Shown here piece by piece: positions 1-64,000 of a DNA stretch of 64,000 nucleotides. The translations under genes were made by a program, and so were the position numbers. Location: the IMG/VR virus record IMGVR_UViG_3300043411_002995, positions 1 to 64,000 of that record; one strand, given 5' to 3'. Below the pieces are notes generated by a model. That model worked only from the letters and a program-made list of their open reading frames with translations, made no database searches and was not told the DNA's origin. Within the stretch, counting starts at the first letter, position 1. Each line of letters begins with the position of its first letter. This stretch comes from a virus.

Positions 1-16
1 CCCCCCCACCTCGGAG

Positions 17-50
17 GCCCCCCGCTTGCCCCACCGGCAGCGGGGGCTTT
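17..50 (+). terminator. Rho-independent terminator candidate
   Basis: A G/C-rich hairpin with left arm CCCCCGC-T-TGCC (bases 19-30) and right arm GGCA-GCGGGGG (36-46), one bulged T and a 5-base loop, followed by TTT. It would end plus-strand transcription entering from the left and insulate the non-coding region that follows. The T tract is short. Confidence 0.55.
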
Positions 51-91
51 CACGCGCCCGCGCGCGTCTTACCCCAGGGAGCCACCTCGAC

Positions 92-100
92 TTATCCACA
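92..100 (+). promoter_or_regulatory. DnaA box (TTATCCACA)
   Basis: Perfect match to the bacterial DnaA-box consensus TTATNCACA. A second identical 9-mer lies at 485-493 in the same orientation. Host DnaA binding is the obvious hypothesis; chance occurrence of two exact copies in one short non-coding region is unlikely. Confidence 0.6.
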
Positions 101-345
101 GGCGTCCGAGGGCCGAATTGATAACGGTTTTCACCGCACTTTCGGTGTAGGTGCCGCAGTGCAGAACCTACGTGTATGACGTGTAATCGACGTAATCCAC
201 CATGCTAAACGAGGTTCATTTGCCTACAGTGGGGGGCACGGTGGTGCGCGCTCATTGCGGTGACTACCTATAACTACATGTCAAGAAATCGACCAAAACC
301 AGTAACCCAACCAACAACTGGGAGTGGTTTGGTAGCGGTCAAGTT

Positions 346-446
346 GGAAAGTGACACCCTCGCGAAAGCCATAGTGGTTGGGGGTCTCTCAAGAAAACTT
401 TTGAAAGACCCCCCCTTCTCGGTCCAGCGTGAGGGTGCCACTTTTT
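346..446. repeat. Concentric inverted repeats (cruciform-forming)
   Basis: Two nested inverted repeats share one centre near base 396. The outer arms are AAAGTGACACCCTCGCG (348-364) and CGTGAGGGTGCCACTTT (428-444), one true mismatch plus a G-T pair. The inner arms are GGGGGTCT (380-387) and AGACCCCC (406-413), continued by TCAA/TTGA. The transcript could fold into a stem of about 100 bases, and the DNA could extrude a cruciform. It could serve an origin, bind a dimeric regulator, or act as a terminator. Confidence 0.65.
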
Positions 447-484
447 CGAAAACACGCGTCTATTTCTCTCTCTCTACTCATTAC

Positions 485-493
485 TTATCCACA
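485..493 (+). promoter_or_regulatory. DnaA box (TTATCCACA)
   Basis: Second exact copy of the DnaA-box consensus, embedded in a pyrimidine-rich strand (about 466-540). Together with the copy at 92-100 it brackets the inverted repeats. Confidence 0.6.
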
Positions 494-665
494 TCCTCCT
501 CTCCCCTCCTCCTCCCCTCCATTTCACCTCTGGCCTCCACCAAATAACGCACCGTGTCATCCGCAGAATGTTCCGGCTTCGCCGGAGATCTTGAGCTGGG
601 TTTTCGACACCCTGCTCGAGCGCCGTTGGGCACCCCTCCGTTCAGGGCACAAGCCCGACGAAGCC

Positions 666-1076
666 ATGATCATGTCCAAGCCCTTCCCCATCTCACCGCG
701 CTACGCGGAGCGTCTGGGTCTGCTCGACCGGCCGGGGATCCCCGTGTTCAACGGGGACCCGCCCGAGGACGTGTGCGGGGGCTGCCTCAACTGCATCGCG
801 TTCCTCGACATGGAGACCGGGCGGCAGGTCTGCTCGAACCTGGCCTGCGGCGGCGCCGACCCGCGCTACTGCCAGGTCTGCCACCGCTGGCGCTACCGCC
901 AGCTGGACTACGACGTCGTCGCGTACATGGGCGGCTGGCAGGAGGCGTGGCGGCCGATCTGGGAGGTCGACGACGACGACCCGCACCCGGAGCCGGCGTT
1001 CGTGTGGCGGCTCTGCTGGGCCGCCTCGCCGGTGGAGTGCCACCGCTACATGCGGGTCTGGAAGCGGCTCGTATGA
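666..1076 (+). CDS. Cysteine-rich zinc-ribbon-like protein, unknown function
   Basis: First convincing gene of the early operon, 136 aa. It has CGGCLNC, a further Cys and a CQVC pair within residues 38-80, a pattern fitting a structural zinc site, then a Trp- and acid-rich half. The start used is ATG 666 (MIMSKPF); a second ATG lies two codons on. The frame stays open upstream to about 429, but that stretch is low in coding character. Its stop overlaps the next start (ATGA at 1073-1076). No family is recognised. Confidence 0.6.
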   Translation: MIMSKPFPISPRYAERLGLLDRPGIPVFNGDPPEDVCGGCLNCIAFLDMETGRQVCSNLACGGADPRYCQVCHRWRYRQLDYDVVAYMGGWQEAWRPIWEVDDDDPHPEPAFVWRLCWAASPVECHRYMRVWKRLV

Positions 1077-1414
1077 GGACGCGGGTGACGAAGCCGCCGC
1101 CGGGGTGGACGCGGATCGACCCGCGGCCCTGGCGCAAGACCACCGCGCGCTGGCGGCACACGAGCGGCTGGCGGCTCGTGCACTGCGGTCACCCGACGGC
1201 GCACCACCCGTGGGCGCTGTACGACCCGCAGGGCTACATGCACACGACCGGGGGCCAGGCGGCGTACGGGCGTAGGCCGTGGAACGGCACGGCGTGGAAC
1301 AGCCTGGTCGAGGCGTGGGACTACGTGGCGTTCATGCTGGCGCACCCGCGGACGTTCCGCTGGCCGGCGTGGACGCGGGGGCGGCACCAGCTGGGAGGGC
1401 CCGATGGCGGATGA
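1073..1414 (+). CDS. Small basic protein, unknown function
   Basis: A 113-aa protein rich in Arg, Trp and His with no Cys pair and no recognised fold. The start ATG overlaps the stop of the upstream gene, and the end overlaps the next gene by 11 bases, as expected for translational coupling. Aromatic and positive residues could suit nucleic-acid or protein binding, but nothing in the sequence decides this. Confidence 0.6.
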   Translation: MRTRVTKPPPGWTRIDPRPWRKTTARWRHTSGWRLVHCGHPTAHHPWALYDPQGYMHTTGGQAAYGRRPWNGTAWNSLVEAWDYVAFMLAHPRTFRWPAWTRGRHQLGGPDGG

Positions 1415-1664
1415 CGAACCGAACCCGCGGAGCCGGTTGGTCCCACCGTACGAGACGTGCCCGCACTGCGGCATGGCGACGACGCTGTGCGACTGGTGCA
1501 TCGAGGGGCACGTGCTCTACGGCGACGGCTCGGCGTTCCCCTGCCCGCACTGTGGCGGGCGCGGGTCTGGGTGTCCGGACGAGGCGGGGATCTACTTCGG
1601 CGACACCATCTTCCGTGGTTGCCAGGGGTGGGTCAGGCAGATCGAACAGGAGCTGAAGGTATGA
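1404..1664 (+). CDS. Small protein with two CxxC zinc-binding pairs
   Basis: An 86-aa protein. CPHCG and CDWC occur in the N-terminal third and CPHCGGRGSGC in the middle. The last is like the CxxCxGxG repeats of DnaJ-type zinc domains, suggesting one or two bound zinc ions. The acidic C-terminus ends in ELKV. It is coupled to its neighbour by overlap and is followed after 25 bases by the primase-helicase. Confidence 0.65.
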   Translation: MADDEPNPRSRLVPPYETCPHCGMATTLCDWCIEGHVLYGDGSAFPCPHCGGRGSGCPDEAGIYFGDTIFRGCQGWVRQIEQELKV

Positions 1665-1689
1665 ACGCTCAACCTGAACGAGGCGCGCG

Positions 1690-4600
1690 ATGACGTTCTG
1701 GAAGGACTACGCGTACGTCGACGCGCAGATGGAGCACCAGGTCACCAAGGCGAAGCTGCCGTGGGTGCGGATGCGGGTGGGGGACGTGCAGCGGCGGGTG
1801 GTCGAGAAGTCCTCGGGGACGAACTGCTACGCGACGGTGCAGCGGTTCAAGGACGCGACGAGCCTGCGCGAGCTGCAGCGGCAGAAGGCGAAGCCGCCGG
1901 TGCCGGTGCCGCCGCCGCCCCCGAGCAAGAAGGGCAAGGGCAAGGGCAAGCCGCAGCCCGAGCTCGAGCTCGACCCGGCGGAGCTGGCGGCCGCAGCCGC
2001 GGCGAAGGAGGTGGCGGCCGCGGAGCGCGAGGCGGACGAGCTGCCCGAGCAGCAGCCGCACTACCACGGGCTGTTCTTCGACTTCGACGCGGACCCGGGC
2101 AAGGAGACCGGGCCCGCGCACGGGATGACCTTCGAGGGGGCGACGGAGCTCGCGCTCAACCAGGTCCGCACGCTGGCGGCGTGGTTCCTGCGGAGCTTCC
2201 CGGGGCTCTCGCCCAAGCACGTCCAGGCCTGGTACTCGGGCTCGAAGGGGTTCCACCTGGTGGTGCGCCCCGAGCCGTTCAACATCCGGCCGCACATGCA
2301 CCTGACGTACATCGTCAAGCGCATCGCGCTCGAGCTGAGCCAGAGCCTGGGGCTGACGACGCTCGACCGCACGGTCTACTCGATCCCGCGGATGTGGCGC
2401 ATCCCGAACACGGTCCACCCCAAGACCCGGCGCTACAAGATCGAGCTCACCCACGACGAGCTGATGACGATGAAGCCGGGGGACATCGTCGAGCTCTCGC
2501 AGCACGCGCGGAACCCCGGGGCGGAGGCCCTGCCGGACAGCCACATCTACCCGGAGAGCGACTACAAGGACATCCCGCCGCTGCCGGAGGCGGTGGCCTG
2601 GTACCTCGAGCACTACCAGGCGTACGACGCGTACCGGGACCTGAAGAAGCTGATGCCGCGGCGGCCGATCCAACGGCCGGACGAGGGCGACGCGTTCCCG
2701 GTGTGCGTCCAGGACATCTTGAAGAACGGGCCGAAGGAGGGCGGCCCGAACCGGAACCGGGTGCTGTTGCCGCTGGCCGGGTTCTTCCACGACGCGGGGC
2801 TGAACGCGAAGGAGGCGCAGCGCCAGCTCGACGACTGGACCCGCGAGCACTACCCGAACGACGGGCACACGGCGGAGCGGATCGCGAACGGGCACTCGGT
2901 CATCGACCAGGCGTACCGGGGGCACGTGAAGTTCAGCTGCCGGTTCATCCGGTCGCTGGCCGGCACCGGGGAGAACGGCCGGGTGGCGTGCGTGGGCGAG
3001 GACAAGTGCCCGTGGATCGCGAACCCGACGGACCAGGAGCCGGCGCAGGTGCCGGAGATCCACCTGAGCGAGGCGAGCAAGGGCTGCTACGTCAACACGA
3101 TGATCAAGACGGCGGTGCACGTCGCGGCGATCGCGAAGGCGCCGTTCGAGCTGCCCGTGAAGGGGCGGATCATGTGCACGCCGAACCCGGAGGCGGCGAT
3201 CTGCGAAAACTGCCCGAACAACCTGGCCGGGGGCAAGGGGAAGCTGCAGTTCACGTTCGACGTGGAGGAGCGAGCAGTGCTCGACCTGGTCGACGTCAAC
3301 GACTCGAACCGCAAGGGGACGATCAAGGCGCGGGTCGGGATCCCGAAGGACTGCCACAAGCACAAGATCGAGATCCTCGAGAGCAGCAACGTGGAGGAGC
3401 TGCAGATCATCCCGATGGTCGACTACGCGCACGCCTACGAGGTGTCGATGGCGGCGGACGACGACGACCTCAACAAGAAGTCGGCGAAGCACGTCGTGCG
3501 GCGGGCGTTCTACCTGGGCCACGGCATCGAGGCGAACAAGAAGTACATGGTCGAGTCGATGGTCTTCGGGCACCCGAAGGACCAGCGGATCTGCTTCCTG
3601 TTCGACAAGGCCGACCCGGCGCAGAACGACATCGACCAGTTTCACATGACCGCGGAGCTCAAGGACAAGCTCCGCATCTTCCAGCCGCGGCCAGGGCAGT
3701 CGGTCTACGACAAGTTCCAGGAGATCCACCGGGACCTGACGGCGAACGTGCACCAGATCGGCGGCCGCTTCGACCTCTCCATCGCGGTCGACCTCTGCTA
3801 CCACGCGGTGATCGGGTTCAAGTTCGCGGGCCAGCCGGTCCACAAGGGGTGGTTCGAGCTGCTGGTGATGGGGGACACGGGCACGGGCAAGACGACGCTG
3901 ATCGAGCGGATGATGCGGCACTACGGGCTCGGGGAGCTCATCGCCGGCGAGGACTCGAAGCGCACGGGCCTGGTCTACGCCAGCATCCAGATGCAGGGGC
4001 AGTGGATCTTGCGGTGGGGGAAGATCCCGCAGAACGACCGGCGGCTGCTGATCATCGACGAGTTCGCGGGCATCCCGGGCGAGGAGGTCGGGAAGATGAC
4101 GCAGCTGCGGTCGAGCGGTCGAGCGGTGGGCGGCGGCGTGAACGCGGACTACGAGACGTGGGCGCGGACGCGGCTCATCCTGATCACGAACCCGCGGAAC
4201 AACCGGGGGCAGATGGCGGGGTTCAACTACGGCATCCAGGCGGTGGAGGACCTGTTCGACGAGGCGCAGGACCTGCGGCGCGTGGACCTGGCGATCATCG
4301 CCGAGAAGGACGAGGTGAAGACGGAGCTGCTCAACAAGCGGTGGGACAAGAGCGATCTGCCGCACGTCTACACGGCGGACCTGTGCCGCAGCATGGTGCT
4401 GTGGGCGTGGAGCCGCGAGCCGCACCACATCGAGTGGCAGGGGGGCGCGGAGGACGCGCTCCTGCGGTGGGCAGACCGGATGGGAGACACGTACGAGTGC
4501 GACGTGCCGCTGGCGGAGCGGGCGGACCTGCGGTTGAAGCTGGCGCGCATCAGCGCGGCGGTGGCGGCGCGGCTGTTCTCGACGGACGCGACGGCCAAGA

Positions 4601-5121
4601 AGGTGATCATCACGACCGACCACGTCGACTTCGCGGCCCAGTTCATGGACCGGAGCTACCGCAAGAAGTCGATGGCGTACTTCGAGTACGCGCGGAAGTA
4701 CAAGCAGGACAACCACTACAGCGAGGAGAAGAAGGTCGACATCAAGAAGACGATGCTCGGGTTCGGGGACGAGAGCGAGTCGATCATCGCGACGATGCTC
4801 GACGTCGACCTCCTCTCGAAGCCGATGTTCGCGGACATGGTGAACCTGGACCAGGACGACCTGCGGCGGCTGTGGAAGTACCTGGTGGGCGAGCGGCTGC
4901 TGCGCAAGACGGCGCGCGGGTACCGCAAGACGCCGGCGTTCACGAAGTTCCTCAAGGGGATGGGCGGGGGCAAGAGCGGGTACTCGGGCGAGCTGCCCGA
5001 CGACTTCGAGACGGGCGGGAACTTCGAGGAGCACGCGGCGCGCCCGCCGGCGGACGCGTTCTTCGCAGACGAGGACCTGGACTACCCCCCGGGTGGCGAC
5101 GACGAGCCCCCGCCGTTCTGA
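1690..5121 (+). CDS. Archaeo-eukaryotic primase fused to MCM-like AAA+ helicase
   Basis: Likely replicative primase-helicase, 1143 aa. Residues about 120-260 carry the three AEP (PriS-type) motifs: FDFDAD (D131, D133), SGSKGFH (183-189) and a later Asp (D226) before a basic block. Residues about 420-520 hold a scattered Cys set that may bind metal. The AAA+ core follows, with Walker A GDTGTGKTT (729-736), Walker B LLIIDEF (786-792) and sensor 1 around N834; the order and spacing resemble MCM rather than DnaB. The tail has a probable winged helix. Residues 60-115 are a charged Pro/Lys/Ala linker. Primase-MCM fusions are known from some phages and prophages. Followed at once by AGGAGG and the next gene. 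Confidence 0.85.
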   Translation: MTFWKDYAYVDAQMEHQVTKAKLPWVRMRVGDVQRRVVEKSSGTNCYATVQRFKDATSLRELQRQKAKPPVPVPPPPPSKKGKGKGKPQPELELDPAELAAAAAAKEVAAAEREADELPEQQPHYHGLFFDFDADPGKETGPAHGMTFEGATELALNQVRTLAAWFLRSFPGLSPKHVQAWYSGSKGFHLVVRPEPFNIRPHMHLTYIVKRIALELSQSLGLTTLDRTVYSIPRMWRIPNTVHPKTRRYKIELTHDELMTMKPGDIVELSQHARNPGAEALPDSHIYPESDYKDIPPLPEAVAWYLEHYQAYDAYRDLKKLMPRRPIQRPDEGDAFPVCVQDILKNGPKEGGPNRNRVLLPLAGFFHDAGLNAKEAQRQLDDWTREHYPNDGHTAERIANGHSVIDQAYRGHVKFSCRFIRSLAGTGENGRVACVGEDKCPWIANPTDQEPAQVPEIHLSEASKGCYVNTMIKTAVHVAAIAKAPFELPVKGRIMCTPNPEAAICENCPNNLAGGKGKLQFTFDVEERAVLDLVDVNDSNRKGTIKARVGIPKDCHKHKIEILESSNVEELQIIPMVDYAHAYEVSMAADDDDLNKKSAKHVVRRAFYLGHGIEANKKYMVESMVFGHPKDQRICFLFDKADPAQNDIDQFHMTAELKDKLRIFQPRPGQSVYDKFQEIHRDLTANVHQIGGRFDLSIAVDLCYHAVIGFKFAGQPVHKGWFELLVMGDTGTGKTTLIERMMRHYGLGELIAGEDSKRTGLVYASIQMQGQWILRWGKIPQNDRRLLIIDEFAGIPGEEVGKMTQLRSSGRAVGGGVNADYETWARTRLILITNPRNNRGQMAGFNYGIQAVEDLFDEAQDLRRVDLAIIAEKDEVKTELLNKRWDKSDLPHVYTADLCRSMVLWAWSREPHHIEWQGGAEDALLRWADRMGDTYECDVPLAERADLRLKLARISAAVAARLFSTDATAKKVIITTDHVDFAAQFMDRSYRKKSMAYFEYARKYKQDNHYSEEKKVDIKKTMLGFGDESESIIATMLDVDLLSKPMFADMVNLDQDDLRRLWKYLVGERLLRKTARGYRKTPAFTKFLKGMGGGKSGYSGELPDDFETGGNFEEHAARPPADAFFADEDLDYPPGGDDEPPPF

Positions 5122-5132
5122 GGAGGATGATG

Positions 5133-5411
5133 ATGACGAAGTTCCTGTTCGTGGTGCCCGAGCGGTGGCGGACCGAAACGCGCGGCGACGAGGCGATCAT
5201 CACCTCGCCGTCGGGCCTGAGCGTCACCATCGACTGGGCGCGGCGCGAGATCCGGCCGGGCATCTCGAGCTACGGCAAGCCGATCAACCAGACCACGTAC
5301 GCCCGGCGGAACTGGCAGCAGCGGATGGTGGACGACGCGCTCGCGTACCTGAGCGAGCACGAGGCCACCCTGCCCGGCAAGCCGACGACGAAGCCCACGA
5401 AGAAGAGGTGA
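5133..5411 (+). CDS. Small protein, unknown function
   Basis: A 92-aa protein with mixed beta-like N-terminus and a Lys-rich tail. Three in-frame ATG codons lie at 5127, 5130 and 5133; the last is chosen because the Shine-Dalgarno AGGAGG (5121-5126) then sits six bases upstream. It is tightly linked to the primase-helicase, so a replication accessory role is possible but unproven. Confidence 0.65.
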   Translation: MTKFLFVVPERWRTETRGDEAIITSPSGLSVTIDWARREIRPGISSYGKPINQTTYARRNWQQRMVDDALAYLSEHEATLPGKPTTKPTKKR

Positions 5412-5416
5412 GCACG

Positions 5417-5902
5417 ATGGAAGAGAAGCAGACCAAGGCCCTCCACCTGACCGACGAGGAGCTGAGCGTCGTCTACAACGCGCTCGTGTGGTTCCGGCTC
5501 AACGAGAAGCAGGACGAGCGCTGGGACCTGTCGACCGACATCATGCTGGCGATCAAGCCGCTGTTGCCGGCCGGCGGACTGCCGACGCCGGTGCCGCGGA
5601 GCTACCAGCAGGAACTCTCGACGCTGCTGCGGAGGTGGCAGGCGCGCGGGGGGAGCCAGCTCGAGGCGGCGAGCCTGTTGCTGGTGGCGGGGGTGCTGGG
5701 CCTGCGGGCCGGGGCGCCGGGGGAGGTGTGCCCGCCGGCGCTGCTCGAGCAGGTGCGGCAGGCGTGGGCGATGGGGACGCCGATGGACCGCGCACGGTTC
5801 GAGAAGGCCCCCTGCTACCTGTGCGGGTACAACGGCCCAGAGTACTTCCAGCCGGAGCGGCACCTGTGCGCGGAGCGGTACCACCGCCTCGGGCTGGGCT
5901 GA
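5417..5902 (+). CDS. Phage protein with C-terminal Cys cluster, unknown function
   Basis: A 161-aa protein. The N-terminal 60 residues are predicted helical (LTDEELSVVYNALVWF), and the last 40 contain CYLCG followed by a later Cys and His, consistent with a zinc site. It starts at ATG 5417, five bases after the previous stop. No family assignment. Confidence 0.65.
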   Translation: MEEKQTKALHLTDEELSVVYNALVWFRLNEKQDERWDLSTDIMLAIKPLLPAGGLPTPVPRSYQQELSTLLRRWQARGGSQLEAASLLLVAGVLGLRAGAPGEVCPPALLEQVRQAWAMGTPMDRARFEKAPCYLCGYNGPEYFQPERHLCAERYHRLGLG

Positions 5903-5904
5903 CC

Positions 5905-6123
5905 ATGCCCAGGTTCGACGTGCACATGGAGTCGTCGGCCGAGGTGGTGCGGGGCCACGTCATCGTCGAGGCCGCCACGCTCGAGGAGGCGATCGCGCAG
6001 GCGACACGCGCCGAGAGCGTCGACTGGGTGGTAGCGGGGGGCCTGGCGCCGGCGCGCGCCGTCAAGATCTACAACTACGACACCGGTCGAACGGTGTACG
6101 TGAAGGGCAGGCACGGATCATGA
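5905..6123 (+). CDS. Small protein, unknown function
   Basis: A 72-aa protein starting MPRFDVHMESSAEVV, with a pattern of short strands and an acidic helix (LEEAIAQATRAES) and a basic end. It begins two bases after the previous stop and its last codons overlap the next ATG (ATGA). The fold may be a small alpha/beta unit. Confidence 0.6.
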   Translation: MPRFDVHMESSAEVVRGHVIVEAATLEEAIAQATRAESVDWVVAGGLAPARAVKIYNYDTGRTVYVKGRHGS

Positions 6124-6491
6124 GCAACCACGGTGTCGAGATCGACCCGGAGATGGCGAAGAAGTTCGCCGAGGTGTTCGAGGAGGTGCTCGGCAAGCAC
6201 AAGGACAAGCTCGAGGAGACGATGCGCGCGGCGGCCGCGGAGCTCGAGCTGGGCTCGACCGGCGAGGTGCCGGACGGCAAGCTGACCGAGCGGGACGGCG
6301 GCGAGATGAAGATCGCGGTCGCCGTGGTCGACGGGCGGGTGGTGATGAACTTCGGCCAGCTGGTGAGCTGGATCGGGTTCCAGCCGGGGCAGGCGCGGCA
6401 GATCGCGGCCGCGCTGGTGACGCAGGCGGAGGCTGCCGAGGCGTGGCTGGCGTCGCTCACCGACTTCAAGGAGACGGCGAGCGATGGCTAG
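6120..6491 (+). CDS. Small acidic helical protein, unknown function
   Basis: A 123-aa protein. The N-terminal half is Glu/Lys-rich helix (EMAKKFAEVFEEVLG), followed by strand-like sequence with IAVAVVDG and a helical, Ala-rich C-terminus. No catalytic motif. It is coupled to both neighbours by ATGA-type and 8-base overlaps. Confidence 0.6.
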   Translation: MSNHGVEIDPEMAKKFAEVFEEVLGKHKDKLEETMRAAAAELELGSTGEVPDGKLTERDGGEMKIAVAVVDGRVVMNFGQLVSWIGFQPGQARQIAAALVTQAEAAEAWLASLTDFKETASDG

Positions 6492-6846
6492 GTTCAACGC
6501 CCGCTACGTCCGCAAGGTCAGCCAGGTCTGCACGTGCGGGCACACGCAGTACGGGCACGCGCTCGACGAGGAGGACGGCAAGCTCACGTGGGGCAAGGGC
6601 CGGTGCCGGTCGTCGGCGACGTGTGCGTGCCCGATGTACCAGCACCCGACCGTGGCGGTCGACGTCGACCTCGACGGGGATGCGCTGGGGGACGAGGGGG
6701 TGGCGGTTGAGCGCCTGGTCGAGGCCGGGCTGCTGTGCCGCGGCGAGAAGCTGCGAGAGCTGCGGCGCGAGGCCGACGGGAAGGTGGTGGTGTTCCCGGA
6801 TCGCAGCGTCTGGCACTCGATCATCCTGACGCCGGTGCCTGGATGA
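6484..6846 (+). CDS. Cysteine-rich small protein, probable zinc site
   Basis: A 120-aa protein with CTCGH in the first 25 residues and a later C...CACP, giving four Cys plus His within about 30 residues, a likely zinc-binding knuckle. The remainder is an alpha/beta-looking region ending VFPDRSVWHSIILTPVPG. Overlaps its neighbours at both ends. Function unknown. Confidence 0.6.
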   Translation: MARFNARYVRKVSQVCTCGHTQYGHALDEEDGKLTWGKGRCRSSATCACPMYQHPTVAVDVDLDGDALGDEGVAVERLVEAGLLCRGEKLRELRREADGKVVVFPDRSVWHSIILTPVPG

Positions 6847-7061
6847 CCCACCAGCAGCGGGCAGTGCTCTACCTGGGGCGTGAGCTGCTGCGTCGGTATC
6901 GTGAGTGCCAGGCGACGGTCAACGCGCGCCGGGAGCAAGATCTGCACTGGCAGGCTCGGCAGCTCTACCACCTGTACTGCGCGATGGTCCGGATGTTCTG
7001 GGCGCGCGACCCGCGCTACGACCCGTTCTGGCGCGGAGGAGAACGATCTTGCGACATGTGA
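6843..7061 (+). CDS. Small basic protein, unknown function
   Basis: A 72-aa, Arg- and Tyr-rich, largely helical protein (LYLGRELLRRYRECQ). Starts in an ATGA overlap with the previous gene. It is the last gene before a 94-base gap preceding the Rad50-like ATPase. Confidence 0.55.
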   Translation: MTHQQRAVLYLGRELLRRYRECQATVNARREQDLHWQARQLYHLYCAMVRMFWARDPRYDPFWRGGERSCDM

Positions 7062-7155
7062 ACAAGGAGGACTGACAGATCCACAAGCTGTACGACGCCT
7101 ACATCCGAGTCCGCCCCGGCGGCATCCTCGGCCAACCCTGAGAGACCAAGCGACC
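7062..7155 (+). other. Spacer with strong Shine-Dalgarno but no ATG
   Basis: AGGAGG (7065-7070) is followed eight bases later by ATC, from which an open frame of 20 sense codons runs to TGA at 7139-7141 (IHKLYDAYIRVRPGG...). The composition looks coding. It could be a leader peptide using a rare ATC start, a decayed gene that lost its ATG, or chance. A CTG at 7072 is in frame with the ATPase downstream. Confidence 0.3.
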
Positions 7156-8532
7156 ATGAAGAACGAGAAGCTCGAGATCACTGCTGTGGACGTCCGCGGC
7201 TTCAAGCGGATCAAGCACGTCCACATCGAGACCGAGGACCACCGCAACATCCTGCTCATCGCGGGCAAGAACCGGCAGGGCAAGAGCTCGCTGATGGACG
7301 CGCTCGACGCGGCCTTCTGCGGGGGCGAGGCGTTGCCCACGGAGCCGATCCGCAAGGGCGACGAGGCGACGACCATCGACGTCGAGCTCAACGACGGGCT
7401 CTACAAGATCAAGCGCACCTTCAAGGTGGGCAAGGAGGGCAAGAGCGAGGGCAAGCTGCTGACGGGGCTGGTGGTGACGGGGCCGGACGGCAAGCTGAGC
7501 TCGCCGCAGACGTGGCTGGACAACCTGGTGGCGCAGCGGTTCCTGGACCCGCTGGCGTTCCTGGGCCGGACGCCCGCCGAGCAGCGGAAGATCTTGCTCG
7601 GCATCGTGGGCGTGGACATCGACAAGCTGCAGGCCGAGTCGCGGGCGTTCTACGAGAGCCGGACGGAGGCGAACCGGGCCCTCAAGCAGGCGGTGGCGCA
7701 GCGCGAGGGGCTGGTCGATCCGGGGTCGGCGCCGGCGGGGACGCGGTCGGCGTCGGCCATCCAGGACGAGCTCGACCAGGTCGAGGAGGACCTGCGGGCG
7801 GGCGAGCTGGCGGCGGCCAAGGCAGCGAAGTGCACGGAGACCATGAACGCGCTCCGGGTCGAGGCCAAGAACAAGGAGGAGGAGATCGAGGCGATCAAGG
7901 GGAAGCTGGCGCGGGCCCAGGCCGACCTGGTGAAGATCGAGGAGCGCCTGGCGAAGGGCCAGGAGGTGACGCTCGAGGCGCAGGCGGCGGCGCCGACGGC
8001 GGACAAGGTGGAGGCGCTGGCGGTGCGTCGGCGGACGCTCAAGGGCGAGATGCGGGGGGTGGAGGAGTTCGTGCGGTGGGAGAGCCGGGTGCAGGAGCAC
8101 CAGAAGCAGGTGGCGCAGCTCGACGCCAAGGTGGCGTCGCACCAGGCGCGGGTGGCCGAGCTGACCACGCGGATGGGAGAGATCGACGAGCGCAAGGCGC
8201 AGATCCTGACGCAGGCGCGGATGCCGGTGGAGGGGCTCGAGGTGGTGGAGGACGGGCTGCGGCTGGGCGGGGTGCCGCTCGAGCAGGCGAGCCAGGCGGA
8301 GCAGCTGCGGTGTTCGCTGGCGATCGCGATCGCGCAGTCGCCGCGGCTGCGGGACGTGTGGGCCAAGAGCGGGTCGCTGCTCGATGAGGAGGGGCTGGAG
8401 ACGCTGCGCCAGGTGGCGGCGGACCTGGACTGCCGGCTGTGGCTGGAGATGGTGAACGAGCGGCCCGGGGACACGCGGGCGGTGATCATCCGGGACGGGC
8501 AGGCGGTGGGGCAAGAAGCCCCCGGGACGTGA
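7156..8532 (+). CDS. Rad50/SbcC-like P-loop ATPase
   Basis: SMC-like ATPase of 458 aa, probably acting on DNA ends in recombination or repair. Walker A GKNRQGKSS lies at 37-45 near the N-terminus. A long Glu/Lys/Ala coiled coil spans about 150-390, and the ABC-type signature region SQAEQLRCSLAIAIA is followed by a Walker B-like segment and LDEEGLETL. The arrangement (split ATPase halves around a coiled coil) matches the Rad50/RecF/RecN family. It is much shorter than bacterial SbcC and has no CxxC zinc hook at the coil tip. No SbcD-like nuclease is adjacent. ATG 7156 is used. Confidence 0.8.
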   Translation: MKNEKLEITAVDVRGFKRIKHVHIETEDHRNILLIAGKNRQGKSSLMDALDAAFCGGEALPTEPIRKGDEATTIDVELNDGLYKIKRTFKVGKEGKSEGKLLTGLVVTGPDGKLSSPQTWLDNLVAQRFLDPLAFLGRTPAEQRKILLGIVGVDIDKLQAESRAFYESRTEANRALKQAVAQREGLVDPGSAPAGTRSASAIQDELDQVEEDLRAGELAAAKAAKCTETMNALRVEAKNKEEEIEAIKGKLARAQADLVKIEERLAKGQEVTLEAQAAAPTADKVEALAVRRRTLKGEMRGVEEFVRWESRVQEHQKQVAQLDAKVASHQARVAELTTRMGEIDERKAQILTQARMPVEGLEVVEDGLRLGGVPLEQASQAEQLRCSLAIAIAQSPRLRDVWAKSGSLLDEEGLETLRQVAADLDCRLWLEMVNERPGDTRAVIIRDGQAVGQEAPGT

Positions 8533-8552
8533 GCCACGGAAGGAGGACGACC

Positions 8553-8876
8553 ATGGGAAGCAAGCACAACCCGCCCCGCTGGTGGAAGGACTACGAGGAG
8601 GAGTGCCGCGTCTACATCTTCCTGTCGAGCGCCTACGCGCGGCAGGTGTGGTCGGGGCAGGTGGTGTTCAACGCGGCCGCCGCGGCGAAGTTGCGGTTCA
8701 TGCCGATCGCCGACCCGCCGCCGGTGCTCACGGAGCAGGAGAAGATCGACCAGGACGTCATCCTTCTGGGTGTGGGGTTCGGCATGTTGCAGGACGACGG
8801 CACCATCAAGCACATGCCCGCCACCAAGATGCGCGTCTACCCCCGGGATCTCATCACGCTCAAGGTGAAGATCTGA
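8553..8876 (+). CDS. Small phage protein, unknown function
   Basis: A 107-aa protein starting MGSKHNPPRWWKDY, with good Shine-Dalgarno AAGGAGG eight bases before ATG 8553. Its middle is Ala-rich and its C-terminus ends in a basic strand-like LITLKVKI. The stop overlaps the next start (TGATG). Not recognised. Confidence 0.65.
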   Translation: MGSKHNPPRWWKDYEEECRVYIFLSSAYARQVWSGQVVFNAAAAAKLRFMPIADPPPVLTEQEKIDQDVILLGVGFGMLQDDGTIKHMPATKMRVYPRDLITLKVKI

Positions 8877-9688
8877 TGCTGACCAAGACGATCACCTACT
8901 GCGGGCAGCGGGTCACGGTCGCCTGCGACGGTCAGTGCCACAAGGCGTGGGGCATCAACAGGCGGCCGAGCTACCAGCTGACCGACCACGAAGACGACTA
9001 CGCCTACCCGGCGGACTACGAGCTCGGCTTCGCGCCGGCGGACCCGGGCACCACGGAGGGCGACCAGGCCAAGCCCTGCGCGACGGTGGCGACCGACCCG
9101 GCCATCATGAACAAGTGGTGCGTGCGCGAGTGCGAGCGCTGCTCGATGCACGACCAGGGCGAGCCGGTGACGCTGCGCACGTTCGACAAGCGCCGCTACA
9201 ACATCCCGCGTCGGACTGGGCGCAACCCGGTGCTGATCATCTCGGGCGGGCAGACCGGCGTCGACCGGGCCGCGCTCGACGTCGGGCTCGCGCTGCGCAT
9301 CGGCATCGGCGGCTACGTGCCCAAGGGGCGCCGGGCCGAGGATGGGCCGATCGCCCCCAAGTACCCCCTCAAGGAGCTCGAGACGACCAACTACCTCACG
9401 CGGACCGAGAAAAACATCGACCTGGCCGGGGCCACGGTCATCCTGTCGACGCGCTGGCCGCTGACCGGCGGCACGCTCGCGACCCGGCGCTACGCCGAGC
9501 GGCCGATCGCCGAGGGTGGCAAGGGTCTCGACACGGTCTTCGTCTGCAACCCGGCGGCGACCGACCCGATCGAGCTGGCCCGGTTCGTCGAGCGCTACCC
9601 CATCGTCAACATCGCCGGCCCGCGCGAGAGCAAGTGCCCCGGCATCTACCAGGTCACCAAGACCTTCCTCTTGGAGGTGTTCCGATGA
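8876..9688 (+). CDS. Cys-rich domain fused to MoCo-carrier-like SLOG domain
   Basis: A 270-aa protein in two parts. Residues 1-105 contain CGQ, CDGQC, CVRECERC and a His. This probable metal-binding domain has no assigned family. Residues about 115-270 have the SISGGQTGVDRAALD-type loop (IISGGQTGVDRAALD) and a later TRWPLTGGT segment, typical of the putative molybdenum-carrier family, a branch of the SLOG/Rossmann superfamily that binds nucleotides. The usual context of such domains is nucleotide or cofactor binding; the substrate here is unknown. Confidence 0.7.
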   Translation: MLTKTITYCGQRVTVACDGQCHKAWGINRRPSYQLTDHEDDYAYPADYELGFAPADPGTTEGDQAKPCATVATDPAIMNKWCVRECERCSMHDQGEPVTLRTFDKRRYNIPRRTGRNPVLIISGGQTGVDRAALDVGLALRIGIGGYVPKGRRAEDGPIAPKYPLKELETTNYLTRTEKNIDLAGATVILSTRWPLTGGTLATRRYAERPIAEGGKGLDTVFVCNPAATDPIELARFVERYPIVNIAGPRESKCPGIYQVTKTFLLEVFR

Positions 9689-9996
9689 CGAAGCACGTCT
9701 CGCCCTCGATGTTCCTGGGCATGATCCTCACCCAGCCGATGACCCCCGACAACCAGCTGCTCGTCGCCAAGCTCTGGGTGGCCTGGCTGCAGCTGTGGCT
9801 CAAGGAGAACCACTGCTACGACGTCGAGGTGTCGGCCGACGAGAACGATCCGTTGCTGGTGGTGGCGAAGTTCCGGGTGCAGGGGATGCCGAACACGGAC
9901 TCGATGATCGACGTGCCGGTGCCCGACGACCTGCCCTACCAGCTGACGGTCATCAGCAAGACGCGTACGGGCTGCGGCGAGAAGGAGCCGCGGTAG
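9685..9996 (+). CDS. Small protein, unknown function
   Basis: A 103-aa protein beginning MTKHVSPSMFLGMILTQPM, with a helical Trp/Leu-rich segment (KLWVAWLQLWLKEN) and a strand-rich C-terminal half. Coupled to the SLOG protein through a 4-base overlap. No motif recognised. Confidence 0.6.
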   Translation: MTKHVSPSMFLGMILTQPMTPDNQLLVAKLWVAWLQLWLKENHCYDVEVSADENDPLLVVAKFRVQGMPNTDSMIDVPVPDDLPYQLTVISKTRTGCGEKEPR

Positions 9997-10380
9997 ATGG
10001 CGCGGCTCAAGAAGAGCCACGGCGTCACCGTCCTCTACCGCACCACCAACAAGTGGAACGTGTTCGACGAGCACATCACGCCCCAGGAGATCGAGAGCGT
10101 GGTGCGCAGCTGCAAGCTGGCGACGATGTCGCCCTGGGTGTGGTGGGGCGCGCCGGCGATCGCCGACTGGCTGGTGGCGAACCCGACCACCAAGGAGGAG
10201 GAGATGCCGGTGCGGGTGCGCCGCGCCGCGCTCAAGCAGGTCCAGGTGGAGGAGGAGCTCCTCAAGCGGGGCATGGACTTCGTGCGGGCGATGGTGATCA
10301 CGTTGGAGCAGTCGATCCGCCCGACCCAGCGCGAGGTGCGCAAGGCGCAGAAGGCCGCGGCGAGCCGGAGGAAGCGCTGA
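9997..10380 (+). CDS. Basic phage protein, unknown function
   Basis: A 127-aa protein, strongly basic at both ends (MARLKKSHG; AASRRKR), with a helical C-terminal 60 residues (RRAALKQVQVEEELLK). A nucleic-acid contact is plausible but nothing diagnostic is seen. Starts directly after the previous stop and shares a base with the next start. Confidence 0.6.
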   Translation: MARLKKSHGVTVLYRTTNKWNVFDEHITPQEIESVVRSCKLATMSPWVWWGAPAIADWLVANPTTKEEEMPVRVRRAALKQVQVEEELLKRGMDFVRAMVITLEQSIRPTQREVRKAQKAAASRRKR

Positions 10381-10652
10381 TGGCCCACAAGCTGACCCGC
10401 CTGGCGTTCCGCCAGCTGATCAACGAGGACATCGCCTGGCTCGAGCAGCAGCCGCGCACGCTCGAGCGCGACCACATCCTCATGGCGCTCAAGGAGAGCG
10501 AGCGCTTCCACTACGACCTGCCCGACCTCCTGCAGCGCATCGTCGCCGAAGACGACGCGCTGACCACGGCGGGGAAGGAGGGGCTGAGCGACGTCCTGGC
10601 CGACGAGGTCTTCGGCTGGGTCGACCAGCTCGAGGGTCCCCATGGCGACTGA
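10380..10652 (+). CDS. Small acidic helical protein, unknown function
   Basis: A 90-aa mostly helical protein (RQLINEDIAWLEQQ) with an acidic C-terminus. It begins in a TGATG overlap and its last 11 bases overlap the AAA+ ATPase gene, suggesting co-expression and possibly a partner role. Confidence 0.6.
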   Translation: MAHKLTRLAFRQLINEDIAWLEQQPRTLERDHILMALKESERFHYDLPDLLQRIVAEDDALTTAGKEGLSDVLADEVFGWVDQLEGPHGD

Positions 10653-11787
10653 TCCGCCCCCACCGCCGTCCAAGAAGCCGTCCTGGCAGGATCGCATCAA
10701 CCCGATGCTGAACAGGGTGCAGCCGGTCACCCGGGTCGTCGAGAACGTCGCCCGGCTGGCGGTGCACCTCCAGAAGCCGACGGTCCTCGGCATCGTCGGC
10801 ATGGCGTCGGCGGGGACCAACGCGCTGCGCGACCTGCTGGGCAACAACCCGACGGCGGGCCACGACCTCGACGTCTTCTGCTCGCGGGGCTACCTGCTCG
10901 AGGCCTTCAAGAAGGCCGGCGCCCAGGTGCGCTCGGCCGACCCGCGCGCGCCTGGCTGCCTCGACATCATCATGCACAACCACACCTTCCGCATCCGGGC
11001 GGACGGGAGCCTCTACAGCGACACGGAGTTCGAGCAGCCGTGGATCGAGTGGCTGCGGCAGATGCTGGATCGCGAGCTTCCGCACGCGATCGAGATCCGT
11101 CCGGGGCACGGGCACGAGCAGTACCAGTCGGTGGCGACGTCGCTGACGTCGCTGCGCTCGGCGCAGGGGCAGGAGATCTGGCAGGCGACCCAGCCGCTGC
11201 TCGGGAGCGGCCGGGTGATCTTGCTCACCGGCAAGCCCGGGATGGGCAAGACGACGATGGCGCAGGAGATCGCGCGCCTGGCCGAGCTCGGCCGGGTGGT
11301 GCAGCTGCAGAGCGACATCGTCGGGGCGCCGCGCGATGACGGCGGCGGCCACAAGAACGCGACGCCGCAGTCGACCAGCCGGAGCGGCGGGTTCGAGGAG
11401 GGCCTGGCGATGCTGTCGCCGGGGGTGGTGATCGTCGACGACATCGACAAGATCTACCTGTCGCTGAGCCGCATCGAGCAGATCCGCAAGGCGGCCAAGC
11501 TGGTGATCTTCACCGCGAACAACGGCGACCAGGACGAGGTCCTGGACAACGCGACGATGCGCCCGGCGCGGATCGACGAGGTGTTCGAGGTGAAGGGGGG
11601 CTACACGACGCGGCGCGCGCCGTTCGACCAGCTCACGGACGAGGAGTGGGAGGAGGCGCGCGAGTGGCCCGTGGCCTTCCTCAACGAGCTCGAGGAGCGG
11701 TGCTCCTCGCGTCCGGGCAATCTCCGCTTCGATGACCTGAAGAAGCGGGTGGGGCTGCGCACGCGCAGCGCGCGCGGGATCTACTGA
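10642..11787 (+). CDS. AAA+ ATPase (BCS1-like core)
   Basis: A 381-aa protein. Residues 1-185 are a novel N-terminal region with no recognised domain. Residues 185-345 form an AAA module with Walker A GKPGMGKTT (197-205), Walker B VVIVDDID (262-269), and a second region of homology with MRPARID that supplies the arginine finger, as in classical AAA proteins such as BCS1 and FtsH. The C-terminus holds small helices. It probably remodels a protein or protein-DNA complex; the substrate is unknown. It starts inside the upstream gene. Confidence 0.75.
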   Translation: MATDPPPPPSKKPSWQDRINPMLNRVQPVTRVVENVARLAVHLQKPTVLGIVGMASAGTNALRDLLGNNPTAGHDLDVFCSRGYLLEAFKKAGAQVRSADPRAPGCLDIIMHNHTFRIRADGSLYSDTEFEQPWIEWLRQMLDRELPHAIEIRPGHGHEQYQSVATSLTSLRSAQGQEIWQATQPLLGSGRVILLTGKPGMGKTTMAQEIARLAELGRVVQLQSDIVGAPRDDGGGHKNATPQSTSRSGGFEEGLAMLSPGVVIVDDIDKIYLSLSRIEQIRKAAKLVIFTANNGDQDEVLDNATMRPARIDEVFEVKGGYTTRRAPFDQLTDEEWEEAREWPVAFLNELEERCSSRPGNLRFDDLKKRVGLRTRSARGIY

Positions 11788-12062
11788 TGGCGTGCACGCG
11801 GACCCCCATCCCGTTCGGCGTGGTGTGGACCTGCACGCGCGGGTTCGACGACCGGGTCGAGTGCAAGTTCTGCAAGACCCGGGTGCGGGATCACGTGCTG
11901 TGCGACTGGAAGCTCAAGGGGGAGAAGGCCGGGCAGACCTGCGACGCGGTGATGTGCCGGCGCTGCGCCACGAAGGTCGGCGAGGACAAGGACCTGTGCC
12001 CGCCGCATGCGCGGCTGTGGGACAAGGACCCGCGCAACCCCAAGAACAAGGCGCCGCCATGA
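11787..12062 (+). CDS. Small zinc-finger-like protein
   Basis: A 91-aa protein with CKFC, a Cys-containing middle and CRRCATK...C, giving at least two CxxC pairs plus His, consistent with treble-clef or two-knuckle zinc binding. Basic tail. Overlaps the AAA+ ATPase stop by one base and the next ATG by four. Confidence 0.65.
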   Translation: MACTRTPIPFGVVWTCTRGFDDRVECKFCKTRVRDHVLCDWKLKGEKAGQTCDAVMCRRCATKVGEDKDLCPPHARLWDKDPRNPKNKAPP

Positions 12063-12223
12063 AGGGCAAGACCAAGAAGCGCGTGACGATCAAGGCGCTG
12101 GCGCAGCAGCGGTGCGACGCCGCGCGCCGGCGCAGCCCGCACCTGATCTTCTTCCTCAAGGCCAACGATCCGCCGTGCAAGTCGTGCATCGACTGGGCGC
12201 GCGCCAAGCTCAAGGGGGCGTGA
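12059..12223 (+). CDS. Very small basic protein
   Basis: A 54-aa Lys/Arg-rich protein (MKGKTKKRVTIKALAQQ) with PPCKSC near its end. Charge suggests nucleic-acid binding. It is embedded in the coupled chain with 4-base and 1-base overlaps. Not recognised. Confidence 0.55.
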   Translation: MKGKTKKRVTIKALAQQRCDAARRRSPHLIFFLKANDPPCKSCIDWARAKLKGA

Positions 12224-12552
12224 TGGCCAAGAAGGACAGGGACCTGCCCGAGTTGCCCGCCGGCGCCGAGGTCGTGATGGTGCTGACCGAGGTGAGCGGC
12301 ACCCGATCGAGGTCGGGGGATCGGCGCACGGTGATCGGCGTCGGCCGCGGCCACGTGGTGGCGCGCGTGCCGGCGAAGGACACGCGCGAGGACCTGATCT
12401 ACCGGGTCAAGCTCGAGCGGGCGAACCCGACCCACATGATCGGGAGGGAGGTCGAGCTGCCGCGGGGGTGGCTCTACGCGATCGACCTGCGCGAGGAGCG
12501 GCGCGCGTTCGAGGAGGCCGTGCGGATGTTCTGGCGAAAGGACCGAGGCTGA
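12223..12552 (+). CDS. Small protein, unknown function
   Basis: A 109-aa protein, strand-rich in its first 70 residues (EVVMVLTEVSG; TVIGVGRGHVVARV) then a helical basic C-terminus. The N-terminal part could be a small beta-barrel. No catalytic signature. Confidence 0.6.
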   Translation: MAKKDRDLPELPAGAEVVMVLTEVSGTRSRSGDRRTVIGVGRGHVVARVPAKDTREDLIYRVKLERANPTHMIGREVELPRGWLYAIDLREERRAFEEAVRMFWRKDRG

Positions 12553-12839
12553 TGGCGCACCTGCATCGATGCGCGTGTGGTCGACAGTTCCGCTGCGAGG
12601 GCGTCGACCACCCGAAGCCGGCCTGGTACTGGTGCGACTTCCAGTGCCCGGATCGGACGCTCCACGGCTTCGGCCTGTACCACACGATGGACGCCGAGTT
12701 CCTGCGGTTCTGCGACGTGATGGCGAACTTCAAGGACCCCGACCAGGTCGTCGAGCCGGCGCCGAGCCGGGCGCAGCGGCGGCGGGAGCTGAGGTGCCGA
12801 TCGCGGGCACAAGGGCAGCGAGAACACGGAGGTAGCTGA
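12552..12839 (+). CDS. Small Cys/His-rich protein
   Basis: A 95-aa protein with CACG at residues 7-10, a following Cys-Glu-Gly-Val-Asp-His, and a later Cys pair, consistent with a zinc ribbon. The C-terminal 30 residues are Arg/Gln-rich and probably disordered. One-base overlaps on both sides. Confidence 0.6.
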   Translation: MAHLHRCACGRQFRCEGVDHPKPAWYWCDFQCPDRTLHGFGLYHTMDAEFLRFCDVMANFKDPDQVVEPAPSRAQRRRELRCRSRAQGQREHGGS

Positions 12840-13126
12840 TGCCACTGCTGGAGATGCCGGACCCTCGGGTCCACCTGCGCTGCGGGGCCTGCAAGGCCCC
12901 CTACATCGCGCGCCTGGCCCACGTCCTCAAGGAGGGCGGCTGGGTCTACGAGTGGGTGTTCGTGCCCGACAAGCCGGCGTGCCGTCACAAGACGGGCAGC
13001 GCCGAGCTGGTCGACGAGCGGACGCCGAAGGAGAAGAAGGCGACCAAGATCACCTGGAACGTCGAGCTCGAGGCGCGGAAGCTCGGGGTGGCGGTGGCCA
13101 AGACCGAGAAGCGAGGCGGACGATGA
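12839..13126 (+). CDS. Small CxxC protein
   Basis: A 95-aa protein with LRCGACKAPY near residue 14 and a later Cys-Arg-His, possible zinc ligands. The second half is Lys-rich and helical. Belongs to the same run of tiny coupled genes. Function unknown. Confidence 0.6.
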   Translation: MPLLEMPDPRVHLRCGACKAPYIARLAHVLKEGGWVYEWVFVPDKPACRHKTGSAELVDERTPKEKKATKITWNVELEARKLGVAVAKTEKRGGR

Positions 13127-13419
13127 ACAAGCACGAGCGGGAGGATGACATCCAGCTGATCGGGTGCCTGCGGACGAGCCGCCCGGGGACGGTGGTGGTG
13201 GTGGGGGCGACGCGCGACACCTGTCAGCGGTGCGGGGCCGAGATCTGGGTGTCGGGGTCGTCGCGGGAGATCGCCGCGCGGGGCGCGGTGCTCGCGTGCC
13301 TGGAGTGCTGCGTGCCGGAGATCCACCCGGACTCGCCGGACCGGATGGAGATCGCCCCGATGAACGAGGCGCAGGCCTACGAGATCCTGGCGACGCTGGG
13401 TCCCAAGGAGCAGAACTGA
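13123..13419 (+). CDS. Small zinc-ribbon-like protein
   Basis: A 98-aa protein with CQRCG at about 34-38 and CLECC at about 59-63, a spacing typical of a zinc ribbon. The N-terminus is charged and the C-terminal 25 residues are helical. Unassigned. Confidence 0.65.
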   Translation: MNKHEREDDIQLIGCLRTSRPGTVVVVGATRDTCQRCGAEIWVSGSSREIAARGAVLACLECCVPEIHPDSPDRMEIAPMNEAQAYEILATLGPKEQN

Positions 13420-13745
13420 TGGCGATGGAGCCCCCCTACCTGCCCCTCGAGGTCTCGGACGTGGACATGGCGTTCCCGACGGACGGCTACACGCGGCTGC
13501 CGCCGCCGAACGTGTTCAAGACCGTTGACCGTCGCTACGTCGCCTTCGTCGACGAGTGGTTCTACAGGGGCATCAAGTCGGGGATCGCCCAGCTGGTCCC
13601 CAAGGAGGGCATCGACCCGGTGAAGGCGATCCGCCACCTGAAGTCGGTGATGGGCACCTGGGACACCAAGCACGAGCACAAGATCGCCGGCGTCGCGTTC
13701 CTGATGCAGACGTGGTTCGACTGGAAGGAGGACGGCGATGGCTAG
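13419..13745 (+). CDS. Small phage protein, unknown function
   Basis: A 108-aa protein starting MAMEPPYLPLEVSDVDMAFP, rich in aromatic residues, with a helical second half (GVAFLMQTWFDWKED). No metal-binding motif. Overlaps the next gene by eight bases. Confidence 0.6.
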   Translation: MAMEPPYLPLEVSDVDMAFPTDGYTRLPPPNVFKTVDRRYVAFVDEWFYRGIKSGIAQLVPKEGIDPVKAIRHLKSVMGTWDTKHEHKIAGVAFLMQTWFDWKEDGDG

Positions 13746-14199
13746 CGGCATGCGCACGTGCCGGGTCTGTGGGTGCACGGACGAGGACTGCTCGGTCTGC
13801 ATCCAGCGGACGGGCTTCGCCTGCAGCTGGGTGGAGTACGACCTGTGCTCGGCGTGCCTGACCGCGGCGGAAGACAGGCCCCCGACGTCGCTGTTCGCCG
13901 ACCTGAGCGACCAGGTCTCCGGCAACGACTTCCTGCACGGACTGGCCGACCTGTCGGGCGACCCCAGGCTCAAGAAGCTCGCCGCCGAGGGCGGCGTGGC
14001 CTGGGTGACCGGGCTCCGCATCGAAGGCGAAGGTATCGAACCGGTCGAGTTCAAGAGAGAGATCCTCGGCCGGTTCGTCGATCTGGACGAGTGCCCTCGG
14101 TGCGGCAAGAAGACGTACCACCATCCACCGAGCAACCGGCGCGCGTGCCAGGACCCGGCGTGCAACTGGCAGAGCAAGGGTCGTGATGAAGCCCGCTGA
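13738..14199 (+). CDS. Zinc-ribbon phage protein, unknown function
   Basis: A 153-aa protein. N-terminal CRVCGCTDEDCSVC plus a further pair (CSACL) and a C-terminal CPRCGKK...C give two separate candidate zinc sites. The first resembles the CxxCGCT...C motif seen in several phage proteins. A middle region of about 60 residues is helical. The end overlaps the next start. Confidence 0.65.
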   Translation: MASGMRTCRVCGCTDEDCSVCIQRTGFACSWVEYDLCSACLTAAEDRPPTSLFADLSDQVSGNDFLHGLADLSGDPRLKKLAAEGGVAWVTGLRIEGEGIEPVEFKREILGRFVDLDECPRCGKKTYHHPPSNRRACQDPACNWQSKGRDEAR

Positions 14200-14488
14200 G
14201 CCGAAGGTCCCGGAGTGGAACCCGCGCTATGTCGCGTACGCGGCTGCGCACAACAAGACCCCGGAGGCGATGATCGAACACGACAAGGAGGCGTGGCCCG
14301 GCGGCAAGATGACCGGCTACATCCTCTGGAGCAACGCGCACTGGTCGCGGTGGTTCGTGGAGTGCAAGGGGCGCAAGCGCGCCGAGCCGGCCTCGTCGAG
14401 CTACCCCGACTACATCTCGGAGCGCGACCAGAAGCACTTCACGGCCTGGCTGCAGCAGCAGTACCCGGCCCCCCAGGAGACCTCGTGA
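14186..14488 (+). CDS. Small phage protein, unknown function
   Basis: A 100-aa protein, aromatic-rich in the middle (GYILWSNAHWSRWFVECKG). ATG 14186 is chosen; a GTG immediately before it (14183) is an equal alternative. Its stop overlaps the next GTG (GTGA). Confidence 0.6.
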   Translation: MKPAEPKVPEWNPRYVAYAAAHNKTPEAMIEHDKEAWPGGKMTGYILWSNAHWSRWFVECKGRKRAEPASSSYPDYISERDQKHFTAWLQQQYPAPQETS

Positions 14489-14820
14489 GCGGCACCAAGG
14501 CTTCGAACCAGCAGCGGACGACCAAGCGCGCGATGGATCTGATCGCGAAGCAGAAGATGGAGGTGCAGGGACACCCGTCGATGTACCAGACGGGGTGGAA
14601 CGCGGCGCTGGCCACGGTGTGGGCGGCGCTGGAGCGGGGCGATCACCTGCACCCGCCGAAGGCAGAGCCGCCGGGGTTGGCGCGGCCCCAGGAGGTGTCC
14701 GCGCAGTGCGGGGCGCGGGACGCGGACGGGCCGCCCTGCATCCACCCGAAGGGGCACGTGGAGGCGGGTCAGCCGCTGCACAACAACGGGAGGCGCACGT
14801 GGCGGACGCCGCGGACGTGA
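14485..14820 (+). CDS. Small protein, unknown function
   Basis: A 111-aa protein starting at GTG 14485 inside a GTGA overlap. N-terminal basic helix, then a Trp/Ala helix (WNAALATVWAALERG), then a Cys/His-containing tail (CGARD...CIHPKGH) that could bind metal. The tail resembles short motifs in other phage proteins but is not assigned. Confidence 0.55.
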   Translation: MSGTKASNQQRTTKRAMDLIAKQKMEVQGHPSMYQTGWNAALATVWAALERGDHLHPPKAEPPGLARPQEVSAQCGARDADGPPCIHPKGHVEAGQPLHNNGRRTWRTPRT

Positions 14821-15251
14821 GCCTGCATCGCAGGGCGGCCGAGTGGATCGCTCGGTTCATCCAAGAGCACCCGCAGACGCCGGAGGTCGAGGCGGAGGCG
14901 GCCCAGTTGATCGCCGATCTCAAGGGGCGCGACAAGGAGGACGCCGAGCGCCACGCCTACTGGTTCGACGACTACCCGCTCGAGTTGCTCGACGGGGAGA
15001 TCGAGGAGCTCGGAGGGCTTCCCCAGAACCACCCGACCCGGCGGCTGAAGGTGGAGTTCATCACCAGGTACCGCAAGGCCCGCGGGATCTTGCGCGGCCT
15101 CGCGCCCCGCTGTGACTGGTTCGGCTACGATGGCGAGCAGGCGCAGTGCCCGGCGCTGGGAACGAAGACGATCGACGGGCGCCATGTCTGCCCCGAGCAC
15201 TTCGAGGTCGTGGAGGCCCGGGACGCGTGGAAGCGGACCCACACCTACTGA
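14799..15251 (+). CDS. Acidic helical protein with C-terminal Cys/His motif
   Basis: A 150-aa protein. The start is GTG 14799 because GGGAGG (14788-14793) lies five bases upstream; GTG 14817, which overlaps the previous stop, is the alternative. Residues 1-100 are Glu/Ala-rich helices, and the end has CDWFG, a later Cys, and HVCPEHF, likely a zinc site. Overlaps its predecessor by 22 bases. Confidence 0.6.
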   Translation: MADAADVSLHRRAAEWIARFIQEHPQTPEVEAEAAQLIADLKGRDKEDAERHAYWFDDYPLELLDGEIEELGGLPQNHPTRRLKVEFITRYRKARGILRGLAPRCDWFGYDGEQAQCPALGTKTIDGRHVCPEHFEVVEARDAWKRTHTY

Positions 15252-15262
15252 CGGAGCGCGCG

Positions 15263-15616
15263 ATGCCGGATCGGGAGTGCGACGTGAAGTTCGAGGACCT
15301 CGAGGAGATGGTGCCCAAGGAGCGCCAGCTCGAGCTCGACGACACCAAGGACGCTGGTCCGCTCGCGCTCGACACGACGATGGACGCCGGCGTCGAGGAT
15401 GCCGGCCGGTACGCGGAGGTGGTGCGCGCCCGGCTCGCGACGTTCACGGTGGCGGCGGTGCTGGCCAAGGATCTCTACCTGGCCTACTGCGCGTCGAGCG
15501 ACTGGAAGAACTTCCAGGGCGAGCCCTGCCCGCCCTGGGACGATCTGCCAGAGACCGTGCGCACGCACTGGGGCGCGGTCGCCACCTTCGTGCTGCGCAA
15601 GTTCCGGCGCGTCTGA
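15263..15616 (+). CDS. Acidic phage protein, unknown function
   Basis: A 117-aa protein with a strongly acidic first half (FEDLEEMVPKERQLELDD) and a helical second half around YAEVVRARLATFTVAAVLA. No recognised domain. It starts 11 bases after the preceding stop. Confidence 0.6.
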   Translation: MPDRECDVKFEDLEEMVPKERQLELDDTKDAGPLALDTTMDAGVEDAGRYAEVVRARLATFTVAAVLAKDLYLAYCASSDWKNFQGEPCPPWDDLPETVRTHWGAVATFVLRKFRRV

Positions 15617-15672
15617 TCGCCCGGCAACGACAAGATCACTCCCGCGGCCTGAGCGGCCGAGGAAGGACAACG

Positions 15673-16041
15673 ATGGCGAAGAAGAAAGCGGTGCGAGAGC
15701 GCTGGTCGGTCTGCATCGACCGCCTGCACAAGGTCGTGGTGGCCGAGGACGGCAAGCTCGCCTACAGCCACGACCGCCAGGAGGCCGAGAAGATCGCGCG
15801 CGGCGTCGGCGGCCGCGTCGTCGACACTGCGGCGTGGGCGAAGCGGCCGCGGTTCCTCAACCAGGCCGAGCTCTACCAGATCTACGGCGGCACGGCGATC
15901 GAGCTCGGGCTGAGCCGGTCCGGGTCGGACCCGATCAAGGAGGTGCGCATCACGAAGATCTCGTTCAAGTCTGGGCTGGGTCGCCGGGGCAAGCGCCTGC
16001 GCCCGGCGACGATCAACCTGGTGATCGAGTACGACACCTGA
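15673..16041 (+). CDS. Basic small protein, unknown function
   Basis: A 122-aa basic protein with a good GGAAGG Shine-Dalgarno and ATG 15673. Strand-helix alternation around WSVCIDRLHKVVVAEDGKLAY suggests a compact alpha/beta domain. The second half ends with the strand INLVIEYDT. Unassigned. Confidence 0.6.
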   Translation: MAKKKAVRERWSVCIDRLHKVVVAEDGKLAYSHDRQEAEKIARGVGGRVVDTAAWAKRPRFLNQAELYQIYGGTAIELGLSRSGSDPIKEVRITKISFKSGLGRRGKRLRPATINLVIEYDT

Positions 16042-16050
16042 AGGAGCACG

Positions 16051-16230
16051 ATGGGCTACAAGGTGACGATCACCTACGAGATCGAAGTGACGTCGTTCGG
16101 CAAGGAGCAGGACATGAAGCTGGTGGAGAAGGATCTGCAGGCGCGGGCGGAGACGTCGGTGGGGTACGGGCTGCCCCACTTCTGGCGGGTGCGGGCGGGG
16201 TCGGTGAAGGTGAAGGCGCGCAAGTCGTGA
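16051..16230 (+). CDS. Small protein of 59 residues
   Basis: Starts at ATG 16051 behind AAGGAG. The sequence MGYKVTITYEIEVTSFGKEQ alternates polar and apolar residues as in a beta hairpin and ends in a Lys-rich strand. Its stop overlaps a GTG of the next frame. Composition matches neighbours, so it is probably real despite its size. Confidence 0.55.
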   Translation: MGYKVTITYEIEVTSFGKEQDMKLVEKDLQARAETSVGYGLPHFWRVRAGSVKVKARKS

Positions 16231-16247
16231 AGGGGATGGAGGATGTG

Positions 16248-16442
16248 ATGGCGAAGATCGACGAGCCGTACCTGGTGGAGCTGTGGCACCTGTCGCGCTC
16301 GGCGGGCGTCTCGGGGCTGCACGCCCGGCGGGTGTGGTGTGCGGCGACGTACGAGAAGCAGCGGCCCGGGTTCACGTCGACGGGCGTGTACAAGGCGATG
16401 GTGCGGCTGGGCATCGGCGAGCTGCTGGGGGCGCCGCTGTGA
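16248..16442 (+). CDS. Small protein, unknown function
   Basis: A 64-aa protein. ATG 16248 follows GGAGG (16238-16242) by five bases; in-frame GTG 16227 and ATG 16236 are alternatives. The HLSRSAGVSGLHARRVW segment resembles a short helix-turn-helix but is too small to be sure. The stop overlaps the next GTG. Confidence 0.55.
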   Translation: MAKIDEPYLVELWHLSRSAGVSGLHARRVWCAATYEKQRPGFTSTGVYKAMVRLGIGELLGAPL

Positions 16443-16825
16443 CGCTGGATCTTGCCTGCGGGGTCCACAACCTGCCGCTCGACCAGTGCCCGTGCCCCAA
16501 GGGCGACGGCGCCTGGCTCGGCTACCGCGCGCTGTGGGTGGCCGAGCGCCGCAAGGCGGCGCAGCTCAGCGCGCCGGCGGTGCTGCCGGAGGAGCCGGTC
16601 GCGCCTCCGGAGGAGCGCCCCCGGGTGGTGCTGGGGGAGGAGTACATCGACCTCTTCGAGCAGCTGGACATCGACGACTTCGACCTGGTGATGCGGGCGC
16701 TCGAGGGGGTGGTGGAGCAGTCGGCGAGCCTGGCGCTCGACGATCCCGACGACCGCGCGGTGCTCATCGCCCGGCTGCGGAAGTCGGTGGGCTGCGTCGT
16801 CGAGCGGGAGGAGCTGCGGCTGTAG
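16439..16825 (+). CDS. Acidic phage protein, unknown function
   Basis: A 128-aa protein starting at GTG 16439. The N-terminus has CGVHNLPLDQCPCPKG, a possible metal-binding knuckle. A Pro/Glu linker leads to an acidic helical C-terminal half (YIDLFEQLDIDDFDLVMRA). Followed by 75 non-coding bases with hairpins. Confidence 0.6.
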   Translation: MTLDLACGVHNLPLDQCPCPKGDGAWLGYRALWVAERRKAAQLSAPAVLPEEPVAPPEERPRVVLGEEYIDLFEQLDIDDFDLVMRALEGVVEQSASLALDDPDDRAVLIARLRKSVGCVVEREELRL

Positions 16826-16864
16826 TCGCCGCTGGTCGCGGGCCAGCGAGCGTGTGCTGATTCC

Positions 16865-16882
16865 GTCGCCCACGTGGGCGAC
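16865..16882. promoter_or_regulatory. Perfect 18-bp palindrome, possible operator
   Basis: GTCGCCCACGTGGGCGAC reads the same on both strands and lies 18 bases before the start codon of the next gene. A weaker hairpin, CGCTGG (830-835 of this kilobase, i.e. 16830-16835) with CCAGCG (16843-16848), precedes it. A dimeric regulator site or a weak terminator/attenuator are both possible; there is no T tract. Confidence 0.35.
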
Positions 16883-16900
16883 CTCAACAAGGAGACGACG

Positions 16901-17302
16901 ATGGGACTGATCAAGGACGAGAGCGGGCGCGACATCGAGGCCGAGGAGAAGCAGCTGGGGGACACCCCGGCGAGCAACGGGCACAACCACGGCATGGAGA
17001 AGCGCGACGTGCGCGGCCTGCCGACGGGGACGATCATCTACAACCTCATCCGGGTGACCGGCGAGGAGGTGGGGCTCGAGAACTTCATCCACCACGCGGA
17101 GGTGCAGAAGGCGATGCAGAAGATGGTCGTCGACCCGCCGCAGCTGGCGGCGGCCAAGCAGGCCTACCAGTCGATGGTGCAGGGCCGCTTCGTGTTCGCC
17201 AACGAGCTCAACGAGCGGTTCAAGGCGATCGACCAGGCGCGCTGCGACGAGCTCGGCATCCAGATGTTCGTGCCGAAGGGCGACGCTCCCGAGGAGGGCT
17301 GA
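16901..17302 (+). CDS. Phage protein, unknown function
   Basis: A 133-aa protein behind AAGGAG, starting MGLIKDESGRDIEAEEK. It has a His-rich NGHNHG stretch near residue 26 and a mostly helical remainder with EVQKAMQKMVVDPP. First gene after the palindromic gap, so it may head a separately controlled sub-unit. Confidence 0.6.
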   Translation: MGLIKDESGRDIEAEEKQLGDTPASNGHNHGMEKRDVRGLPTGTIIYNLIRVTGEEVGLENFIHHAEVQKAMQKMVVDPPQLAAAKQAYQSMVQGRFVFANELNERFKAIDQARCDELGIQMFVPKGDAPEEG

Positions 17303-17303
17303 C

Positions 17304-17789
17304 ATGGTGATGCGTCCGTACCGGCGGGTGATCAAGGCCACGAAGGAGGAGCACGGCCACAAGCCCGACTGCGTGTTCGTGGACAACCACGGTCCGTCGT
17401 GCGTCTGCGACGGGTCGATCGCCGAGGGCGACGTCGGCAACCTGGTGCGCAAGCGGCTCATCGGCTCGATGGAGCTGACGGGCTGGACGCTCGAGAGCCA
17501 GGGGGAGTGGCTGTCGTTCACGCGGAGATTCGGGGAGCACGTCATCACGATCGCGCGCGTCCACAGCGGCTGGTCGTGCGTGTGGATGCGCGGGATGGGG
17601 TGGACGATCTCCGAGTCGCGTGGGTTCGGTTCGCTGGCGGCGTGCGTGACGGACCTATGGGAGCACATCATCAGCTACCAGGACACGGCGGACGAGATGA
17701 TCGCCGAGACGATGCAGCTGCGGATCGCGGCCGCGAAGGCCTCGCCGACGCCGCTGACCTCGGTGCCGCTGCCCGAGGACGAGGAGTAG
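17304..17789 (+). CDS. Phage protein, unknown function
   Basis: A 161-aa protein starting at ATG 17304, one base after the previous stop. The N-terminal CVFVDNHGPSCVCDG may bind metal. The middle (FGEHVITIARVHSGWSCVWM) is strand-like, and the C-terminal 40 residues are helical. Not recognised. Confidence 0.6.
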   Translation: MVMRPYRRVIKATKEEHGHKPDCVFVDNHGPSCVCDGSIAEGDVGNLVRKRLIGSMELTGWTLESQGEWLSFTRRFGEHVITIARVHSGWSCVWMRGMGWTISESRGFGSLAACVTDLWEHIISYQDTADEMIAETMQLRIAAAKASPTPLTSVPLPEDEE

Positions 17790-17792
17790 GTC

Positions 17793-18425
17793 GTGCCGCG
17801 GGCGAAGCCGGTGCGGCCGGCGCTGCGCACGACGCTGGTGAAGGCGGAGGTCTACGAGGTCCGCACGATCAAGCTGCTCTTCGAGCGGGGCTGGGCGGTG
17901 TTCCACGTCGACGAGAATCTGGGGTCGCTGTCCGTCGAGTCCGACTGGGGCAACTACGCCTACCAGTGGGGACACGGCGGTCGCAACGGCCGCACGCTGC
18001 TCGCCTTCCTGGGCACGGCGAGCGAGGGCTACATCGCGCAGAAGCTGCTGTCGGGCCGGCGTGGGGAGATCGTCAACGGGGACGCGACGCGGCGCGCGCT
18101 GCAGAAGGCGGCGCGCGCGATGTTCAAGGCCGGGCGGGTGCGCCTCGTGCTCGACGCGTACCACGGGGAGAGCGCGTTCGATCTGTTCCGCTCCCTGACG
18201 GGCGAGATCCGAGAGTACTGCTCGACCGTGGACGGGATGAGCGCCAACTGCGACCTCTACGTGCACGCCGGCGAGCTGGTGAAGAAGGCGTTCGACCCGC
18301 TGCACGAGCTCCTCGAGTTCGAGCTGCCGGGCTGGCACCAGTTCCTCGGCGACGAACTCATCCCGGCGTTCCAGGCCTACCTGCGAGGAGAGATCGATGG
18401 ACACCTACCTCCGATGGCTGGCTGA
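17793..18425 (+). CDS. Phage protein, unknown function
   Basis: A 210-aa protein using GTG 17793. An N-terminal alpha/beta region includes VFHVDENLGSLSVESDWGNY, followed by an Ala/Arg-rich helical segment and an acidic helical C-terminus (ELLEFELPGWHQFLGDEL). No catalytic signature seen. The end overlaps the next gene by 29 bases. Confidence 0.6.
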   Translation: MPRAKPVRPALRTTLVKAEVYEVRTIKLLFERGWAVFHVDENLGSLSVESDWGNYAYQWGHGGRNGRTLLAFLGTASEGYIAQKLLSGRRGEIVNGDATRRALQKAARAMFKAGRVRLVLDAYHGESAFDLFRSLTGEIREYCSTVDGMSANCDLYVHAGELVKKAFDPLHELLEFELPGWHQFLGDELIPAFQAYLRGEIDGHLPPMAG

Positions 18426-18687
18426 TCAGGCCGCGCGCCGCTCGTTGCGGAAAGGCGACTCGCCCCACTATCGCTGCGTGATCTGCTGGGCGCGGAACCC
18501 CTGGGGGGAGGGCTGCGCCGACAAGCTCGACCGGTTGTTCTCGTCGTTGGTCGACCAGAGGATCTACGTCGACAAGGGGCGTTACCGCTGGCCGGCGTCA
18601 CCGGTCACGGATGCGGGGCTCTGCAGCACGTGCTGGGACGCGATCGAACCCATCGACCTGGTGGCGGCTGATGCGGAAGCCCTGTAG
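18397..18687 (+). CDS. Small Cys-containing protein
   Basis: A 96-aa protein with CVICW near residue 28 and CSTCW near residue 77, two CxxC pairs likely to chelate one zinc across the chain. It starts within the end of the previous gene behind GAGGAGAG. Unassigned. Confidence 0.6.
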   Translation: MDTYLRWLADQAARRSLRKGDSPHYRCVICWARNPWGEGCADKLDRLFSSLVDQRIYVDKGRYRWPASPVTDAGLCSTCWDAIEPIDLVAADAEAL

Positions 18688-19036
18688 CAACTGTCCGTGG
18701 CGCCGGGACGCGCCGCCGGGCTACTGGGACCCCGATCACTTTCGCTCGATCTGGGTCAACTGCCAGGACGACGGCACGCACCTGATGCTGTGCCACAAGT
18801 CCGGCGCGCGGCCGCCGGCGGCGCCGCAGATCGTCTGCCAGGGATGGATCCGGGTGATGAAGCAGGACGCGATCGGCGTGCGGCTCGCGCTGGTGCGTGA
18901 CCTGGTGACGATCGAGGAGGTCGAGGACACGGACGGGCCGGATCTGTTCACGACCTTCCGCGCGATGCTGGTGGCCAACGGCATCCGGCCGCCGGCGCGC
19001 AACCGCTACATGCCGAAGCACAGACGGAGCAGGTAA
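18671..19036 (+). CDS. DUF6283-like protein
   Basis: A 121-aa protein opening with CSNCPWRRDAPPGYW and later LMLCHKSG and CQGW. This Cys/His layout (CxxCPWR ... CH ... C.GW) matches the phage and bacterial DUF6283 family, whose function is unknown and which probably binds metal. The C-terminal third is basic and extended. It overlaps the upstream gene by 17 bases. Confidence 0.7.
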   Translation: MRKPCSNCPWRRDAPPGYWDPDHFRSIWVNCQDDGTHLMLCHKSGARPPAAPQIVCQGWIRVMKQDAIGVRLALVRDLVTIEEVEDTDGPDLFTTFRAMLVANGIRPPARNRYMPKHRRSR

Positions 19037-19037
19037 G

Positions 19038-19511
19038 ATGCCCAGCTTCCACACGAGCTCGCTCGAGCCCAACCCGAGCAGGACCATGACCGACCCCATC
19101 CACCCCGAGGGCATCATCCCGACCGGGCCGTATCGCGACGACCTGGCGTCGGCCATGGCGCGGCTGCAGGCCCAGGAGCGCGAGATCGCCGAGCTGCGCC
19201 TCGCGCTGCAGGAGAAGGAGACCCGACTCGCCGAGGCGGAGGACAAGGAGAACGCCCGCGTCAACTTCTACCTCGAGTTCGGCGACGAGGAGATCAAGCG
19301 CCTCGAGGCCGAGAACCGCAGCCTGCACCAGCAGGTGATCGTGCTGAGCGGCGCCTCGCCCGGCGCGCTGGTGAGCCTCCGCCGCGAGCTGACGCAACTG
19401 CCGCGCCTCGAGGCGGAGTTCCGGTGGATGCGCAAGGATGTGGCCCGCACCCGGCTGCTGTTCGTGGTGGCGGTGCTGGTCTACATGCTCATGGGCTGGG
19501 CGCCGCTGTGA
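19038..19511 (+). CDS. Coiled-coil protein with C-terminal membrane anchor
   Basis: A 157-aa protein with three parts. Residues 1-35 form a polar N-terminus, 35-105 a Glu/Arg/Leu coiled coil (AQEREIAELRLALQEKETR), and the last 20 a single hydrophobic segment (LLFVVAVLVYMLMGWAPL). This tail-anchored topology resembles spanin-like or membrane-tethering proteins, but no lysis genes are adjacent. ATG 19038 used; ATG 19086 is an alternative. Confidence 0.6.
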   Translation: MPSFHTSSLEPNPSRTMTDPIHPEGIIPTGPYRDDLASAMARLQAQEREIAELRLALQEKETRLAEAEDKENARVNFYLEFGDEEIKRLEAENRSLHQQVIVLSGASPGALVSLRRELTQLPRLEAEFRWMRKDVARTRLLFVVAVLVYMLMGWAPL

Positions 19512-19807
19512 TCGACGAGGGCGTCGACCGCCGGTGCTGGCTCTGCAAGCGGCACCGCACGACGGGGTTCGTGCTGGTGCAGACGCTCCCGTGCTGCGGG
19601 GAGGTGCTCTCCGTGTGCGCCGAGAAGTGCGCCGAGATGATCCCGCGGGTGTGCAGGGGGATGACGGTGGAGCGGTACGTGGAGAAGTTCGCGGCGATGC
19701 ACGCCGTGATGTGCAAGAAGGGACGATCTGCTGATGAGCGACGCGGCACACCTGGCGACGAAGATCCCCAACCTGGTGGTGCTGACGGGGGGCAAGGGTC
19801 AGCCTGA
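19508..19807 (+). CDS. Cys-rich small protein overlapping the helicase start
   Basis: A 99-aa protein from GTG 19508 (GTGA overlap). CWLCKR, CCGEV, CAEKCAEM and later Cys residues form a likely zinc domain in residues 7-45. The C-terminal 25 residues are low-complexity and run 74 bases into the helicase gene in another frame. The N-terminal domain is the credible part. Confidence 0.55.
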   Translation: MIDEGVDRRCWLCKRHRTTGFVLVQTLPCCGEVLSVCAEKCAEMIPRVCRGMTVERYVEKFAAMHAVMCKKGRSADERRGTPGDEDPQPGGADGGQGSA

Positions 19808-21833
19808 GCGCGACTACGTCCAGGACGTCTTCGGCAAGGGCGGCTACCTGGACGCGCGGATCGACGGCTACCAGCCACGCGACGGGCAGATCAAGCTCGC
19901 GCGTGCGATCGACCGCGGCATCCGCGAGGGCCGGCACGTCATCGGTGAGGGCCCGACCGGCACGGGCAAGAGCTTCGCCTACTCGGTGCCGGCGGCGTAC
20001 CACGCGGTGCACAGCGGCAAGCGGGTGTGCATCGTCACGGCGAACAAGAACCTGCAGCGGCAGATCTACCAGAAGGACCTGGCGGCGCTGGCGGCCGCGG
20101 TGCCGTGGCCGTTCACCTACGCGATCCGCAAGGGGGTCGCGAGCTACCTGTGCCGCCGCAACTTCGAGGCGCGGACGTACCAGGGGCTGCTGTTCGAGAC
20201 CACCGAGCAGCGGCAGATGATCGAAGCGACGGTGCGGTGGGCGGAGACGACGACGACGGGGGACTACGAGGACAGCCCCGGACCGTCGGCGAAGGTCTGG
20301 GCGGGGTTCTCGACGGGGCGCGAGGAGTGCGATGGGCGGAAGTGCCCGCAGTTCGGCCGATGCTTCGTGAAGAAGGCGAAGGACGCCTCGGAGTCTGCGC
20401 AGATCATCGTCACGAACTACCACCTGTTCTTCCTGCACCTGCGGATGGGGGTGGAGCGGCCGATCTTGCCGGAGTTCGACGTGGTGATCATGGACGAGGC
20501 GCACCGCGCGGCGAACATCGCGCGCGAGTTCTTCGGCCAGGAGATCACCTTCGGCGGGCTCTACCGCTGCGTGACGAACCTGCACATGGTCGAGGTGGCA
20601 CGGTTCAAGGCGCAGGGGCAGCGACTGCGCGAGGCCTTCATGAAGGAGGTGGCGGGGCTGTGGCATGCGCTGGCGGCCCGGGCCCGGGCGCACAACCACG
20701 TCATCACCGAGAAGAACCGGCTGGACACGACGGCGCTCGAGGAGCGGCTCGAGGAGATCCGGCTGTTCTACGGTGAGGTGGCAGACGCGCTCGATCCGCC
20801 CGATGCGATCATCAGCTCGAAGGGGACGGCGCAGGGGGCGCAGGCCAGCGCGTACCGCAAGCTGGCGGTGAAGTGCCTCGAGAAGCAGGAGGAGCTCGCC
20901 GAGTTCCGGTCGCTCGCCGGCGAGGGGATGGTCTACTTCATCGAGGGGTCGGGGCACGAGCCGCAGGGCAAGTACGTGCGGCTCAAGTCGAAGGCGATCG
21001 AGGTCAGCGGCTTCATGCGGCCGATGCTCTTCGAGCGCTACAAGACGGTGGTGCAGACCTCGGCGACGCTGGCGGCGCGCGGCGGCAACGGCGGGGACTT
21101 CGCCTACCTGCGGCGCGAGATGGGGATGAACCCGCGCGCGGGGGCCGAGGACCTGTCGGTCGAGGAGCTGGTGGTCGAGTCGCCGTTCGACTGGCCGCAG
21201 CAGGCGATGCTGGTGATCCCGTCGACCATGCCGGAGTTCGTGCATGGCGACGACCGCTGGGACAAGGCGGTGCTCGACCACACCCAGCAGACGGTCGAGC
21301 TGATGAAGGGGCGGACGCTGTGCCTGTTCACGAGCTTCCGCATGCTCGAGGCGGCGCGCGACCGGCTGCGGAAGGAGACCCGCTACCGCATCCTGGTGCA
21401 GGGCGAGAAGACGAACCGCGAGCTCGCGGCCGAGTTCCAGGACGACGTCCACTCGGTGTTGCTGGGGACCGAGTCCTTCGCCGAGGGGGTCTCGATCGAG
21501 GGTGAGGCCTGCAGCTGCGTGCTGCTGGACAAGATCCCGTTCATCAACAAGAACGACCCGGTGATGATGGGGCTCGAGCGCCGGCTCAAGGAGCGCGGCA
21601 GCCGGGACGACGTCTTCCGGACGTACATGCTGCCGGAGGCGATCATCAGCTTCAAGCAGCGGGTCGGGCGGCTGATCCGCACGGTGGAGGATGTGGGGGT
21701 GGTGGTCGTGCTCGATCGCCGGCTCCTGACGAAGCCGTACCGCAAGCAGTTCATCAAGAGCATCCCGCCGGTCCGTCAGACGACGGACCTCGAGGCGATC
21801 CAGCCCTTCTTGTGGGAGAAGGGCGTCGTGTAG
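19734..21833 (+). CDS. dinG-like: DinG/XPD-family Fe-S DNA helicase
   Basis: Superfamily 2 DNA helicase of 699 aa, expected to unwind 5'-3' with ATP in recombination or repair. Walker A GEGPTGTGKS (71-80) and a DEAH box (254-257) bracket four Cys at 140, 199, 204 and 210, the placing of the 4Fe-4S cluster in XPD and DinG. The C-terminal helicase half shows LCLFTSFRMLEAARDRL, GTESFAEGVSIEG and motif VI QRVGRLIRT (642-650). Length and order fit bacterial DinG. The start at ATG 19734 overlaps the preceding small gene. Confidence 0.9.
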   Translation: MSDAAHLATKIPNLVVLTGGKGQPERDYVQDVFGKGGYLDARIDGYQPRDGQIKLARAIDRGIREGRHVIGEGPTGTGKSFAYSVPAAYHAVHSGKRVCIVTANKNLQRQIYQKDLAALAAAVPWPFTYAIRKGVASYLCRRNFEARTYQGLLFETTEQRQMIEATVRWAETTTTGDYEDSPGPSAKVWAGFSTGREECDGRKCPQFGRCFVKKAKDASESAQIIVTNYHLFFLHLRMGVERPILPEFDVVIMDEAHRAANIAREFFGQEITFGGLYRCVTNLHMVEVARFKAQGQRLREAFMKEVAGLWHALAARARAHNHVITEKNRLDTTALEERLEEIRLFYGEVADALDPPDAIISSKGTAQGAQASAYRKLAVKCLEKQEELAEFRSLAGEGMVYFIEGSGHEPQGKYVRLKSKAIEVSGFMRPMLFERYKTVVQTSATLAARGGNGGDFAYLRREMGMNPRAGAEDLSVEELVVESPFDWPQQAMLVIPSTMPEFVHGDDRWDKAVLDHTQQTVELMKGRTLCLFTSFRMLEAARDRLRKETRYRILVQGEKTNRELAAEFQDDVHSVLLGTESFAEGVSIEGEACSCVLLDKIPFINKNDPVMMGLERRLKERGSRDDVFRTYMLPEAIISFKQRVGRLIRTVEDVGVVVVLDRRLLTKPYRKQFIKSIPPVRQTTDLEAIQPFLWEKGVV

Positions 21834-21840
21834 GAGGACC

Positions 21841-22206
21841 ATGAGGATCACGATCCACGGCAGCAGCGACGACAACTTCTGCTTCACCATCGAGAACAAC
21901 CAGGGCAAGCGCACCCGCGACGAGTGGGGGTGCTACCAGGCGGGCGATGACGAGATCCACCTGGTGGCGCGGCTCGCCACGATCGGCCTCACCAAGGGCG
22001 TGTTCATCCGGGCGATCTACGACGGGACGTGGTCGTTCGCGGTGGGCAAGCTGGACGAGGGTCGTTCGCTCCCTGGGTGGAGGTTCGAGCTCGGCAACAA
22101 GCACGAGTACTCGACGGAGCTGGTCATCGAGACCGGGGACGACCTGGTCGAGCTGGTGCGGGTCGAGTACCTGAAGGGAAGGGGGTGGGTCCCGACCCAG
22201 GCATAA
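21841..22206 (+). CDS. Beta-rich phage protein, unknown function
   Basis: A 121-aa protein with alternating strand pattern (MRITIHGSSDDNFCFTIE; YSTELVIETGDDLVELVRV). AGGAGG lies just upstream of ATG 21841. Its position right behind the helicase suggests co-expression. No family recognised. Confidence 0.6.
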   Translation: MRITIHGSSDDNFCFTIENNQGKRTRDEWGCYQAGDDEIHLVARLATIGLTKGVFIRAIYDGTWSFAVGKLDEGRSLPGWRFELGNKHEYSTELVIETGDDLVELVRVEYLKGRGWVPTQA

Positions 22207-22227
22207 GGGGCTAGAAGGAGGAGACGC

Positions 22228-22578
22228 ATGCTTCACAAGAAACGGACCTGGCAGATCAAGAACCTCGAGGTGTCGGCGCTGGCGACCGAGCTGCTGCGGT
22301 GCCACTCGTGGACGGAGTGCACGGGGTTCCGCGCCGTCGGGATGCTGTGGCTCAACGACTCGACTGGCGCCGACGGCGCGCAGGAGTACGCGGTCGTCCG
22401 CGAGGAGGACGGGCGACAGGTCGAGAGCATCACGGTGAGCTGGTGCACGCCGGCGCAGCTGGAGAGCAAGGTCGTCGGCATCGCCGCGCGGCTGCCCGAC
22501 ATGGCGCCGATCAGCGACTGGGTGCTGCAGCCGGATGCGCTCGAGCACGGAGAGGGGCCATGCCGGTTCTGCGCGTGA
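22228..22578 (+). CDS. Phage protein, unknown function
   Basis: A 116-aa alpha/beta protein behind a strong AAGGAGGAG. The last residues, CRFCA, form a CxxC, and CHSW...C lies near residue 28. No catalytic motif is evident. It overlaps the next gene by 19 bases. Confidence 0.6.
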   Translation: MLHKKRTWQIKNLEVSALATELLRCHSWTECTGFRAVGMLWLNDSTGADGAQEYAVVREEDGRQVESITVSWCTPAQLESKVVGIAARLPDMAPISDWVLQPDALEHGEGPCRFCA

Positions 22579-22868
22579 CCAGACACGTCGAGCCGAGCAT
22601 GGACCTCCAGGAATACGCGAGCTTCAACACCTGCTACGCGGTGTGGCTGGCGAAGGTCGATGCGCTGTGCGGGCGGCTGCTCAACGTCGAGCTGCTGCAG
22701 CTGCTCGAGTCGGATGGGATCGATCCCTGGGAGGACTGGAACTCCGGCGTCCGCCCGGAGCGGTTCTTCTCGGCGGTGCTGGTGCCCCACATCGAGCTCG
22801 ATCAGGGCGCCGAGTTCATCGACGAGGTCATCGGCCTTGAGGCAATGTGGGGAGCATCATCACCATGA
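22560..22868 (+). CDS. Acidic helical protein, unknown function
   Basis: A 102-aa protein from ATG 22560 (ATG 22599 also possible). Mostly helical and acidic (LLNVELLQLLESDGIDPWEDW), with one or two isolated Cys. Coupled to both neighbours. Not recognised. Confidence 0.6.
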   Translation: MPVLRVTRHVEPSMDLQEYASFNTCYAVWLAKVDALCGRLLNVELLQLLESDGIDPWEDWNSGVRPERFFSAVLVPHIELDQGAEFIDEVIGLEAMWGASSP

Positions 22869-23380
22869 CCAAAGAGATCCCGTTCGACTACCTCGCGAGC
22901 CGGATGCGAGCCAACGCGTTCAAGGGCGTCTGGCACGGCGGCAGCCGCGGCATCACGGACCAGGCCTACTTCGCGCGGTGCCGGAAGATCCAGCACGGCG
23001 TGACGATGATCTTCACCCGCGATGTGGGGCACCACGCGTGCGGCTGGTTCAAGAACCCCGACTACGAGCGGTGCCTGCACCTGTCGATGTCGGCGGCGCC
23101 GGGCCTCGTCTGGACGCCTGACACCCCCGACTTCGATGAGCGGATGCGGAACGCGTGGCTGCGCGCGTTCTTCAAGGAGGACCTCGCCAAGGTGTGGTTC
23201 GAGCCCCCGGTCAGCCCGGAGGGGCGGGCGCGAGGCGTGCAGCACTGGCGGCTGTTCTGCGACCAGGCGTGGCAGCCGATCGTCCCGCGCGGCGAGGTCT
23301 ACACCACGGCGTTCACCGAGCTGGGCTGGAAGACCGCGTCCGAGATGCGGGCACTGGAACAGGAGATCGTCCCGGGCTGA
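22865..23380 (+). CDS. Phage protein, unknown function
   Basis: A 171-aa protein, aromatic and His/Cys-containing (GHHACGWFKNPDYERCLHL), with an alpha/beta appearance. A similar length and aromatic content occur in small enzymes, but no active-site pattern is recognisable. Last gene before a terminator candidate. Confidence 0.6.
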   Translation: MTKEIPFDYLASRMRANAFKGVWHGGSRGITDQAYFARCRKIQHGVTMIFTRDVGHHACGWFKNPDYERCLHLSMSAAPGLVWTPDTPDFDERMRNAWLRAFFKEDLAKVWFEPPVSPEGRARGVQHWRLFCDQAWQPIVPRGEVYTTAFTELGWKTASEMRALEQEIVPG

Positions 23381-23396
23381 TCCGGGCCGACATCGA

Positions 23397-23427
23397 CGCG
23401 TGGGCGGATGCGTCCGCGCGTTTTCTT
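23397..23427 (+). terminator. Rho-independent terminator candidate
   Basis: Stem GCGGA-TGCG-TCCGC (23404-23417) flanked by CGCG/GCGCG and followed by TTTTCTT (23421-23427). The first plausible terminator in the early plus-strand block. It would close or attenuate the long operon after the gene ending at 23380. Confidence 0.5.
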
Positions 23428-23438
23428 AGCGCAAGGAG

Positions 23439-23648
23439 ATGGCGATGTTCGATGGGATGAAGGTGTTCTCGGCCACGAAGGCCCGCGACCGGGAGTTCCT
23501 GGGCGAGCTGGTGACCGACTGGATCACGCTGAACAAGGACAAGGAGATCGTCGACAAGGTGGTGAGCCAGAGCTCGGACTCCGAGTTCCACTGCCTGTCG
23601 ATCACGCTCTTCTGGAAGGTGCGGGATGGCGGCCGCCGCGCGGGCTGA
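23439..23648 (+). CDS. Small phage protein, unknown function
   Basis: A 69-aa protein with AAGGAG before ATG 23439. It reads MAMFDGMKVFSATKARDREF, with an alternating strand-helix pattern and a strand near the end (SEFHCLSITLFWK). The C-terminal residues overlap the ASCH-like gene by 23 bases. Confidence 0.6.
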   Translation: MAMFDGMKVFSATKARDREFLGELVTDWITLNKDKEIVDKVVSQSSDSEFHCLSITLFWKVRDGGRRAG

Positions 23649-24300
23649 GCGCCCGGTGCTGTTCTCGGGCGAGATGGTCCAGGCGATCCGCGCCGGCCGG
23701 AAGACGCAGACGCGGCGGGTGATGAAGCCGCAGCCCAAGGGAGTAGTGGGCAAGACCTGGCCGGACCCCGACAGCTGGGCCTGGCCCAGCTCGCTCGCGC
23801 GGACGATGGTCGACATCAACGAGGCCCGCAGCCTCAGCCCGTACGGGTGCCGCGGCGACCGCCTGTGGGTGCGCGAGACCTTCGCGCTGCTCTGGCCGGG
23901 CGAGGGCCCGCCGGAGAACGCCCAGGAGAACCGGGTGGAGTACCGGGCGGACGGGGACCCGAGCCGGTTCCCGGGGGAGTGGCCCCCGGAGTCGGCCAAG
24001 GATGCGGAGCGGCCGCGGTGGCGCCCCGGCATCTTCATGCCGCGCCGGGCCTCACGGATCGTGCTCGAGGTGACCCGGGTTCGGATCGAGCAGGTCCAGG
24101 AGATCAGCGAGCAGGACGCGGCCGCCGAGGGGGTGCGGCCGCTGCAGATGGACAGGGGGAGCTACTTGCCGAGCTTCGAGGGGCTGTGGGATACGATCAA
24201 CGCGCCGCGCGGGTACGGATGGAGCACGAACCCCTGGGTGTTCGTGATCGAGTACCGAGTGATCCAGGGCCTTGCGCCCGCCGCGTCACACTCCGTATGA
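23626..24300 (+). CDS. ASCH-like phage protein
   Basis: A 224-aa protein. The N-terminal PVLFSGEMVQAIRAGRKTQTRRVMKPQP is the hallmark of a widespread phage family related to ASCH (PUA-like) domains, with GDRLWVRETF and a C-terminal PWVFVIEY as the other conserved points. ASCH domains are thought to bind RNA or modified nucleotides; the exact role in phages is unknown. About 75 residues between the motifs are variable. Confidence 0.75.
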   Translation: MAAAARAERPVLFSGEMVQAIRAGRKTQTRRVMKPQPKGVVGKTWPDPDSWAWPSSLARTMVDINEARSLSPYGCRGDRLWVRETFALLWPGEGPPENAQENRVEYRADGDPSRFPGEWPPESAKDAERPRWRPGIFMPRRASRIVLEVTRVRIEQVQEISEQDAAAEGVRPLQMDRGSYLPSFEGLWDTINAPRGYGWSTNPWVFVIEYRVIQGLAPAASHSV

Positions 24301-24301
24301 T
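24272..24301 (+). promoter_or_regulatory. Sigma70-like promoter
   Basis: -35 TTGCGC (24272-24277), 18-base spacer, -10 TATGAT (24296-24301, one mismatch to consensus). It lies in the end of the ASCH-like gene. Start of transcription near 24308 gives a leader of about 50 bases before the gene at 24357, whose product has a winged-helix look. Confidence 0.5.
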
Positions 24302-24356
24302 GCGATCACACCAGGCAAGCCCGGGCGTACCCGCGCCCAAGCTACCGGAGAAAACC

Positions 24357-24803
24357 ATGGACACGGACAGCGAGACCAACACCATCGACACGACCGCCGC
24401 GCCCGCGGTGGTCCCCACCAAGCCGGCCAAGGCGAAGAAGGCCGCGCCGGCGCGCAAGCCGAAGGCGAAGTCCGCGGAGCGGCCGCGCGGCCGCACGGAG
24501 CTCGTCTTCGACGAGATGACGGCGCACGAGCAGGCTCTGCTGCGGGCGCTCTACACGCCGTCGGGCCCGCGCGTGGCGAAGGCCATCCACGAGCTGCAGG
24601 ACCAGCTCTGGCCGAAGAAGAAGAAGGCGACGGGGACGTCGCTGGTCCGCAACACGCTGCGGCGACTGGTCAAGTTCGGCTGGGTCGAGCTGGCGACGCC
24701 GACGAAGGCCGAGGTCGCCGCGCACAAGAAGGCGAAGAGCGGGCGGCTCTACTCGAAGTACCTGGTGACCGAGAAGGGCCGGAAGCGCGGCATCAAGGAC
24801 TAG
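24357..24803 (+). CDS. Winged-helix-like DNA-binding protein
   Basis: A 148-aa protein. Residues 1-48 are a disordered, Lys/Ala/Pro-rich basic tail. Residues 55-148 read as a winged helix: helices around EMTAHEQALLRALY and a recognition-like LVRNTLRRLVKFGWVEL, then a wing and a basic end. It has its own promoter, so it could be a regulator or a nucleoid-type protein. The target is unknown. Confidence 0.6.
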   Translation: MDTDSETNTIDTTAAPAVVPTKPAKAKKAAPARKPKAKSAERPRGRTELVFDEMTAHEQALLRALYTPSGPRVAKAIHELQDQLWPKKKKATGTSLVRNTLRRLVKFGWVELATPTKAEVAAHKKAKSGRLYSKYLVTEKGRKRGIKD

Positions 24804-24806
24804 CCC

Positions 24807-26615
24807 GTGGCCGCCCAGATCTTGCTCGCCGCAGACTTCGGTCTGCCGGCGAGGGCCGTGACCGAGTCCCTGGCGGTCCTCGGCCGCAAGGGCGGGGGCA
24901 AGACCAACACCGGGGGCGTGCTGTTCGAGCAGATGCACATGATCGGCGCGCAGTGCGTGGCGCTGGACCCGGTCGGCAACTGGTGGGGACTTCGGCTCTC
25001 CGCCAGCGGCAAGCGCAAGGGGCTCGACATTCCCGTGTTCGGCGGGGTGCACGGCGACGTGCCGCTCACGCCGACGTCGGGGAAGCTGATCGCCCAGCTG
25101 GTGGTCGACCGGCGGGTGAGCTGCGTCATCGACCTGATGACCTTCAAGCCGGAGCAGCGGCGGCTGTTCGCCGCGGACTTCGCCGAGGAGTTGTTCGAGC
25201 TCAAGAAGACCCACCGCTCGCCGCTCCACCTGTTCGTGGAGGAGGCGCGCAAGTTCATCCCGCAGCTGTCGAAGAGCAAGCTCGACCTGCGGATGGCGGA
25301 CGCGTTCGACGACATCGTGCGGCTGGGCCGGAACTACGGCCTGGGCGTGTCGCTGCTCGACCAGCGGCCGCAGTCCGTCAACAAGGAGGTGCTGTCGCAG
25401 ACCGAGATCCTCATCGTGCACCAGCTGACCGAGACCCACGGCCGGAAGGCCATCGAGGACTGGGTGCGGTCGAAGACGACCAAGGGGGGCGAGCAGCTCG
25501 CGGACCTGGACCAGCTCGAGGTGGGGGAGGCCTTCGTGTGGAGCCCGGGCCTGCTGCGCACCTTCGCCCGGGTGCGCGTGCAGAAGAAGCAGACCTACGA
25601 CGCGTCGGCGACGCCCGAGCTCGGCAGCGGGCAGGAGGACGTCGCTCCGCGGCCGCTGGACGCCACCGACCTGACCCGCCTCGAGGCGGCCATGACGGAG
25701 GTTGTGGCGGAGGCGGCTGCCACGGACCCGACGAAGCTGCGCCAGGAGGTGCAGCGGTTGCGCGCTCAGGTCGCGACCCTCGAGGTCCGCGCGCCGGCGC
25801 CGGCCCCGCCGGCGAAGGAAGTGCGCGTCGCGGTGATGGGGCCCGAGGACTGGGAGCGGCTGGATAAGTACGTGGAACGATTGGACAAGGAGGTGAAACT
25901 GCTCGACCAGCAGCGCGACAAGCTGGCGCAGGCCCAGCAAGTGGTGACGACCGAGCTCGGGAACATCAAGACGCTGATCATGCAGGCCGCGGCCACCGCG
26001 ACCTCAAGCCGGGGAACGTCATCCACCGCGACGTCAAGCCCGACAACCACCGCCTCGAGGCCGACGGGCAGCCTCAAGGTGGTCTACACCGACAAGCCCA
26101 CCCAGCGGGTCCAGGCCGCCGGCGCCGCCGGTGTGGCGCTGACCGGGCCCGAGCAGCGCGTCCTCGAGGCGCTGGCCTGGCAGGCCGCGATCGGCATCCA
26201 CGAGGCCGACTCCACCACCACCGCCTTCCTCGCCGGCTACAAGGTGGGCGGCGCCTACAACAACGTGCGGGGCAAGCTCCGGTCCGCCGGCCTGGTCGAC
26301 TACCCGACGCCGGGGACCCTCAAGCTGACCCTCGCCGGCGCCGCGGCCGCGCCGGCGGTCCTCGCCCCGCTGACCACGGCGGCTCTGCACGAGCACGTGA
26401 TGGCCCGCCTCGAGGGGCCCCACCGCCGACTGCTGGCCCCACTTCTCGAGGCCTACCCCGAGAGCCTGACCACCACCGAGCTCGCGGCCGCGTCGGGCTA
26501 CGAGATCGGCGGCGCCTTCAACAACGCCCGGGGCCGGCTGCGGTCCATGGGACTTGCCGACTACCCCACGACCGGCTCGGTTCGCGCGACCGACCGGCTC
26601 TTCCTGAAGAGGTGA
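24807..26615 (+). CDS. HerA/FtsK-like ATPase with tandem C-terminal repeats
   Basis: A 602-aa P-loop ATPase from GTG 24807. Walker A GRKGGGKT (26-33), Walker B HLFVEEAR (141-148), and DPVGNWW and LLDQRPQSVNKEVL segments match the HerA/VirB4-like family that moves DNA or assists end resection. Residues 300-420 form a coiled coil and a Ser/Thr-rich linker. The last 150 residues hold two related winged-helix-like repeats, each with a GYxxGGA[YF]NNxRG[KR]LRS core, joined by an Ala-rich stretch. No NurA partner is next to it. Confidence 0.75.
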   Translation: MAAQILLAADFGLPARAVTESLAVLGRKGGGKTNTGGVLFEQMHMIGAQCVALDPVGNWWGLRLSASGKRKGLDIPVFGGVHGDVPLTPTSGKLIAQLVVDRRVSCVIDLMTFKPEQRRLFAADFAEELFELKKTHRSPLHLFVEEARKFIPQLSKSKLDLRMADAFDDIVRLGRNYGLGVSLLDQRPQSVNKEVLSQTEILIVHQLTETHGRKAIEDWVRSKTTKGGEQLADLDQLEVGEAFVWSPGLLRTFARVRVQKKQTYDASATPELGSGQEDVAPRPLDATDLTRLEAAMTEVVAEAAATDPTKLRQEVQRLRAQVATLEVRAPAPAPPAKEVRVAVMGPEDWERLDKYVERLDKEVKLLDQQRDKLAQAQQVVTTELGNIKTLIMQAAATATSSRGTSSTATSSPTTTASRPTGSLKVVYTDKPTQRVQAAGAAGVALTGPEQRVLEALAWQAAIGIHEADSTTTAFLAGYKVGGAYNNVRGKLRSAGLVDYPTPGTLKLTLAGAAAAPAVLAPLTTAALHEHVMARLEGPHRRLLAPLLEAYPESLTTTELAAASGYEIGGAFNNARGRLRSMGLADYPTTGSVRATDRLFLKR

Positions 26616-26617
26616 CG

Positions 26618-27262
26618 ATGCTGTTCAAGGAGATCGACGTGTTCCTGTGGGAGCACGACATGTTCGACGTGCTCAACAGCCTGCTCCAGGCGGTCGAGAA
26701 GGAGACCACCTTCCTCGCGGAGCTGCGGGGCGTGTCCCACGCGCCCAAGATGATGACCGATGAGGCTCAGGACCTCTACGCCGAGGACATCACCCGCGCG
26801 ATGGTCGACGGCGACTACCTCAACCCGCGGAGCGTGCTGTCGCACCGCGATCGCTACATGACGGCGTGGGCGGTCGCCCAGATCATCGTGGCCAAGCAGC
26901 GCGAGCTCGCGCCCGAGGAGGAGGAGACCGACGCGACGACCACCTTCGTGAAGCTGTGCCAGGCCAACGCGGAGCTGGGGGTCAAGACCGTCGAGGTCCT
27001 GCAGAAGATCGACGAGCGGGATCTGATCATCGAGCACCTGCGAGAGGGGCAGCGCGACGCCGCCACGCTGGCGGCGCACATCGTCTGGATGGCGAACACC
27101 GTCCACCAGGCCTACCACCAGACCAATCCCAGCGACCCGTTCGGTGCGCCGTCGTCGCTGACCTGGCAGGAGTGCACGAAGGGCACGTGCGGCTCGATCG
27201 AGCACATCCTGGCCCAGGCCGGGTACGACAAGGCGCTGCAGCCGATCCCGCGGAGGTCGTGA
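26618..27262 (+). CDS. Phage helical protein, unknown function
   Basis: A 214-aa acidic, largely helical protein (FLWEHDMFDVLNSLLQAVEKE). ATG 26618 is preceded by AGAGG; a GTG two codons earlier is an alternative. It follows the HerA-like ATPase and overlaps the next gene by one base. A Cys/Thr-rich segment (ECTKGTCGS) lies near residue 190. Not recognised. Confidence 0.6.
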   Translation: MLFKEIDVFLWEHDMFDVLNSLLQAVEKETTFLAELRGVSHAPKMMTDEAQDLYAEDITRAMVDGDYLNPRSVLSHRDRYMTAWAVAQIIVAKQRELAPEEEETDATTTFVKLCQANAELGVKTVEVLQKIDERDLIIEHLREGQRDAATLAAHIVWMANTVHQAYHQTNPSDPFGAPSSLTWQECTKGTCGSIEHILAQAGYDKALQPIPRRS

Positions 27263-28590
27263 TGGACATCCAAGATCAGATGAAGGCGCGGCTCGCCGCG
27301 TACAGCGAGTTCCTCACCAAGCTCTCGCACAATGGGGTGGTGACCGACCTCGAGGCCGAGCAGCTGCGGCGCCTCGCCACCTTCCTCGCTCCGGTCGAGG
27401 TCGAGGCCGAGCCCGAGAACGAGGACACCCAGGGCCTCAACCGCTGGTCGGTTCGTGACTGGGCCAAACGGCCGCGGCAGACCGGAATGGAGCAGCAGAA
27501 CGAGAAGGTGGTGCTCGAGCTCCTCAACCTGTTCGCCGGGTACGAGATCCCCTTCTACATCCGCGACAAGCACGGCGAGAAGACCGGGCGGGAGTACTCG
27601 ACGCCCGAGCGGCTCGCCATGCTCAGGAAGAAGTTCGACGACCTGGCCGTGGTCGCGAAGGACGCGAACAAGCGCGCCGCCGAGACGCAGGCGCTGATCG
27701 ACCAGCACCGGGTAGCCCACGCGGCCGCGCTGGCCGAGCTCGGCACCCAACTCGGCGCCTCTGACGAGATCAACACAGCAGTCGCGCGGGCGCGCGTCAT
27801 CCTCACGAACGTCGAGCGCGCCGACGATCCGGTGCAGTACGGGGAGCCGGACGACCGCGGGGTGCGCATGGTGACGATCGACGCTCGCGGCGTGGTGCTG
27901 CGGCTGTGCATGCAGCGCATCGTCCACGACCTGACGCCGGACCAGAAGATCTGCGACACGTGCCTGGGTCTCGGGCTGATCAAGTGCGGTTCGAGGTACG
28001 CGCACGGTGAGCGCAAGCCGTACGAGGACGCCTACCCCTACCAGCAGCAGTGGCTCCGGAATTGCCCGGACTGCTACATGGGCGTGGCGTACCTGTGCCC
28101 GCTCTGCCGGGCGGTGATCCCGCGTGGCCGCACGGCGTGCGAGTGCAGGGCGGCCCGGGACGCGCGGGCGCTGGCCGACTACGAGAAGGAGATGAAGCGG
28201 CGGGAGACGCTGCCGCGGATCTTGCTCAACGCCTACGAGCACCCGGTGGTGTGGTGCGACGACACGGACACGTTCGTCAACGTCGATCACATCCACGGTC
28301 ACCTCGAGGAGCACCCCGACGCGACGTTCTTCGCCTGCGAGCCGAGCGCCCAGCTGACGAAGCCCGAGGCCTGGGAGATCATCGAGAGGCTGTGCGATGA
28401 CGCGATGGCGGAGGTCGACCCCGAGGACAGCGATGCCGTCCTCGACGTCGTGAAGGAGGGGGCGGCCGAACTCGACGCGTTCCTCGAGGTGTGGGCCAAG
28501 AAGTACGTCACGGCCCGGGACCTGTACTACCCCAACATGAAGCTGATCGTGGAGGTTGTCCGTGGAGAGTCCGACGACGCACCAGTGTGA
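27262..28590 (+). CDS. Coiled-coil protein with zinc-ribbon cluster
   Basis: A 442-aa protein. Residues 1-200 are charged helices, part coiled coil. Residues 230-295 hold CDTCLGLGLIKCG, CPDC, CPLC and CEC, a row of Cys pairs like the zinc-binding domains of DnaJ-type proteins. The C-terminal 130 residues are acidic and helical. It may be a scaffold between nucleic acid and protein partners; no enzyme motif. Possibly co-transcribed with 26618-27262. Confidence 0.6.
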   Translation: MDIQDQMKARLAAYSEFLTKLSHNGVVTDLEAEQLRRLATFLAPVEVEAEPENEDTQGLNRWSVRDWAKRPRQTGMEQQNEKVVLELLNLFAGYEIPFYIRDKHGEKTGREYSTPERLAMLRKKFDDLAVVAKDANKRAAETQALIDQHRVAHAAALAELGTQLGASDEINTAVARARVILTNVERADDPVQYGEPDDRGVRMVTIDARGVVLRLCMQRIVHDLTPDQKICDTCLGLGLIKCGSRYAHGERKPYEDAYPYQQQWLRNCPDCYMGVAYLCPLCRAVIPRGRTACECRAARDARALADYEKEMKRRETLPRILLNAYEHPVVWCDDTDTFVNVDHIHGHLEEHPDATFFACEPSAQLTKPEAWEIIERLCDDAMAEVDPEDSDAVLDVVKEGAAELDAFLEVWAKKYVTARDLYYPNMKLIVEVVRGESDDAPV

Positions 28591-28978
28591 GTACTGCGGG
28601 ATCACCATCCCCGTGGAGCGCTTCCACGCCGAGCCCAAGGCCTGCATCAACGCCCTGCGCAAGGCGCTGCTCCGCCAGCGCCAGATCGCCGAGCACCTGT
28701 CCTACGAGATCTCGGTCCGCTACCTGGCCGTCCTCGAGGAGCTGGCGCAGAACCCTGGCGACCAGGTCGGCTTCTTCACCATCGGGCCGGACGGGACCAA
28801 GGTCCGACACGCGCCGCAGCAGGTCGCCGGCATCTTCGCGGCGATCTTGATGCGCTACCGGGTGTCGTGCGACTGGACGCCGTTGCACGACGCCAAGCGG
28901 CGGATCGAGGAGCTCGAGGCGGAGAACGCCGAACTCAGGCGGCGCGCAGCTCCTCCACCCGATCCTGCTGGTTCGTGA
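28562..28978 (+). CDS. Zinc-finger/coiled-coil protein, last plus-strand early gene
   Basis: A 138-aa protein from GTG 28562, with GGAGG (28551-28555) six bases upstream. CEYCGITIPVERFHAEPKAC fits a CCHC-type zinc site. The middle is alpha/beta and the end is a Glu/Arg coiled coil. Its last 44 bases overlap, tail to tail, the minus-strand gene ending at 28935. Confidence 0.65.
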   Translation: MESPTTHQCEYCGITIPVERFHAEPKACINALRKALLRQRQIAEHLSYEISVRYLAVLEELAQNPGDQVGFFTIGPDGTKVRHAPQQVAGIFAAILMRYRVSCDWTPLHDAKRRIEELEAENAELRRRAAPPPDPAGS

Positions 28979-29528
28979 TCTCGCCGGCGTTGATGCGGCG
29001 CTGGGTCTCCATGGCCCAGGCGTAGGCGGCGCGCCGGCGCCACATGAAGATGTAGGCGGCGCCGCCGAAGACCTCCGCCAGCCAGACGGCGTTGCGCTCC
29101 ATCTGGTGGTCGGAGATCTTGCCGTACAGCTCGAACTGGACGAGCAGGGTCTGCGTGTAGCCGGCGCGCTCGAAGCGCGCGCGCAGCGTCCACAGGATGG
29201 GCAGGATGAGCAGGTAGCTCAGCCCGAAGAGGACGTGGTTCACGGGCCACAGCCGGCGGCCGAGGGGCCAGCAGTGCGCCTGGGCGACGTGGACCTTCTC
29301 GTGACGCAGGATGGCGTACTTGCCGTCGTTGCTGTGGTCGTCCCACGCGTCGCTGACGTAGACCGTGGAGCCGACCGTGGTGGTGACGGCGGACGCGTTC
29401 TGGCCGGTCAGCTTGCTGAGCAGCCAGAAGACCGGCCGCAGCCATGAGCTGCGGCGGGGCTTGATCGTGAAGCGCGGGAACTCGGCGCGCATCTGGCGCC
29501 GCAGGATCTCGAACCGGTTGACGGACAT
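28935..29528 (-). CDS. Membrane-associated HExxH metallopeptidase-like protein
   Basis: A 197-aa protein transcribed leftward, with AGGAGG seven bases before ATG 29528. LRHEKVHVAQAHCW contains an HExxH zinc-binding motif, and one or two hydrophobic stretches (LFGLSYLLILPILW; VFGGAAYIFMW) suggest membrane contact. The fold resembles small HExxH proteins found in phages of several hosts. The substrate and activity are not known. Its 3' end overlaps the convergent plus-strand gene by 44 bases. Confidence 0.65.
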   Translation of the reverse strand: MSVNRFEILRRQMRAEFPRFTIKPRRSSWLRPVFWLLSKLTGQNASAVTTTVGSTVYVSDAWDDHSNDGKYAILRHEKVHVAQAHCWPLGRRLWPVNHVLFGLSYLLILPILWTLRARFERAGYTQTLLVQFELYGKISDHQMERNAVWLAEVFGGAAYIFMWRRRAAYAWAMETQRRINAGEITNQQDRVEELRAA

Positions 29529-29562
29529 CGTGACCTCCTAGATCGGGCATAAGGGAGGTGAC

Positions 29563-29587
29563 GGCACCCCAGCGATGCCAGGGTGCC
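29563..29587 (-). terminator. Hairpin, possible terminator between minus-strand genes
   Basis: GGCACCC (29563-29569) pairs with GGGTGCC (29581-29587) over an 11-base loop, between the stop at 29615 and the Shine-Dalgarno of the HExxH gene. There is no clear T tract in the leftward direction, so it may reduce rather than stop transcription, or protect mRNA ends. Confidence 0.35.
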
Positions 29588-29614
29588 GATCTGTGATGGG
29601 CCCGATCGTGGAGA

Positions 29615-30016
29615 TCAGGCGCGGACGCCGCCGTAGCCGGGGCGCAGGTTCCAGTCCGGGCTGACCCAGATGAGCTGGCCGCGCTGGCCGGCGGTGGCGA
29701 GCGTCCAGGTGGTGCCGCTGGCCAGGTTGGCCGGGGTGATGACCACGGTGCCGGCGCCGGTCTTGGTGCGGAAGATGACGTTGAGCGTCTCGCCGTTGAT
29801 CGTGCCGTCGGCCAGGGTCATGGCCATGCCGGGCGTGGCCGAGTCGATGATCGCGAAGCCGTCCGTCGGGCTGATCGCCCCGGCGGCGCTGTAGACCGTG
29901 GTCTTCAGCGCGTCGAGGTAGTCGTCGAGGTCATCGAACTTGGTCTTGAGCGCGGTGGCGCGGGACAGCTTGATGGGGACGCGGACTTGAGCGAGCGTGA
30001 GCTTCGTGCGGGCCAT
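29615..30016 (-). CDS. Virion-type protein, short relative of the 742-aa repeat protein
   Basis: A 133-aa protein. Its first 85 residues (FDDLDDYLDALKTTVYSAAG; MAMTLADGTI) align closely with residues 5-80 of the 742-aa protein just upstream. Its last third (VVITPANLASGTTW) matches a segment near residue 260 of that protein. This suggests a compact domain that the larger protein has expanded by inserting repeats. Shine-Dalgarno AAGGAG precedes ATG 30016. Location away from the main virion cluster leaves its structural role uncertain. Confidence 0.6.
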   Translation of the reverse strand: MARTKLTLAQVRVPIKLSRATALKTKFDDLDDYLDALKTTVYSAAGAISPTDGFAIIDSATPGMAMTLADGTINGETLNVIFRTKTGAGTVVITPANLASGTTWTLATAGQRGQLIWVSPDWNLRPGYGGVRA

Positions 30017-30039
30017 GTGGGTCTCCTTCGGAGGTCATG

Positions 30040-30065
30040 GTAGGGACGGCAGGACGCCGCCCTAC
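30040..30065 (-). other. Hairpin between the two related virion-type genes
   Basis: GTAGGG (30040-30045) and CGGC (30047-30050) pair with GCCG (30056-30059) and CCCTAC (30060-30065). It lies after the stop of the 742-aa gene and before the next Shine-Dalgarno. No T tract follows. It may adjust relative expression of the two genes. Confidence 0.35.
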
Positions 30066-30078
30066 GCCCAGGGGTTGA

Positions 30079-32307
30079 TCAGACGACGGGGTCGATGGCG
30101 GTGATGGTCTTGTAGGCCAGCTGCAGGACGCGGACGGGCAGGGTCGCCGCCGCGGTGAGCTGGATCTCGGTGTTGGCCGCCGCGTTGGGCTGGCTCGAGG
30201 CCACCTGGAGCTCGTTGACGTCGGCGCCGACGATCGCGTAGTAGGTGGTGGCCGGCAGCAGGCCGGTGGGCAGCGCCCCGCCGTTGTGCGCCTCGACCCG
30301 GACCGTCGCCTCGTCCGGGATGCCGTGGGCGGTGATGGTGAAGTCGTTGCCGAGGTCGTTGACGTCGGTGGCCGGCAGCCCGCCCGGCTCCCAGAGCTCC
30401 ATCGTGCCCGACCCGTCGTCGTCGAAGGCGACGGCGGTGCCGGCGAGCGCGTTGTCCTCGGACGTCGCCACCTTGAAGATGTCGTCGGTGACCCGGATGA
30501 CCCAGTAGAGGGTGCCGGCGACCAGGTTGAGCGGCAGGTCGCCGCCCTTGAGGACGATCGGACCATCGCCGGTGACGAAGCCGTGCGCGACCGAGGTGAG
30601 GCGGTCGGTCGCGTTGGCCGCGGCGGTGATGGTGTGGGAGTTGGTGCCGGTGGTGTAGAGCACCATCGCCCCCGACCCGTCGTCGTCGAACGTGACCTCG
30701 GTGAGCGCGATCGCGTTGGCGTGGGTGGTCGCCAGCTGGAAGGTGTCCGCACCGGTCTCGATGATCCAGTAGTCGGTCGCCTCGAGCAGGTTGAGCGGCA
30801 GGTCGGCGCCCTTGAGTCGCACGGGGCCATCGCCGGTGGCGAAGCCGTGGCCCACGATCGTGAGCTCCTCGGTGCCGTTGGCCGCGGCGGTGATGGCGGC
30901 GACGGGCGAGATCGAGACCACGCCGACGCCGGGGGTGGTCAGGTTGACGAACGTGTTGGCCAGGGCGTTGCCGTTCGAGGTGGCGACCTGGAGGCGGTCG
31001 TCGTCGATGCGGATGGCGTAGTAGTCGGTGAGCGCCGCCAGCCCGGTCGGGATGGTGGTGGTCGCCGCGACGTAGAACGGGCCGTCGCCGGTGGCGAAGC
31101 CGTGGCCGGGGATGGTGAGGTAGTCGTTCCAGTGGTCGATCGACTCGGCCTCGATCAGTCGGGTGAGGGTGATGGTGCCCGCACCGGCGCTGGTCACGGT
31201 GACGGGGATGAGGCCGGCGGCGTTGTCCGCCGAGCTGGCCAGGAGGAACTTGTCGACGGTGAGCCGGATGATCCAGTACGGGGTGAGCGCCGCCAGCCCG
31301 GTCGGGATGGTGACGGTGGCGTCGATGTAGAACGGGCCGTCGCCGGTCACGAGGCCGTGGCCGACGCTGGTCATCTCACCGCCGACGGTGGCGGTGCCGG
31401 TGCCCTTGGCGGCCCAGGCGGTGCCCGACCAGACGAGGCGGGCGCGGTCGCCCTCGTCGTCGAGGTCGAGGTAGGTGCCGCCGGTGAAGTTGGCGGGCGC
31501 GACACGCGCGCTGCCGTTGGCGGCGGCCACGGTCCGGTAGGCGAGCTCCTGCAGGAAGAGGTCGCCGGTGCCGTTGGCGGTCAGGTTGATCTGGGTGCCG
31601 GCCAGGGCGTCGTTCTCGTCGGCGGCGAGCTGGATCGTGTCGTCGTCGATGCGGATGATCCAGTAGTCGGTGCCCTTCGTCAGGGGCTCGGGCACCGCCA
31701 GGGTCGAGCCGATCTGCACGGGGCCGTCGCCGGTCGCGAAGCCGTGCGTCGCGATGGTGATCTCGTCGGTGCCGTGGACGACGGCGTCGATCGGGCTGAC
31801 TCGGGTGAGGGTGATGGTGCCCGCACCGGCGCTGGTGACGTCGACGGCCGTGCCGGCGTTGGCCAGGAGCCGGGAGGTGGCGAGCTTGATCTGGTAGGCC
31901 GACGCGTCGATGATGTAGTAGTCCGCCTCGGCGTGGAGGCCGCCCGGCAGCTGGTTGGTCGACGACGAGATCCAGAACGGGCCGGCGCCGGTGCCGAGCT
32001 CGTGGTTGTCGATGGTGAGGGTGTCCCCGGCGGGGTCGACGGCCGCGACGGTGGAGCGGTCGCGGAGCTTGAGCAGGATCTGCTCGTTGGCGATCGTGCC
32101 ATCGGCCAGGGTCATGGCCTGGCGCGGCACGCTGGCGTCGATGAGGGCGAGGCTGACGTTGGGGCTGATCGCCCCGGCGGCGGTGTAGACCGCGACGCCG
32201 GCGGCGTCGAGGTAGTCATCGAAGTCGTCGAACTTCGCCTTCAGGATCTGGGCGTTGAGGGCGGCGACGGGGCTGCGGACCTGCTTGACGGTGACCTTGG
32301 TGCGCAT
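30079..32307 (-). CDS. Large repeat-containing virion-type protein
   Basis: A 742-aa protein. After an N-terminal domain shared with the 133-aa neighbour it carries about seven imperfect repeats of roughly 75-90 residues. Each contains a LTIxGHGFATGDGP-type segment, a LPxGLxAxTDYWIIR-type segment, and an FQLATSxxNALAGT-type strand set. The second copy is followed by VAPANFTGGTYLDLDDEG, matching the end of the 133-aa relative. All-beta repeats of this kind occur in phage decoration, fibre and tail proteins. ATG 32307 follows AAAGGA. An upstream GTG (32361) is too close to the promoter. Confidence 0.65.
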   Translation of the reverse strand: MRTKVTVKQVRSPVAALNAQILKAKFDDFDDYLDAAGVAVYTAAGAISPNVSLALIDASVPRQAMTLADGTIANEQILLKLRDRSTVAAVDPAGDTLTIDNHELGTGAGPFWISSSTNQLPGGLHAEADYYIIDASAYQIKLATSRLLANAGTAVDVTSAGAGTITLTRVSPIDAVVHGTDEITIATHGFATGDGPVQIGSTLAVPEPLTKGTDYWIIRIDDDTIQLAADENDALAGTQINLTANGTGDLFLQELAYRTVAAANGSARVAPANFTGGTYLDLDDEGDRARLVWSGTAWAAKGTGTATVGGEMTSVGHGLVTGDGPFYIDATVTIPTGLAALTPYWIIRLTVDKFLLASSADNAAGLIPVTVTSAGAGTITLTRLIEAESIDHWNDYLTIPGHGFATGDGPFYVAATTTIPTGLAALTDYYAIRIDDDRLQVATSNGNALANTFVNLTTPGVGVVSISPVAAITAAANGTEELTIVGHGFATGDGPVRLKGADLPLNLLEATDYWIIETGADTFQLATTHANAIALTEVTFDDDGSGAMVLYTTGTNSHTITAAANATDRLTSVAHGFVTGDGPIVLKGGDLPLNLVAGTLYWVIRVTDDIFKVATSEDNALAGTAVAFDDDGSGTMELWEPGGLPATDVNDLGNDFTITAHGIPDEATVRVEAHNGGALPTGLLPATTYYAIVGADVNELQVASSQPNAAANTEIQLTAAATLPVRVLQLAYKTITAIDPVV

Positions 32308-32361
32308 GGTGTCCTTTCGAGTGTCCACGCGACGGAAGTGATCCGTCGCACCAATGCCCAC

Positions 32362-32390
32362 AGTATCCGTTGGGCGCTGGCATACGTCAA
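32362..32390 (-). promoter_or_regulatory. Sigma70-like promoter for the repeat-protein unit
   Basis: Read leftward: -35 TTGACG (32390-32385), 17-base spacer, -10 GATACT (32367-32362), predicted start near 32355 and a 48-base leader before ATG 32307. The same TTGACGTAT string starts the promoter candidate at 57709. Confidence 0.6.
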
Positions 32391-32408
32391 TCGTACCGGG
32401 AGGGTGAG

Positions 32409-32783
32409 ATGTACCTGGATGATCGAGGTGATTCTCGAGTCATGGGGCAACAGAAGCTGCGCGAGGCGCAGGCTTGGTGGGAGTCGTGGGCGAGGGCGAT
32501 CCACAAGTACCGCTGCTGGGCGGTGGTCTTCATCTCGAGGCAGTACGCCCTGCACCGGCTGGATCAAATCTACGGCAAGTCGGAGACAGTAGCGCAGGCC
32601 ACGAATCTGATCAACGCGCGGAACGCGGCCCACGACTTCATGCTCATCGCGGACGAGGCCGCGCGCGCCTCGTCGGCCTGCGCCGTGGCCTGCGAGAACA
32701 TGGCCCGCACCTACTTCGAGGACTACGAGAACCGCGAGGAGCTCGGGGCCTTGGACTACGAGGAGGACGATCTCTATGCGTGA
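32409..32783 (+). CDS. Helical phage protein, unknown function
   Basis: A 124-aa protein beginning MYLDDRGDSRVMGQQKLREA, mostly helical with an acidic end. GGGAGG (32398-32403) sits five bases before ATG 32409. It heads the plus-strand late-middle block and diverges from the repeat-protein promoter. Not recognised. Confidence 0.6.
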   Translation: MYLDDRGDSRVMGQQKLREAQAWWESWARAIHKYRCWAVVFISRQYALHRLDQIYGKSETVAQATNLINARNAAHDFMLIADEAARASSACAVACENMARTYFEDYENREELGALDYEEDDLYA

Positions 32784-33678
32784 GGGCAACCTCGAGTGCT
32801 GGGACACGGTGTGGAACCCGGTGCGGGGCTGCACGCCCGTCTCGATCGGATGCGAGAACTGCATCGCGGCGCGCCAGGCCGGCTACCTGGAGCGGTACCG
32901 CGCGGGCGGGGCCTACGATGGCCTGGTGCGGTGGGACCTCGGCGCCAGGCCGACATGGACGGGGCGGTCCACGAGCGACCCCGAGAAGCTCATGGAGCCG
33001 CTGATGTGGTCGCGCCCCCGCCGCGTCCTGGTGTGCAACGCCGGCGATCTCTTCGGCCCGCGGGTGCCCGACGGCTTCATCAGCGACGTGTTCATGTCGA
33101 TGGCGATGAACGAGCAGCACACGTTCTACGTGGCGACGAAGTACGCGCTGCAGATGGAGCAGTGGTTCGGCAGCTGGGCGTGCAAGACGGTGATGGACCT
33201 CGCCGCCGCGACCAACCGAGAGTGGCCGCTGCCCAACGTCTGGATGGGGATCAGCGCCGAGAACCAGTCGATGCTGGACACGCGCGCCGCGCACCTGGTC
33301 GCGGTCCCGGCAGCCCACCGCTTCCTGTTGCTCGAGCCGCTGCTCGGCCCCATGGAACTCGAGCGCGTGGAGTGCCCGGTGATGCGCGAGGAGACGTGCG
33401 CGTTGTGCTCCGACGGGCTCATGAGCGGGCCGATCACCTGTTGCGCCAACGGCTACTACAACTTGCTGGAGGAGGGCATCGATTGGGTCGTAGCTGGATG
33501 CGAGACTGGCCCACGGACGCGCATCCGGGGAACGATGGACAAGTGGGTGCGCGAGATCCGAGATCAATGCGAAGCGAACAACATCCCGTTCTTCTACAAG
33601 CAGGCCCTGGGCCGGCAGGGGCAGCGTGTCTCCCTGCCGCTGCTCGACAACCGCCAGTGGATGGAGACCCCCGTATGA
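32776..33678 (+). CDS. DUF5131 (phage Gp37/Gp68-like) protein
   Basis: A 300-aa protein. TVWNPVRGCTPVSIGCENC near residue 11 is the family signature of DUF5131, with later RVLVCNAGDLFGPRVP, LPNVWMGISAEN and a C-terminal WVVAGCETGP...PFFYKQ. The conserved Cys triad suggests metal or Fe-S binding, and radical-SAM-like chemistry has been suggested for the family; the reaction is not established. Two extra Cys pairs (CALC, CC) are inserted around residue 210. Overlaps its upstream neighbour by eight bases. Confidence 0.8.
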   Translation: MREGNLECWDTVWNPVRGCTPVSIGCENCIAARQAGYLERYRAGGAYDGLVRWDLGARPTWTGRSTSDPEKLMEPLMWSRPRRVLVCNAGDLFGPRVPDGFISDVFMSMAMNEQHTFYVATKYALQMEQWFGSWACKTVMDLAAATNREWPLPNVWMGISAENQSMLDTRAAHLVAVPAAHRFLLLEPLLGPMELERVECPVMREETCALCSDGLMSGPITCCANGYYNLLEEGIDWVVAGCETGPRTRIRGTMDKWVREIRDQCEANNIPFFYKQALGRQGQRVSLPLLDNRQWMETPV

Positions 33679-33986
33679 GCAACCCCGACCAGCCGGCCGC
33701 GGTCACCCCGCCGCCGGCGACCACCGAGCAACCGCCCCCTGCCGAACCGCCCTTGCCCCCGATGCGGCCGATCGCCCCGGAGGTGCAAGCGCTGCTCGCG
33801 CGGGGCCGGCTGATCCAAGAGAGCCTCAGCAGCATCCGGGCTGTCATCGTCGACAGCGTCAAGGAGTTGGTCGAGGCCTACCCGGGCTACAAGAAGCAGA
33901 TCGCCGAGGTGCTCGAGGGCGAGTGCCAGCGCCTGCTGCGGGAGGTGCACCAAGAGAACCAGGAGGCACGGCGTGGGTCGCGGTAG
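33675..33986 (+). CDS. Pro-rich then coiled-coil small protein
   Basis: A 103-aa protein. Residues 1-35 are Pro/Ala-rich and probably disordered; residues 40-103 form charged helices (LIQESLSSIRAVIVDSVKEL). Coupled to neighbours by a 4-base overlap upstream and 14 bases downstream. Function unknown. Confidence 0.6.
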   Translation: MSNPDQPAAVTPPPATTEQPPPAEPPLPPMRPIAPEVQALLARGRLIQESLSSIRAVIVDSVKELVEAYPGYKKQIAEVLEGECQRLLREVHQENQEARRGSR

Positions 33987-34617
33987 ATACCTCTGCTTCG
34001 AGGGGGTCAACGGCTGCGGCAAGAGCACGGTGACCGCGACCGTCGAAGCGGAGATCATCGCAGCCGGACACCGCGTCTGTCCGATCATGTTCCCCTCGGG
34101 GCGCTCGACGGCCGGCATGCTCGTCCGGTCGTACCTGCGGGGTGATCAGGAGCTGCAGAACCCGAAGGCGATGATCTACCTCTACACCGCGGACGCCCAC
34201 CTGGTGGATCCGTGGCTGCGCGCCAACCTGGCCAGCGGCATGCACGTGGTGGCCGACCGTCACACGAACATCTCGGGGCGGGTCTACCAGCTCGCGCACC
34301 ACACGAAGGAGCACATCGAGCAGCTCTGCGCGACGACGGATCTGATGGTCCCGGACGACCTGTTCATCATCGACGTGCCCGTGGAGGTGGCGCTCGAGCG
34401 GATACAGATGCGAGCGAAGTACGAGTCGAAGCACTACGAGACCAAGGAGGTGGCGCTGTTCGAGGAGTACCGCGCGCGCTACCTGGAGTTGGCGTCGACC
34501 GCGGCGGCCCGCGGTCTGGCGCAGCGCTGCCACGTGCTCAACGGGATGTGGCGGCCGTCGGAACTGGCGGTCAGGGTGTTCGAACTCCTGGGTCTTGGTC
34601 GCGAGGCCCTGGGATGA
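33973..34617 (+). CDS. tmk: Thymidylate kinase
   Basis: Phosphorylates dTMP to dTDP with ATP for phage DNA synthesis; 214 aa. P-loop FEGVNGCGKST (9-19), the DRH motif (D95-R96) and a lid region with RAKYESKHYE identify the dTMP kinase family, and length is typical. Start GTG 33973, within the previous gene. It is the only nucleotide-metabolism enzyme recognised in the window. Related deoxynucleoside kinases share the P-loop, but the VVADRHTNIS motif fits tmk best. Confidence 0.85.
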   Translation: MGRGRYLCFEGVNGCGKSTVTATVEAEIIAAGHRVCPIMFPSGRSTAGMLVRSYLRGDQELQNPKAMIYLYTADAHLVDPWLRANLASGMHVVADRHTNISGRVYQLAHHTKEHIEQLCATTDLMVPDDLFIIDVPVEVALERIQMRAKYESKHYETKEVALFEEYRARYLELASTAAARGLAQRCHVLNGMWRPSELAVRVFELLGLGREALG

Positions 34618-34628
34618 GGAGTGATGCG

Positions 34629-34751
34629 ATGCAGGGATACCGGAAGGAGTGGAAGGGCCCGCGGTGGCCCCTCACCCACACGGGCACGGTGGCGCTGGTG
34701 GTGCTGGTGGTGGTGCTGATCCTGCTGCTGGCTTGGTGGTTGACACCCTGA
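34629..34751 (+). CDS. Small single-span membrane protein
   Basis: A 40-aa protein with a polar N-terminus and one strongly hydrophobic segment (VALVVLVVVLILLLAWW). AGGAG (34617-34621) is seven bases from ATG 34629; an in-frame ATG at 34614 would add five residues. Such peptides in phages include holin-like and membrane-modifying proteins. The lysis genes lie 2 kb downstream. Confidence 0.55.
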   Translation: MQGYRKEWKGPRWPLTHTGTVALVVLVVVLILLLAWWLTP

Positions 34752-34768
34752 GGCCTCGGGCGTAACCA
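34740..34768 (+). promoter_or_regulatory. Promoter with consensus -35, leaderless-type
   Basis: TTGACA (34740-34745, perfect) overlaps the end of the membrane-protein gene. A 17-base spacer leads to TAACCA (34763-34768), a poor -10. ATG 34776 is only seven bases beyond the -10, and no Shine-Dalgarno separates them, so transcription would begin at or beside the start codon. Confidence 0.5.
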
Positions 34769-34775
34769 TCCACGG

Positions 34776-34961
34776 ATGGCAAAGACCGCTGGATCTACGG
34801 ACGCATCTACGGAGGCCGTTCGGAACATCCACGTGGGAGCGCCCGAGAGCTTCCACCGCCGGCTGAAGGTGGCGTGTGCGAAGCGCGGGGTGAAGCTGAA
34901 GGAGTACGTGCTGGCCGCGCTGCAGGAGAAGGTCGAGCGCGACGAGAAGGCCGGCCGGTGA
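34776..34961 (+). CDS. Ribbon-helix-helix-like small regulator
   Basis: A 61-aa protein with a strand (RNIHVGAP) then two helices (FHRRLKVACAKRGVKLKEYVLAALQEKV), the size and pattern of Arc/MetJ-type ribbon-helix-helix DNA-binding proteins, though the family is inferred from pattern alone. It lacks a Shine-Dalgarno and appears to be read from a leaderless transcript. Confidence 0.6.
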   Translation: MAKTAGSTDASTEAVRNIHVGAPESFHRRLKVACAKRGVKLKEYVLAALQEKVERDEKAGR

Positions 34962-35494
34962 GCTGCGCCCGCTGCGGGTCGCAACGCCTCTTCCAGTTCG
35001 AGGCGAGCAAGAGCGCGGTGGTGCCGGAGACGTTGCCGCTGGTCTGCCGCGACTGCGGGCAGATCTCGATCGGTGGCACCGCCGTCCACTTCCCGCCAGC
35101 GATGGAGCAGCACGCCAAGGATCTGGCGGAGCTCGCCGGTGTGGCGGGCAAGGAGGCCAAGGAGGAACTGCTGGCCGATCCGGACCAGCGCATCGAGATC
35201 TACTTCGCGAACGTCTACCGGCGCGCCTACCTCGAGGGGTTCTGGCGCGCCTTGTTGTTCTGGCGCCACAACGGGAAGGAGGGGCGCCTGCGGCGCGTGC
35301 GCGAGCTGTGGGGTGATCATCGCCCCATGGCGCAGCTCGCCGAGAGCGTGCGCATCGCCATCGACCTGCCGAAGACCGCGTATGATGAGCTCCGGCAGCT
35401 GCTCGAGCTCGGAGACCACCATGCCCCGCGTCCTGCGAACGAGCGTCCGTCCCCACCGCCCCGTCGTCCACGAGTGCCGCGACGAACGCGGTGA
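34958..35494 (+). CDS. Zinc-ribbon protein, unknown function
   Basis: A 178-aa protein from GTG 34958 (GTGA overlap). CARCGSQRLF...CRDCGQ makes an N-terminal zinc ribbon. The middle 100 residues are helical with several aromatics, and the tail is Pro/Arg-rich. The tail is the less certain part because 74 bases there overlap the next gene in another frame. Confidence 0.6.
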   Translation: MSCARCGSQRLFQFEASKSAVVPETLPLVCRDCGQISIGGTAVHFPPAMEQHAKDLAELAGVAGKEAKEELLADPDQRIEIYFANVYRRAYLEGFWRALLFWRHNGKEGRLRRVRELWGDHRPMAQLAESVRIAIDLPKTAYDELRQLLELGDHHAPRPANERPSPPPRRPRVPRRTR

Positions 35495-35618
35495 GCGGAT
35501 CCAACGCGAGGGACGTTCCAACACCCGCTGCACGTTCTGCGGCACCCAACTCGTCTACGTGTTCGACAACACGCCCAAGAAGCTGCCAACCGTTCGGAGA
35601 CGCACATGGCCCAGATAG
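35421..35618 (+). CDS. Small basic Cys-containing protein
   Basis: A 65-aa Arg-rich protein from ATG 35421 behind GGAG. HEC...CTFCGTQLVYVF has a CxxC and a strand like half a zinc ribbon. Overlaps the previous gene by 74 bases and the next by 13. A plausible but small gene. Confidence 0.45.
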   Translation: MPRVLRTSVRPHRPVVHECRDERGERIQREGRSNTRCTFCGTQLVYVFDNTPKKLPTVRRRTWPR

Positions 35619-36001
35619 TCGTCCGCAAGTTCACCTGCGATCGCTGCAAGAAGCCCTACAACGAGACCGAGACCGACGCTGCTGTCGACGCCCAGTCGCA
35701 CAAGCCGAAGGTGATCCTCAGCCTCGAGTCGCACATCCCGAACGAGAAGGCGCTGACCTCGCCGGAGGTCGTCAAGTTCGAGGACCTGTGCCCCAAGTGC
35801 CAGGGCCGCGTGCTCGACCTGGTCTACCAGATCCGCCTGGAGAAGGTGGAGACCGAGCCCAAGGCGGAGGCTTCGGTCGGCGATCCGGTGCCGGCGGCCG
35901 CGGACCCCACCGTGAAGGTGGACAAGCCGCCCGAGAAGACGGACAACAAGCAGAAGGGCCCTCGCGCCGGCAGTTCGGCGGAGCCCACCACCCCGCACTG
36001 A
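35606..36001 (+). CDS. Zinc-ribbon protein with disordered tail
   Basis: A 131-aa protein. CDRCKKPYNE at residues 10-19 and CPKCQG near residue 62 form a zinc-ribbon pair around an extended middle. Residues 85-131 are Pro/Lys/Ala-rich and probably disordered. It precedes the 40-residue acidic peptide. Function unknown. Confidence 0.6.
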   Translation: MAQIVVRKFTCDRCKKPYNETETDAAVDAQSHKPKVILSLESHIPNEKALTSPEVVKFEDLCPKCQGRVLDLVYQIRLEKVETEPKAEASVGDPVPAAADPTVKVDKPPEKTDNKQKGPRAGSSAEPTTPH

Positions 36002-36018
36002 ACCGAGGAGAGACCGCG

Positions 36019-36141
<123 letters not shown>

Positions 36142-36168
36142 CCACCCTCACCATCAGCCGCGTACGAC

Positions 36169-36198
36169 GGGGGGCCATGCGCCCCCCTTCGTTTTTTT
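36169..36198 (+). terminator. Strong Rho-independent terminator
   Basis: Perfect stem GGGGGGC-CATGC-GCCCCCC (36169-36187) followed after TTCG by seven T. It ends the unit running from 32409 or from the leaderless promoter at 34740. Confidence 0.85.
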
Positions 36199-36207
36199 AC
36201 CCATCGC

Positions 36208-36240
36208 TTGACAGTCATACCGGGTGTGACTGAGTATGAG
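36208..36240 (+). promoter_or_regulatory. Promoter with consensus -35 after a terminator
   Basis: TTGACA (36208-36213, perfect) lies ten bases after the terminator T tract. An 18-base spacer gives GAGTAT (36232-36237); TATGAG (36235-36240) is a better -10 but 21 bases away. The first ATG (36247) is six bases past TATGAG. The position just behind a terminator favours a real start of transcription. Confidence 0.5.
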
Positions 36241-36246
36241 CGGCAG

Positions 36247-36558
36247 ATGGAAGACCAGCTCTTCGGCGTTCCTGTCACTCGCGACCTGCCGTGCACGCTC
36301 ACCGAGCCCGCGTTGCGCGAGGCCACCGCGCAGAAGGCGGAGATCGAGGACTGCGGCCTGACGATCGTGCGCGTCCACATGGTGGCGCCGGACCAGCCGT
36401 TGCGGTTCTTCATCAAGTTCAAGCCCGGGCAGCCGTCCTTCGCCACGCGGGGCAAGCTCGAGGCGCTCGGATACTCCGTGCGCCAGAAGATGAGCGACAA
36501 GGACCTCTGCTTCTACGCCGTGAAGAGCGTGGTCGAGACCAAGGGCTGGGACGTCTAG
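36247..36558 (+). CDS. Phage protein, unknown function
   Basis: A 103-aa protein with ATG 36247 chosen because it fits the leaderless pattern; GTG 36226 in frame adds seven residues. An acidic N-terminal half (LREATAQKAEIEDCGLTIV) leads to a strand-helix C-terminus with RKLEAL-like basic content and YAVKSVVETKGWDV. First gene of the lysis unit. Not recognised. Confidence 0.55.
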   Translation: MEDQLFGVPVTRDLPCTLTEPALREATAQKAEIEDCGLTIVRVHMVAPDQPLRFFIKFKPGQPSFATRGKLEALGYSVRQKMSDKDLCFYAVKSVVETKGWDV

Positions 36559-36568
36559 GAGCCAACCG

Positions 36569-37450
36569 ATGAACGCAGCGGACTACAACAAGCGCGAGCT
36601 CGAGCAGGGGCGCCTCACCTGGGCGCAACTCGCCGTCCTGTGCGAGTACGCGGACCCGGCGCGGGTGAAGACCAACGTCGCCGGCGGCGCCCTGACCTGG
36701 GCGCGCATCGCCGAGTGCGTCACCACCTTCCAGCGGAAGCGGGGGCTCAACGCCGACGGCATGGCGGGCGAGACCACCCGGGCGCGCATCAAGCTGCCGG
36801 GTGACGCGCTGCCGCCGACCACGGTGGTGCCGGTCCTCTCGATCGAGGACTGCTACAAGCCCTGGGACGGACCGGCGCTGCGCCAGCCGCGCAACCGCAA
36901 GGAGGTCATCGAGATGTTCGGCGACCCCGGGACCGTGGTCGAGAACAAGGCCTGGACCCGCGCCAACCTGGTCGAGTGCCACGAGAAGAACGGCAACCGC
37001 CTGCCGGGCGTGCCGGCGAAGTGGTGGGTCTCGGTGCATCGCGTGGTCGAGCCGTACCTGCGCGAGGCGCTGCGGCGCGTCCAGATCGTGGCCCCCGACT
37101 TCGTCATCGAGGTCCTCGGCTCCCACTGCTGGCGTCCGATCCGGGGCAAGGTCGGCAACCCGCTGTCGCTGCACAGCTGGGCGATCGCCGTCGACCTGAC
37201 CCCGAAGGTCAACCGCGGCATCGACGTGCCCAAGGGCAAGGCGCCGCAGGCGTGGACGCCGGAGTGGGACAAGCTGTTCCCGCCGGACCCGCGCCGCATC
37301 ACCCTGCCGGTGGTGAAGGCCTTCGCGAGCTGCGGCTTCGCGTGGGGCTCGGACTGGGACGAGGACGGCCTCACCACCGACGAGACCTGGCTCGACACCA
37401 TGCACCTCGAGTGGATCGCTCGCGGCAGCAGGATGGCGAACTGGGTATGA
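36569..37450 (+). CDS. M15-family endolysin (L,D/D,D-carboxypeptidase-type)
   Basis: A 293-aa cell-wall hydrolase. Residues about 45-75 (FQRKRGLNADGMAGETTRAR) form a peptidoglycan-binding module. Residues 180-285 hold the VanY/M15 zinc site: LSLHSWAIAVDL gives H202 and D209, and MHLEW gives H279 with E281 nearby. M15 phage enzymes cut the peptide stem of peptidoglycan. The order (binding module first, peptidase second) is common in phage endolysins. No signal peptide, so it would need a holin; none is certain nearby. Confidence 0.85.
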   Translation: MNAADYNKRELEQGRLTWAQLAVLCEYADPARVKTNVAGGALTWARIAECVTTFQRKRGLNADGMAGETTRARIKLPGDALPPTTVVPVLSIEDCYKPWDGPALRQPRNRKEVIEMFGDPGTVVENKAWTRANLVECHEKNGNRLPGVPAKWWVSVHRVVEPYLREALRRVQIVAPDFVIEVLGSHCWRPIRGKVGNPLSLHSWAIAVDLTPKVNRGIDVPKGKAPQAWTPEWDKLFPPDPRRITLPVVKAFASCGFAWGSDWDEDGLTTDETWLDTMHLEWIARGSRMANWV

Positions 37451-37629
37451 GCCGGCCCCGCGGCAAGATCGTGGGTGGCTACGTCCGCCGGACGATCAGC
37501 ATCCCCAAGAAGCTGGACGACGAGCTCGAGGGCCACCTCAAGAGCCGGGACGGGGCGACGCTCTCGGCCGTCATGACCGTCGCCGCACAAGACTTCCTGC
37601 GGGCGCAGAAGCCCAAGAAGGATCGCTGA
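37447..37629 (+). CDS. Small basic ribbon-helix-helix-like protein
   Basis: A 60-aa protein with a strand (YVRRTISIPKKL) then helices (DDELEGHLKSRDGATLSAVMTVAAQDFLRAQ), again the pattern of ribbon-helix-helix DNA-binding proteins. Starts in a 4-base overlap with the endolysin gene. Regulatory role possible; it could also be a structural fragment. Confidence 0.5.
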   Translation: MSRPRGKIVGGYVRRTISIPKKLDDELEGHLKSRDGATLSAVMTVAAQDFLRAQKPKKDR

Positions 37630-38042
37630 TGCCGCTCTACGACTACGAGTGCCCTCACGGCCACCGCTTCGAGCACTTCTCGTCCATCGCCGAGCGCGAG
37701 GCGCCGATCCCGTGCGAGGGGCAGGTCAACCAGCTCGTCATGGACGACCAGGTCGTGGACAAGTACGCCGACGGGACGGAGCCGCTCCCGGACGATCTCG
37801 CCTGGCAGGAGCTGCCGGTGATCGACGAGGCGGCCGGCCAGGAGACCGAGACGGTCAAGATCCTCGTTCGCAAGGTGCCCTGCCAGCTGCAGGCGCGGCT
37901 GATCATCGGGCAGCACAACAACCCCGGCGGCGCGATCTTCCACAACGCCGCCGCCAACCGGGACGCAGCGCGCGAAGGGCGCTACGACCCAGCGAACCCC
38001 AGCCGGCGGTTCGTCACGAAAGGACGCGGATGGCGCAAGTGA
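37629..38042 (+). CDS. FmdB-like zinc-ribbon protein
   Basis: A 137-aa protein starting MPLYDYECPHGHRFEHF, the N-terminal pattern of FmdB/CxxC regulatory-type zinc ribbons, with a later Cys in place of the usual second CxxC. The second half has VPCQLQARLIIGQHN and a basic tail. Start overlaps the previous stop by one base. Function unknown in phages. Confidence 0.65.
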   Translation: MPLYDYECPHGHRFEHFSSIAEREAPIPCEGQVNQLVMDDQVVDKYADGTEPLPDDLAWQELPVIDEAAGQETETVKILVRKVPCQLQARLIIGQHNNPGGAIFHNAAANRDAAREGRYDPANPSRRFVTKGRGWRK

Positions 38043-38224
38043 ACGGAGTCCCGGAGCTTTCTCTCCCCAAGGTCCAGCCGGTCGTCCGCGAGACGGGCGA
38101 GGCTGTCGTAGAGCTGCGGCAGAATGGCCAGCTCGTGGGCGAGATCAACTTCACCAAGATCCTGACGACCTGGGCGCAGCAGCTCGGGCTGATCAGCCGT
38201 CCCAAGCTCAAGTCGGTGCCCTGA
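38030..38224 (+). CDS. Small phage protein, unknown function
   Basis: A 64-aa protein starting at ATG 38030 inside the previous gene. The first 40 residues are strand-like (KVQPVVRETGEAVVELRQNG), the end is a short helix and basic tail. Not recognised. Confidence 0.55.
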   Translation: MAQVNGVPELSLPKVQPVVRETGEAVVELRQNGQLVGEINFTKILTTWAQQLGLISRPKLKSVP

Positions 38225-38403
38225 TGTCGATGGAGAAGTACGGGGTCGCCGACAAGGCGGCCCAGCAGCGCCAGGAGCTCGCCCAGGTGCGGGCGAAGCT
38301 CGGCGCCGCCCGGTCGGGGGAGAAGACCGCCGCCGCCCAGGAGACCATCCTGGCGCTGGAGGCCCGGGAGCGCGAGCTCCGCCAGGCCCTGACCGACCAG
38401 TAG
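38224..38403 (+). CDS. Small helical (coiled-coil) protein
   Basis: A 59-aa protein starting at ATG 38224 in a TGATG overlap, reading MSMEKYGVADKAAQQRQELA and continuing as a Glu/Ala/Arg helix to its end. Likely a coiled coil. Last gene before a 103-base gap with promoter and operator candidates. Confidence 0.55.
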   Translation: MSMEKYGVADKAAQQRQELAQVRAKLGAARSGEKTAAAQETILALEARERELRQALTDQ

Positions 38404-38422
38404 CCTGCCCCGGGCACAAGCC

Positions 38423-38489
38423 TTCTGGAACCCACCAACGCTCTGCACAATGCCGAGCCTTGGTCCGTGACCGCCGAGCTGAGCTCGGC
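38423..38489 (+). promoter_or_regulatory. Weak promoter plus palindrome before the recombination genes
   Basis: TTCTGG (38423-38428), 17-base spacer, CACAAT (38446-38451) is a weak promoter candidate. A perfect palindrome, GCCGAGCT-G-AGCTCGGC (38473-38489), follows, about 15 bases past the predicted start of transcription and 18 bases before GTG 38507. This is where a repressor would block the recombination unit. Confidence 0.35.
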
Positions 38490-38506
38490 AACGGAAAGGA
38501 TGACAC

Positions 38507-39685
38507 GTGGCTAAGACCGAGACCGAGACCGAGAACAACGAGAACGCCCCCCTCGACCTTGGGGGCCTGTCCTTCGCCGACGATGTGCACGTCGCCGGCG
38601 ACGCCCAGATCAGCTGGGTGAAGGCGCTGGGCTACGGCGTGTCCGGCAGCGGCAAGAGCAGCGTCATCGCGACGATGCCCGAGCCCCTGCTGGTCCTGCT
38701 GACCGAGAAGCAGGGGGAGATGTCGATCCGTCGGGTGAACCCGCGGGCGCACATCGTCTACATCGAGGAGACGGCGGTGTGCCGGTGTCACCAGCGCAAG
38801 CCGTCGAAGTGCCCGGACGGGGCACGGAAGGGCACGGAGCGGATCTCGGCGAAGGATGTCCTCTACGGGATCATCGACGAGCTCGCGACGAAGGACCACC
38901 CCTTCGTGTCGGTCGGCCTCGACTCGCTGACCGACCTGCAGAAGATCTTGCTGTCGCACATGAAGGGAGGCAAGGCGGCCGCGAAGATCTCCGTGGGTGA
39001 GTGGGGAACGCTGATCGACGAGACCCGCGACATCATCATCCGGCTGCGCAACCTCAACATGCACGTCGGGGTGGTCTGCCTCTCCGACGAGAAGCAGGAC
39101 CAGAACAACAGGGTGATGCAGCGGCCGTCGCTCGCCGGGAAGAAGCTGCCGGGCGACGTCGTGCAGTACTTCAACGTCTGCTTCTTCCAGCGCAAGGTCC
39201 GCGACGCGAACGCGATCGGCGGTGCGACCTACGAGTCGGTGTTCGACGCCGGCGACGAGTACTTCACCAAGGCCCACCCGGCGCTGGCGCCGGTCGAGCC
39301 CCCGCTCTTCCGGCTCTGGGTCGACAAGATCGCGGCGCACGCGAAGGCGAACGCCGAGGGCGACATGCCGTCGGCAAGCTCGCCCGTGTCGCCGGCCGTC
39401 CAGCCCAAGAAGAAGGAGAACTCGCTCAAGGCCCGCATCGAGCAGCCGAAGATCAAGGCGCTCTTCGACGAGCTCGAGTCCCCCGAGGCCAAGCGACTCG
39501 CCGGTGCGGAGAAGTACCGGTCCGACGAGAAGCTCATCGAGGTCCTCGAGAAGCGGGTCGCCGAGCAGCGGGCCAAGATCGAAGAGGACCGCCGCAAGGC
39601 GGCGCGCGAGGCCGGCGGCGGTGATCTGCCGACCACGGTGACCGAGCCGCCCCAGGCGCAGGCGTCGGCGGAGGTGCCGGCGTGA
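38507..39685 (+). CDS. Sak4-like RecA-fold ATPase (AAA_24)
   Basis: A 392-aa phage recombination ATPase, a RecA-like core that works with SSB in strand annealing. Walker A GVSGSGKSS (44-52), Walker B-like FVSVGLDS (133-140), and QKQDQNN-like loops match the AAA_24/Sak4 group. A Cys/His knuckle, CRCHQRKPSKC (92-102), is inserted. The first 15 residues (AKTETETENNENAPL) repeat the Glu-Thr tract of the acidic peptide at 36019, and residues 290-392 are a charged tail. GTG 38507 follows GAAAGGA. Confidence 0.8.
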   Translation: MAKTETETENNENAPLDLGGLSFADDVHVAGDAQISWVKALGYGVSGSGKSSVIATMPEPLLVLLTEKQGEMSIRRVNPRAHIVYIEETAVCRCHQRKPSKCPDGARKGTERISAKDVLYGIIDELATKDHPFVSVGLDSLTDLQKILLSHMKGGKAAAKISVGEWGTLIDETRDIIIRLRNLNMHVGVVCLSDEKQDQNNRVMQRPSLAGKKLPGDVVQYFNVCFFQRKVRDANAIGGATYESVFDAGDEYFTKAHPALAPVEPPLFRLWVDKIAAHAKANAEGDMPSASSPVSPAVQPKKKENSLKARIEQPKIKALFDELESPEAKRLAGAEKYRSDEKLIEVLEKRVAEQRAKIEEDRRKAAREAGGGDLPTTVTEPPQAQASAEVPA

Positions 39686-40845
39686 GGCGGCTGGTGATCA
39701 ACGGCCAGGAGCTGAAGATCCAGAACTCGCCGACGTTCCTCGCGAACTCGGCCTGCCCGCTCAACCTCAAGCTCCACTACGTGGACAAGATCGACGAGCG
39801 GTACGTCCGGGTGGCGGCTGAGCGCGGCAAGACCGCGCACGGGGCGATCGCCGACCTGACCAAGCACTGCCTCGACGAGAAGATGCTGGTGCAGGACCTC
39901 GAGGACGGGATGCTGACGGACGCGCTGCAGCGGCACATCTCGCCCCGGATCCTGAGCGAGACGACGGCGATCTACAGCTGGCTGCGGCTGTGGCGCGAAC
40001 GCTTCAAGCTCCCGAAGAACATCCACGGCATCGAGGAGCGGGTCGCGCTCGACGACGACTTCGACGAGTGCGACTGGAAGGAGGCGAGCTACCGCGGGAT
40101 CATCGACCTGCAGCAGGTCACCGACACCCACGCGGTCATCACGGACTGGAAGAGCCAGTTCCACATCCTCTCCCAGGCCGAGCTCGACGCGCACGAGCAG
40201 GGGACGATGTACTGCTGGCTGATGTGGAAGCAGTACCCGCACCTGCGGACCTTCACCTTCCGCATCTGGTACCTGCGGTACGGCTTCTACCACGAGACGA
40301 CGCGCACCGAGGAGGACCTCGAGGTCTTCGAGAAGACCCTGATGATCCGGGAGAAGGCGCTCGCGGCGCTCGACAACTGGGACCCGGTGCCGGGGCCCCA
40401 CTGCCAGTACTGCGACTTCATCCACCTCTGCCCGATCGCCCAGGACCTCAGCCCGGGGAACCCGGAGATCATCACCCAGGAGCAGGCGACGCTGGCGGCG
40501 CAGCGCCTGGTGGTGCTCGACGTCGTGACCAAGGGTCTCAAGGAGGGTCTCAAGAACTACGTCGACAAGAACGACAGCATCCGGCTCGGCGACAAGTTCC
40601 AGTACGGCTACCGCCACAGCTCGAGCCTGAAGTGGAAGGCGGCCGATGTGGAGCAGGCCCTGCGCGACTACGACCGCGATCTGTCCGAGGTCGCCAACGT
40701 GGACGTCAAGGCGATGAAGAAGCTGATCAAGACGCTCACGCGCGAGGAGCCCGCGCTGGCTGAGCGCCTCGAGGACCTGGCCGAGACCAAGCACCGCACC
40801 GAGTTCCGGGGGTACAAGCCTGGCGCCGAGGACGACGAGGAGTAG
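39682..40845 (+). CDS. PD-(D/E)XK nuclease with Fe-S cluster (Cas4/AddB-like)
   Basis: A 387-aa nuclease. GKTAHG holds H53, IIDL gives D142, DWK gives D155-K157, and HEQGTMY supplies the QxxxY motif. C25 together with C241, C244 and C250 forms the one-plus-three Cys arrangement of the 4Fe-4S cluster in AddB and Cas4. It probably resects DNA ends for the Sak4-like partner directly upstream (GTGA overlap). C-terminal 130 residues are helical and charged with an acidic end. Confidence 0.85.
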   Translation: MRRLVINGQELKIQNSPTFLANSACPLNLKLHYVDKIDERYVRVAAERGKTAHGAIADLTKHCLDEKMLVQDLEDGMLTDALQRHISPRILSETTAIYSWLRLWRERFKLPKNIHGIEERVALDDDFDECDWKEASYRGIIDLQQVTDTHAVITDWKSQFHILSQAELDAHEQGTMYCWLMWKQYPHLRTFTFRIWYLRYGFYHETTRTEEDLEVFEKTLMIREKALAALDNWDPVPGPHCQYCDFIHLCPIAQDLSPGNPEIITQEQATLAAQRLVVLDVVTKGLKEGLKNYVDKNDSIRLGDKFQYGYRHSSSLKWKAADVEQALRDYDRDLSEVANVDVKAMKKLIKTLTREEPALAERLEDLAETKHRTEFRGYKPGAEDDEE

Positions 40846-40851
40846 TAGACT
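40846..40851 (+). promoter_or_regulatory. TAnnnT -10 box six bases before a start codon
   Basis: TAGACT lies between the nuclease stop and ATG 40858 with only CGGGGC between them. No -35 match is present 17-18 bases upstream. It fits the spacing of the other leaderless-type sites but is the weakest of them. Confidence 0.3.
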
Positions 40852-40857
40852 CGGGGC

Positions 40858-41313
40858 ATGTCCACCCGCAGAGAGCAGCTGTTCAGCGCCAAGAAGCCGC
40901 CGCCGGGGTCCGCCATGATCCCGGCGACGGTGCGGTTCCGCCACAACAAGAAGAAGGGGCTGATCGAGCCCCTGGGAGCCCAGGAGAAGATGCTCTGCGC
41001 CCTGCGCAAGGTCTTCGCCGACATGAGCAACAAGGACGAGCGCTGGTGCATCGTCGGCAACCAGGTGCAGATCCTCGGCGCACCGACGACCACCGAAGGC
41101 AAGCCCAAGGGGCCGCAGAGCTACCGCGCGAGCGGGCGCTGCAAGGTGGCGATCATGCGGAGCGACGGGATGACGTCCAAGCTGATCGAGTTCTCGATCA
41201 GCTACAAGGACGTCGTGGACGACCGCGGCCTGGCCGACGTCATCTACTTCGATCCGACGACGGTCGATGAGGTCCCGCGGAACTCGCCCATCGATCGCTC
41301 GATGTTCGCGTAG
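40858..41313 (+). CDS. Phage protein of the recombination unit, unknown function
   Basis: A 151-aa protein starting MSTRREQLFSAKKPPPGSAM. Basic N-terminus, then a helix (EKMLCALRKVFADMSNKDE) and strand-rich region (RCKVAIMRSDGMTSKLIEF). Lies between the nuclease and a strong terminator, suggesting a link to DNA processing. Not recognised. Confidence 0.6.
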   Translation: MSTRREQLFSAKKPPPGSAMIPATVRFRHNKKKGLIEPLGAQEKMLCALRKVFADMSNKDERWCIVGNQVQILGAPTTTEGKPKGPQSYRASGRCKVAIMRSDGMTSKLIEFSISYKDVVDDRGLADVIYFDPTTVDEVPRNSPIDRSMFA

Positions 41314-41335
41314 CCGCGGCGCCGTCTGCGGTGGT

Positions 41336-41371
41336 GGAGAGCCCCTGGTCTCGGGGGCTCTCCTTTTTTTT
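41336..41371 (+). terminator. Strong Rho-independent terminator
   Basis: Stem GGAGAGCCCC (41336-41345) with GGGGCTCTCC (41354-41363), 8-base loop, followed by eight T (41364-41371). Ends the Sak4/nuclease unit. Confidence 0.9.
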
Positions 41372-41400
41372 GGGCACAAGGGATGAAGAAGGAGGTGTCC

Positions 41401-42831
41401 ATGGCCCAATCCACTGCGCTCGCGACCATCCCGATCCCCAAGCCGGCCGACCCGGCGGCTGTTGAGATGCCGCGCCCCCAGGCCTGGCTGTCCGTGGAGG
41501 CAACGATCCCGCACCGCGCCGTCGAGGTCGTCACCCCCGAAGAGCTGCGGCACGAAGAGCAGGTCCGCAGCAAGGTCGAGTTGCCCGACGAGTTCTTCAA
41601 GCGCGCGCCGATCATCGAGCCGCCGCTGGCACCGGGCATCACCGTGGACCTCGAGACCCTGCTCGGGTTCCTCGCGGCGATCGAGACGATCCTGCCGCCC
41701 GACACGAGCTACCCCATCCTGTCGAGCGCCAAGGTGTGGACCTCCGCCGGGCCCGACGACGAGCCCGAGCTCTACCTCGAGGCCGGCAGCCACGCGGTGT
41801 GGACGATGGTGGCGATCAGCGCCACCGCGCCGGCGCCGCGCGGGTTCAGCGCCATGATGCCGGTGCGGCGGGCGAAGAACGTCCTGCGCGCGCTGCGCGA
41901 CGACTACCCCAAGGTGACGGTCGGGGTGGACGAGCACGGCGTCTGCCTGGGGCCCAGGTCCGTGCCCTTCGGCGGCGCCCAGGAGGACTTCCCGTCGCGC
42001 CCCGTGGTGAACGAGTGGACCGCGCGCGCAGCCATGCCCGCCGCGTACTTCCGAGAGATCTGCGACCGGGTGCTGCTGGCCCGGGTCGACGACTTCTGCG
42101 AGCCGGCGCTGCAGGGCGTGCTGCTGGACTTCGAGCTCGTGGCCTCGGACGGCAAGGAGCGGGTGCTCTGCACCGCGGTCGCCACCGACGGCAAGCGCAT
42201 CCACGTGATGCGGCTGCCGCAGATGATGATCGAGATGCGGACCACCCGGCTCCGCGCCGTGCCCCCGACCTGCACCGTCTCGGCCGGGTTCTTCTGGTAC
42301 ATGCGGGAGGTGATCCAGCACGAGTGGGCCGCCATCGAGTTCAGCGAGGACCAGCTCGCCGCGCGCGGCCAGGACTTCATGGTGATCGCGCGCGCGCCGG
42401 CGGATGCCAGGACGTCGATGGGCGAGCTCGGCAACTGGCGGCGCTTCAACATCGAGGGTGAGGGGTACTGGCTGGTGGCGAGAGCGCCGCTCGAGCAGCT
42501 GGTCGCCCGCGCCACGATCGGGGGGACCTCGAGCCTCTGCCGGATCGCCATCGATGGCGTGCGGCAGACCCTGACCATCTCGTCGACCAACGACCAGGAG
42601 GCCCAGTACAGCGAGACGATCTCTGCACGCAGCGTGGGGGGCGCACCGAAGGTGAACGCCCTCTTCGACCAACGCTTCCTGCGCGACGCCATCACGGCGT
42701 CGTCCGGCGGGCTTGTGCGCTTGACGTTCGCGTCGACGCTCAAGGCCCAGCAGTCCTACCCGGTGGTGATCCGGGGCGAGGACGAGCAGTTCAAGGCCAT
42801 CATCATGCCCGTGACCGAAGGAGAGCCATGA
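41401..42831 (+). CDS. dnaN: DnaN-like DNA sliding clamp
   Basis: A 476-aa homologue of the DNA polymerase III beta clamp, the ring that tethers polymerase to DNA. The tell-tale pieces are CTAVATDGKRIHVMRL in the middle, SSTNDQEAQ later, and the C-terminal PVVIRGEDEQFKAIIMPV, which corresponds to the conserved DnaN end (PVLI...Y.VMPV). It is about 100 residues longer than bacterial DnaN because of an N-terminal extension (residues 1-70). ATG 41401 is preceded by a full AAGGAGGTGT. The unit follows a terminator; no promoter was identified between them. Confidence 0.8.
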   Translation: MAQSTALATIPIPKPADPAAVEMPRPQAWLSVEATIPHRAVEVVTPEELRHEEQVRSKVELPDEFFKRAPIIEPPLAPGITVDLETLLGFLAAIETILPPDTSYPILSSAKVWTSAGPDDEPELYLEAGSHAVWTMVAISATAPAPRGFSAMMPVRRAKNVLRALRDDYPKVTVGVDEHGVCLGPRSVPFGGAQEDFPSRPVVNEWTARAAMPAAYFREICDRVLLARVDDFCEPALQGVLLDFELVASDGKERVLCTAVATDGKRIHVMRLPQMMIEMRTTRLRAVPPTCTVSAGFFWYMREVIQHEWAAIEFSEDQLAARGQDFMVIARAPADARTSMGELGNWRRFNIEGEGYWLVARAPLEQLVARATIGGTSSLCRIAIDGVRQTLTISSTNDQEAQYSETISARSVGGAPKVNALFDQRFLRDAITASSGGLVRLTFASTLKAQQSYPVVIRGEDEQFKAIIMPVTEGEP

Positions 42832-43313
42832 CCACCGATGCCACGTGTCCCGTCTGCGACAGCCCGACGAACCGGGTCGACGTCCCCCGCCAACACCTGC
42901 GGGTCTGCAGCCTGACCAGCTGCGCCCAGATCATCCAGGTCCTGCCCGATGGGTCGCGCTCGCCCATCTCGAACATGCTCGAGATGAACGCGATCGGCGA
43001 CGACCGGGTCCGCTCGGCGATCACCACCCCCCACATCACGACCGTCCGCAGCTTCCTCGAGGTGTACGAGCAGGCCGAGCGCGCCCGGGCCCTGGCCGTG
43101 GCCCAGGCGGTCGGCGGGCTGCGCGTCGTGCTGGCCCAGCTCGAGAGCCGGATCGACTCGGCGCTCTCCGCCTTCACCGGCTACGACCTGGTCGATGACC
43201 GCGCCGGCGCCGGCCTGGCTGCGCTGCGCGAGGCCCGCGAGTTCGTGTCGGTCCTGTCGAGCCGGTCGCGGGGGCTGCCGCAGGACGAGGGCGGCGGTGC
43301 TGCGTCGGCTTGA
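42828..43313 (+). CDS. Zinc-knuckle/helical protein, unknown function
   Basis: A 161-aa protein overlapping the clamp gene by four bases. CPVCDSP and C...C in the first 35 residues make a likely zinc site. The remainder is Ala/Arg-rich helix (VGGLRVVLAQLESRIDSAL) with a low-complexity end. Could assist the clamp; no direct evidence. Confidence 0.6.
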   Translation: MTTDATCPVCDSPTNRVDVPRQHLRVCSLTSCAQIIQVLPDGSRSPISNMLEMNAIGDDRVRSAITTPHITTVRSFLEVYEQAERARALAVAQAVGGLRVVLAQLESRIDSALSAFTGYDLVDDRAGAGLAALREAREFVSVLSSRSRGLPQDEGGGAASA

Positions 43314-43947
43314 TCTGGGCCACCCGAGCGACTGCCGGCACTGCGGGCGGATGCGCGCGCTCACCCGCCAGCGTCTGGCGCTGGACAACCCGCGGACGGC
43401 CGCCGTGCAGACGTGGTGCCGGAAGTGCGGGGCGCCCGTGCTCTTGGAGGTGACGCTCGACTACGAGTTCGCCAAGCGGAACTTCTACGCGCTCGACGAT
43501 CAGCCCATGGCCCACAAGCACCTCCATGGGGAGCCGGGCGGATGGGGGGTGCACTGGCGGCTCGACGAGGTGCTGGTGACGCTGTTCCCGCTCGAGCACC
43601 TCGAGGTGTGCTGGCCGAAGCCGATCTGGTACGAGGACCACGAAGCCGAAGACCAGGCCGTCAACGTGGTCGACCCGCGCGACCTCGAGTCGATGGCGCG
43701 GCTCGTCGACGTTGAACTCAAGATGCTGCGGGAGCTGATGGATCGTCATCCGCGGACGCGCGAGGAGCTGCTGGCGATCGCGCAGCCGGTCTACGACCAA
43801 GATCAGCTCCGCGAGCGCTTCGAGATCCTCGGCTTCCGCGCGCCCTTCGTGGTGGTGCGCGAGCGCGGCAGCGGCCGCCAGGGCTCGATGATCTTCCAGA
43901 ACCACCCGCGCTTCTACTTCTCCTTCCAGACGGATCGGGTGATATGA
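43297..43947 (+). CDS. Zinc-finger phage protein, unknown function
   Basis: A 216-aa protein from GTG 43297, preceded by GAGGG. CRHCGRM...CRKCG is an N-terminal zinc ribbon. Residues 60-130 have aromatic strands (WGVHWRLDEVLVTLFPLEHL), and the C-terminal 90 are helical then strand-like. Overlaps its neighbours by 17 and 4 bases. Confidence 0.6.
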   Translation: MLRRLDLGHPSDCRHCGRMRALTRQRLALDNPRTAAVQTWCRKCGAPVLLEVTLDYEFAKRNFYALDDQPMAHKHLHGEPGGWGVHWRLDEVLVTLFPLEHLEVCWPKPIWYEDHEAEDQAVNVVDPRDLESMARLVDVELKMLRELMDRHPRTREELLAIAQPVYDQDQLRERFEILGFRAPFVVVRERGSGRQGSMIFQNHPRFYFSFQTDRVI

Positions 43948-44141
43948 CCAAGTGCGTGCTGTGCCCCGAGGAGATCCGTCCCGGGACCAAGGCCGTGTCC
44001 ATCGCAGGAGGCATGTTCCCCAGAGAAGAACCCGATCTGTTCATGATCGACGAAGAGGTGTTGCGCGAGTCGCATGCCCACCTCGATTGCCTGCTGCGTG
44101 TGGTGAAGGCCGCCCAGCAACGAGAAAGAGACACCGGATGA
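43944..44141 (+). CDS. Small zinc-binding-type protein
   Basis: A 65-aa protein with CVLCPEEI at residues 4-11 and H...LDCLL near residue 50, reminiscent of a split zinc finger. Overlaps the upstream stop and the downstream transglycosylase start by four bases. Confidence 0.6.
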   Translation: MTKCVLCPEEIRPGTKAVSIAGGMFPREEPDLFMIDEEVLRESHAHLDCLLRVVKAAQQRERDTG

Positions 44142-44695
44142 TCCCGTTCCTGATCTTCTCCCGCCTGACGTTGTTCCTGACGGCGTTCCAGCTGAGCGCG
44201 TCCATCGCGCCGCTGAAGGACGCGAAGCACCTCTCCCAGGAGGAGCGCTTCGAGTACTCGGTCTACATCGTCGAGGCCGCGCAGCAGCACAAGCTGGACC
44301 CGTACCTGGTCGCCGCCGTCATCTGGCACGAGTCCAGGTTCCAGAAGGACGTGAAGAGCCGCACGCAGGACTACGGGCTCCTGCAGGTCCACTGGCAGAA
44401 GCTCCACCCGCAGCTCGGGGAGGACTGGCTCGTCGGGCTCACGCGCGAGTCGCTGCTGGACCCGCGGACGAACATCTTCGCGGGCACGCGGGAGCTCGCG
44501 CACAACCGGCACCTCTGCCGGCGCCGGCGCCACGACCCGGGGGATCACCCTTGGTGGGCCCACCACAAGTGGGGTAACGTCGTGGGGAACCCCGCGTACG
44601 GACTGGCGATCCAGAAGCGTCACGCGACGCTGATCCGCAACCGGGGGAGGATCTCGAAACCACATCGCAGTCGGGGACCCAAGCCCACGTCGTGA
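44138..44695 (+). CDS. Secreted lytic transglycosylase (SLT/GH23)
   Basis: A 185-aa murein hydrolase that cleaves the MurNAc-GlcNAc bond. Residues 1-24 are a hydrophobic signal or anchor (MIPFLIFSRLTLFLTAFQLS). The SLT domain runs about 38-165, with catalytic Glu in HESRF (E65) and the conserved GLLQ (80-83). The C-terminus is basic. Export by the host Sec system is predicted, so it may act at infection exit or wall remodelling without a holin. Second cell-wall enzyme of the window besides the M15 endolysin. Confidence 0.8.
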   Translation: MIPFLIFSRLTLFLTAFQLSASIAPLKDAKHLSQEERFEYSVYIVEAAQQHKLDPYLVAAVIWHESRFQKDVKSRTQDYGLLQVHWQKLHPQLGEDWLVGLTRESLLDPRTNIFAGTRELAHNRHLCRRRRHDPGDHPWWAHHKWGNVVGNPAYGLAIQKRHATLIRNRGRISKPHRSRGPKPTS

Positions 44696-45150
44696 AGATC
44701 AAACGGAAGCCTAACGTCGAGGAGGTCGAGCGGATCAAGGGGCGCCCCAGTCGCCTCTTGACCGCTCGGTGCCCCGACCTGCGCTCCGTTTTCCCATCGA
44801 CGCCGTGCAAGAACCTCGTCTGCGAGTACGCCGTCCACAACTCGATCTACCTGAACTGCAGCTTCGTCGCCGCGACGGCCGAGGTCGACACCGGGCTCGC
44901 TCTCGCAGACATCGGCGCGATGATGGATCCGCCGATGACCCGCGAGGGCGTCCGGCTCATCGAGCGCGCCGCGTTGAAGAAGCTGAAGGCCGCAGGGCTC
45001 GATGGGCCGGCAGGACAAGCTGATGACCCCGCCCTACGTCAACCGCGTCCACCTGCAAGGGGTGGTGTCGTCTCACCCGATCCTGAAGGCGCTGACCGCC
45101 ACCACGAACTTCACGACGTTCGAGGTGTCGCTGGTCGAAAGCTGGGCTAA
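44692..45150 (+). CDS. Sigma-70 region 4-like DNA-binding protein
   Basis: A 152-aa protein from GTG 44692. PCKNLVCEYAVHNSIYLNC supplies several Cys, and LADIGAMMDPPMTREGVRLI with ERAALKKLK reads as the helix-turn-helix of sigma-70 region 4 (E.IG...G.TRE.VR.IE..AL.KLR). This matches a family of small Cys-bearing region-4 proteins in high-GC bacteria and their phages. It may redirect host RNA polymerase or bind the -35. Residues past about 103 are low-complexity and overlap the next gene by 149 bases; the conserved part ends before that. Confidence 0.65.
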   Translation: MKIKRKPNVEEVERIKGRPSRLLTARCPDLRSVFPSTPCKNLVCEYAVHNSIYLNCSFVAATAEVDTGLALADIGAMMDPPMTREGVRLIERAALKKLKAAGLDGPAGQADDPALRQPRPPARGGVVSPDPEGADRHHELHDVRGVAGRKLG

Positions 45151-45367
45151 CGCCGACGGCGCTCACCGCGCGCGGAAGAACCGCGTGGTGGTGGAGGTCG
45201 TCGGGCGGGACTCGGCGATGGCGCTCGCGCGTGCGCGGGTCGGAGCGTGGGTGACGATCGAGGGCTACATCCGGTCCGAGATCTTCAAGGGCGAGACGCT
45301 CATGAAGGTCAGGACGTTGACGATCGACGTCTGGGAGGAGCCTGTTGGACACCGACCATCAAGCTGA
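45002..45367 (+). CDS. SSB-like OB-fold protein
   Basis: A 121-aa protein. VNRVHLQGVVSSHPILKAL, FTTFEVSLVESW and RARVGAWVTIEGYIRSEIFK correspond to the strands of a single-strand DNA-binding OB fold, with a Trp/acidic end (IDVWEEP). It is shorter than bacterial SSB and lacks a long acidic tail. It would coat single-stranded DNA for the Sak4-like protein and clamp. ATG 45002 is used; ATG 45023 is an alternative. Overlaps the sigma-like gene upstream. Confidence 0.65.
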   Translation: MGRQDKLMTPPYVNRVHLQGVVSSHPILKALTATTNFTTFEVSLVESWANADGAHRARKNRVVVEVVGRDSAMALARARVGAWVTIEGYIRSEIFKGETLMKVRTLTIDVWEEPVGHRPSS

Positions 45368-45947
45368 GACCCTGGTGACGCGCACCATGAGCGCGATCCG
45401 GGAAACGATCCTCGAGTCCCTGCCGGGCGTCGAGGCCTACCTCTCGCGGGAGATGAAAGCTGGCGCCTGGGTCGCCGAGCAGGAGGCGAAGATGGCGTCG
45501 GCCCTGCGGGACAACGACCGCATCTTGACCGAGCGCGCGTTCAACACCTGGCGGAAGGCCATCGAGCGGGTCAACGAGATCTTGGCCGAGGAGTACCGCC
45601 AGGCCCATCCCGACGCGACGCTGTGGGAACTGCGGTACCTCAAGTGGATGACCAAGGTGCAGTACGTGCGCTTCGAGTCACCGCTCGGGGAGTTCTTCGT
45701 CTTGCCGCGGATGCCCCTGAAGCGGCCGAAGGCCGCGCACTGGTACACCGTCGACGAGATGATCGACATGCTGCACCCCAGCGTGTCCGCGACCATCCTC
45801 GCCTTCAGCGCCTTGCCTGTACGACCGGGGGCGGTCCCCAAGGTCGGGCCCGGTGAGAAGGTCCTGCACATCGACGCCACCGGTCCTCAGGTGGAGATGC
45901 ACTACGAGATACAAGGAGTCACGAATGGCCGAGAAAGAGTTCGTTGA
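45345..45947 (+). CDS. Phage protein, unknown function
   Basis: A 200-aa protein using TTG 45345, supported by GGGAGG (45333-45338) six bases upstream. Charged helices (EAYLSREMKAGAWVAEQEAK; TERAFNTWRKAIERVNEILAE) fill residues 20-90; then aromatic and basic segments and a strand-rich end. It sits between the OB-fold protein and the VRR-NUC-like nuclease. Not recognised. Confidence 0.6.
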   Translation: MDTDHQAETLVTRTMSAIRETILESLPGVEAYLSREMKAGAWVAEQEAKMASALRDNDRILTERAFNTWRKAIERVNEILAEEYRQAHPDATLWELRYLKWMTKVQYVRFESPLGEFFVLPRMPLKRPKAAHWYTVDEMIDMLHPSVSATILAFSALPVRPGAVPKVGPGEKVLHIDATGPQVEMHYEIQGVTNGRERVR

Positions 45948-46377
45948 CGGGCTCCTGAACTCGATCAAGAAGATGTGGCCCGAGTCGGTCGCGTTGCGCG
46001 CCGTCGACAAGTTCACCCTCGGGGTCCCCGACGTGCTCGCGTGGATCCCGATGCAGCAGGAGTACCCCTGGGCGGTCGCGATCGAGGCGAAGTCGCTCGA
46101 CCCGTGGATGCCTGATCCTCACCACCGCGGCCGCCGCACGGGGCTGATGCTGAAGCATCCGTTCACGGGGCCCCAGATCTCCAAGCTCCGTGAGCTCAAG
46201 CGCGCCGGCGTCGACGCATTCGGGCTGGTCCGCGTCAACGCCGACACCGCCTTCCGCATCGAGCCGGCCGACATCCCGACGACCAACGGCAACTTCACCC
46301 ACGAGGAGCTGGTCGAGCGATCGACTGTCGTACCCCGACGGCACGATGGCGTCTGGCAATTCTGGAGAAGCTGGTGA
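45925..46377 (+). CDS. VRR-NUC-like PD-(D/E)XK nuclease
   Basis: A 150-aa protein with GVPDVLAW (D36), AIEAK (E54, K56) and QISKLRELKRAG (Q84), the compact catalytic order of VRR-NUC and related Holliday-junction-type nucleases. The core is about 110 residues and the tail is basic. It could cleave branched DNA or restriction-type sites; the substrate is inferred from the fold alone. Overlaps the upstream gene by 23 bases and the exonuclease start by four. Confidence 0.75.
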   Translation: MAEKEFVDGLLNSIKKMWPESVALRAVDKFTLGVPDVLAWIPMQQEYPWAVAIEAKSLDPWMPDPHHRGRRTGLMLKHPFTGPQISKLRELKRAGVDAFGLVRVNADTAFRIEPADIPTTNGNFTHEELVERSTVVPRRHDGVWQFWRSW

Positions 46378-47240
46378 GTTCCTATCTGGTGCACGACATC
46401 GAGACGATCCCCGAGACCGAACTGCGGAACGAGTGGGAGGCGGACAAGGCCAAGCAGCAGGCGAAGGGTGTGGCGGATCCGTTCCCCGGCATCCCGTACC
46501 ACAGGGTCATCTGCATCGGCATGCTGACCCTCGATGCGAACCTGCACCCGGTCCGCTCGGGGTGTGCCGAGGGCGGCGTGCGTGGCGGCAAGAGCGAGCA
46601 GGAGATGATCGAGAAGTGGGCACAGGTCGCCGCCGGCGGCGCCACCGATCCGCTCCGCCTGGTCGACTGGCACGGCCGCGGCTTCGACGTGCCCGTGATG
46701 CAGACGCGGGCGTTCCGCTACGGCATCCAGCTGCCCTGGTACTTCGGCAAGCTGCCGGACAACCGCGGCCAGATCTCGAGCTTCTCGAAGGACTACCGCG
46801 ATCGCTACGGCGGGTGGCACGAGGACCTGGCGGAGTTCTGGACGAACCGAGGCGCCTTCCCGCGCCCTCACCTGGCGAGCCTCGCCAAGCTGATGGGGCT
46901 GCCCGGCAAGCTCGACGTCGACGGCAGCAACGTCTACGACCTGTGGAAGGAGTACGCGCACGCGAAGGACACGGCCCGGACTGCGGACGGGACGCTCGAG
47001 CAGCACGAGGCGTGGATCGCGTCGGCCGCGGCGATGGGCCAGAAGATCGACACGTACTGCATGCAGGACGTCTTCCAGACCGGGTTCATCCTGCAGCGCT
47101 GTCGGTACATGGTCGGCGAGCTCAGCCTCGAGGCGTACCGTGCGGCGGCGATGGCGCTGCTCGAGCACGTCAAGCGGCAGCCTGAGCAGGAGGACTTCGT
47201 CAAGGGGGTGGACCTTCCCAGGCTCCTGCTGGAGTCGTAG
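46374..47240 (+). CDS. PolB-like DEDD 3'-5' exonuclease
   Basis: A 288-aa stand-alone exonuclease. VHDIETIPE gives D8 and E10, GRGFDVPVM gives D105, and YCMQDV gives Y228 and D232, the DEDDy set; LASLAKLMGLPGK is the typical segment between motifs II and III. It belongs to the predicted PolB-like 3'-5' exonuclease family, not linked here to a polymerase domain. Likely proofreading, trimming or recombination. GTG 46374 start overlaps the nuclease stop. Confidence 0.8.
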   Translation: MSSYLVHDIETIPETELRNEWEADKAKQQAKGVADPFPGIPYHRVICIGMLTLDANLHPVRSGCAEGGVRGGKSEQEMIEKWAQVAAGGATDPLRLVDWHGRGFDVPVMQTRAFRYGIQLPWYFGKLPDNRGQISSFSKDYRDRYGGWHEDLAEFWTNRGAFPRPHLASLAKLMGLPGKLDVDGSNVYDLWKEYAHAKDTARTADGTLEQHEAWIASAAAMGQKIDTYCMQDVFQTGFILQRCRYMVGELSLEAYRAAAMALLEHVKRQPEQEDFVKGVDLPRLLLES

Positions 47241-47243
47241 TAT
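47215..47243 (+). promoter_or_regulatory. Leaderless-type promoter
   Basis: TTCCCA (47215-47220), 17-base spacer, TAGTAT (47238-47243), then six bases and ATG 47250. No Shine-Dalgarno stands before this ATG. It lies across the end of the exonuclease gene. Confidence 0.45.
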
Positions 47244-47249
47244 CAGGCG

Positions 47250-47603
47250 ATGCCCACCCTGACGATCCAAGGCACGATCTCCTTCCCGCTCGGCGCGGAG
47301 GCCACGCCGCCGTCGCGGGCGTTCAAGTTCGAGCTCGTCTACACGGAGAAGGCCGACCACGACTTCGTGTTCACCGGGCCCGAGGTGGGGGTGGATCTGA
47401 TGGGGCACATCGCCGACGCCAAGGCGGTCTACATCGAGGTCCTCTCGGGGGAGATCACCCTCAACATCAACGGCGCCGAGGAGGATCTGCCGATGACCGG
47501 AGATGGTGGGCAGTGGATCTACGGCAACCCGAACGGTGGGTTGACCGCGCTGACGGCGACGTCGACCGACGACGCCCGCCTGCGCGCCTACATCTTCGCC
47601 TGA
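47250..47603 (+). CDS. Beta-rich phage protein, unknown function
   Basis: A 117-aa protein of alternating strands (MPTLTIQGTISFPLGA; VYIEVLSGEITLNING) with few helices, possibly a small beta sandwich as in virion decoration or cell-surface modules. Appears to be made from its own leaderless transcript that stops at the terminator directly behind it, giving a one-gene unit. Confidence 0.6.
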   Translation: MPTLTIQGTISFPLGAEATPPSRAFKFELVYTEKADHDFVFTGPEVGVDLMGHIADAKAVYIEVLSGEITLNINGAEEDLPMTGDGGQWIYGNPNGGLTALTATSTDDARLRAYIFA

Positions 47604-47608
47604 CGGCG

Positions 47609-47633
47609 ATGCCGGCACCGGCCGGCATTTTTT
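47609..47633 (+). terminator. Rho-independent terminator
   Basis: ATGCCGGC-ACCG-GCCGGCAT (47609-47628), a perfect 8-bp stem, followed by five further T. Terminates the one-gene unit at 47250-47603. Confidence 0.85.
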
Positions 47634-47640
47634 AGCTGTC

Positions 47641-47669
47641 TTGACGGAAAGATGCGTGATCGGTACGGT
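47641..47669 (+). promoter_or_regulatory. Leaderless-type promoter
   Basis: TTGACG (47641-47646), 17-base spacer, TACGGT (47664-47669), then five bases and ATG 47675. It starts eight bases after the T tract of the preceding terminator, and there is no Shine-Dalgarno. Confidence 0.6.
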
Positions 47670-47674
47670 TGGGC

Positions 47675-48169
47675 ATGAACCGACTGTTCGACGCCAACGC
47701 CAAGGCGCAGAAGGATGCGGGCGCGCGGCGCTCGCGCGAAGAGGTGCGCCAGCGGGCGGAGGCTGTCGACAAGGCGCTCGCCGAGGCCGGCCTCCTCGAC
47801 GATGCCGACAAGCGCCTCCAGGCGAAGCTCTCGCAGTCCGTGCAGCCGATCGTCTACGCGTCGTTCCGCGTGCCCGGCTCGAAGTGGCGGCTCGAGCACG
47901 CGCGCGCCGGCGACGACTACGTCATCCAGCTGTTCCCGCTGAAGCCGCCGCGGCTGGTCTGGCAGGATGTGGTCCTCGCGATCATCGCGACGATGGACAC
48001 GATCTTCCCGCGCAACATCAAGATCACCTACCGCCCACCGCGCGAGGACTACCAGATCAAGTACTACACCATCACGGTGGAGAAGGTGGTCGGGCAACCC
48101 GGATGGGAACGAGCCTGCAAGGAGCGGGCACTACGTGGCCTCGCCGCGATCGACGTCTGGTCGGAGTAG
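47675..48169 (+). CDS. Phage protein, unknown function
   Basis: A 164-aa protein. Residues 1-50 are charged helix (QKDAGARRSREEVRQRAEAV). Residues 60-135 alternate strands with aromatics (PIVYASFRVPGSKWRLEHAR; IKITYRPPREDYQIKYYTI), and the end is helical. It is the first gene of a short unit with a good promoter. Not recognised. Confidence 0.65.
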   Translation: MNRLFDANAKAQKDAGARRSREEVRQRAEAVDKALAEAGLLDDADKRLQAKLSQSVQPIVYASFRVPGSKWRLEHARAGDDYVIQLFPLKPPRLVWQDVVLAIIATMDTIFPRNIKITYRPPREDYQIKYYTITVEKVVGQPGWERACKERALRGLAAIDVWSE

Positions 48170-48230
48170 CCGACCTCGAGGATGGGGGGTCGAGGTCAAG
48201 TCGGGCCGCCGAGCTCGGTGGACCGCGCTG

Positions 48231-48416
48231 GTGCGCCCCGGGACCGAGACGGTCATGTCCACGTCCTTGGCCTGCGCGCGGGCCTGGGCGGCGGACTACG
48301 CGGCCCGCGGCTGCCTGGTGCGGCTGGTGGAGCTGCAGCAGCCCCGTGGTCATCCCTGCCGCCCGCCGGCGACCGCTGACGCAGCGCCGCTGCCGGGCCA
48401 GCTGGTGCTGTTCTAG
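48231..48416 (+). CDS. Small protein, start uncertain
   Basis: A 61-aa protein. The sensible frame continues upstream of GTG 48231 (VEVKSGRRARWTALVRP), but no standard start codon precedes it after 48169, so the true N-terminus is unclear. ATG 48255 is another option. ACARAWAADYAARGCLVRLV is helix-like. Ends tail to tail with the virion operon. Confidence 0.4.
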   Translation: MRPGTETVMSTSLACARAWAADYAARGCLVRLVELQQPRGHPCRPPATADAAPLPGQLVLF

Positions 48417-48712
48417 GGCCGACGGCGGTTGGCCATCCGCCCCAGGGCCTTGAGGAGCACGGCGGCCAGGGCGCCGCCGGCCGCCCCCTTGCCCAGGGCC
48501 CCCAGCGCCGTCCCCTCCGGTCCGTCGTAGGGGTTGCCGGTGGCGAGGGCCTTGGCCTTGGAGGCGCCGTGGAGCACGCCCGAACTCAGGGCGCCGGTCG
48601 CCACCAGGCGCTCGACCAGGCGGTCTGGGCGCGGCGCCAGGAAGCCGGCGGTCTTCCGCAGCGGGCTGACCGCGGTCCGAACGAGCTCGTCGCTGAAGGC
48701 CTGGAGCTTCAT
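48413..48712 (-). CDS. Small protein with F-x-DEL motif, last gene of the virion module
   Basis: A 99-aa protein starting MKLQAFSDELVRTA, with an Ala/Gly/Leu-rich C-terminal half (GALGKGAAGGALAAVLLKAL) that could be a membrane or packing helix. The N-terminal FSDEL matches the F-x-DEL motif of other genes in this cluster. Its stop TAG (48413-48415) overlaps the opposite stop TAG (48414-48416) in the sequence CTAG. Start overlaps the tail-tube stop (ATGA). Confidence 0.6.
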   Translation of the reverse strand: MKLQAFSDELVRTAVSPLRKTAGFLAPRPDRLVERLVATGALSSGVLHGASKAKALATGNPYDGPEGTALGALGKGAAGGALAAVLLKALGRMANRRRP

Positions 48713-49503
48713 CACTGGTTCGCGTAGAGCGGCTGGCCGGCGCCGGCGAGCCGCATGCGGATGGGGCGGATCTGGTCGAACTGCAGCGACACGCCCTCCA
48801 TCAGCAGGACCGAGCCCGAGGAGATCGAGAGCTGGTGGCCCTGGATGTAGCACTCCTCGAGGTAGACGGCGCCCACCGTCATGTCGAGCTGGTTGCGGAA
48901 GTAGATCGCCAGCCCGGTCGGCTGGTTGAAGATGTCCGACGCCAGGTTGAGCCACAGGTCGTCGTAGCCCGGGTTGTACTTCACCCGGTGCAGCTGGGAC
49001 TGCAGGAGGGGCAGGTCCAGCATCGAGGCGTTGGGGTCGGGCACCTCGACGCCGCCGACGTTGATCGTCGCGCCCTTGGGCTTGTGGTTGAACTGGAACG
49101 GCGCGTCCGCCGCCGACTGCTTGTAGTGAGCGTAGAGCGCCTTCATCAGCGACGGCCCGTGGTAGAGCACGCGGCCGAGGGTGACCGAGCCGACGGTCCG
49201 GCCCGGGATGAAGTAGCTGCGGTTCGAGCCGATCTCGAAGATGCGCTGCAGCTGCTTCGACTGCGAGAGGCCGACGTTCTCGAGGACGCCGATCGGGAAG
49301 ACCATGTCCCCTTCGTCGGTGGTGTCGAGATCGCCCTCGGCGCCGGGCGGGCCGCCGGTGATGTCCGTGAGGCGCGGCGGCCCGGCGGCGATGAGCGTCG
49401 TCTCGGCGGAGACGAACTCGCCGCCGAGCAGCTCGGCCTGGACGTGGTGGTTGTGGAAGTCCCAGTTGTTGAAGGACGTGGTGGCTGCGGGGCGAAGGGG
49501 CAT
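48712..49503 (-). CDS. Probable tail tube protein
   Basis: A 263-aa virion protein. The pattern of strands with DRVGSVTLGRVLYHGPSLM-like centre (VGSVTLGRVLYHGPSLMKAL) and a C-terminal LLMEGVSLQFDQIRPIRMRL resembles inner-tube proteins, and the position directly downstream of the sheath gene is the standard place. The identity is inferred from order rather than a decisive motif. ATG 49503 follows AAGGAGAC. Confidence 0.6.
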   Translation of the reverse strand: MPLRPAATTSFNNWDFHNHHVQAELLGGEFVSAETTLIAAGPPRLTDITGGPPGAEGDLDTTDEGDMVFPIGVLENVGLSQSKQLQRIFEIGSNRSYFIPGRTVGSVTLGRVLYHGPSLMKALYAHYKQSAADAPFQFNHKPKGATINVGGVEVPDPNASMLDLPLLQSQLHRVKYNPGYDDLWLNLASDIFNQPTGLAIYFRNQLDMTVGAVYLEECYIQGHQLSISSGSVLLMEGVSLQFDQIRPIRMRLAGAGQPLYANQ

Positions 49504-49532
49504 CGGCGGGTCTCCTTACCGGAACCGGTCCA

Positions 49533-52358
49533 TCAGACCAGGAGGGTCAGCGTGATGTTGTTGAGGGGCAGCGGCACGCTGATGTCGATGTCGACCTCGA
49601 CGGTGTCCGGCTGCGAGGAGGATTCCTCGATCCGCGACATCTGCCCGCCGCGGAGCGGCGCCCCGACGCGCGGCGCGCGCTGGGACTTGAGGAACTCGAT
49701 GCCGCCCTCGCCGCGGGTCTTCAGGACGTCCATCAGGCCGTCCGTGATGTTGTAGATCCCGAGGAACGGCCGGAACAGCCCGCGGAAGAACCGGGCGATC
49801 AGGTCGACGTTCTTCGTGACCGAGAACTCCTGGAAGTAGATGGTGGAGACGTCGGTGGTGAGCTGGTGGCGGATGCTCAGGGCGGCGTCGACCACCGGCT
49901 GGACGAACACCATGTTGCCGCCGCCGGCGATGGTGTCGAGCTGGGTGTCCGAGAACAGGTCGTCGGAGTGCTCGCGGCCGACGAAGCCGGTCACCGCCAG
50001 GTTGGTCATGCCGGCCTGGCTGGGCAGCCCGGCGGTGAGCCCGGCGATGACCGGCCCAGCGAAGTACCCCGGGACCTTCGTCGCCAGGGCGTTCACCGAG
50101 ATCGCCAGGACGTCGGGCCAGGTGTGGACGCACCGACGCGACGCGAACGACGTCGCGTAGCCGGCGATGAGCTGGGCCTGCTCGGTCAGGCTGAGGTCGC
50201 GGGTGATCCGGTACTCGACGTCCTCGAGCGTGCCGCCGAAGCCGGCCGTCGGGTCGGAGGCCAGGGTGAGCTGGCTCTCCGAGACGATCGCCTCGATCTC
50301 GTGGCGGGTGCCGGTGATGTACGCCTCCTCGTCCGCGGACGGCTCGATCGAGACGATGTCGAGCACGGTCAGCGTGGTGGTGGTGAGGCCGTTGAACTCC
50401 TCGGTCACCGGCACGGTCGTGTTGTCGGTCTTCACCTGGGTGGGCGAGATGACCGTCTCGATCACGTGGTCGTCGTTGTTGGCCCCGTTGGTGGCGCCGG
50501 CGACGCGCAGGACGCGGCCGACGTCGGCCGCCGTGAAGGCCGCGCCGAGGACGGTCCACACCCGCGAGGTGCCGTTGACGCCGTCCGCGTTGACGTCGCG
50601 CCCGGGCTCGCGGTTGATGCCGTAGACGGCCTGGGTGACGCCGCCACCGAAGGTCTCGTTGGCGCCGGGGGCCTCGACCGTCAGCACCGAGGTGGTGCTG
50701 ACGACCGTGCCGATCGTGAACGCGCCGTTGTTGCCGGCGTTGGCGGCGCCGCGCACGAAGAGCAGCTTGCCGACGTCGCCGGCGACGAAGGCCCCGTTGA
50801 CGAACGACCAGGCCTTGGTCGCCGCCACCACCGCGTCCGCGGCGTTGTGGGCGACCTCGCGGTCGAGGTCGCAGATCCACGCTCGCGTGGTCGACAGCAT
50901 GACCTCGGGGGTGTCGGGCTCCGGGTCGACCGTGACGCGCGCGCCGCTGACGATCGTGAGGATCTCGTACTCGACGTCGTTGAGGGCCGTGGTCGCGCCG
51001 TCGACGATGATGAACCGGCCGACGTCGGTGCCGGTGAAGGACGCCGCCGTCATCTGGATCACGTCGGCCGGCGCGTCGTCGAACCAGTCGCGCTCGTTGG
51101 GGGTGACCGAGCGGTGGACGCCCTCGACGGGGAGGTAGTCGGTGATCTCGAGGAAGTACCCGACGCCGACGTCGTCGGTGATGAACTGCCCGTTGGTGGG
51201 GTCCTTGAAGGTCAGGTTGGTCGCACCGCTGGTACCGTTGCCGGTGCCGGCGCTGGTCGCGACGCCGAGGCCGCTGGCCGGCACGACGACCTCGAGCTCG
51301 ACGAGCTTCCGGTTGAAGATGCCGACGCGCTCCTTGCCGACGGTCGACGCCGACATCCCATCGACGTGCGCCTTCACCAGCTGGTGCACCGCGGTGTTGT
51401 GGGTCATCACCGCGATGGCGTAGACGTCCTTGGCCTCGAGGTACTCGAGCGCGTCCTGGAACGCCTGCTCCTCGTCGTCGAGGAAGCCTTCGTCCAGGCC
51501 GACGAAGCTGACCTCGGTGGTCGTGTTCTGGATCGCCAGGTTGACGCCGTAGGCGCCGACGTTGGAGGGGACCACGGCGCCGACGCCGAAGACCGCCTCG
51601 ATCGAGTCGAGGTCGGTGAAGACGGTCAGGGCGTTGGCCAGGTCGGGGCGGATGGCGCGCCACGACAGGACGACGTTGCCCTCGACGACGTCGAGCGGGG
51701 TCGCGTCGGTCACCGACTGGAGGCCCGAGGCGATCTGGACGCCGGTCGCGGTCGGGGTGATGCTGCGGTCGCCGAACGAGGTGACGGGGTAGACCTCCTC
51801 CTCGCGGAACTCGAGCACGCGGTAGACGATGTTCGAGAGGGGCAGGCCTCCGCTCTGCCACTCGGCGGCGACGATCAGCTCGTTGTCGCTGTTCTTGCCG
51901 ATGACGAGCTTCCGCCCGAGGTCCGCGGCGGTGACGCCGCCGCCGGAGATGATGTCGACGTAGAACGTCGGGGCGCCGGCGGCATCGGGGTCGAACGCGG
52001 CGAACGCGTCGGTGGTCACGTCCTGGAAGAGGTTGGGCGTCGCCAGCTTCCCGGTGATGGCCTGCGCCTTCTTCACCAGGTAGGCGTCGGTCAGGGTCAC
52101 GCCGACCGGCTTGTGGGCGTTCGCCTCGGCCTCGGCCTCCGGCACGTCGGAGAGGTCGACGACGGCGCCGGTGGTCAGCCCCGTGTACGGGAAGATGCTG
52201 GTGCCGAGCTCGTCCTCGGAGTAGATCCCCGCCACCACCTCATCGGCGATCTGGAAGCCCGGGGCCACGACGCACACGGGGAGGCTGGGAAGGGACAGCG
52301 AGACGGCGGCATCCTGGAACTCCTGGATGACTTCGATTGCGGGGCGGCGGTAGGCCAT
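49533..52358 (-). CDS. Tail sheath protein with internal repeats
   Basis: A 941-aa contractile tail sheath subunit. The N-terminus (MAYRRPAIEVIQEFQDAAVS) and C-terminal STIYFQEFSVTKNVDLIARF with RPFLGIYNI are sheath-like; the C-terminal domain that forms the interlocking arms is recognisable. It is larger than usual (about 400-700 aa). Residues about 435-690 contain three copies of a roughly 50-80 residue repeat with an FxxxDVGRxLxVxGAxNxxNN core, likely an exterior insertion. AGGAGA lies before ATG 52358. It proves a myovirus-type contractile tail. Confidence 0.85.
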   Translation of the reverse strand: MAYRRPAIEVIQEFQDAAVSLSLPSLPVCVVAPGFQIADEVVAGIYSEDELGTSIFPYTGLTTGAVVDLSDVPEAEAEANAHKPVGVTLTDAYLVKKAQAITGKLATPNLFQDVTTDAFAAFDPDAAGAPTFYVDIISGGGVTAADLGRKLVIGKNSDNELIVAAEWQSGGLPLSNIVYRVLEFREEEVYPVTSFGDRSITPTATGVQIASGLQSVTDATPLDVVEGNVVLSWRAIRPDLANALTVFTDLDSIEAVFGVGAVVPSNVGAYGVNLAIQNTTTEVSFVGLDEGFLDDEEQAFQDALEYLEAKDVYAIAVMTHNTAVHQLVKAHVDGMSASTVGKERVGIFNRKLVELEVVVPASGLGVATSAGTGNGTSGATNLTFKDPTNGQFITDDVGVGYFLEITDYLPVEGVHRSVTPNERDWFDDAPADVIQMTAASFTGTDVGRFIIVDGATTALNDVEYEILTIVSGARVTVDPEPDTPEVMLSTTRAWICDLDREVAHNAADAVVAATKAWSFVNGAFVAGDVGKLLFVRGAANAGNNGAFTIGTVVSTTSVLTVEAPGANETFGGGVTQAVYGINREPGRDVNADGVNGTSRVWTVLGAAFTAADVGRVLRVAGATNGANNDDHVIETVISPTQVKTDNTTVPVTEEFNGLTTTTLTVLDIVSIEPSADEEAYITGTRHEIEAIVSESQLTLASDPTAGFGGTLEDVEYRITRDLSLTEQAQLIAGYATSFASRRCVHTWPDVLAISVNALATKVPGYFAGPVIAGLTAGLPSQAGMTNLAVTGFVGREHSDDLFSDTQLDTIAGGGNMVFVQPVVDAALSIRHQLTTDVSTIYFQEFSVTKNVDLIARFFRGLFRPFLGIYNITDGLMDVLKTRGEGGIEFLKSQRAPRVGAPLRGGQMSRIEESSSQPDTVEVDIDISVPLPLNNITLTLLV

Positions 52359-52382
52359 CGTCGGTTCTCCTGGTCGCGGCGG

Positions 52383-53045
52383 CTACGGGGTGCTTATCCG
52401 GGTGACGACGGTGCGCAGCTTCTGATCGCCTTGCGGCTCGACGCTCCAGCGTCGTTGAACTCTCGCCTGGAAGGCGACGGGAACTACAGAGATCTCGGGT
52501 CGAGCGCCCCCCTTGACGAGGGCCTCTTCGCCCATCTGGGTGGCTTCGATCTTGAAGAAGCCCAGGTGGGAGGCCTGCATGATACCGCGACTGGCCAATT
52601 TCCGCAGGACGTCGCGGAGCGCCTGGAAGGATTCGAACAGGTACCCGGCGATGAGCTCGGCCTCCGCGCCCGACCGCGAGAAGCAGCTCAGGACCATGCT
52701 GCCTGCCACCAGATCCGTGTAGGTTCGCCGATCCGTTCGCAGGTCCAGCGACTGCATCTGGCGGAAGCCGCTCGTCCTCGACCACTGCATCGGCCCGCGG
52801 TTGGCGACGATCGCCGGCGTCGTCCCGACCCGGGCCAGGTTGAAGGCGTACTTGTCGCAGATCGTGATCTGGGTCTTCTCCTCCTCGGGGGACCAGACCA
52901 GGTTCCCGAGCGGGTTGCCCTCGTAGAACAGGAGCTGGGCCACCTCGAGGGCGAACCCCTTGATGACCTCGTGGGGCCAGACGTACCGACGGTCCTCGTC
53001 GTGGAGGCTGCGGGCGTTCTCCTGCTGCACGACCGGCTCGCTCAC
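52383..53045 (-). CDS. Probable tail completion or neck protein
   Basis: A 220-aa protein with an alpha/beta mix (GFALEVAQLLFYEGNPLGNLV) and a C-terminal strand RTVVTRIS. The place between the head connectors and the sheath is where tail terminator and neck proteins occur. No diagnostic motif. Starts with a 4-base overlap to the gene transcribed before it. Confidence 0.55.
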   Translation of the reverse strand: MSEPVVQQENARSLHDEDRRYVWPHEVIKGFALEVAQLLFYEGNPLGNLVWSPEEEKTQITICDKYAFNLARVGTTPAIVANRGPMQWSRTSGFRQMQSLDLRTDRRTYTDLVAGSMVLSCFSRSGAEAELIAGYLFESFQALRDVLRKLASRGIMQASHLGFFKIEATQMGEEALVKGGARPEISVVPVAFQARVQRRWSVEPQGDQKLRTVVTRISTP

Positions 53046-53566
53046 GGGGCACCCGGGTGGCGGCGGTTGACGGTGGCCGTGGCCTGGTCGTAGGCGTCGA
53101 CCACGCCGTTCCGCAGGACGTCCGTCGTGGTCTGCTCCACGACCCGATCCTGCTCCTGCTGCTTCTGCTCACCAAACAGGGCGGCGAGCGAGATCGTGCG
53201 GAAGGTCAGCTTGGTCTCGCCGTCGGCCCCCTGGGCTGCGCTGGGCACCCCGGAGCCGGGCGCGAACAACTCCTCGACCGACCCGGCCTCGTCGCCGAGC
53301 TCGCCGGCGACCATCTCCGAGCTCGCGGCCAGGACCGCGCCCTGGTCCTCGGAGTCGATCACCATCCGGTCACCCTCGCTGGTCACGCGCACCGCCTGGG
53401 CCCGCAGGGCGGCCGCGACGTCGATGCCCGGGTCGATGCGACCACGCAAGCGGGTCTGGAGGTTGCCCGCCAGGATCGTCCGCGCCTCGGCGTCGACCTC
53501 ATCCAGCCGGGCGACGCCGGCGGTGTCCTTCGGGCCGAAGAAGATCCAGTCGTTGAACCCGCTCAC
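53042..53566 (-). CDS. Virion-module protein, unknown function
   Basis: A 174-aa acidic protein (VDAEARTILAGNLQTRLRGR), starting MSGFNDWIFFGPKDTAG. The N-terminal 85 residues may form an alpha/beta connector-like fold; the C-terminal 60 are helical and charged. Translationally coupled to both neighbours by 4-base overlaps. Confidence 0.55.
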   Translation of the reverse strand: MSGFNDWIFFGPKDTAGVARLDEVDAEARTILAGNLQTRLRGRIDPGIDVAAALRAQAVRVTSEGDRMVIDSEDQGAVLAASSEMVAGELGDEAGSVEELFAPGSGVPSAAQGADGETKLTFRTISLAALFGEQKQQEQDRVVEQTTTDVLRNGVVDAYDQATATVNRRHPGAP

Positions 53567-53820
53567 TCACCGCCCCCGCTCTTCGAGGCGTAGTCCACCA
53601 TCTGGTTCGGCGAGGTCAGGGGCGTGGGCGCGCGCTTCGCGGACGCGGGCTTGGGCTGCAGCGGCGCACCGGACTTCAGCCCTGTCTTGGCGTTGGGGCC
53701 CTGGGTCTGGTCCATGACGTCAGCGACGCCGGCGTCGTACGGCGCCGGCGCCTCGTGCTGCTGGGGGAACGCCCCCAGCTTCACGAGCTCGTCCACGAAT
53801 CCACGGAGGTAGGGTCCCAT
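53563..53820 (-). CDS. Small virion-module protein with F-x-DEL motif
   Basis: An 85-aa protein starting MGPYLRGFVDELVKLGAFPQQ; ATG 53820 is chosen so that it overlaps the previous stop. After the FVDELVK motif the chain is Pro/Ala/Lys-rich and probably disordered. The same F-x-DEL start occurs at 48712 and 62516, pointing to a common targeting or assembly signal. Confidence 0.55.
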   Translation of the reverse strand: MGPYLRGFVDELVKLGAFPQQHEAPAPYDAGVADVMDQTQGPNAKTGLKSGAPLQPKPASAKRAPTPLTSPNQMVDYASKSGGGE

Positions 53821-54698
53821 CAGAACATCCGCTCTTCCTTGAGCCGTTCCCATTCTTGCACGACGGCCCGGAGGGTTTCGGCCGGAATGCGCTGGACCAG
53901 CACCTGGTACTCGACCTCGTCACGGCCGACCGCCGAGATCCGGCAGACGTGTTGGATCGTGGTCCCCTGCGGCTGGATCGTGTGGACCTTCGAGACCGCC
54001 CAGAGCGTGCCGGGCATGACCTCGTAGATGATGTCCCCCGGCTTCATCTGGGGGTAGGCCGAGAACCAGCAGTCCTTCTCCTTCTGCTGCATCTCGCCGA
54101 AGCTGGTGATCGACGTCAGCTTCTCGTCGGGGTTGTAGTCGACGTAGAAGGGGATCGGCTCGAAGAACGGGTGCTGCCGACCGGTGTTGAGGCAGAGCGT
54201 GCACCTCGAGGTGGTCTGCCGCTGCATGGTGACGTCCCAGCAGGGGCAACGCGCCGAGTCGGCGGTGCGCTCGATGAAGGCGAAGCTCGGCGTGCCCTGC
54301 AGGTAGCGCAGCACGAAGTCGTGCTGCTCGATGATGCAGAGCTCGTGAGGACGCGGCGAGGTCTCCCAGGTCCGCGTCTCGGAGACGACCTCGCCCTCCG
54401 GCGTCGTCGCCACCACCCGGTAGTAGTACTTCCGCCACCAGCTGATCAGGTTGGGCGTGACGTCGTCGAACTCGTAGACCAGCTGGCGCGCTACGCCTGC
54501 GACCTCGGCCACGAGCTCGACGAACTCGCCGGCGGTGAACTGCGGCGAGAGCGAGCGCTCGACGCGGAAGGTCACCTCCGACAGCCCGCTGTGCTGGGTC
54601 ACCAGCTCCCAGCAGACCATCACGGTCGCGTTCCCATCCGGTGGCGACCCCGGTTGGGCAACGATGATGTCGAGCCGTCGGAAGGCCAGCATGGTCAC
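53820..54698 (-). CDS. Zinc-containing neck or baseplate-type protein
   Basis: A 292-aa protein from GTG 54698 (GTGA overlap; ATG 54692 is an alternative). Residues 1-120 are strand-rich, like a fibronectin-type or tail-attached domain (VTFRVERSLSPQFTAGEFV). CPCWD...CTLCLNTG at about 155-180 is a zinc site, and the rest is alpha/beta. Similar zinc-bearing proteins lie between capsid and sheath genes of large phages. No precise family. Confidence 0.6.
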   Translation of the reverse strand: MTMLAFRRLDIIVAQPGSPPDGNATVMVCWELVTQHSGLSEVTFRVERSLSPQFTAGEFVELVAEVAGVARQLVYEFDDVTPNLISWWRKYYYRVVATTPEGEVVSETRTWETSPRPHELCIIEQHDFVLRYLQGTPSFAFIERTADSARCPCWDVTMQRQTTSRCTLCLNTGRQHPFFEPIPFYVDYNPDEKLTSITSFGEMQQKEKDCWFSAYPQMKPGDIIYEVMPGTLWAVSKVHTIQPQGTTIQHVCRISAVGRDEVEYQVLVQRIPAETLRAVVQEWERLKEERMF

Positions 54699-55171
54699 CA
54701 GAAGTAGTTCAGCAGGGCGTACTCCGACGCCACCCCGCCGGCGAGCGCGTTCATCACGTTGAGGGAGATCTTGTAGTTCGACTTCTTCCGCTCGTACTCG
54801 GCGACGAACTGGGCGATCCAGGCCTGGTAGTTCTGGGTCTTGTCGAAGATCCTCACGGAGACGCCGCCCGAGCTGTACGTGAGCTCGTTGCGCGACTGCA
54901 GGATGCCGGCGCTACGCAGGACCTGGATGGTCGCGCCGTAGATCAGCATGTACAACGACGGGAAGGTCTCGACCCGGTAGGTCGAGATCAACGGCGAGGT
55001 GATGTTGAAGTCGTCCAGGGCCAGCGCGATGGCCAGGTCGAGCTTCGGGTCGTCCGACTCCTGGCGGCGGATGAGCCGGTTGAGCTCGGGCGTGTCGTTC
55101 AGGAACATGCGCAGCAGGCGCCGAGCCTGTTGCTGCGCCCTGTCTGCCGCCGTTCCGGTAGTCGTTGCCAC
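54695..55171 (-). CDS. Probable head-tail connector protein
   Basis: A 158-aa, mainly helical protein (RAQQQARRLLRMFLNDTPELNR; SRNELTYSSGGVSVRI) with an ending YALLNYFW. Length and gene position, two genes after the major capsid protein, fit an adaptor or connector. The Gly-Gly-Val strand in the middle is typical of small neck proteins, but identification is by context only. Confidence 0.55.
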   Translation of the reverse strand: MATTTGTAADRAQQQARRLLRMFLNDTPELNRLIRRQESDDPKLDLAIALALDDFNITSPLISTYRVETFPSLYMLIYGATIQVLRSAGILQSRNELTYSSGGVSVRIFDKTQNYQAWIAQFVAEYERKKSNYKISLNVMNALAGGVASEYALLNYFW

Positions 55172-55199
55172 GGGCTACTCCCGGCGTCGCCGGGGACGC

Positions 55200-55730
55200 C
55201 TAGTTCTTCTTGCCGACGCGGAGGTTGTCATGGAACCCGGCGACCGCGGCGATCGGCGTCGGCCGCGGGTCCACGAGATCCTCGAGCTTGCCCTTGGCCA
55301 CGTCGGCCTTGGTGACCGACGGGATGTCCAGGTCGTCCTCGTCGTCCGAGGACGCCGCCAGGACCTCGGCCTCGCTGGCGTCCTCGTCGTCGGCCCCCGC
55401 GGCGCGCAGCGGCACGACCTTCGACGACTTCCGCTTGTCGACCGTGACCAGCGTCGCGCGCTCCGTCGACGGCGCCGCCTTGGGGCGCGGCGCGTCGTCG
55501 TCGTCCTTGTCGACGACCTTCGCCTTCTTCGGCGGGACGTAGGGCGGGAACGCCCCCTCCTCGACCTTCAGGTCGAGGCAGTCGACGAGCTCGGAGGTTC
55601 CCTTGTCGAGCCGGTTGATCGGCGCGGCATCTCCTGGCTGGAGCAACCGACCCGCCTCCGTGAGGAAGATCGGCCGCGCGTGGGCGGGCCCACGATCAGC
55701 GGAGGTGTTGGTGACCCTGTACTTGTACAT
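55200..55730 (-). CDS. Virion-module protein with acidic disordered middle
   Basis: A 176-aa protein. Residues 1-65 form a small strand-rich domain (MYKYRVTNTSADRGPAHARP), then a Lys/Asp/Glu-rich low-complexity stretch with KDDDDAP and DDEDASEAE, then a short basic end. No Shine-Dalgarno precedes ATG 55730; instead a TAnnnT box lies seven bases before it, so a leaderless transcript is predicted. Confidence 0.6.
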   Translation of the reverse strand: MYKYRVTNTSADRGPAHARPIFLTEAGRLLQPGDAAPINRLDKGTSELVDCLDLKVEEGAFPPYVPPKKAKVVDKDDDDAPRPKAAPSTERATLVTVDKRKSSKVVPLRAAGADDEDASEAEVLAASSDDEDDLDIPSVTKADVAKGKLEDLVDPRPTPIAAVAGFHDNLRVGKKN

Positions 55731-55737
55731 GCCTGAA

Positions 55738-55767
55738 ACGGTAAGCCCGCGCAGGCGCCCTGGTCAA
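55738..55767 (-). promoter_or_regulatory. Leaderless-type promoter behind the capsid gene
   Basis: Read leftward: TTGACC (55767-55762), 18-base spacer, TACCGT (55743-55738), then seven bases and ATG 55730. The spacer is occupied by the inner part of the hairpin at 55745-55782, so the two elements overlap. Confidence 0.55.
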
Positions 55768-55782
55768 GGCGCGAGCGCGGGC
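55745..55782 (-). terminator. Hairpin after the major capsid gene, possible terminator
   Basis: GCCCGCGC (55745-55752) pairs with GCGCGGGC (55775-55782); GCGCC/GGCGC extends the stem toward an eight-base loop. Leftward it is followed by TTACCGTTT, not a full T tract. It could reduce readthrough from the highly expressed capsid gene, while overlapping the next promoter. Confidence 0.5.
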
Positions 55783-55814
55783 CCCTCAGCCAGCGTCGGA
55801 TCAGCTCGAGCCGA

Positions 55815-56711
55815 TCAGGTCAGCGTCATCTTGGCCGCGGCGCGCAGGTTGCCGTAGCCCATGCCGACGTACTCCCAGGTCTGCCACGACACCATGTCAC
55901 CGCGCTTCTCGATGTAGAACTTGGTGTCGTTCAGGATGTAGAAGTTGCCGAGGTACTTCGGGTCCGTGAAGATGTACAGGGTGCCGGGCACCACGATCGA
56001 CGACTTGATCGTCACCACCAGCTTGTGGCCGAGGATGGTGTTGTACTTGTAGCCGTTGACCAGGATCTCGCTGGCCAGCGGGGAGCCGATCACGGCGCCC
56101 TCCTGGGTCATGAAGTCGTCCCAGTCGGCCTTGTGCATCAGGATGGTGCCGACGGCGAGCTCGTCGGTGTCCAGCGCCTTGAAGAGCTTGACCAGGTTCT
56201 CGCTGGTCGCCGGGCCGGCGGCCGCGGGGGCGATGGTCTTGCCGTTCGCCGCGATCACCGCGTCGGTGAACTCGATGAACTTGCCGTCCTCGATCTTCTG
56301 GATGTCCTTGACCGAGTTCTCCTCGATGACCTTGGTCACCGGGTAGTCGTAGGCCAGGAGCTCCGCCTCGTTCTTCTTGAACTTGTCGGACTCGATCTTG
56401 AAGAACGGGATCTCGTAGCGGTCGCTCTCGATGTACCGCTCGTGGGTCTTGCCCCGGAAGTTGACCGCGGCCGCCGAGCTCTGCGGCTCGATGTCGACGA
56501 TCTTGACCAGGGTGTCGTGGTTGACCGACCGCTGGCAGTCGGCCTTGGTGAGGTACTCCGGCGGCAGGATGCTGCGCACGAAGCTGACCTCGCGGAGGCG
56601 CTCGCGCACGAAGGCACCGCCGGCCTGGGCGGCCTTCTCGAGGCCGTCCGCCGTGTCCAGGCGCGAGACGAAGAGGTTGTTGAAGGTGGCCGCGTCGATC
56701 TGGGGGTCCAT
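55815..56711 (-). CDS. Major capsid protein
   Basis: A 298-aa shell protein. The C-terminal half shows HKADWDDFMTQ, GYKYNTILGHKLVVTIKS and a final YVGMGYGNLRAAAKMTL, the usual HK97-type capsid ending. An N-terminal helical segment (EKAAQAGGAFVRERLRE) may be an N-arm or removed piece. Position downstream of protease, scaffold-like and decoration-like genes matches. AGGAG lies before ATG 56711. Confidence 0.8.
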   Translation of the reverse strand: MDPQIDAATFNNLFVSRLDTADGLEKAAQAGGAFVRERLREVSFVRSILPPEYLTKADCQRSVNHDTLVKIVDIEPQSSAAAVNFRGKTHERYIESDRYEIPFFKIESDKFKKNEAELLAYDYPVTKVIEENSVKDIQKIEDGKFIEFTDAVIAANGKTIAPAAAGPATSENLVKLFKALDTDELAVGTILMHKADWDDFMTQEGAVIGSPLASEILVNGYKYNTILGHKLVVTIKSSIVVPGTLYIFTDPKYLGNFYILNDTKFYIEKRGDMVSWQTWEYVGMGYGNLRAAAKMTLT

Positions 56712-56764
56712 CTGGTCGTTCTCCTGGCGCTGAGGTGGTTGGTGGGGGTGGGCCTACCGTGGCC

Positions 56765-57271
56765 TCAGAGACCCGGCGACTCGTAGTGGAGGACGCCGCT
56801 GGCGACCTCGATGACGCGCCCGACGACGCCCTGCAGCTGGCGCGCGTCCATGGTCGCCGGGTTGGGGGCGTCGAGGTAGCCGCGGTCCTCGGCGGCGTCG
56901 AACACGACGACCAGGAGGTAGCCGGGGGCGAAGGTGCCGCCGGTGTTGTAGAACGTGGTCTTGGCCTGGTACGTCCCGCTCAGGACGGTGATCGCGCCGG
57001 TGGCCAGGGTGTCGGACTGGCCATCGCCGCCCGGCACGCGGAGGGTCCAGCAGACCTTGGCGCCGAGGGCGGGCGAGTTGATGTCGTCGGCGACGACGAC
57101 CTTGGCGGCCTTGGTGACGCCACCGCTGGTGGCGGGCTTGACCCACTCGCCCGGATCGAACCGGAGGGTGGTGTCGACGACGAGCAGGTCCTGGCGGAGC
57201 ATCTCGTCGCCGCCACGGACGATCTCGAAGTCGCGGGCGGCGCGGACATCCTTGGGAACGGGGAAGGTCAT
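56765..57271 (-). CDS. Probable capsid decoration or stabilising protein
   Basis: A 168-aa protein of alternating strands (CWTLRVPGGDGQSDTLATGA; AKTTFYNTGGTFAPGYLLVV) with short helices near the end. A small beta-rich protein transcribed immediately before the major capsid gene is usually a decoration protein. Inferred from order and composition. ATG 57271 follows AGGAGAG. Confidence 0.6.
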   Translation of the reverse strand: MTFPVPKDVRAARDFEIVRGGDEMLRQDLLVVDTTLRFDPGEWVKPATSGGVTKAAKVVVADDINSPALGAKVCWTLRVPGGDGQSDTLATGAITVLSGTYQAKTTFYNTGGTFAPGYLLVVVFDAAEDRGYLDAPNPATMDARQLQGVVGRVIEVASGVLHYESPGL

Positions 57272-57293
57272 CTGTCTCTCCTGGGGTCTGGGG

Positions 57294-57620
57294 TCAGTCG
57301 GCCAGCGTGTGGAAGAACGCCGTCACCGCAGAATCGCCGCCGGCAACCGTGCCGCCAGCGCTGGCGACCTTGCCGAGATCCGGCATGTCGACGTCGAGCT
57401 CGAGCGCCTGCTCGAGCACCTCGAGGTTCTTCTCGAGGAGCGAGGCCACCTTGATCTGGAAGGCCTCGTAGGACTCGAAGGGCGGGATCTTCCCCCGCTC
57501 CACCATCGAGAACGCGAGCTTCGTCGCGTCCTCGCGCTTCTGCGCCCGGTCCAGCGCGTCAGCCGCCTCCTTCAGGAGGTCGTTCTTGTCGTCGATCTTG
57601 ATCACGTCGTTGGTCGCCAT
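57294..57620 (-). CDS. Helical virion-module protein
   Basis: A 108-aa protein starting MATNDVIKIDDKNDLLKEAA, largely helical and acidic. GAGGAG lies a few bases before ATG 57620. VASAGGTVAGGDSAVTAFF is an apolar, small-residue stretch near the end. Preceded by a candidate promoter-operator site. Function unknown; it may be part of the prohead core. Confidence 0.6.
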   Translation of the reverse strand: MATNDVIKIDDKNDLLKEAADALDRAQKREDATKLAFSMVERGKIPPFESYEAFQIKVASLLEKNLEVLEQALELDVDMPDLGKVASAGGTVAGGDSAVTAFFHTLAD

Positions 57621-57671
57621 GTTCTCCTCGGGGTCGTGTCGATGATCGGCTGACCGTCCGGGAGTCGCAGC

Positions 57672-57709
57672 TTGAGATCCCATCCTCTCACGGGATCTCA
57701 ATACGTCAA
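57672..57709 (-). promoter_or_regulatory. Promoter-like site with overlapping palindrome
   Basis: TTGACG (57709-57704) stands beside a perfect inverted repeat TTGAGATCCC-N10-GGGATCTCAA (57701-57672 on the leftward strand). A possible -10 is GAGGAT at 16 bases. The site lies between two virion genes. The shared TTGACGTAT string with the promoter at 32390 supports a promoter; the arms could bind a repressor or form a hairpin terminator. Confidence 0.45.
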
Positions 57710-57710
57710 C

Positions 57711-58568
57711 TCAGCCGTTGACGATGACCACGCCGGACTTCTTCTTCTCGGGCTCGGACTTCCCGCCGTTGATCGCGCGGTACGCGAGCGCGCCGCCGCC
57801 GAGGTACAGCGCCGGCTTCTTCATCTTCTTGAGCTGGTCGTTGGTCACGCCGAGCTGCGTGCCGCCGATGTTGACGCCGAGCGCCTTGCCACCGGCCGCC
57901 CCGCCGCTCGCCGCCGAGGCGGCGGGCGTGACCGCCTGCCGGAGCTCCTTCATGGCGGGCAGGTGGGCGAAGCCCTTGTTGTCGCCCAGGATCGCGTGGA
58001 CGGTGGCGTCGGGGTACTTCTTCCGGAGCTTCTCGACGAACTTCATCTTCTCGATGTCGCCGAGGCCATCGTAGGCCCGCGCCGAGCTCTTCCAGCTGCG
58101 GAGCGCGCTCTCCGCATGCTGCTTCGCCTTGTCGACGGTGGACCCGGCGCGACTGGAGCGCAGGCTCGAGCCGATCTCGCCGAAGAACCGGCGGATGCCG
58201 CCGGGTGCCGCGGCCTTCTCGAGGAACTCGGCGATCGCCTCGGGCGAATGGCCGGCCTCGAGCGCCACCTTGATGAAGGCGGCGGTGTCCACGGTGGGCG
58301 CCGCCGGCGCCGCCGTCTTGGTCTGGCCGCCGTCGATGGCGGCGATCTCCGCCATCGTCCGACGGATGATCTCGACGGACGCGACCTTCTCGGCCAGGGT
58401 CGCGTTCCCCGCCGCGACCTGGTCGGCCGGCGAGGCCTCGGCTGCACGGCGACACCGCGCGGCGAGCTTGGAGAAGTCGGGCTTCGCCGGCGCCGCCGTC
58501 TTGGTGTGCCGAGCGCCGAGGTTGTTCACCCCGGTCTCGTTGAGCAGCTCGTCGAGTGTGAAGCCCAT
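57711..58568 (-). CDS. Prohead-core-type or inner-capsid protein
   Basis: A 285-aa Ala-rich helical protein with repeated KTAAPA tripeptide patterns (HTKTAAPAKP; QTKTAAPAAP), an early DELLNE, and a Gly/Ala-rich C-terminal segment followed by a charged end. No enzyme motif. Position between the protease and the capsid gene suggests a core or packaged internal protein. ATG 58568. Confidence 0.55.
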   Translation of the reverse strand: MGFTLDELLNETGVNNLGARHTKTAAPAKPDFSKLAARCRRAAEASPADQVAAGNATLAEKVASVEIIRRTMAEIAAIDGGQTKTAAPAAPTVDTAAFIKVALEAGHSPEAIAEFLEKAAAPGGIRRFFGEIGSSLRSSRAGSTVDKAKQHAESALRSWKSSARAYDGLGDIEKMKFVEKLRKKYPDATVHAILGDNKGFAHLPAMKELRQAVTPAASAASGGAAGGKALGVNIGGTQLGVTNDQLKKMKKPALYLGGGALAYRAINGGKSEPEKKKSGVVIVNG

Positions 58569-58606
58569 GTGAGTTCCCCCGGATCGAAGATCGGAAGCGA
58601 CGGGGC

Positions 58607-59092
58607 TCAGCGGCCCATGTGCTTGGCGAGCAGCCGCGACACGTACTGCGGATCCGCCGCCATCTTGGCGAGGATCTTCTTCTTCCGCGCCCGGACCTTG
58701 GCGGCCGAGGTCTTCTCCTCGCCGCTGTCCTCCTTGGACTCGCGCGGCTCGGTCTTCTCCTCGTACTCGGAGTCGTCCTCCTCGTCGCCCTCCTTCTTCT
58801 CCTTCTTCTTGCCGCCCATGGCCGCGGCCATGGCCTCCTCGAAGGCGGACTTCTTGTCCGCCTCGCCGGCGCCCGGCATCGCCTCGTCGACGGCGATCTT
58901 CACCATGTCGGCGAAGACGTGGTGGGCGAGGGTACGACCGATCGCGTCGTAGTCCTGCGCCTGCTTGAGGAGGCCGGGGTCGACCTGGCTGAGGTCGCGG
59001 GCGGGCGGGAGCCCCTGCGCGGCGCGCACCTGCGCGACCTTCTCGTGATCGCGCGACTGCATCGCGCCGAAGACTGCCTTGAGCGAGTTCAT
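58607..59092 (-). CDS. Scaffold-like protein with shared virion motif
   Basis: A 161-aa protein. The middle contains DYDAIGRTLAHHVFADMVKI, one of three copies in this cluster of a DA-[AI]-GR...F..x.K motif, followed by a very charged Lys/Glu tail (KKKEKKEGDEEDDSEYEEKT) like that of many phage scaffold proteins. ATG 59092. Probable scaffold or core component. Confidence 0.6.
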   Translation of the reverse strand: MNSLKAVFGAMQSRDHEKVAQVRAAQGLPPARDLSQVDPGLLKQAQDYDAIGRTLAHHVFADMVKIAVDEAMPGAGEADKKSAFEEAMAAAMGGKKKEKKEGDEEDDSEYEEKTEPRESKEDSGEEKTSAAKVRARKKKILAKMAADPQYVSRLLAKHMGR

Positions 59093-59138
59093 GGTGTGCT
59101 CCGCGTTCGTGGGGGGAGGTGGGTCGGCTACGCCAGGC

Positions 59139-59852
59139 TCAGGCCTGGAGGTCGCGGACCGTGGCGAAGCCGAGCGGCGAGCCGCCACCCAGGCCGATCG
59201 CGGCCGCCTCGGGGTCGGTGCCGGTGCCCTGGCCGGCCGAGATGGTCTTGGTCGGGGCGAGGGTGTCCGAGTAGGTCTGCTTCGGGCCGGGGCCCGAGGT
59301 GACCATCTTCTCGTCGTGGTTCGCCGACCCGGCGAAGTTGGTCTCGAGCGTGGGCAGGCCGCGCTCGCCGAGCGCCGGGGTCTTCGCCCCCGACTCCGAC
59401 TCGGTCATCTGGTTGTCGGGGGCGGTCGTCGCCAGGCCCTCGGCCAGCTTGTGGAACTCGGAGAAGAAGCCGCGCGCCATGATGCGGCCGGCGGCGTCGT
59501 ACTCCTGCGCGACCTTCATGATCTGGCCGTCGTCCTCGTCGGCGACCTGCTCCTCGGCCTCGGCGGCCGCGAGCTTCTCCGCCATGGCGGCGAAGTCGAC
59601 GTCGTCCTGCTCGACCTCGGGCGCCGGCGCGTGAGCGGCGGCCGCGGCCTGCTTGACGTGATCCTGATCGGTGAGCGCGAGGTAGAGGCTGGCGAGCGAG
59701 TTCATCTGGTCTCCTCCGGAGGCGAGCTTGGTGTGGTCGCCGCCGGTGGCGGCAGGCTTGCGCGCCGGCGGCGCGCCGGTCGCGGAATCGTGGGTCGTGG
59801 TCTCGGTGCTGGCGGACGCGAACTTGTTCATCAGGTCGCTGAGGGTGGGCAT
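59139..59852 (-). CDS. Prohead-core-type protein with shared motif
   Basis: A 237-aa protein. EYDAAGRIMARGFFSEFHKL near residue 115 is the second copy of the shared motif. The rest is Ala/Thr-rich helix and disordered linker with a KVAQ-type recurrence. It has no enzyme motif. Starts with ATG 59852, three bases after the protease stop, so the two genes are tightly coupled. Probably a core or internal protein. Confidence 0.55.
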   Translation of the reverse strand: MPTLSDLMNKFASASTETTTHDSATGAPPARKPAATGGDHTKLASGGDQMNSLASLYLALTDQDHVKQAAAAAHAPAPEVEQDDVDFAAMAEKLAAAEAEEQVADEDDGQIMKVAQEYDAAGRIMARGFFSEFHKLAEGLATTAPDNQMTESESGAKTPALGERGLPTLETNFAGSANHDEKMVTSGPGPKQTYSDTLAPTKTISAGQGTGTDPEAAAIGLGGGSPLGFATVRDLQA

Positions 59853-59854
59853 GG

Positions 59855-61672
59855 TCAGATCTCCTTCATGCGCCGCGCGAGCCGCTGGACCGACTCGAGG
59901 ATCGAGGCGTCGAGAGCCGGATCGCTCATCAGCCCGCCGAACTTGGTGAGGTGGTGAGTCGCGCGATCGTGCGGTGCTGCAACAGACGCGAGTCGCTCGA
60001 AGCCTCCACGGCTCCCGGCTTGCGATCGTTGCTGTTGAACACCTGCATGGATGTACGCGAGTGGGATCAATCCTGTGATCCCGGCCGTCTTGCGCTGATG
60101 GTAGGCTGGGCCGTTTTTTGCGTCAAGTCCGGCACCTGTGCCGTGGGGCTCCAGATCCCGCGGCGCCCCCAGCTGTTGCGCTGCCACGGTCGCCCCGACA
60201 CCTGCGCTGATCAGGAGCGGGAGCATCCAAGGGTGCTTCGCGATCGCGCGCACCGGCGACGGCGCCTTCTCGACCAGCTGGGGGAACGCCCGACGGAAGA
60301 CCATGAACCCGGCGGCGAGTGCGAGGCTGGCGGGCACCACGCCGGGCATACCCGACGAGAGCCGTCGCTGCTCGTTCGTCATGGGATACCACTGGCTGTC
60401 GCGGTTGTACCCCTCGATCTCCCCGCGCTTCTCCATCCGCTCGAGGCGGGCGGCGAGGATCTCGGGATAGCAGCTCCGGTCGGCGATGTAGGGGCGCAGC
60501 TGCAGCGCGACCTTCTCGCTGACGTCGTGCTCGCTCAGGTGCTCGAGCTCGCGTGCCCACTTCGGCATCGGGCCAGGCCGGTGCTCGTCGAACACCAGGC
60601 GGTGGGCCGCCAGCTTGTCCGCGAGGGCACGGGCGCCCTGCTTGACCAGGATGATCCGCTGGAACTCCTGCGGGCGCAGGTCGATCCCCAACGCGGCGAG
60701 CGTGGCGAAGATCTCGCGCAGCGGGAAGCCCGTGAGCTGGTTGAGCAGCGCCGGCGGCAACGCCGGCTCGGTCGACTTGACCGCACCGGCGTCCTCCATG
60801 AAGGCGTCGACCTTCGCCTGGTCGGACGGCGTCACGCCCTCGATCTTCGTCTCGCCCGCCGGGACCTCCTTGGTCAGGTCGGCGGTCTTGCGCGCCGAGC
60901 TCGCCTTCTCGGCGGCCGCGTACTTGGCGTAGAAGCTCTCGCCGAGCTCGGCCGAGCTCGGCCGGATCTCGTAGATGCACCCATCGTGCGCGACCTTCTT
61001 CAAGACGTGGCTCGCCTTCTCGGCACCGATCGTCACGAAGGAAATGTCGAAGAACTTCGGCTTGTCGTTGAACGCGAAGACCCGCCGTCCGTCCGGCAGG
61101 ATCTTGTTCATCTGGTAGCGGAGGTGCGGGCAGTACTCGGCCCGGTTCTTCGCGCGGTTGCCGCAGACGGAGCAGCGGTCCCACGGGACCCGGCACCCCA
61201 TCGAGACGTCCCAGTACCGGTTCGCGGCGAGGTCGCCGAGGATGTCCTGGCACTTCGCGTCGTCGACGCGGACGATCAGCAGGACGCGGTGCATGCCCGG
61301 GTCGTAGGCCGAGAGCGTGACCTTCTCGCCGTACGCCCGCGCCGGGTCCTTGTTGACGTGGTGCTTGAACGGGTAGGCGTAGTGCTGGAACGTCTCGTAG
61401 CCGTACTCGGGACCGGGGTGGCGCAGCGCCTCCTCGGGGAAGTAGTCGCCGTTGACGTTCGACCCGTAGTACTCGCCCGACCCCATCGCGTCGATGAGCA
61501 GCTGGGTCTTGCCCGGGATCGGCGCCGCCGATCGCAGGTACTGCTCGATGGACGCGGGGAGCTCGCGCGCCATCTTGATGTGGCCGATCGACCGCTCGAG
61601 GTTGGCCTCGATCGGGAAGATGTGCGGGCCGGTCCGCGCGTCGTACCCAGCGTAGTTGATCAGCTTGTACAA
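59855..61672 (-). CDS. Prohead serine protease with C-terminal extension
   Basis: A 605-aa prohead core protease that trims capsid and core proteins. Residues 55-220 carry the family layout: NVNGDYFPEEAL (73-84), a His at 104-105 before HVNKDPARAYG, YDPGMHRVLLIVRVD, and VSMGC with Ser157. C160, C167, C170, C181 and H183 make a zinc site that many large-phage prohead proteases share, and NDKPKFFDISFVTI closes the core. Residues 350-605 form an unusual extension with helical and hydrophobic stretches (GVVPASLALAAGFMVF; WMLPLLISAGVGATVAAQQL). Start TTG 61672, five bases after the previous stop; it has only a weak GGAAG. Confidence 0.75.
   Translation of the reverse strand: MYKLINYAGYDARTGPHIFPIEANLERSIGHIKMARELPASIEQYLRSAAPIPGKTQLLIDAMGSGEYYGSNVNGDYFPEEALRHPGPEYGYETFQHYAYPFKHHVNKDPARAYGEKVTLSAYDPGMHRVLLIVRVDDAKCQDILGDLAANRYWDVSMGCRVPWDRCSVCGNRAKNRAEYCPHLRYQMNKILPDGRRVFAFNDKPKFFDISFVTIGAEKASHVLKKVAHDGCIYEIRPSSAELGESFYAKYAAAEKASSARKTADLTKEVPAGETKIEGVTPSDQAKVDAFMEDAGAVKSTEPALPPALLNQLTGFPLREIFATLAALGIDLRPQEFQRIILVKQGARALADKLAAHRLVFDEHRPGPMPKWARELEHLSEHDVSEKVALQLRPYIADRSCYPEILAARLERMEKRGEIEGYNRDSQWYPMTNEQRRLSSGMPGVVPASLALAAGFMVFRRAFPQLVEKAPSPVRAIAKHPWMLPLLISAGVGATVAAQQLGAPRDLEPHGTGAGLDAKNGPAYHQRKTAGITGLIPLAYIHAGVQQQRSQAGSRGGFERLASVAAPHDRATHHLTKFGGLMSDPALDASILESVQRLARRMKEI
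60098..60126 (-). promoter_or_regulatory. Internal promoter candidate
   Basis: Read leftward: TTGACG (60126-60121), 17-base spacer, TACCAT (60103-60098). It lies within the end of the protease gene about 240 bases before the start of the next gene. Good match, but in coding sequence and far from a start codon, so chance is possible. Confidence 0.3.
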
Positions 61673-61676
61673 GCGA

Positions 61677-62516
61677 TCACTTCCACCGGGCGTTCCCGCC
61701 CGCGACGGACGCTGACGGCCTGACCCGCGGCGTCTGCGGCGCCTGCTCGCTCCGAGCTTCGGCCGCCTGCATCCGCTGCACCTTCTCCTCGATGGTGACC
61801 GGCCCACGCTTCGGCGCCGTCGGCCGGACTGCGCCGCCCATCCGCCCCTCGCGGATCTCGCCCACGTTGCGGTTGGCATCGGACCAGCGCTGAGCCTTGT
61901 TCGAGGGGGCGTTGTAGGCGGCCTCGGCGCGCGCCTTGGTCGCGGTGTAGTCCGTCCTCCGCGCCTGCATCCGCGCCTTGCGCGCGTCGGCCTCGGCCTG
62001 CGTGAGCTGCTTCCCAGAACCTGACGCGCGCGCCTGGGCGTTGACCAGCTCGCCGCCGACCATCACCTTGCGGCCCGGCGCGTTGTTGGCGTCGAACTTC
62101 TTGTTGTAGGCCTGCTCGCTGATGACGCGCTGCGCGCGCTGCGGGGCTGTCTCCCACGGCACGCCGGGGTCACCGCGACCGCCACCGCCCCCCTGCTTCT
62201 TCGGGGTGGCGGGCGGTGGAGTCGGATCTCCGGCCTTGCTCGGGCGGTAGCCGGGCGACGGACGCCATCCCTGGGGTGCGTTCTTCGCCGGCGACTCCAT
62301 CTTCTGGGTCGGGATGGCGCCGAGCAGGTTGCCGCCGGGCGCGCCCATCTGGTTGGGCGGCTTGGGCGCCGGCGCGCCGGGGACGCCGGTCGAAGGAGGG
62401 CGAACGATGCCGCCGGGCGGCGGCGGACGTGGAACCGACGGCACGCCAGCCGGCGCACCCCAAGGCCCTGCGACCTTGAGGAGCTCGTCGGCGAAGCCTG
62501 CGAGGTATCGGTTCAC
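61677..62516 (-). CDS. Pro/Ala-rich virion-module protein with F-x-DEL start
   Basis: A 279-aa protein starting MNRYLAGFADELLKVAGPWG, the third F-x-DEL protein of the cluster. Residues 20-125 are Pro/Gly-rich and disordered; residues 130-279 are helical and charged (RAQRVISEQAYNKKFDANNA). Its stop is five bases before the protease start. Probably an internal head or core component. Confidence 0.55.
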   Translation of the reverse strand: MNRYLAGFADELLKVAGPWGAPAGVPSVPRPPPPGGIVRPPSTGVPGAPAPKPPNQMGAPGGNLLGAIPTQKMESPAKNAPQGWRPSPGYRPSKAGDPTPPPATPKKQGGGGGRGDPGVPWETAPQRAQRVISEQAYNKKFDANNAPGRKVMVGGELVNAQARASGSGKQLTQAEADARKARMQARRTDYTATKARAEAAYNAPSNKAQRWSDANRNVGEIREGRMGGAVRPTAPKRGPVTIEEKVQRMQAAEARSEQAPQTPRVRPSASVAGGNARWK

Positions 62517-62528
62517 GTCGATGGCCGA

Positions 62529-62933
62529 TCAGCCGCCCTGCGGGCGCGGCGGGAGCGGACCGTTGCCCAGGGTGACCTTGGCCTTCGGCGCGGCCTTCGG
62601 CGCGGGCATGCCCGGGTTCTTGTGCTGGCCGGTGACCGGGTTCATCTTGGTCTTGCTGCCGAACGCCTGGCCGGGGGCGTTGGTGTCGGTGGGCGCCGGG
62701 ACCTTGGGCACGCCGCCGCCCGGGCCCTTGCGGCCGGCGCGGCCACCCGCGAACGGGTCGTAGCCCGAACCGGTGGCGTCGGCGAGCTTGCTCAGCTCGT
62801 CGGCGAACGCGCGCGCGGTGATCCGGCCCGCGGCGTCCTCCTCCTCCGCCTGCTTGATGATCTCGGCAGCCTGCTTCTCGAGCTCGGCATCCTTCGACGC
62901 CATGGTGTCGTACACGTCCGTGAGGGTTCGCAT
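62529..62933 (-). CDS. Small core-type protein with shared motif
   Basis: A 134-aa protein, AAGGAG before ATG 62933. EEDAAGRITARAFADELSKL at about 30-50 combines the DA-A-GR motif with the F-x-DEL-x-K element in one segment, so it links the two motif families. The C-terminal 80 residues are Gly/Pro-rich and basic, probably disordered. Confidence 0.6.
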   Translation of the reverse strand: MRTLTDVYDTMASKDAELEKQAAEIIKQAEEEDAAGRITARAFADELSKLADATGSGYDPFAGGRAGRKGPGGGVPKVPAPTDTNAPGQAFGSKTKMNPVTGQHKNPGMPAPKAAPKAKVTLGNGPLPPRPQGG

Positions 62934-62951
62934 CTCCGTGTCTCCTTCGGG

Positions 62952-63941
62952 CTAGCGCCCCGTGATCAGTTTTCGCACGCCGCCCAGAACAGTACCAGCG
63001 GCGTTGACAGGCGGCTTGCGCCCGAACATCCGCCCCACCCGGCGCGTCGCGCCGCCGGCGAGGCCCAGGCCCATCTTGCCGAGGACCAGGGCGGCGATGG
63101 CCGACCCCTGTGGGCTGCTGGTGATGGCCTTCACGGCCTCGTCGGCCTTGCCGGCCGCGCCGCGCGCGGCGATGCCGACGTTCTTCTTGAACTCGCTGCC
63201 GCGATCGCCGATGTAGTTCGAGGCGCGGTTCGCGTACTCCTCGGCGGAGGCGGCGCTCTTCTCGATCCCGAAGGACGTGCCGAGGAACCGGGGCGAGGCG
63301 TGCTTGCCCATCTGCGAGCTCGAGGTTGCGCGGAGCGACATCGAGCCGCCCTCCACGAGCCCGTGCTTCGCGCCGGGGGCGCCGTGGCTGGGCGCGCGCG
63401 CCTCGCTGCTGTGGAAGCGCTCGCCACCGGCCTCGAGCGGCGCCGGCTGCTCCTTGGCCGGACGGTGGAACCCGGTCGGCAGGCCGCTGTCGGCGTCCCA
63501 GTCGCTGGGCGCCGCGCCCGCGCACTTCACCGCGCCCTTCTTCTTGGGCTGGCCGGTGCCGTACATGCCGCCGCCGGCCTCCTCGCCACCGGAGTCCATC
63601 CCGCCAGGGGTCACGGCGGGGCTGGCGCCGGCCGGCTCGCTCGGCTTGGCCGGCTTGGTCGACGGGTCGTCCTTCGCGGCCTCCGCCATCTTCTGGTGGA
63701 AGGTCGCGTCGTCACGCCCGGGGAGGTCGCGGAAGAACCGCCCGCCGCGCGGCTGCGCGGCCTTCTGGAAGAACATCCCATCGCCAGCGACCTTCCCGAG
63801 CGGCTGGCGCTCGGGGTTGGTCTGCGGGTGCTTCTTCTCGGGGAGGTCGCTCATGTTCGGGGTCTCCTTCGCCCACTCTCGCGCCTTCTTGGGGTTCGTG
63901 GCGAAGAAGAGGCGCTGCTGGGCCTTGGACTCGAAGGGCAC
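62952..63941 (-). CDS. Phage protein with N-terminal KAQQRLFFA motif
   Basis: A 329-aa protein from GTG 63941 behind GAAGG. MPFESKAQQRLFFATNPKKA followed by REWAKET is a short motif seen at the start of many phage proteins (SKAQ.R...A..P..A..WA..T). Residues 40-250 are low-complexity, Gly/Pro/Ser-rich. The C-terminal 90 residues are Ala/Gly helix with a small hydrophobic segment. It may be an internal head protein; function unknown. Confidence 0.6.
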   Translation of the reverse strand: MPFESKAQQRLFFATNPKKAREWAKETPNMSDLPEKKHPQTNPERQPLGKVAGDGMFFQKAAQPRGGRFFRDLPGRDDATFHQKMAEAAKDDPSTKPAKPSEPAGASPAVTPGGMDSGGEEAGGGMYGTGQPKKKGAVKCAGAAPSDWDADSGLPTGFHRPAKEQPAPLEAGGERFHSSEARAPSHGAPGAKHGLVEGGSMSLRATSSSQMGKHASPRFLGTSFGIEKSAASAEEYANRASNYIGDRGSEFKKNVGIAARGAAGKADEAVKAITSSPQGSAIAALVLGKMGLGLAGGATRRVGRMFGRKPPVNAAGTVLGGVRKLITGR

Positions 63942-63945
63942 GCGA

Positions 63946-64000
63946 TCAGCCTTCGCTGGCGCCGCCGCGGAGGCGCTCCTGCAGGGCGGTGTGGTAGGCC
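63946..64000 (-). CDS. C-terminal end of an upstream virion gene (partial)
   Basis: Eighteen sense codons ending in TGA at 63946-63948 (AYHTALQERLRGGASEG) continue off the right edge. It is the tail of a gene transcribed just before the KAQQ-motif protein, in the place where portal or core genes often lie. Identity cannot be read from this fragment. Confidence 0.5.
   Translation of the reverse strand, partial: AYHTALQERLRGGASEG

Follow-up and report, generated by a model that had tools for sequence, protein, structure and literature searches.

The window, that is the whole stretch of 64,000 nucleotides analyzed here, covers positions 1 to 64,000 of a virus record that is 111,705 bp long, with 68% GC. 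The window opens with a long non-coding leader followed by an operon whose fourth ORF encodes a fusion of an archaeo-eukaryotic primase with an MCM-like helicase, hereafter primase-MCM. The record itself begins at position 1, so that the leader may extend further to the left, and 1-665 is its visible part. An alignment-based scan brought up a relative, G001 (IMGVR_UViG_3300020219_000012; 100,342 bp, 63% GC), with which the leader could be compared. The features of interest, with the evidence behind each, are as follows:

1-665, no strand: non-coding leader and origin candidate (longest non-coding run, codon log-odds, lowest GC)
92-100, + strand: DnaA box 1, TTATCCACA (exact match; inside TTATCCACAGGC, a 12-mer common to G001)
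201-550, no strand: possible unwinding element with the lowest GC of the record (300-bp GC scan of the entire record)
348-444, no strand: nested inverted repeats (repeat search and single-strand fold)
485-493, + strand: DnaA box 2, TTATCCACA (exact match; without counterpart in G001, alignment with L007)
494-520, + strand: pure pyrimidine run of 27 nt, directly 3' of box 2 (run scan)
666-1076, + strand: small 136-aa ORF that opens the operon (codon signal; no PHROG or Pfam match)
1073-1414, + strand: small ORF of 113 aa (no PHROG or Pfam family; weak codon signal)
1404-1664, + strand: small 86-aa ORF (zinc-ribbon match below threshold)
1690-5121, + strand: primase-MCM, 1143 aa (PHROG, Pfam, motifs, C-terminal model)
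41383-42831, + strand: sliding-clamp-like protein, a DNA polymerase processivity factor (phrog_947; PF02768 sub-threshold)

The two exact DnaA boxes that a sequence-only reading of this DNA had pointed out are both present, in the same orientation on the + strand. Examination of the whole 111,705-bp record retrieved TTATNCACA at 92-100 and 485-493 only, while dinucleotide shuffles predict 0.08 copies per 64-kb window and none of 100 shuffles contained two. No TTATCCACA with one mismatch occurs elsewhere in the 64-kb window, and TTGTNCACA is found as a single copy in the record, at 7057, within a gene. The two boxes have 11 bases in common (ACTTATCCACA) and lie 393 bp apart; they do not constitute an oriC-like cluster of several DnaA boxes. 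The leader displays the first feature by which DnaA-dependent origins are recognized, perfect boxes in non-coding DNA, with TTATCCACA at 92 and 485.

A second such feature is an AT-rich stretch adjoining the boxes, and it is found here as well. No frame carries a coding signal from position 1 to about 640-680, as judged by codon log-odds, and this run of 680 bp is the longest non-coding one of the record, the runner-up reaching 270 bp. Within it, the segment 201-550 has 50% GC versus 68% for the record (300-bp windows) and represents a putative unwinding element. The AT-richer non-coding stretch described earlier between the boxes lies in this longest non-coding run, which holds the lowest-GC windows of the record. 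The inverted repeats mentioned in the same description were located at 348-444, with outer arms at 348-364/428-444 (17 nt, 88%) and inner arms at 380-392/401-413 (13 nt, 92%), and the single-stranded DNA of this region folds better than shuffled sequences on the two strands (z = -3.6 and -4.1). Likewise, the pyrimidine-rich strand corresponds to the 27-nt run at 494-520, which is longer than any other uninterrupted pyrimidine or purine run of the record. The region contains no iterons of the P1 type, the only repeats besides the box being two-copy ones of about 71%. Searches for terminators, Rfam families and tRNAs returned none.

The primase-MCM protein matches the primase family phrog_16345 (2.9e-29) and the MCM family PF00493 (25.3 bits for a cut-off of 23.3). 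Its alignment exhibits the primase motifs FFDFDAD, SGSKGFH and TLDR and a Walker A motif, GDTGTGKT. As read from the sequence, primase motifs are thus followed by an MCM-type AAA+ P-loop in one chain, which is the layout of BcMCM, and motifs and PHROGs alike confirm the archaeo-eukaryotic type that had been proposed for the primase. A model of the last 169 residues adopts a winged-helix topology, with pLDDT values of about 87-91 there, and a Foldseek search with it returned mostly winged-helix proteins at weak E-values (>=0.06); a winged helix is accordingly predicted near the C-terminus. The leader had been placed directly before the primase-helicase operon, which is right if the ORFs at 666-1076, 1073-1414 and 1404-1664 form part of this operon, but the primase-MCM gene itself starts at 1690.

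Elsewhere in the record, the clamp-like protein presumably belongs to the replication machinery. DnaA, PolA, PolB and Pol III alpha were not detected in the record or in G001, both of which are probably incomplete. The lack of a detectable phage DnaA or polymerase next to the presence of a clamp-like protein is consistent with the borrowing of host factors. It is of note that a clamp-like protein is encoded at 41383-42831 although the record has no recognizable DNA polymerase. Among other genes, the window encodes a protein whose YpsA (SLOG) domain is circularly permuted (8582-9688), its gene adjoining that of an SbcC/AAA-like ATPase (6880-8532), and the record has a gene for a sigma-factor-like protein at its right end (L004:14283-15386, record positions 110283-111386).

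The comparative test rests on one informative relative, G001, whose primase-MCM is full length and 50% identical. The two records align collinearly along most of their length, one inverted relative to the other, and their capsid proteins are 94% identical. G001 possesses exactly one TTATNCACA in its entire 100,342 bp. This site precedes the primase gene by 449 bp and borders a gap of about 430 bp where the GC content is the lowest of G001 (35% vs 63%). The longest word common to both leaders, on either strand, is TTATCCACAGGC, which includes the box; any common 12-mer occurs in 3.9% of shuffles. Furthermore, no gene between 5 and 19 kb of the window has a detectable counterpart in G001, hence the box, the AT-rich gap and the primase stay together while their neighbors differ. 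The position of one box is thus kept in one relative. On the other hand, with respect to the primase gene the G001 box has the reverse orientation of those in the window, it overlaps the end of the preceding ORF, and box 2 is absent, the closest sequence being TTATTCTCT, two mismatches away from TTATNCACA. The proposal of a replication origin is therefore strengthened by a relative that keeps a single box and a lowest-GC gap before the primase, but neither the number nor the orientation of the boxes is conserved.

Wider searches extended this picture in several directions. Scans of viral contigs for primase-MCM yielded only G001 plus distant helicases, no relative of the protein was found in 84,980 cellular genomes, and no DNA-level relative of the record among 50,697 phage records. 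Around 80 distant helicase relatives, mostly in other phage backgrounds, show no concentration of perfect boxes upstream of the gene. L164, with a helicase 48% identical, has a primase half of the TOPRIM-like type and lacks an upstream box. In L164:7456-10425 and L006:5083-7986, the same MCM-like helicase is joined to a TOPRIM-like rather than an archaeo-eukaryotic primase half, which suggests an exchange of this half. A further six contigs from the group, found via the capsid protein (about 90-95% identical), gave no primase-MCM by blastp on contig stretches, and are for this reason uninformative on the box.

The phage group is not a single oddity, since it comprises at least eight IMG/VR contigs, two of which cover the leader region. 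Its major head protein (window 55815-56711) is 90-95% identical in at least seven other IMG/VR contigs (L101-L107). The contigs sharing this unusually conserved capsid belong to contractile-tailed phages, and the GC content of the records ranges from about 51% to 68%. A member of the same group, G007 (IMGVR_UViG_3300033148_008025; 121 kb), has no detectable primase-MCM and carries at 1-60000 some 60 kb that extend past the end of the window's record and consist of mostly unrelated genes. Its replication module may differ.

Two additional marks of an origin were considered and set aside. With the DnaA-trio as defined in PMC8287927, a basal unwinding system calls for three or more DnaA-trios no further than 16 bp from a box. 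No trios follow box 1, and box 2 is followed by a loose match, CTCCTCCTC, after a 12-nt spacer (P ~0.09), which is not above chance. Cumulative GC skew, proposed beforehand as a check of the origin, lends it no support: its minimum falls at the record start, from where it rises to the end, and this is trivial because the linear record begins there. In G001, where the region is internal, no inflection is seen at the equivalent place. Given the P value of the trio match and the disagreement of the skew between the two phages, neither is claimed as support. The record has no terminal repeats. As a separate observation, gene direction flips from + to - at about 48.2-48.7 kb (window 48160-48720), and the cumulative AT skew reaches its maximum at 49 kb.

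Altogether, the leader is likely a replication origin, and a functional use of host DnaA at this site is plausible. Our overall explanation, to which we give a probability of about 0.5, is a theta-type origin within 1-665 that host DnaA would bind and that the phage primase-MCM would enter. Host DnaA would bind the TTATCCACA box or boxes at the edge of the region and help to open or remodel the AT-rich DNA. The primase-MCM, made from the downstream operon, would then enter the opened DNA, unwind it and lay primers, and a host DNA polymerase together with the phage clamp would extend them. Phage replication may in this way be coupled to host DnaA, as had been suggested. More tentatively, a hybrid start can be envisaged in which DnaA opens the phage origin and would hand over the DNA to the MCM-like helicase, primase-MCM being loaded there instead of DnaB and DnaG.

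The main rival to this explanation keeps the origin but has it recognized by the winged helix of the primase-MCM or by another phage protein, the boxes being auxiliary or irrelevant. The winged-helix topology of the C-terminal model and the winged-helix matches, at weak E-values, are in line with it, as is the origin-recognition role suggested for the winged-helix domains of related primases (PMC5862659). The inverted repeats could serve as a target, and the distant helicase relatives manage without boxes. Recognition by a phage protein does not account, however, for the fact that two divergent records have their only perfect boxes at this place, and we regard it as rather unlikely. It seems rather less probable that the leader is regulatory, with host DnaA controlling transcription of the early replication operon while the true origin lies elsewhere. 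Box 2 is indeed 173 bp upstream of the first ORF of the operon, and lambda offers an example of transcriptional regulation by DnaA in its origin region (PMC3985674). Yet a crude scan found no sigma-70-like promoter in the region, a model that may not fit the host, and the long AT-rich non-coding layout exceeds the needs of a promoter.

The boxes might finally be a coincidence in AT-rich intergenic DNA, with no function related to DnaA. Stray boxes do occur, since three records of the same group (G007, G008 and G012) each carry a single TTATNCACA in structural regions, where it has no visible role. Local shuffles predict, however, 0.009 boxes in the 461-bp region and 0.013 in that of G001, and none of 4000 shuffles had two boxes here. 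Arithmetic on lengths, made post hoc, gives a probability of the order of 1e-7 for the random placement of both boxes here and of one there. Chance is therefore the explanation that we find hardest to credit.

If the theta-type origin opened by host DnaA and entered by the primase-MCM proves true, a bacterial DnaA would open DNA for a helicase of the MCM family. Such a DnaA-MCM partnership would join initiation systems normally confined to separate domains of life and would provide a compact test bed for the loading of an MCM-like ring without the ORC/Cdc6 machinery. Furthermore, the replication of these phages would be tied to the initiation state of the host.

Within the open-access papers searched, no description was found of a DnaA-box origin combined with a primase-MCM, each ingredient being known on its own. 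Among the closest known systems is BcMCM, the primase-MCM protein of a Bacillus cereus prophage (PMC4538821, PMC5862659): like the protein of the window, it is a single protein with an archaeo-eukaryotic primase followed by an MCM-type helicase, from a phage element of a bacterium. The portions of these papers considered here describe the enzyme and not an origin or DnaA boxes, and the likeness is drawn from that description. The primase of Bacillus phage vB_BboS-125 (MH884509) has the same overall layout and is 31% identical over 81% of the query. Unlike the window, this phage lacks a perfect DnaA box within the 14.8 kb surrounding its primase gene, and its genome is unrelated, small (58.5 kb) and equipped with a DNA polymerase I of its own.

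As for the origin, P1 and other iteron plasmids use host DnaA and likewise have an extrachromosomal origin in which DnaA boxes adjoin an AT-rich unwinding region (PMC4980987), and at P1 one DnaA box is said to suffice, according to the title of a reference in that paper. P1 differs by its RepA iterons, of which none were found in the region of the window, and its type of origin loads host DnaB, whereas the phage of the window has an MCM-like helicase. In lambda too, host DnaA influences phage replication, being bound at two box-like sites near the origin (PMC3985674). These sites act at a promoter and merely resemble the consensus, while the boxes of the window are perfect, and lambda relies on O, P and host DnaB in place of a primase-MCM. 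In Pseudomonas phage vB_PseuGesM_254, judging from part of its description (PMC11512268), the origin of a lytic phage was likewise predicted on the basis of an AT-rich region containing DnaA boxes, in that case by software and with no comparative test described in that part, and the phage encodes a DNA polymerase A, a family not detected in the window's record. To call the arrangement an odd mix, as was done at the outset, is hence fair for the combination, but phages and phage plasmids with DnaA boxes (lambda, P1) and phages and prophages with a primase-MCM (BcMCM) were each already known.

What the first reader, a model, noticed from the sequence alone, without database searches (positions are those of the whole stretch)
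34740..55767. A class of leaderless-type promoters in this phage
At 34776, 36247, 40858, 47250, 47675 (plus) and 55730 (minus) the start codon lies 5-7 bases after a -10-like box (TAACCA, TATGAG, TAGACT, TAGTAT, TACGGT, TACCGT), four with TTGACN or a related -35 at 17-18 bases. None has a clear Shine-Dalgarno, while most other genes do. Three directly follow terminators or gene ends. TAnnnT plus leaderless starts are known in actinobacteria and Deinococcus, so this may also hint at the host.
Basis: partly seen in the sequence, partly recalled or inferred. Interest (0 to 1): 0.75.

Follow-up and report, generated by a model that had tools for sequence, protein, structure and literature searches.

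The report
Leaderless promoters in an RNAP-carrying phage
About nine genes of this uncultured, GC-rich tailed phage start almost exactly where transcription should start, so their messages have no ribosome-binding leader; the arrangement is kept in related phages, so it is real, although it is a known kind of gene start, and the phage also carries its own bacterial-type RNA polymerase with a second, different promoter-like motif.

Summary
The six sites exist as described, with small errors: the 36247 spacer is 21, not 17-18, and two boxes are not TAnnnT. That null is wrong for coding DNA. Measured at gene starts, the box-to-start distances 5, 6 and 7 stand out (27 of 484 starts in seven related records, 9 expected, P=1e-6). 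The decisive evidence is evolutionary. In relatives of 51-64% GC, 9 of 11 ortholog starts of the TAnnnT genes keep the arrangement, against 6 of 168 for other genes (Fisher 6e-10). One further gene (76825, minus, outside the window) has it in all seven records. Shine-Dalgarno strength at these genes is background level. So they are probably real leaderless or near-leaderless promoters: one subclass with a TTGAC -35 box, one with only a GTAnnnT box and weaker support where the box overlaps a stop codon. The host hint is unspecific: the phage SSB is closest to Myxococcota. 5' ends are unmapped. New members of a known kind. Found on the way: a fused beta-beta' RNA polymerase and a strictly strand-polar motif, GGCATAAG (GGTATAAG in Salmonella phage Arash), probably that polymerase's promoter.

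The parts
34740..34778 (+). Promoter and start of gene 34776-34961 (61 aa, ribbon-helix-helix-like): TTGACA 34740-34745, N17, TAACCA 34763-34768, N7, ATG 34776
   Evidence: ortholog in G007 has TTGACA-N17-TAGGCA with ATGs 4 and 7 nt on; weak RHH_10 and Arc-like hits below cut-off
36169..36194 (+). Intrinsic terminator before gene 36247
36208..36249 (+). Promoter and start of gene 36247-36558: TTGACA 36208-36213, N21, TATGAG 36235-36240 (or GAGTAT at N18), N6, ATG 36247
   Evidence: TTGACA and GAGTATGAGCGGC conserved in G007, also after a T-tract; exact -10 uncertain
40846..40860 (+). TAGACT box 40846-40851 directly after the stop of the upstream gene, N6, ATG 40858 (gene 40858-41313); no -35
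   Evidence: TAGACT-N7-ATG in G007, there well clear of the upstream stop codon
47238..47252 (+). TAGTAT box 47238-47243 overlapping the upstream TAG stop, N6, ATG 47250 (gene 47250-47603); no -35
   Evidence: G007 has TAGAAT-N6-ATG separate from its stop codon
47608..47633 (+). Intrinsic terminator before gene 47675
47641..47677 (+). Promoter and start of gene 47675-48169: TTGACG 47641-47646, N17, TACGGT 47664-47669, N5, ATG 47675
   Evidence: G007 has TTGACG-N17-TAGGTT-N6-ATG after a T-tract
55728..55767 (-). Promoter and start of gene 55200-55730: TTGACC 55767-55762, N18, TACCGT 55743-55738, N7, ATG 55730
   Evidence: kept in G004 (TTGACC-N18-TACCGT-N7-ATG) and G007 (TTGACG-N18-TAACGT-N5-ATG)

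Best explanation
These are genuine promoters of the primary-sigma (sigma70/SigA) type whose -10 element lies against the reading frame, so that transcription should begin at, or within 0-2 nt of, the A or G of the start codon. The mRNAs are then leaderless and would be translated by direct recognition of the 5'-terminal AUG/GUG, without a Shine-Dalgarno sequence. Shown here: box position, lack of SD, conservation of box, spacing and start codon among relatives, terminators in front of two of them. Inferred: the actual 5' ends, use of the host holoenzyme, and the translation mode. Subclass A (34776, 36247, 47675, 55730 minus) has a TTGAC -35 box. Subclass B (40858, 47250; outside the window 70037, 76825 minus, 77917) has only a GTAnnnT box, often at an upstream stop codon, and probably gives extra transcription of single genes inside operons. 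About 6% of the genes are of this kind; most of the rest have an SD. The arrangement probably reflects a host whose ribosomes handle leaderless mRNA well: distant Salmonella phage Arash, which shares portal, terminase and RNA polymerase with this phage, does not show it.
For: Positional peak at box-to-start distance 5-7 (27 vs 9 expected; 21 vs 8.4 without stop-codon boxes). Ortholog conservation 9/11 vs 6/168, Fisher 6e-10; G007 alone 5/6 vs 1/67. 70037 four-way (TACACT/TAGACT x3), 55730 three-way, 76825(-) seven-way with the box changing (TACGAT, TAGGAT, TACTAT, TAAGAT, TAGTAT) while T, A, T and the 5-7 nt spacing stay. TTGAC-N17-19-TAnnnT 6 vs 0.55 expected. SD strength equals background at these genes. 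Terminators before 36247 and 47675. Arash: distances 5, 6, 7 hold 4, 0, 0 of 202 genes, no peak.
Against: No mapped 5' ends. The naive genome-wide count is below shuffled expectation. Subclass B lacks a -35 and at 47250 and 77917 the box contains the upstream stop codon, so part of its constancy could come from tandem gene spacing and translational coupling. 77917 is confirmed in G004, not found by the automatic scan in G007 (a TAGTAT-N6-ATG is visible there by eye) and absent in G005. 34776 and 36247 do not fit TAnnnT strictly. Start codons are from a home-made caller, not from proteomics.
Confidence: 0.78

Rival explanations
1. Subclass B boxes are not promoters. The genes are internal operon genes translated by coupling or re-initiation from the upstream stop codon, and TAGnnT arises from TAG stops at a preferred gene spacing.
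For: 40858, 47250 and 77917 start 9-12 nt after the upstream gene, have no -35, and 6 of the 27 hits sit on stop codons.
Against: In G007 the boxes of 40858 and 47250 are kept although the stop codon is elsewhere. 70037 and 76825(-) have upstream gaps of 57 and 98 nt. The peak persists without stop-codon boxes. Tandem genes at the same spacing that have an SD instead (TAGGAG...) lack the final T.
Confidence: 0.3
2. Chance: TAnnnT near RTG is expected at this frequency and the reader picked examples.
For: Genome-wide TAnnnT-N5-7-RTG is not enriched: 7 vs 15.7.
Against: The count ignores gene starts. Positional peak and ortholog conservation (Fisher 6e-10) exclude it for the set as a whole.
Confidence: 0.04
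3. The promoters are read by the phage's own beta-beta' RNA polymerase (with the small sigma-region-4-like protein at 44692-45150) instead of by the host holoenzyme.
For: The phage encodes a complete catalytic beta-beta'; subclass B lacks a host-like -35 and has its own consensus GTAnnnT.
Against: TTGAC/TAnnnT is the generic primary-sigma consensus. A different motif, GGCATAAG, is the better candidate for the phage enzyme, because it is shared with Arash, which has the polymerase, while the leaderless class is not.
Confidence: 0.15

Closest known systems
TA-led leaderless genes of bacteria (Zheng et al. 2011, PMC3160421)
   Same: TANNNT about 10-12 bp upstream of the start codon, no SD, GC-rich genomes, transcription-related genes over-represented.
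   Different: Described for chromosomes, at 19-39% of genes in Actinobacteria and Deinococcus-Thermus; here a phage with about 6%, and several sites keep a TTGAC -35.
-10 motif adjacent to open reading frames in Deinococcus-Thermus (PMC12340547)
   Same: -10 box with strict spacing to the start codon giving leaderless mRNA.
   Different: That is an experimentally tested chromosomal pattern; here sequence and conservation only.
Phage leaderless mRNA, classically lambda cI from PRM
   Same: A phage gene whose transcript starts at the AUG; one of the genes here (34776) also encodes a likely small DNA-binding regulator.
   Different: Here a set of genes, mostly of unknown function, not one lysogeny repressor.
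Salmonella phage Arash and Vibrio phages D69, D181, D148
   Same: Share portal (30-32%) and the beta-beta' RNA polymerase (30-34%); Arash also shares the terminase (25%) and a strand-polar GGTATAAG motif.
   Different: Polymerase is split in two genes there and fused in one here; no leaderless peak in Arash.

Membership tests
TA-led leaderless genes | TANNNT box ending 5-7 nt before the start codon, more often than at other distances | tested here: met
TA-led leaderless genes | No functional Shine-Dalgarno | tested here: met
   as a set not different from random sequence (P=0.5), weaker than other genes (P=0.02); 40858, 47250 and 77917 have GGAG/GGGG-like runs at unfavourable spacing
TA-led leaderless genes | Conserved at orthologous starts | tested here: met
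   9/11 vs 6/168
TA-led leaderless genes | Transcript 5' end at the start codon | not testable with these tools
   no transcriptome of this uncultured phage
Primary-sigma (sigma70/SigA) promoters | TTGACN -35 with a 16-19 nt spacer | tested here: inconclusive
   met at 34776, 47675, 55730; doubtful at 36247; not met at 40858, 47250, 70037, 76825, 77917
mReC, RNAP-encoding Caudovirales (PMC7481178) | beta and beta' encoded as two subunits; major capsid protein of PF07068 | tested here: not met
   single 2097-aa beta-beta' fusion; the 94%-conserved capsid candidate 55815-56711 hits PF05065 only weakly
Arash/D69-like RNAP phages | Homologous portal and beta-beta' RNAP (Arash also terminase) | tested here: met
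   protein identities only 25-34%, so a distant relation
Actinobacteriophage or Deinococcus phage (host hint) | Sequence kinship to phages or genes of those hosts | tested here: not met
   no DNA match to known phages; terminase not found in bacterial genomes; SSB closest to Myxococcota

The most novel reading that the evidence does not exclude
The phage uses two promoter languages in parallel. A strand-polar GG[CT]ATAAG promoter drives leadered early genes and is read by its own virion-type beta-beta' RNA polymerase. A host-type set of leaderless promoters serves a few genes on both strands, and is adapted to a host that translates leaderless mRNA. The first is inherited with the polymerase (shared with Arash); the second is host-dependent and absent from Arash.
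Probability: 0.4. Interest if true: 0.72.

Novelty: new member of a known kind. Interest (0 to 1): 0.45.

Why it matters
Leaderless phage genes are usually discussed as single cases such as lambda cI. Here a set of them can be followed through relatives of 51-68% GC, which makes start-codon annotation better and gives phage-borne test sequences for leaderless initiation. Together with the phage RNA polymerase and the GG[CT]ATAAG motif it offers a testable division of labour between host and phage transcription in a little-studied phage group, with a cultured member (Arash) at hand for the GG[CT]ATAAG part.

Tried and rejected
Relatives by the 47675 and 55730 proteins directly: none found; the terminase found seven contigs, of which G001 is a fragment identical to part of G007 and was left out of counts. 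Host through terminase in bacterial genomes: none. A first automatic gene call of this record was wrong (96 genes, trained on antisense frames) and was replaced by the 142-gene set. Sigma54-like reading of GGCATAAG: rejected, spacing does not fit (by inspection). GGCATAAG as a -35 element of the 76825(-) leaderless promoter: rejected, its distance to the box varies between records. The AlphaFold model of the 76825(-) product was poor (pLDDT 43), so no fold search. The generic promoter scan found no site in these regions because it requires 9 of 12 consensus matches.

Full report
WHAT THE WINDOW IS. The window is bases 1-64000 of a 111,705-base linear viral record (G000), 68% GC. It has no DNA match to known phages. 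A home-made codon-usage caller gives 142 genes: the left half is on the plus strand (primase-helicase, helicase, Sak4-like, exonuclease), most of the right half on the minus strand (capsid candidate, portal, terminase), with small plus-strand islands. The terminase led to seven related contigs, which I fetched: G007 (56% GC), G004 (51%), G002 (62%), G005 (57%), G003 (64%), G006 (62%); G001 is identical to part of G007. Orthologs are mostly 30-75% identical in protein, so neutral DNA should be largely scrambled.

THE OBSERVATION. All six sites are in the sequence. Corrections: the 36247 spacer is 21, only 18 if GAGTAT is the -10; TAACCA and TATGAG are not TAnnnT; at 47250 the TAG of the box is the upstream stop codon. 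Terminators before 36247 and 47675 are confirmed.

IS IT MORE THAN CHANCE? Coding DNA avoids TA, so this null says little about gene starts. TTGAC-N17-19-TAnnnT, in contrast, occurs 6 times vs 0.55 expected; apart from the two leaderless ones most lie 29-91 nt upstream of a called start and look like ordinary leadered promoters. At called starts, chosen without looking upstream, the box-to-start distance in this record peaks at 5, 6 and 7 (1, 2, 3 genes). Pooled over seven records and 484 genes the counts are 5, 17, 5, against a mean of 3.0 at distances 12-54 (P=1e-6). Without boxes lying on an upstream stop codon, 21 vs 8.4 (P=2e-4).

CONSERVATION. Side-by-side upstream sequences show the boxes, the spacing and often the -35 preserved. 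Counted automatically, 9 of 11 ortholog starts of the six strict TAnnnT genes keep TAnnnT-N5-7-RTG, against 6 of 168 for all other genes (Fisher 6e-10). Four of those six are one more gene, whose start my caller had misplaced: in this record it starts at GTG 76825 (minus) behind TACGAT-N6, and all seven records have a box there (TACGAT, TAGGAT x3, TACTAT, TAAGAT, TAGTAT). Two further genes outside the window belong here: 70037 (four-way) and 77917. The two non-strict sites also have support: 34776 keeps TTGACA-N17-TANNCA in G007, and 36247 keeps TTGACA and GAGTATGAGCGGC after a T-tract.

ANATOMY. Consensus of 23 strict sites: T A [G>C] n [A>C,G] T, with G directly before the box in 15 of the 16 rows where that base was tallied, 5-7 nt (mostly 6) to ATG (17) or GTG (6). 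Subclass A (34776, 36247, 47675, 55730) has TTGAC. Subclass B (40858, 47250, 70037, 76825, 77917) has none, and three of its members lie 9-12 nt behind an upstream gene. SD energy in the leaderless set equals random sequence (P=0.5) and is weaker than in other genes (median -3.9 vs -6.5, P=0.02).

MECHANISM. From general knowledge of primary-sigma promoters, transcription starts 6-9 nt after the -10 box, i.e. at the start codon here. The ribosome would then bind the 5'-terminal AUG or GUG directly. The transcription start and the translation step are inferred; box, spacing, conservation and absence of SD are shown. Proteins: 34776 is weakly ribbon-helix-helix-like, below the curated cut-off; the others have no family.

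HOST. The pointer to actinobacteria or Deinococcus is not specific. Zheng et al. (PMC3160421) list leaderless genes in delta-Proteobacteria (8 of 33 genomes, mean 15.8%) and Acidobacteria (13.3%). The phage SSB (outside the window) is closest to Myxococcota SSBs (67% to a Kofleriaceae MAG with ordinary-looking chromosomal neighbours).

WHAT ELSE TRANSCRIBES THIS PHAGE. The 2097-aa protein at record 79574-85867 (minus) is a fused beta-beta' RNA polymerase with the NADFDGD motif. Relatives in known phages are Vibrio phages D69/D181/D148 and Salmonella phage Arash (30-34%, split in two genes). In Arash the beta protein is the most-detected virion protein by mass spectrometry (PMC10585845). The 8-mer GGCATAAG occurs 40 times on one strand and 0 on the other in the seven records, always opposite to the terminase, and 41 of 44 GG[CT]ATAAG sites are outside called genes. 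In Arash GGTATAAG is 30 to 1 with the same polarity, with none of the 30 early-strand sites inside genes and about half of them 17-61 nt upstream of an early-strand start. It is the most strand-biased 8-mer in both. I take it for the promoter of the phage polymerase, as a hypothesis. Arash shows no leaderless peak, so the leaderless set does not travel with the polymerase, which favours host-type transcription for it.

VERDICT. Real, probably leaderless, of a known kind; the two-promoter picture is the more interesting possibility.

Noticed in passing
record 79574-85867 minus (L043:577-6867), outside the window: 2097-aa fused bacterial-type RNA polymerase beta-beta' with NADFDGD motif, conserved 54-61% in relatives; in distant phage Arash the homologue is the most-detected virion protein.
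   Followed up: partly
window 22200-22207 and 29546-29553; record 69057, 69519, 76863, 85880, 86224, 93274, 94285; 40 exact sites in seven records: GGCATAAG, strictly on the strand opposite to the terminase (40:0), 41/44 GG[CT]ATAAG sites outside called genes; Arash has GGTATAAG 30:1 with the same polarity. Candidate promoter of the phage RNA polymerase.
   Followed up: partly
window 44692-45150 plus: Small Cys-rich protein with a sigma70 region 4-like segment (E=0.011 here, 8.9e-8 in the G007 ortholog): possible phage sigma-like factor or regulator.
   Followed up: partly
record 76825 minus, outside the window: Unannotated leaderless GTG start (TACGAT-N6-GTG) of a late-region gene, kept in all seven records.
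   Followed up: yes
record 102412-103100 minus and 107841-108266 minus: Near-leaderless starts: -10 box 12-13 nt before the ATG, conserved in relatives; predicted leader of about 5-7 nt.
   Followed up: partly
early-strand terminators, e.g. window 47608-47635; G007 and Arash: T-tracts of terminators are often followed by AG (TTTTTTAG 25:1 by strand in the seven records; CTTTTTAG 17:0 in Arash).
   Followed up: no
record 76924-77370 plus, outside the window: SSB gene behind a GGCATAAG site, closest to Myxococcota chromosomal SSBs (67%): possible host hint.
   Followed up: partly
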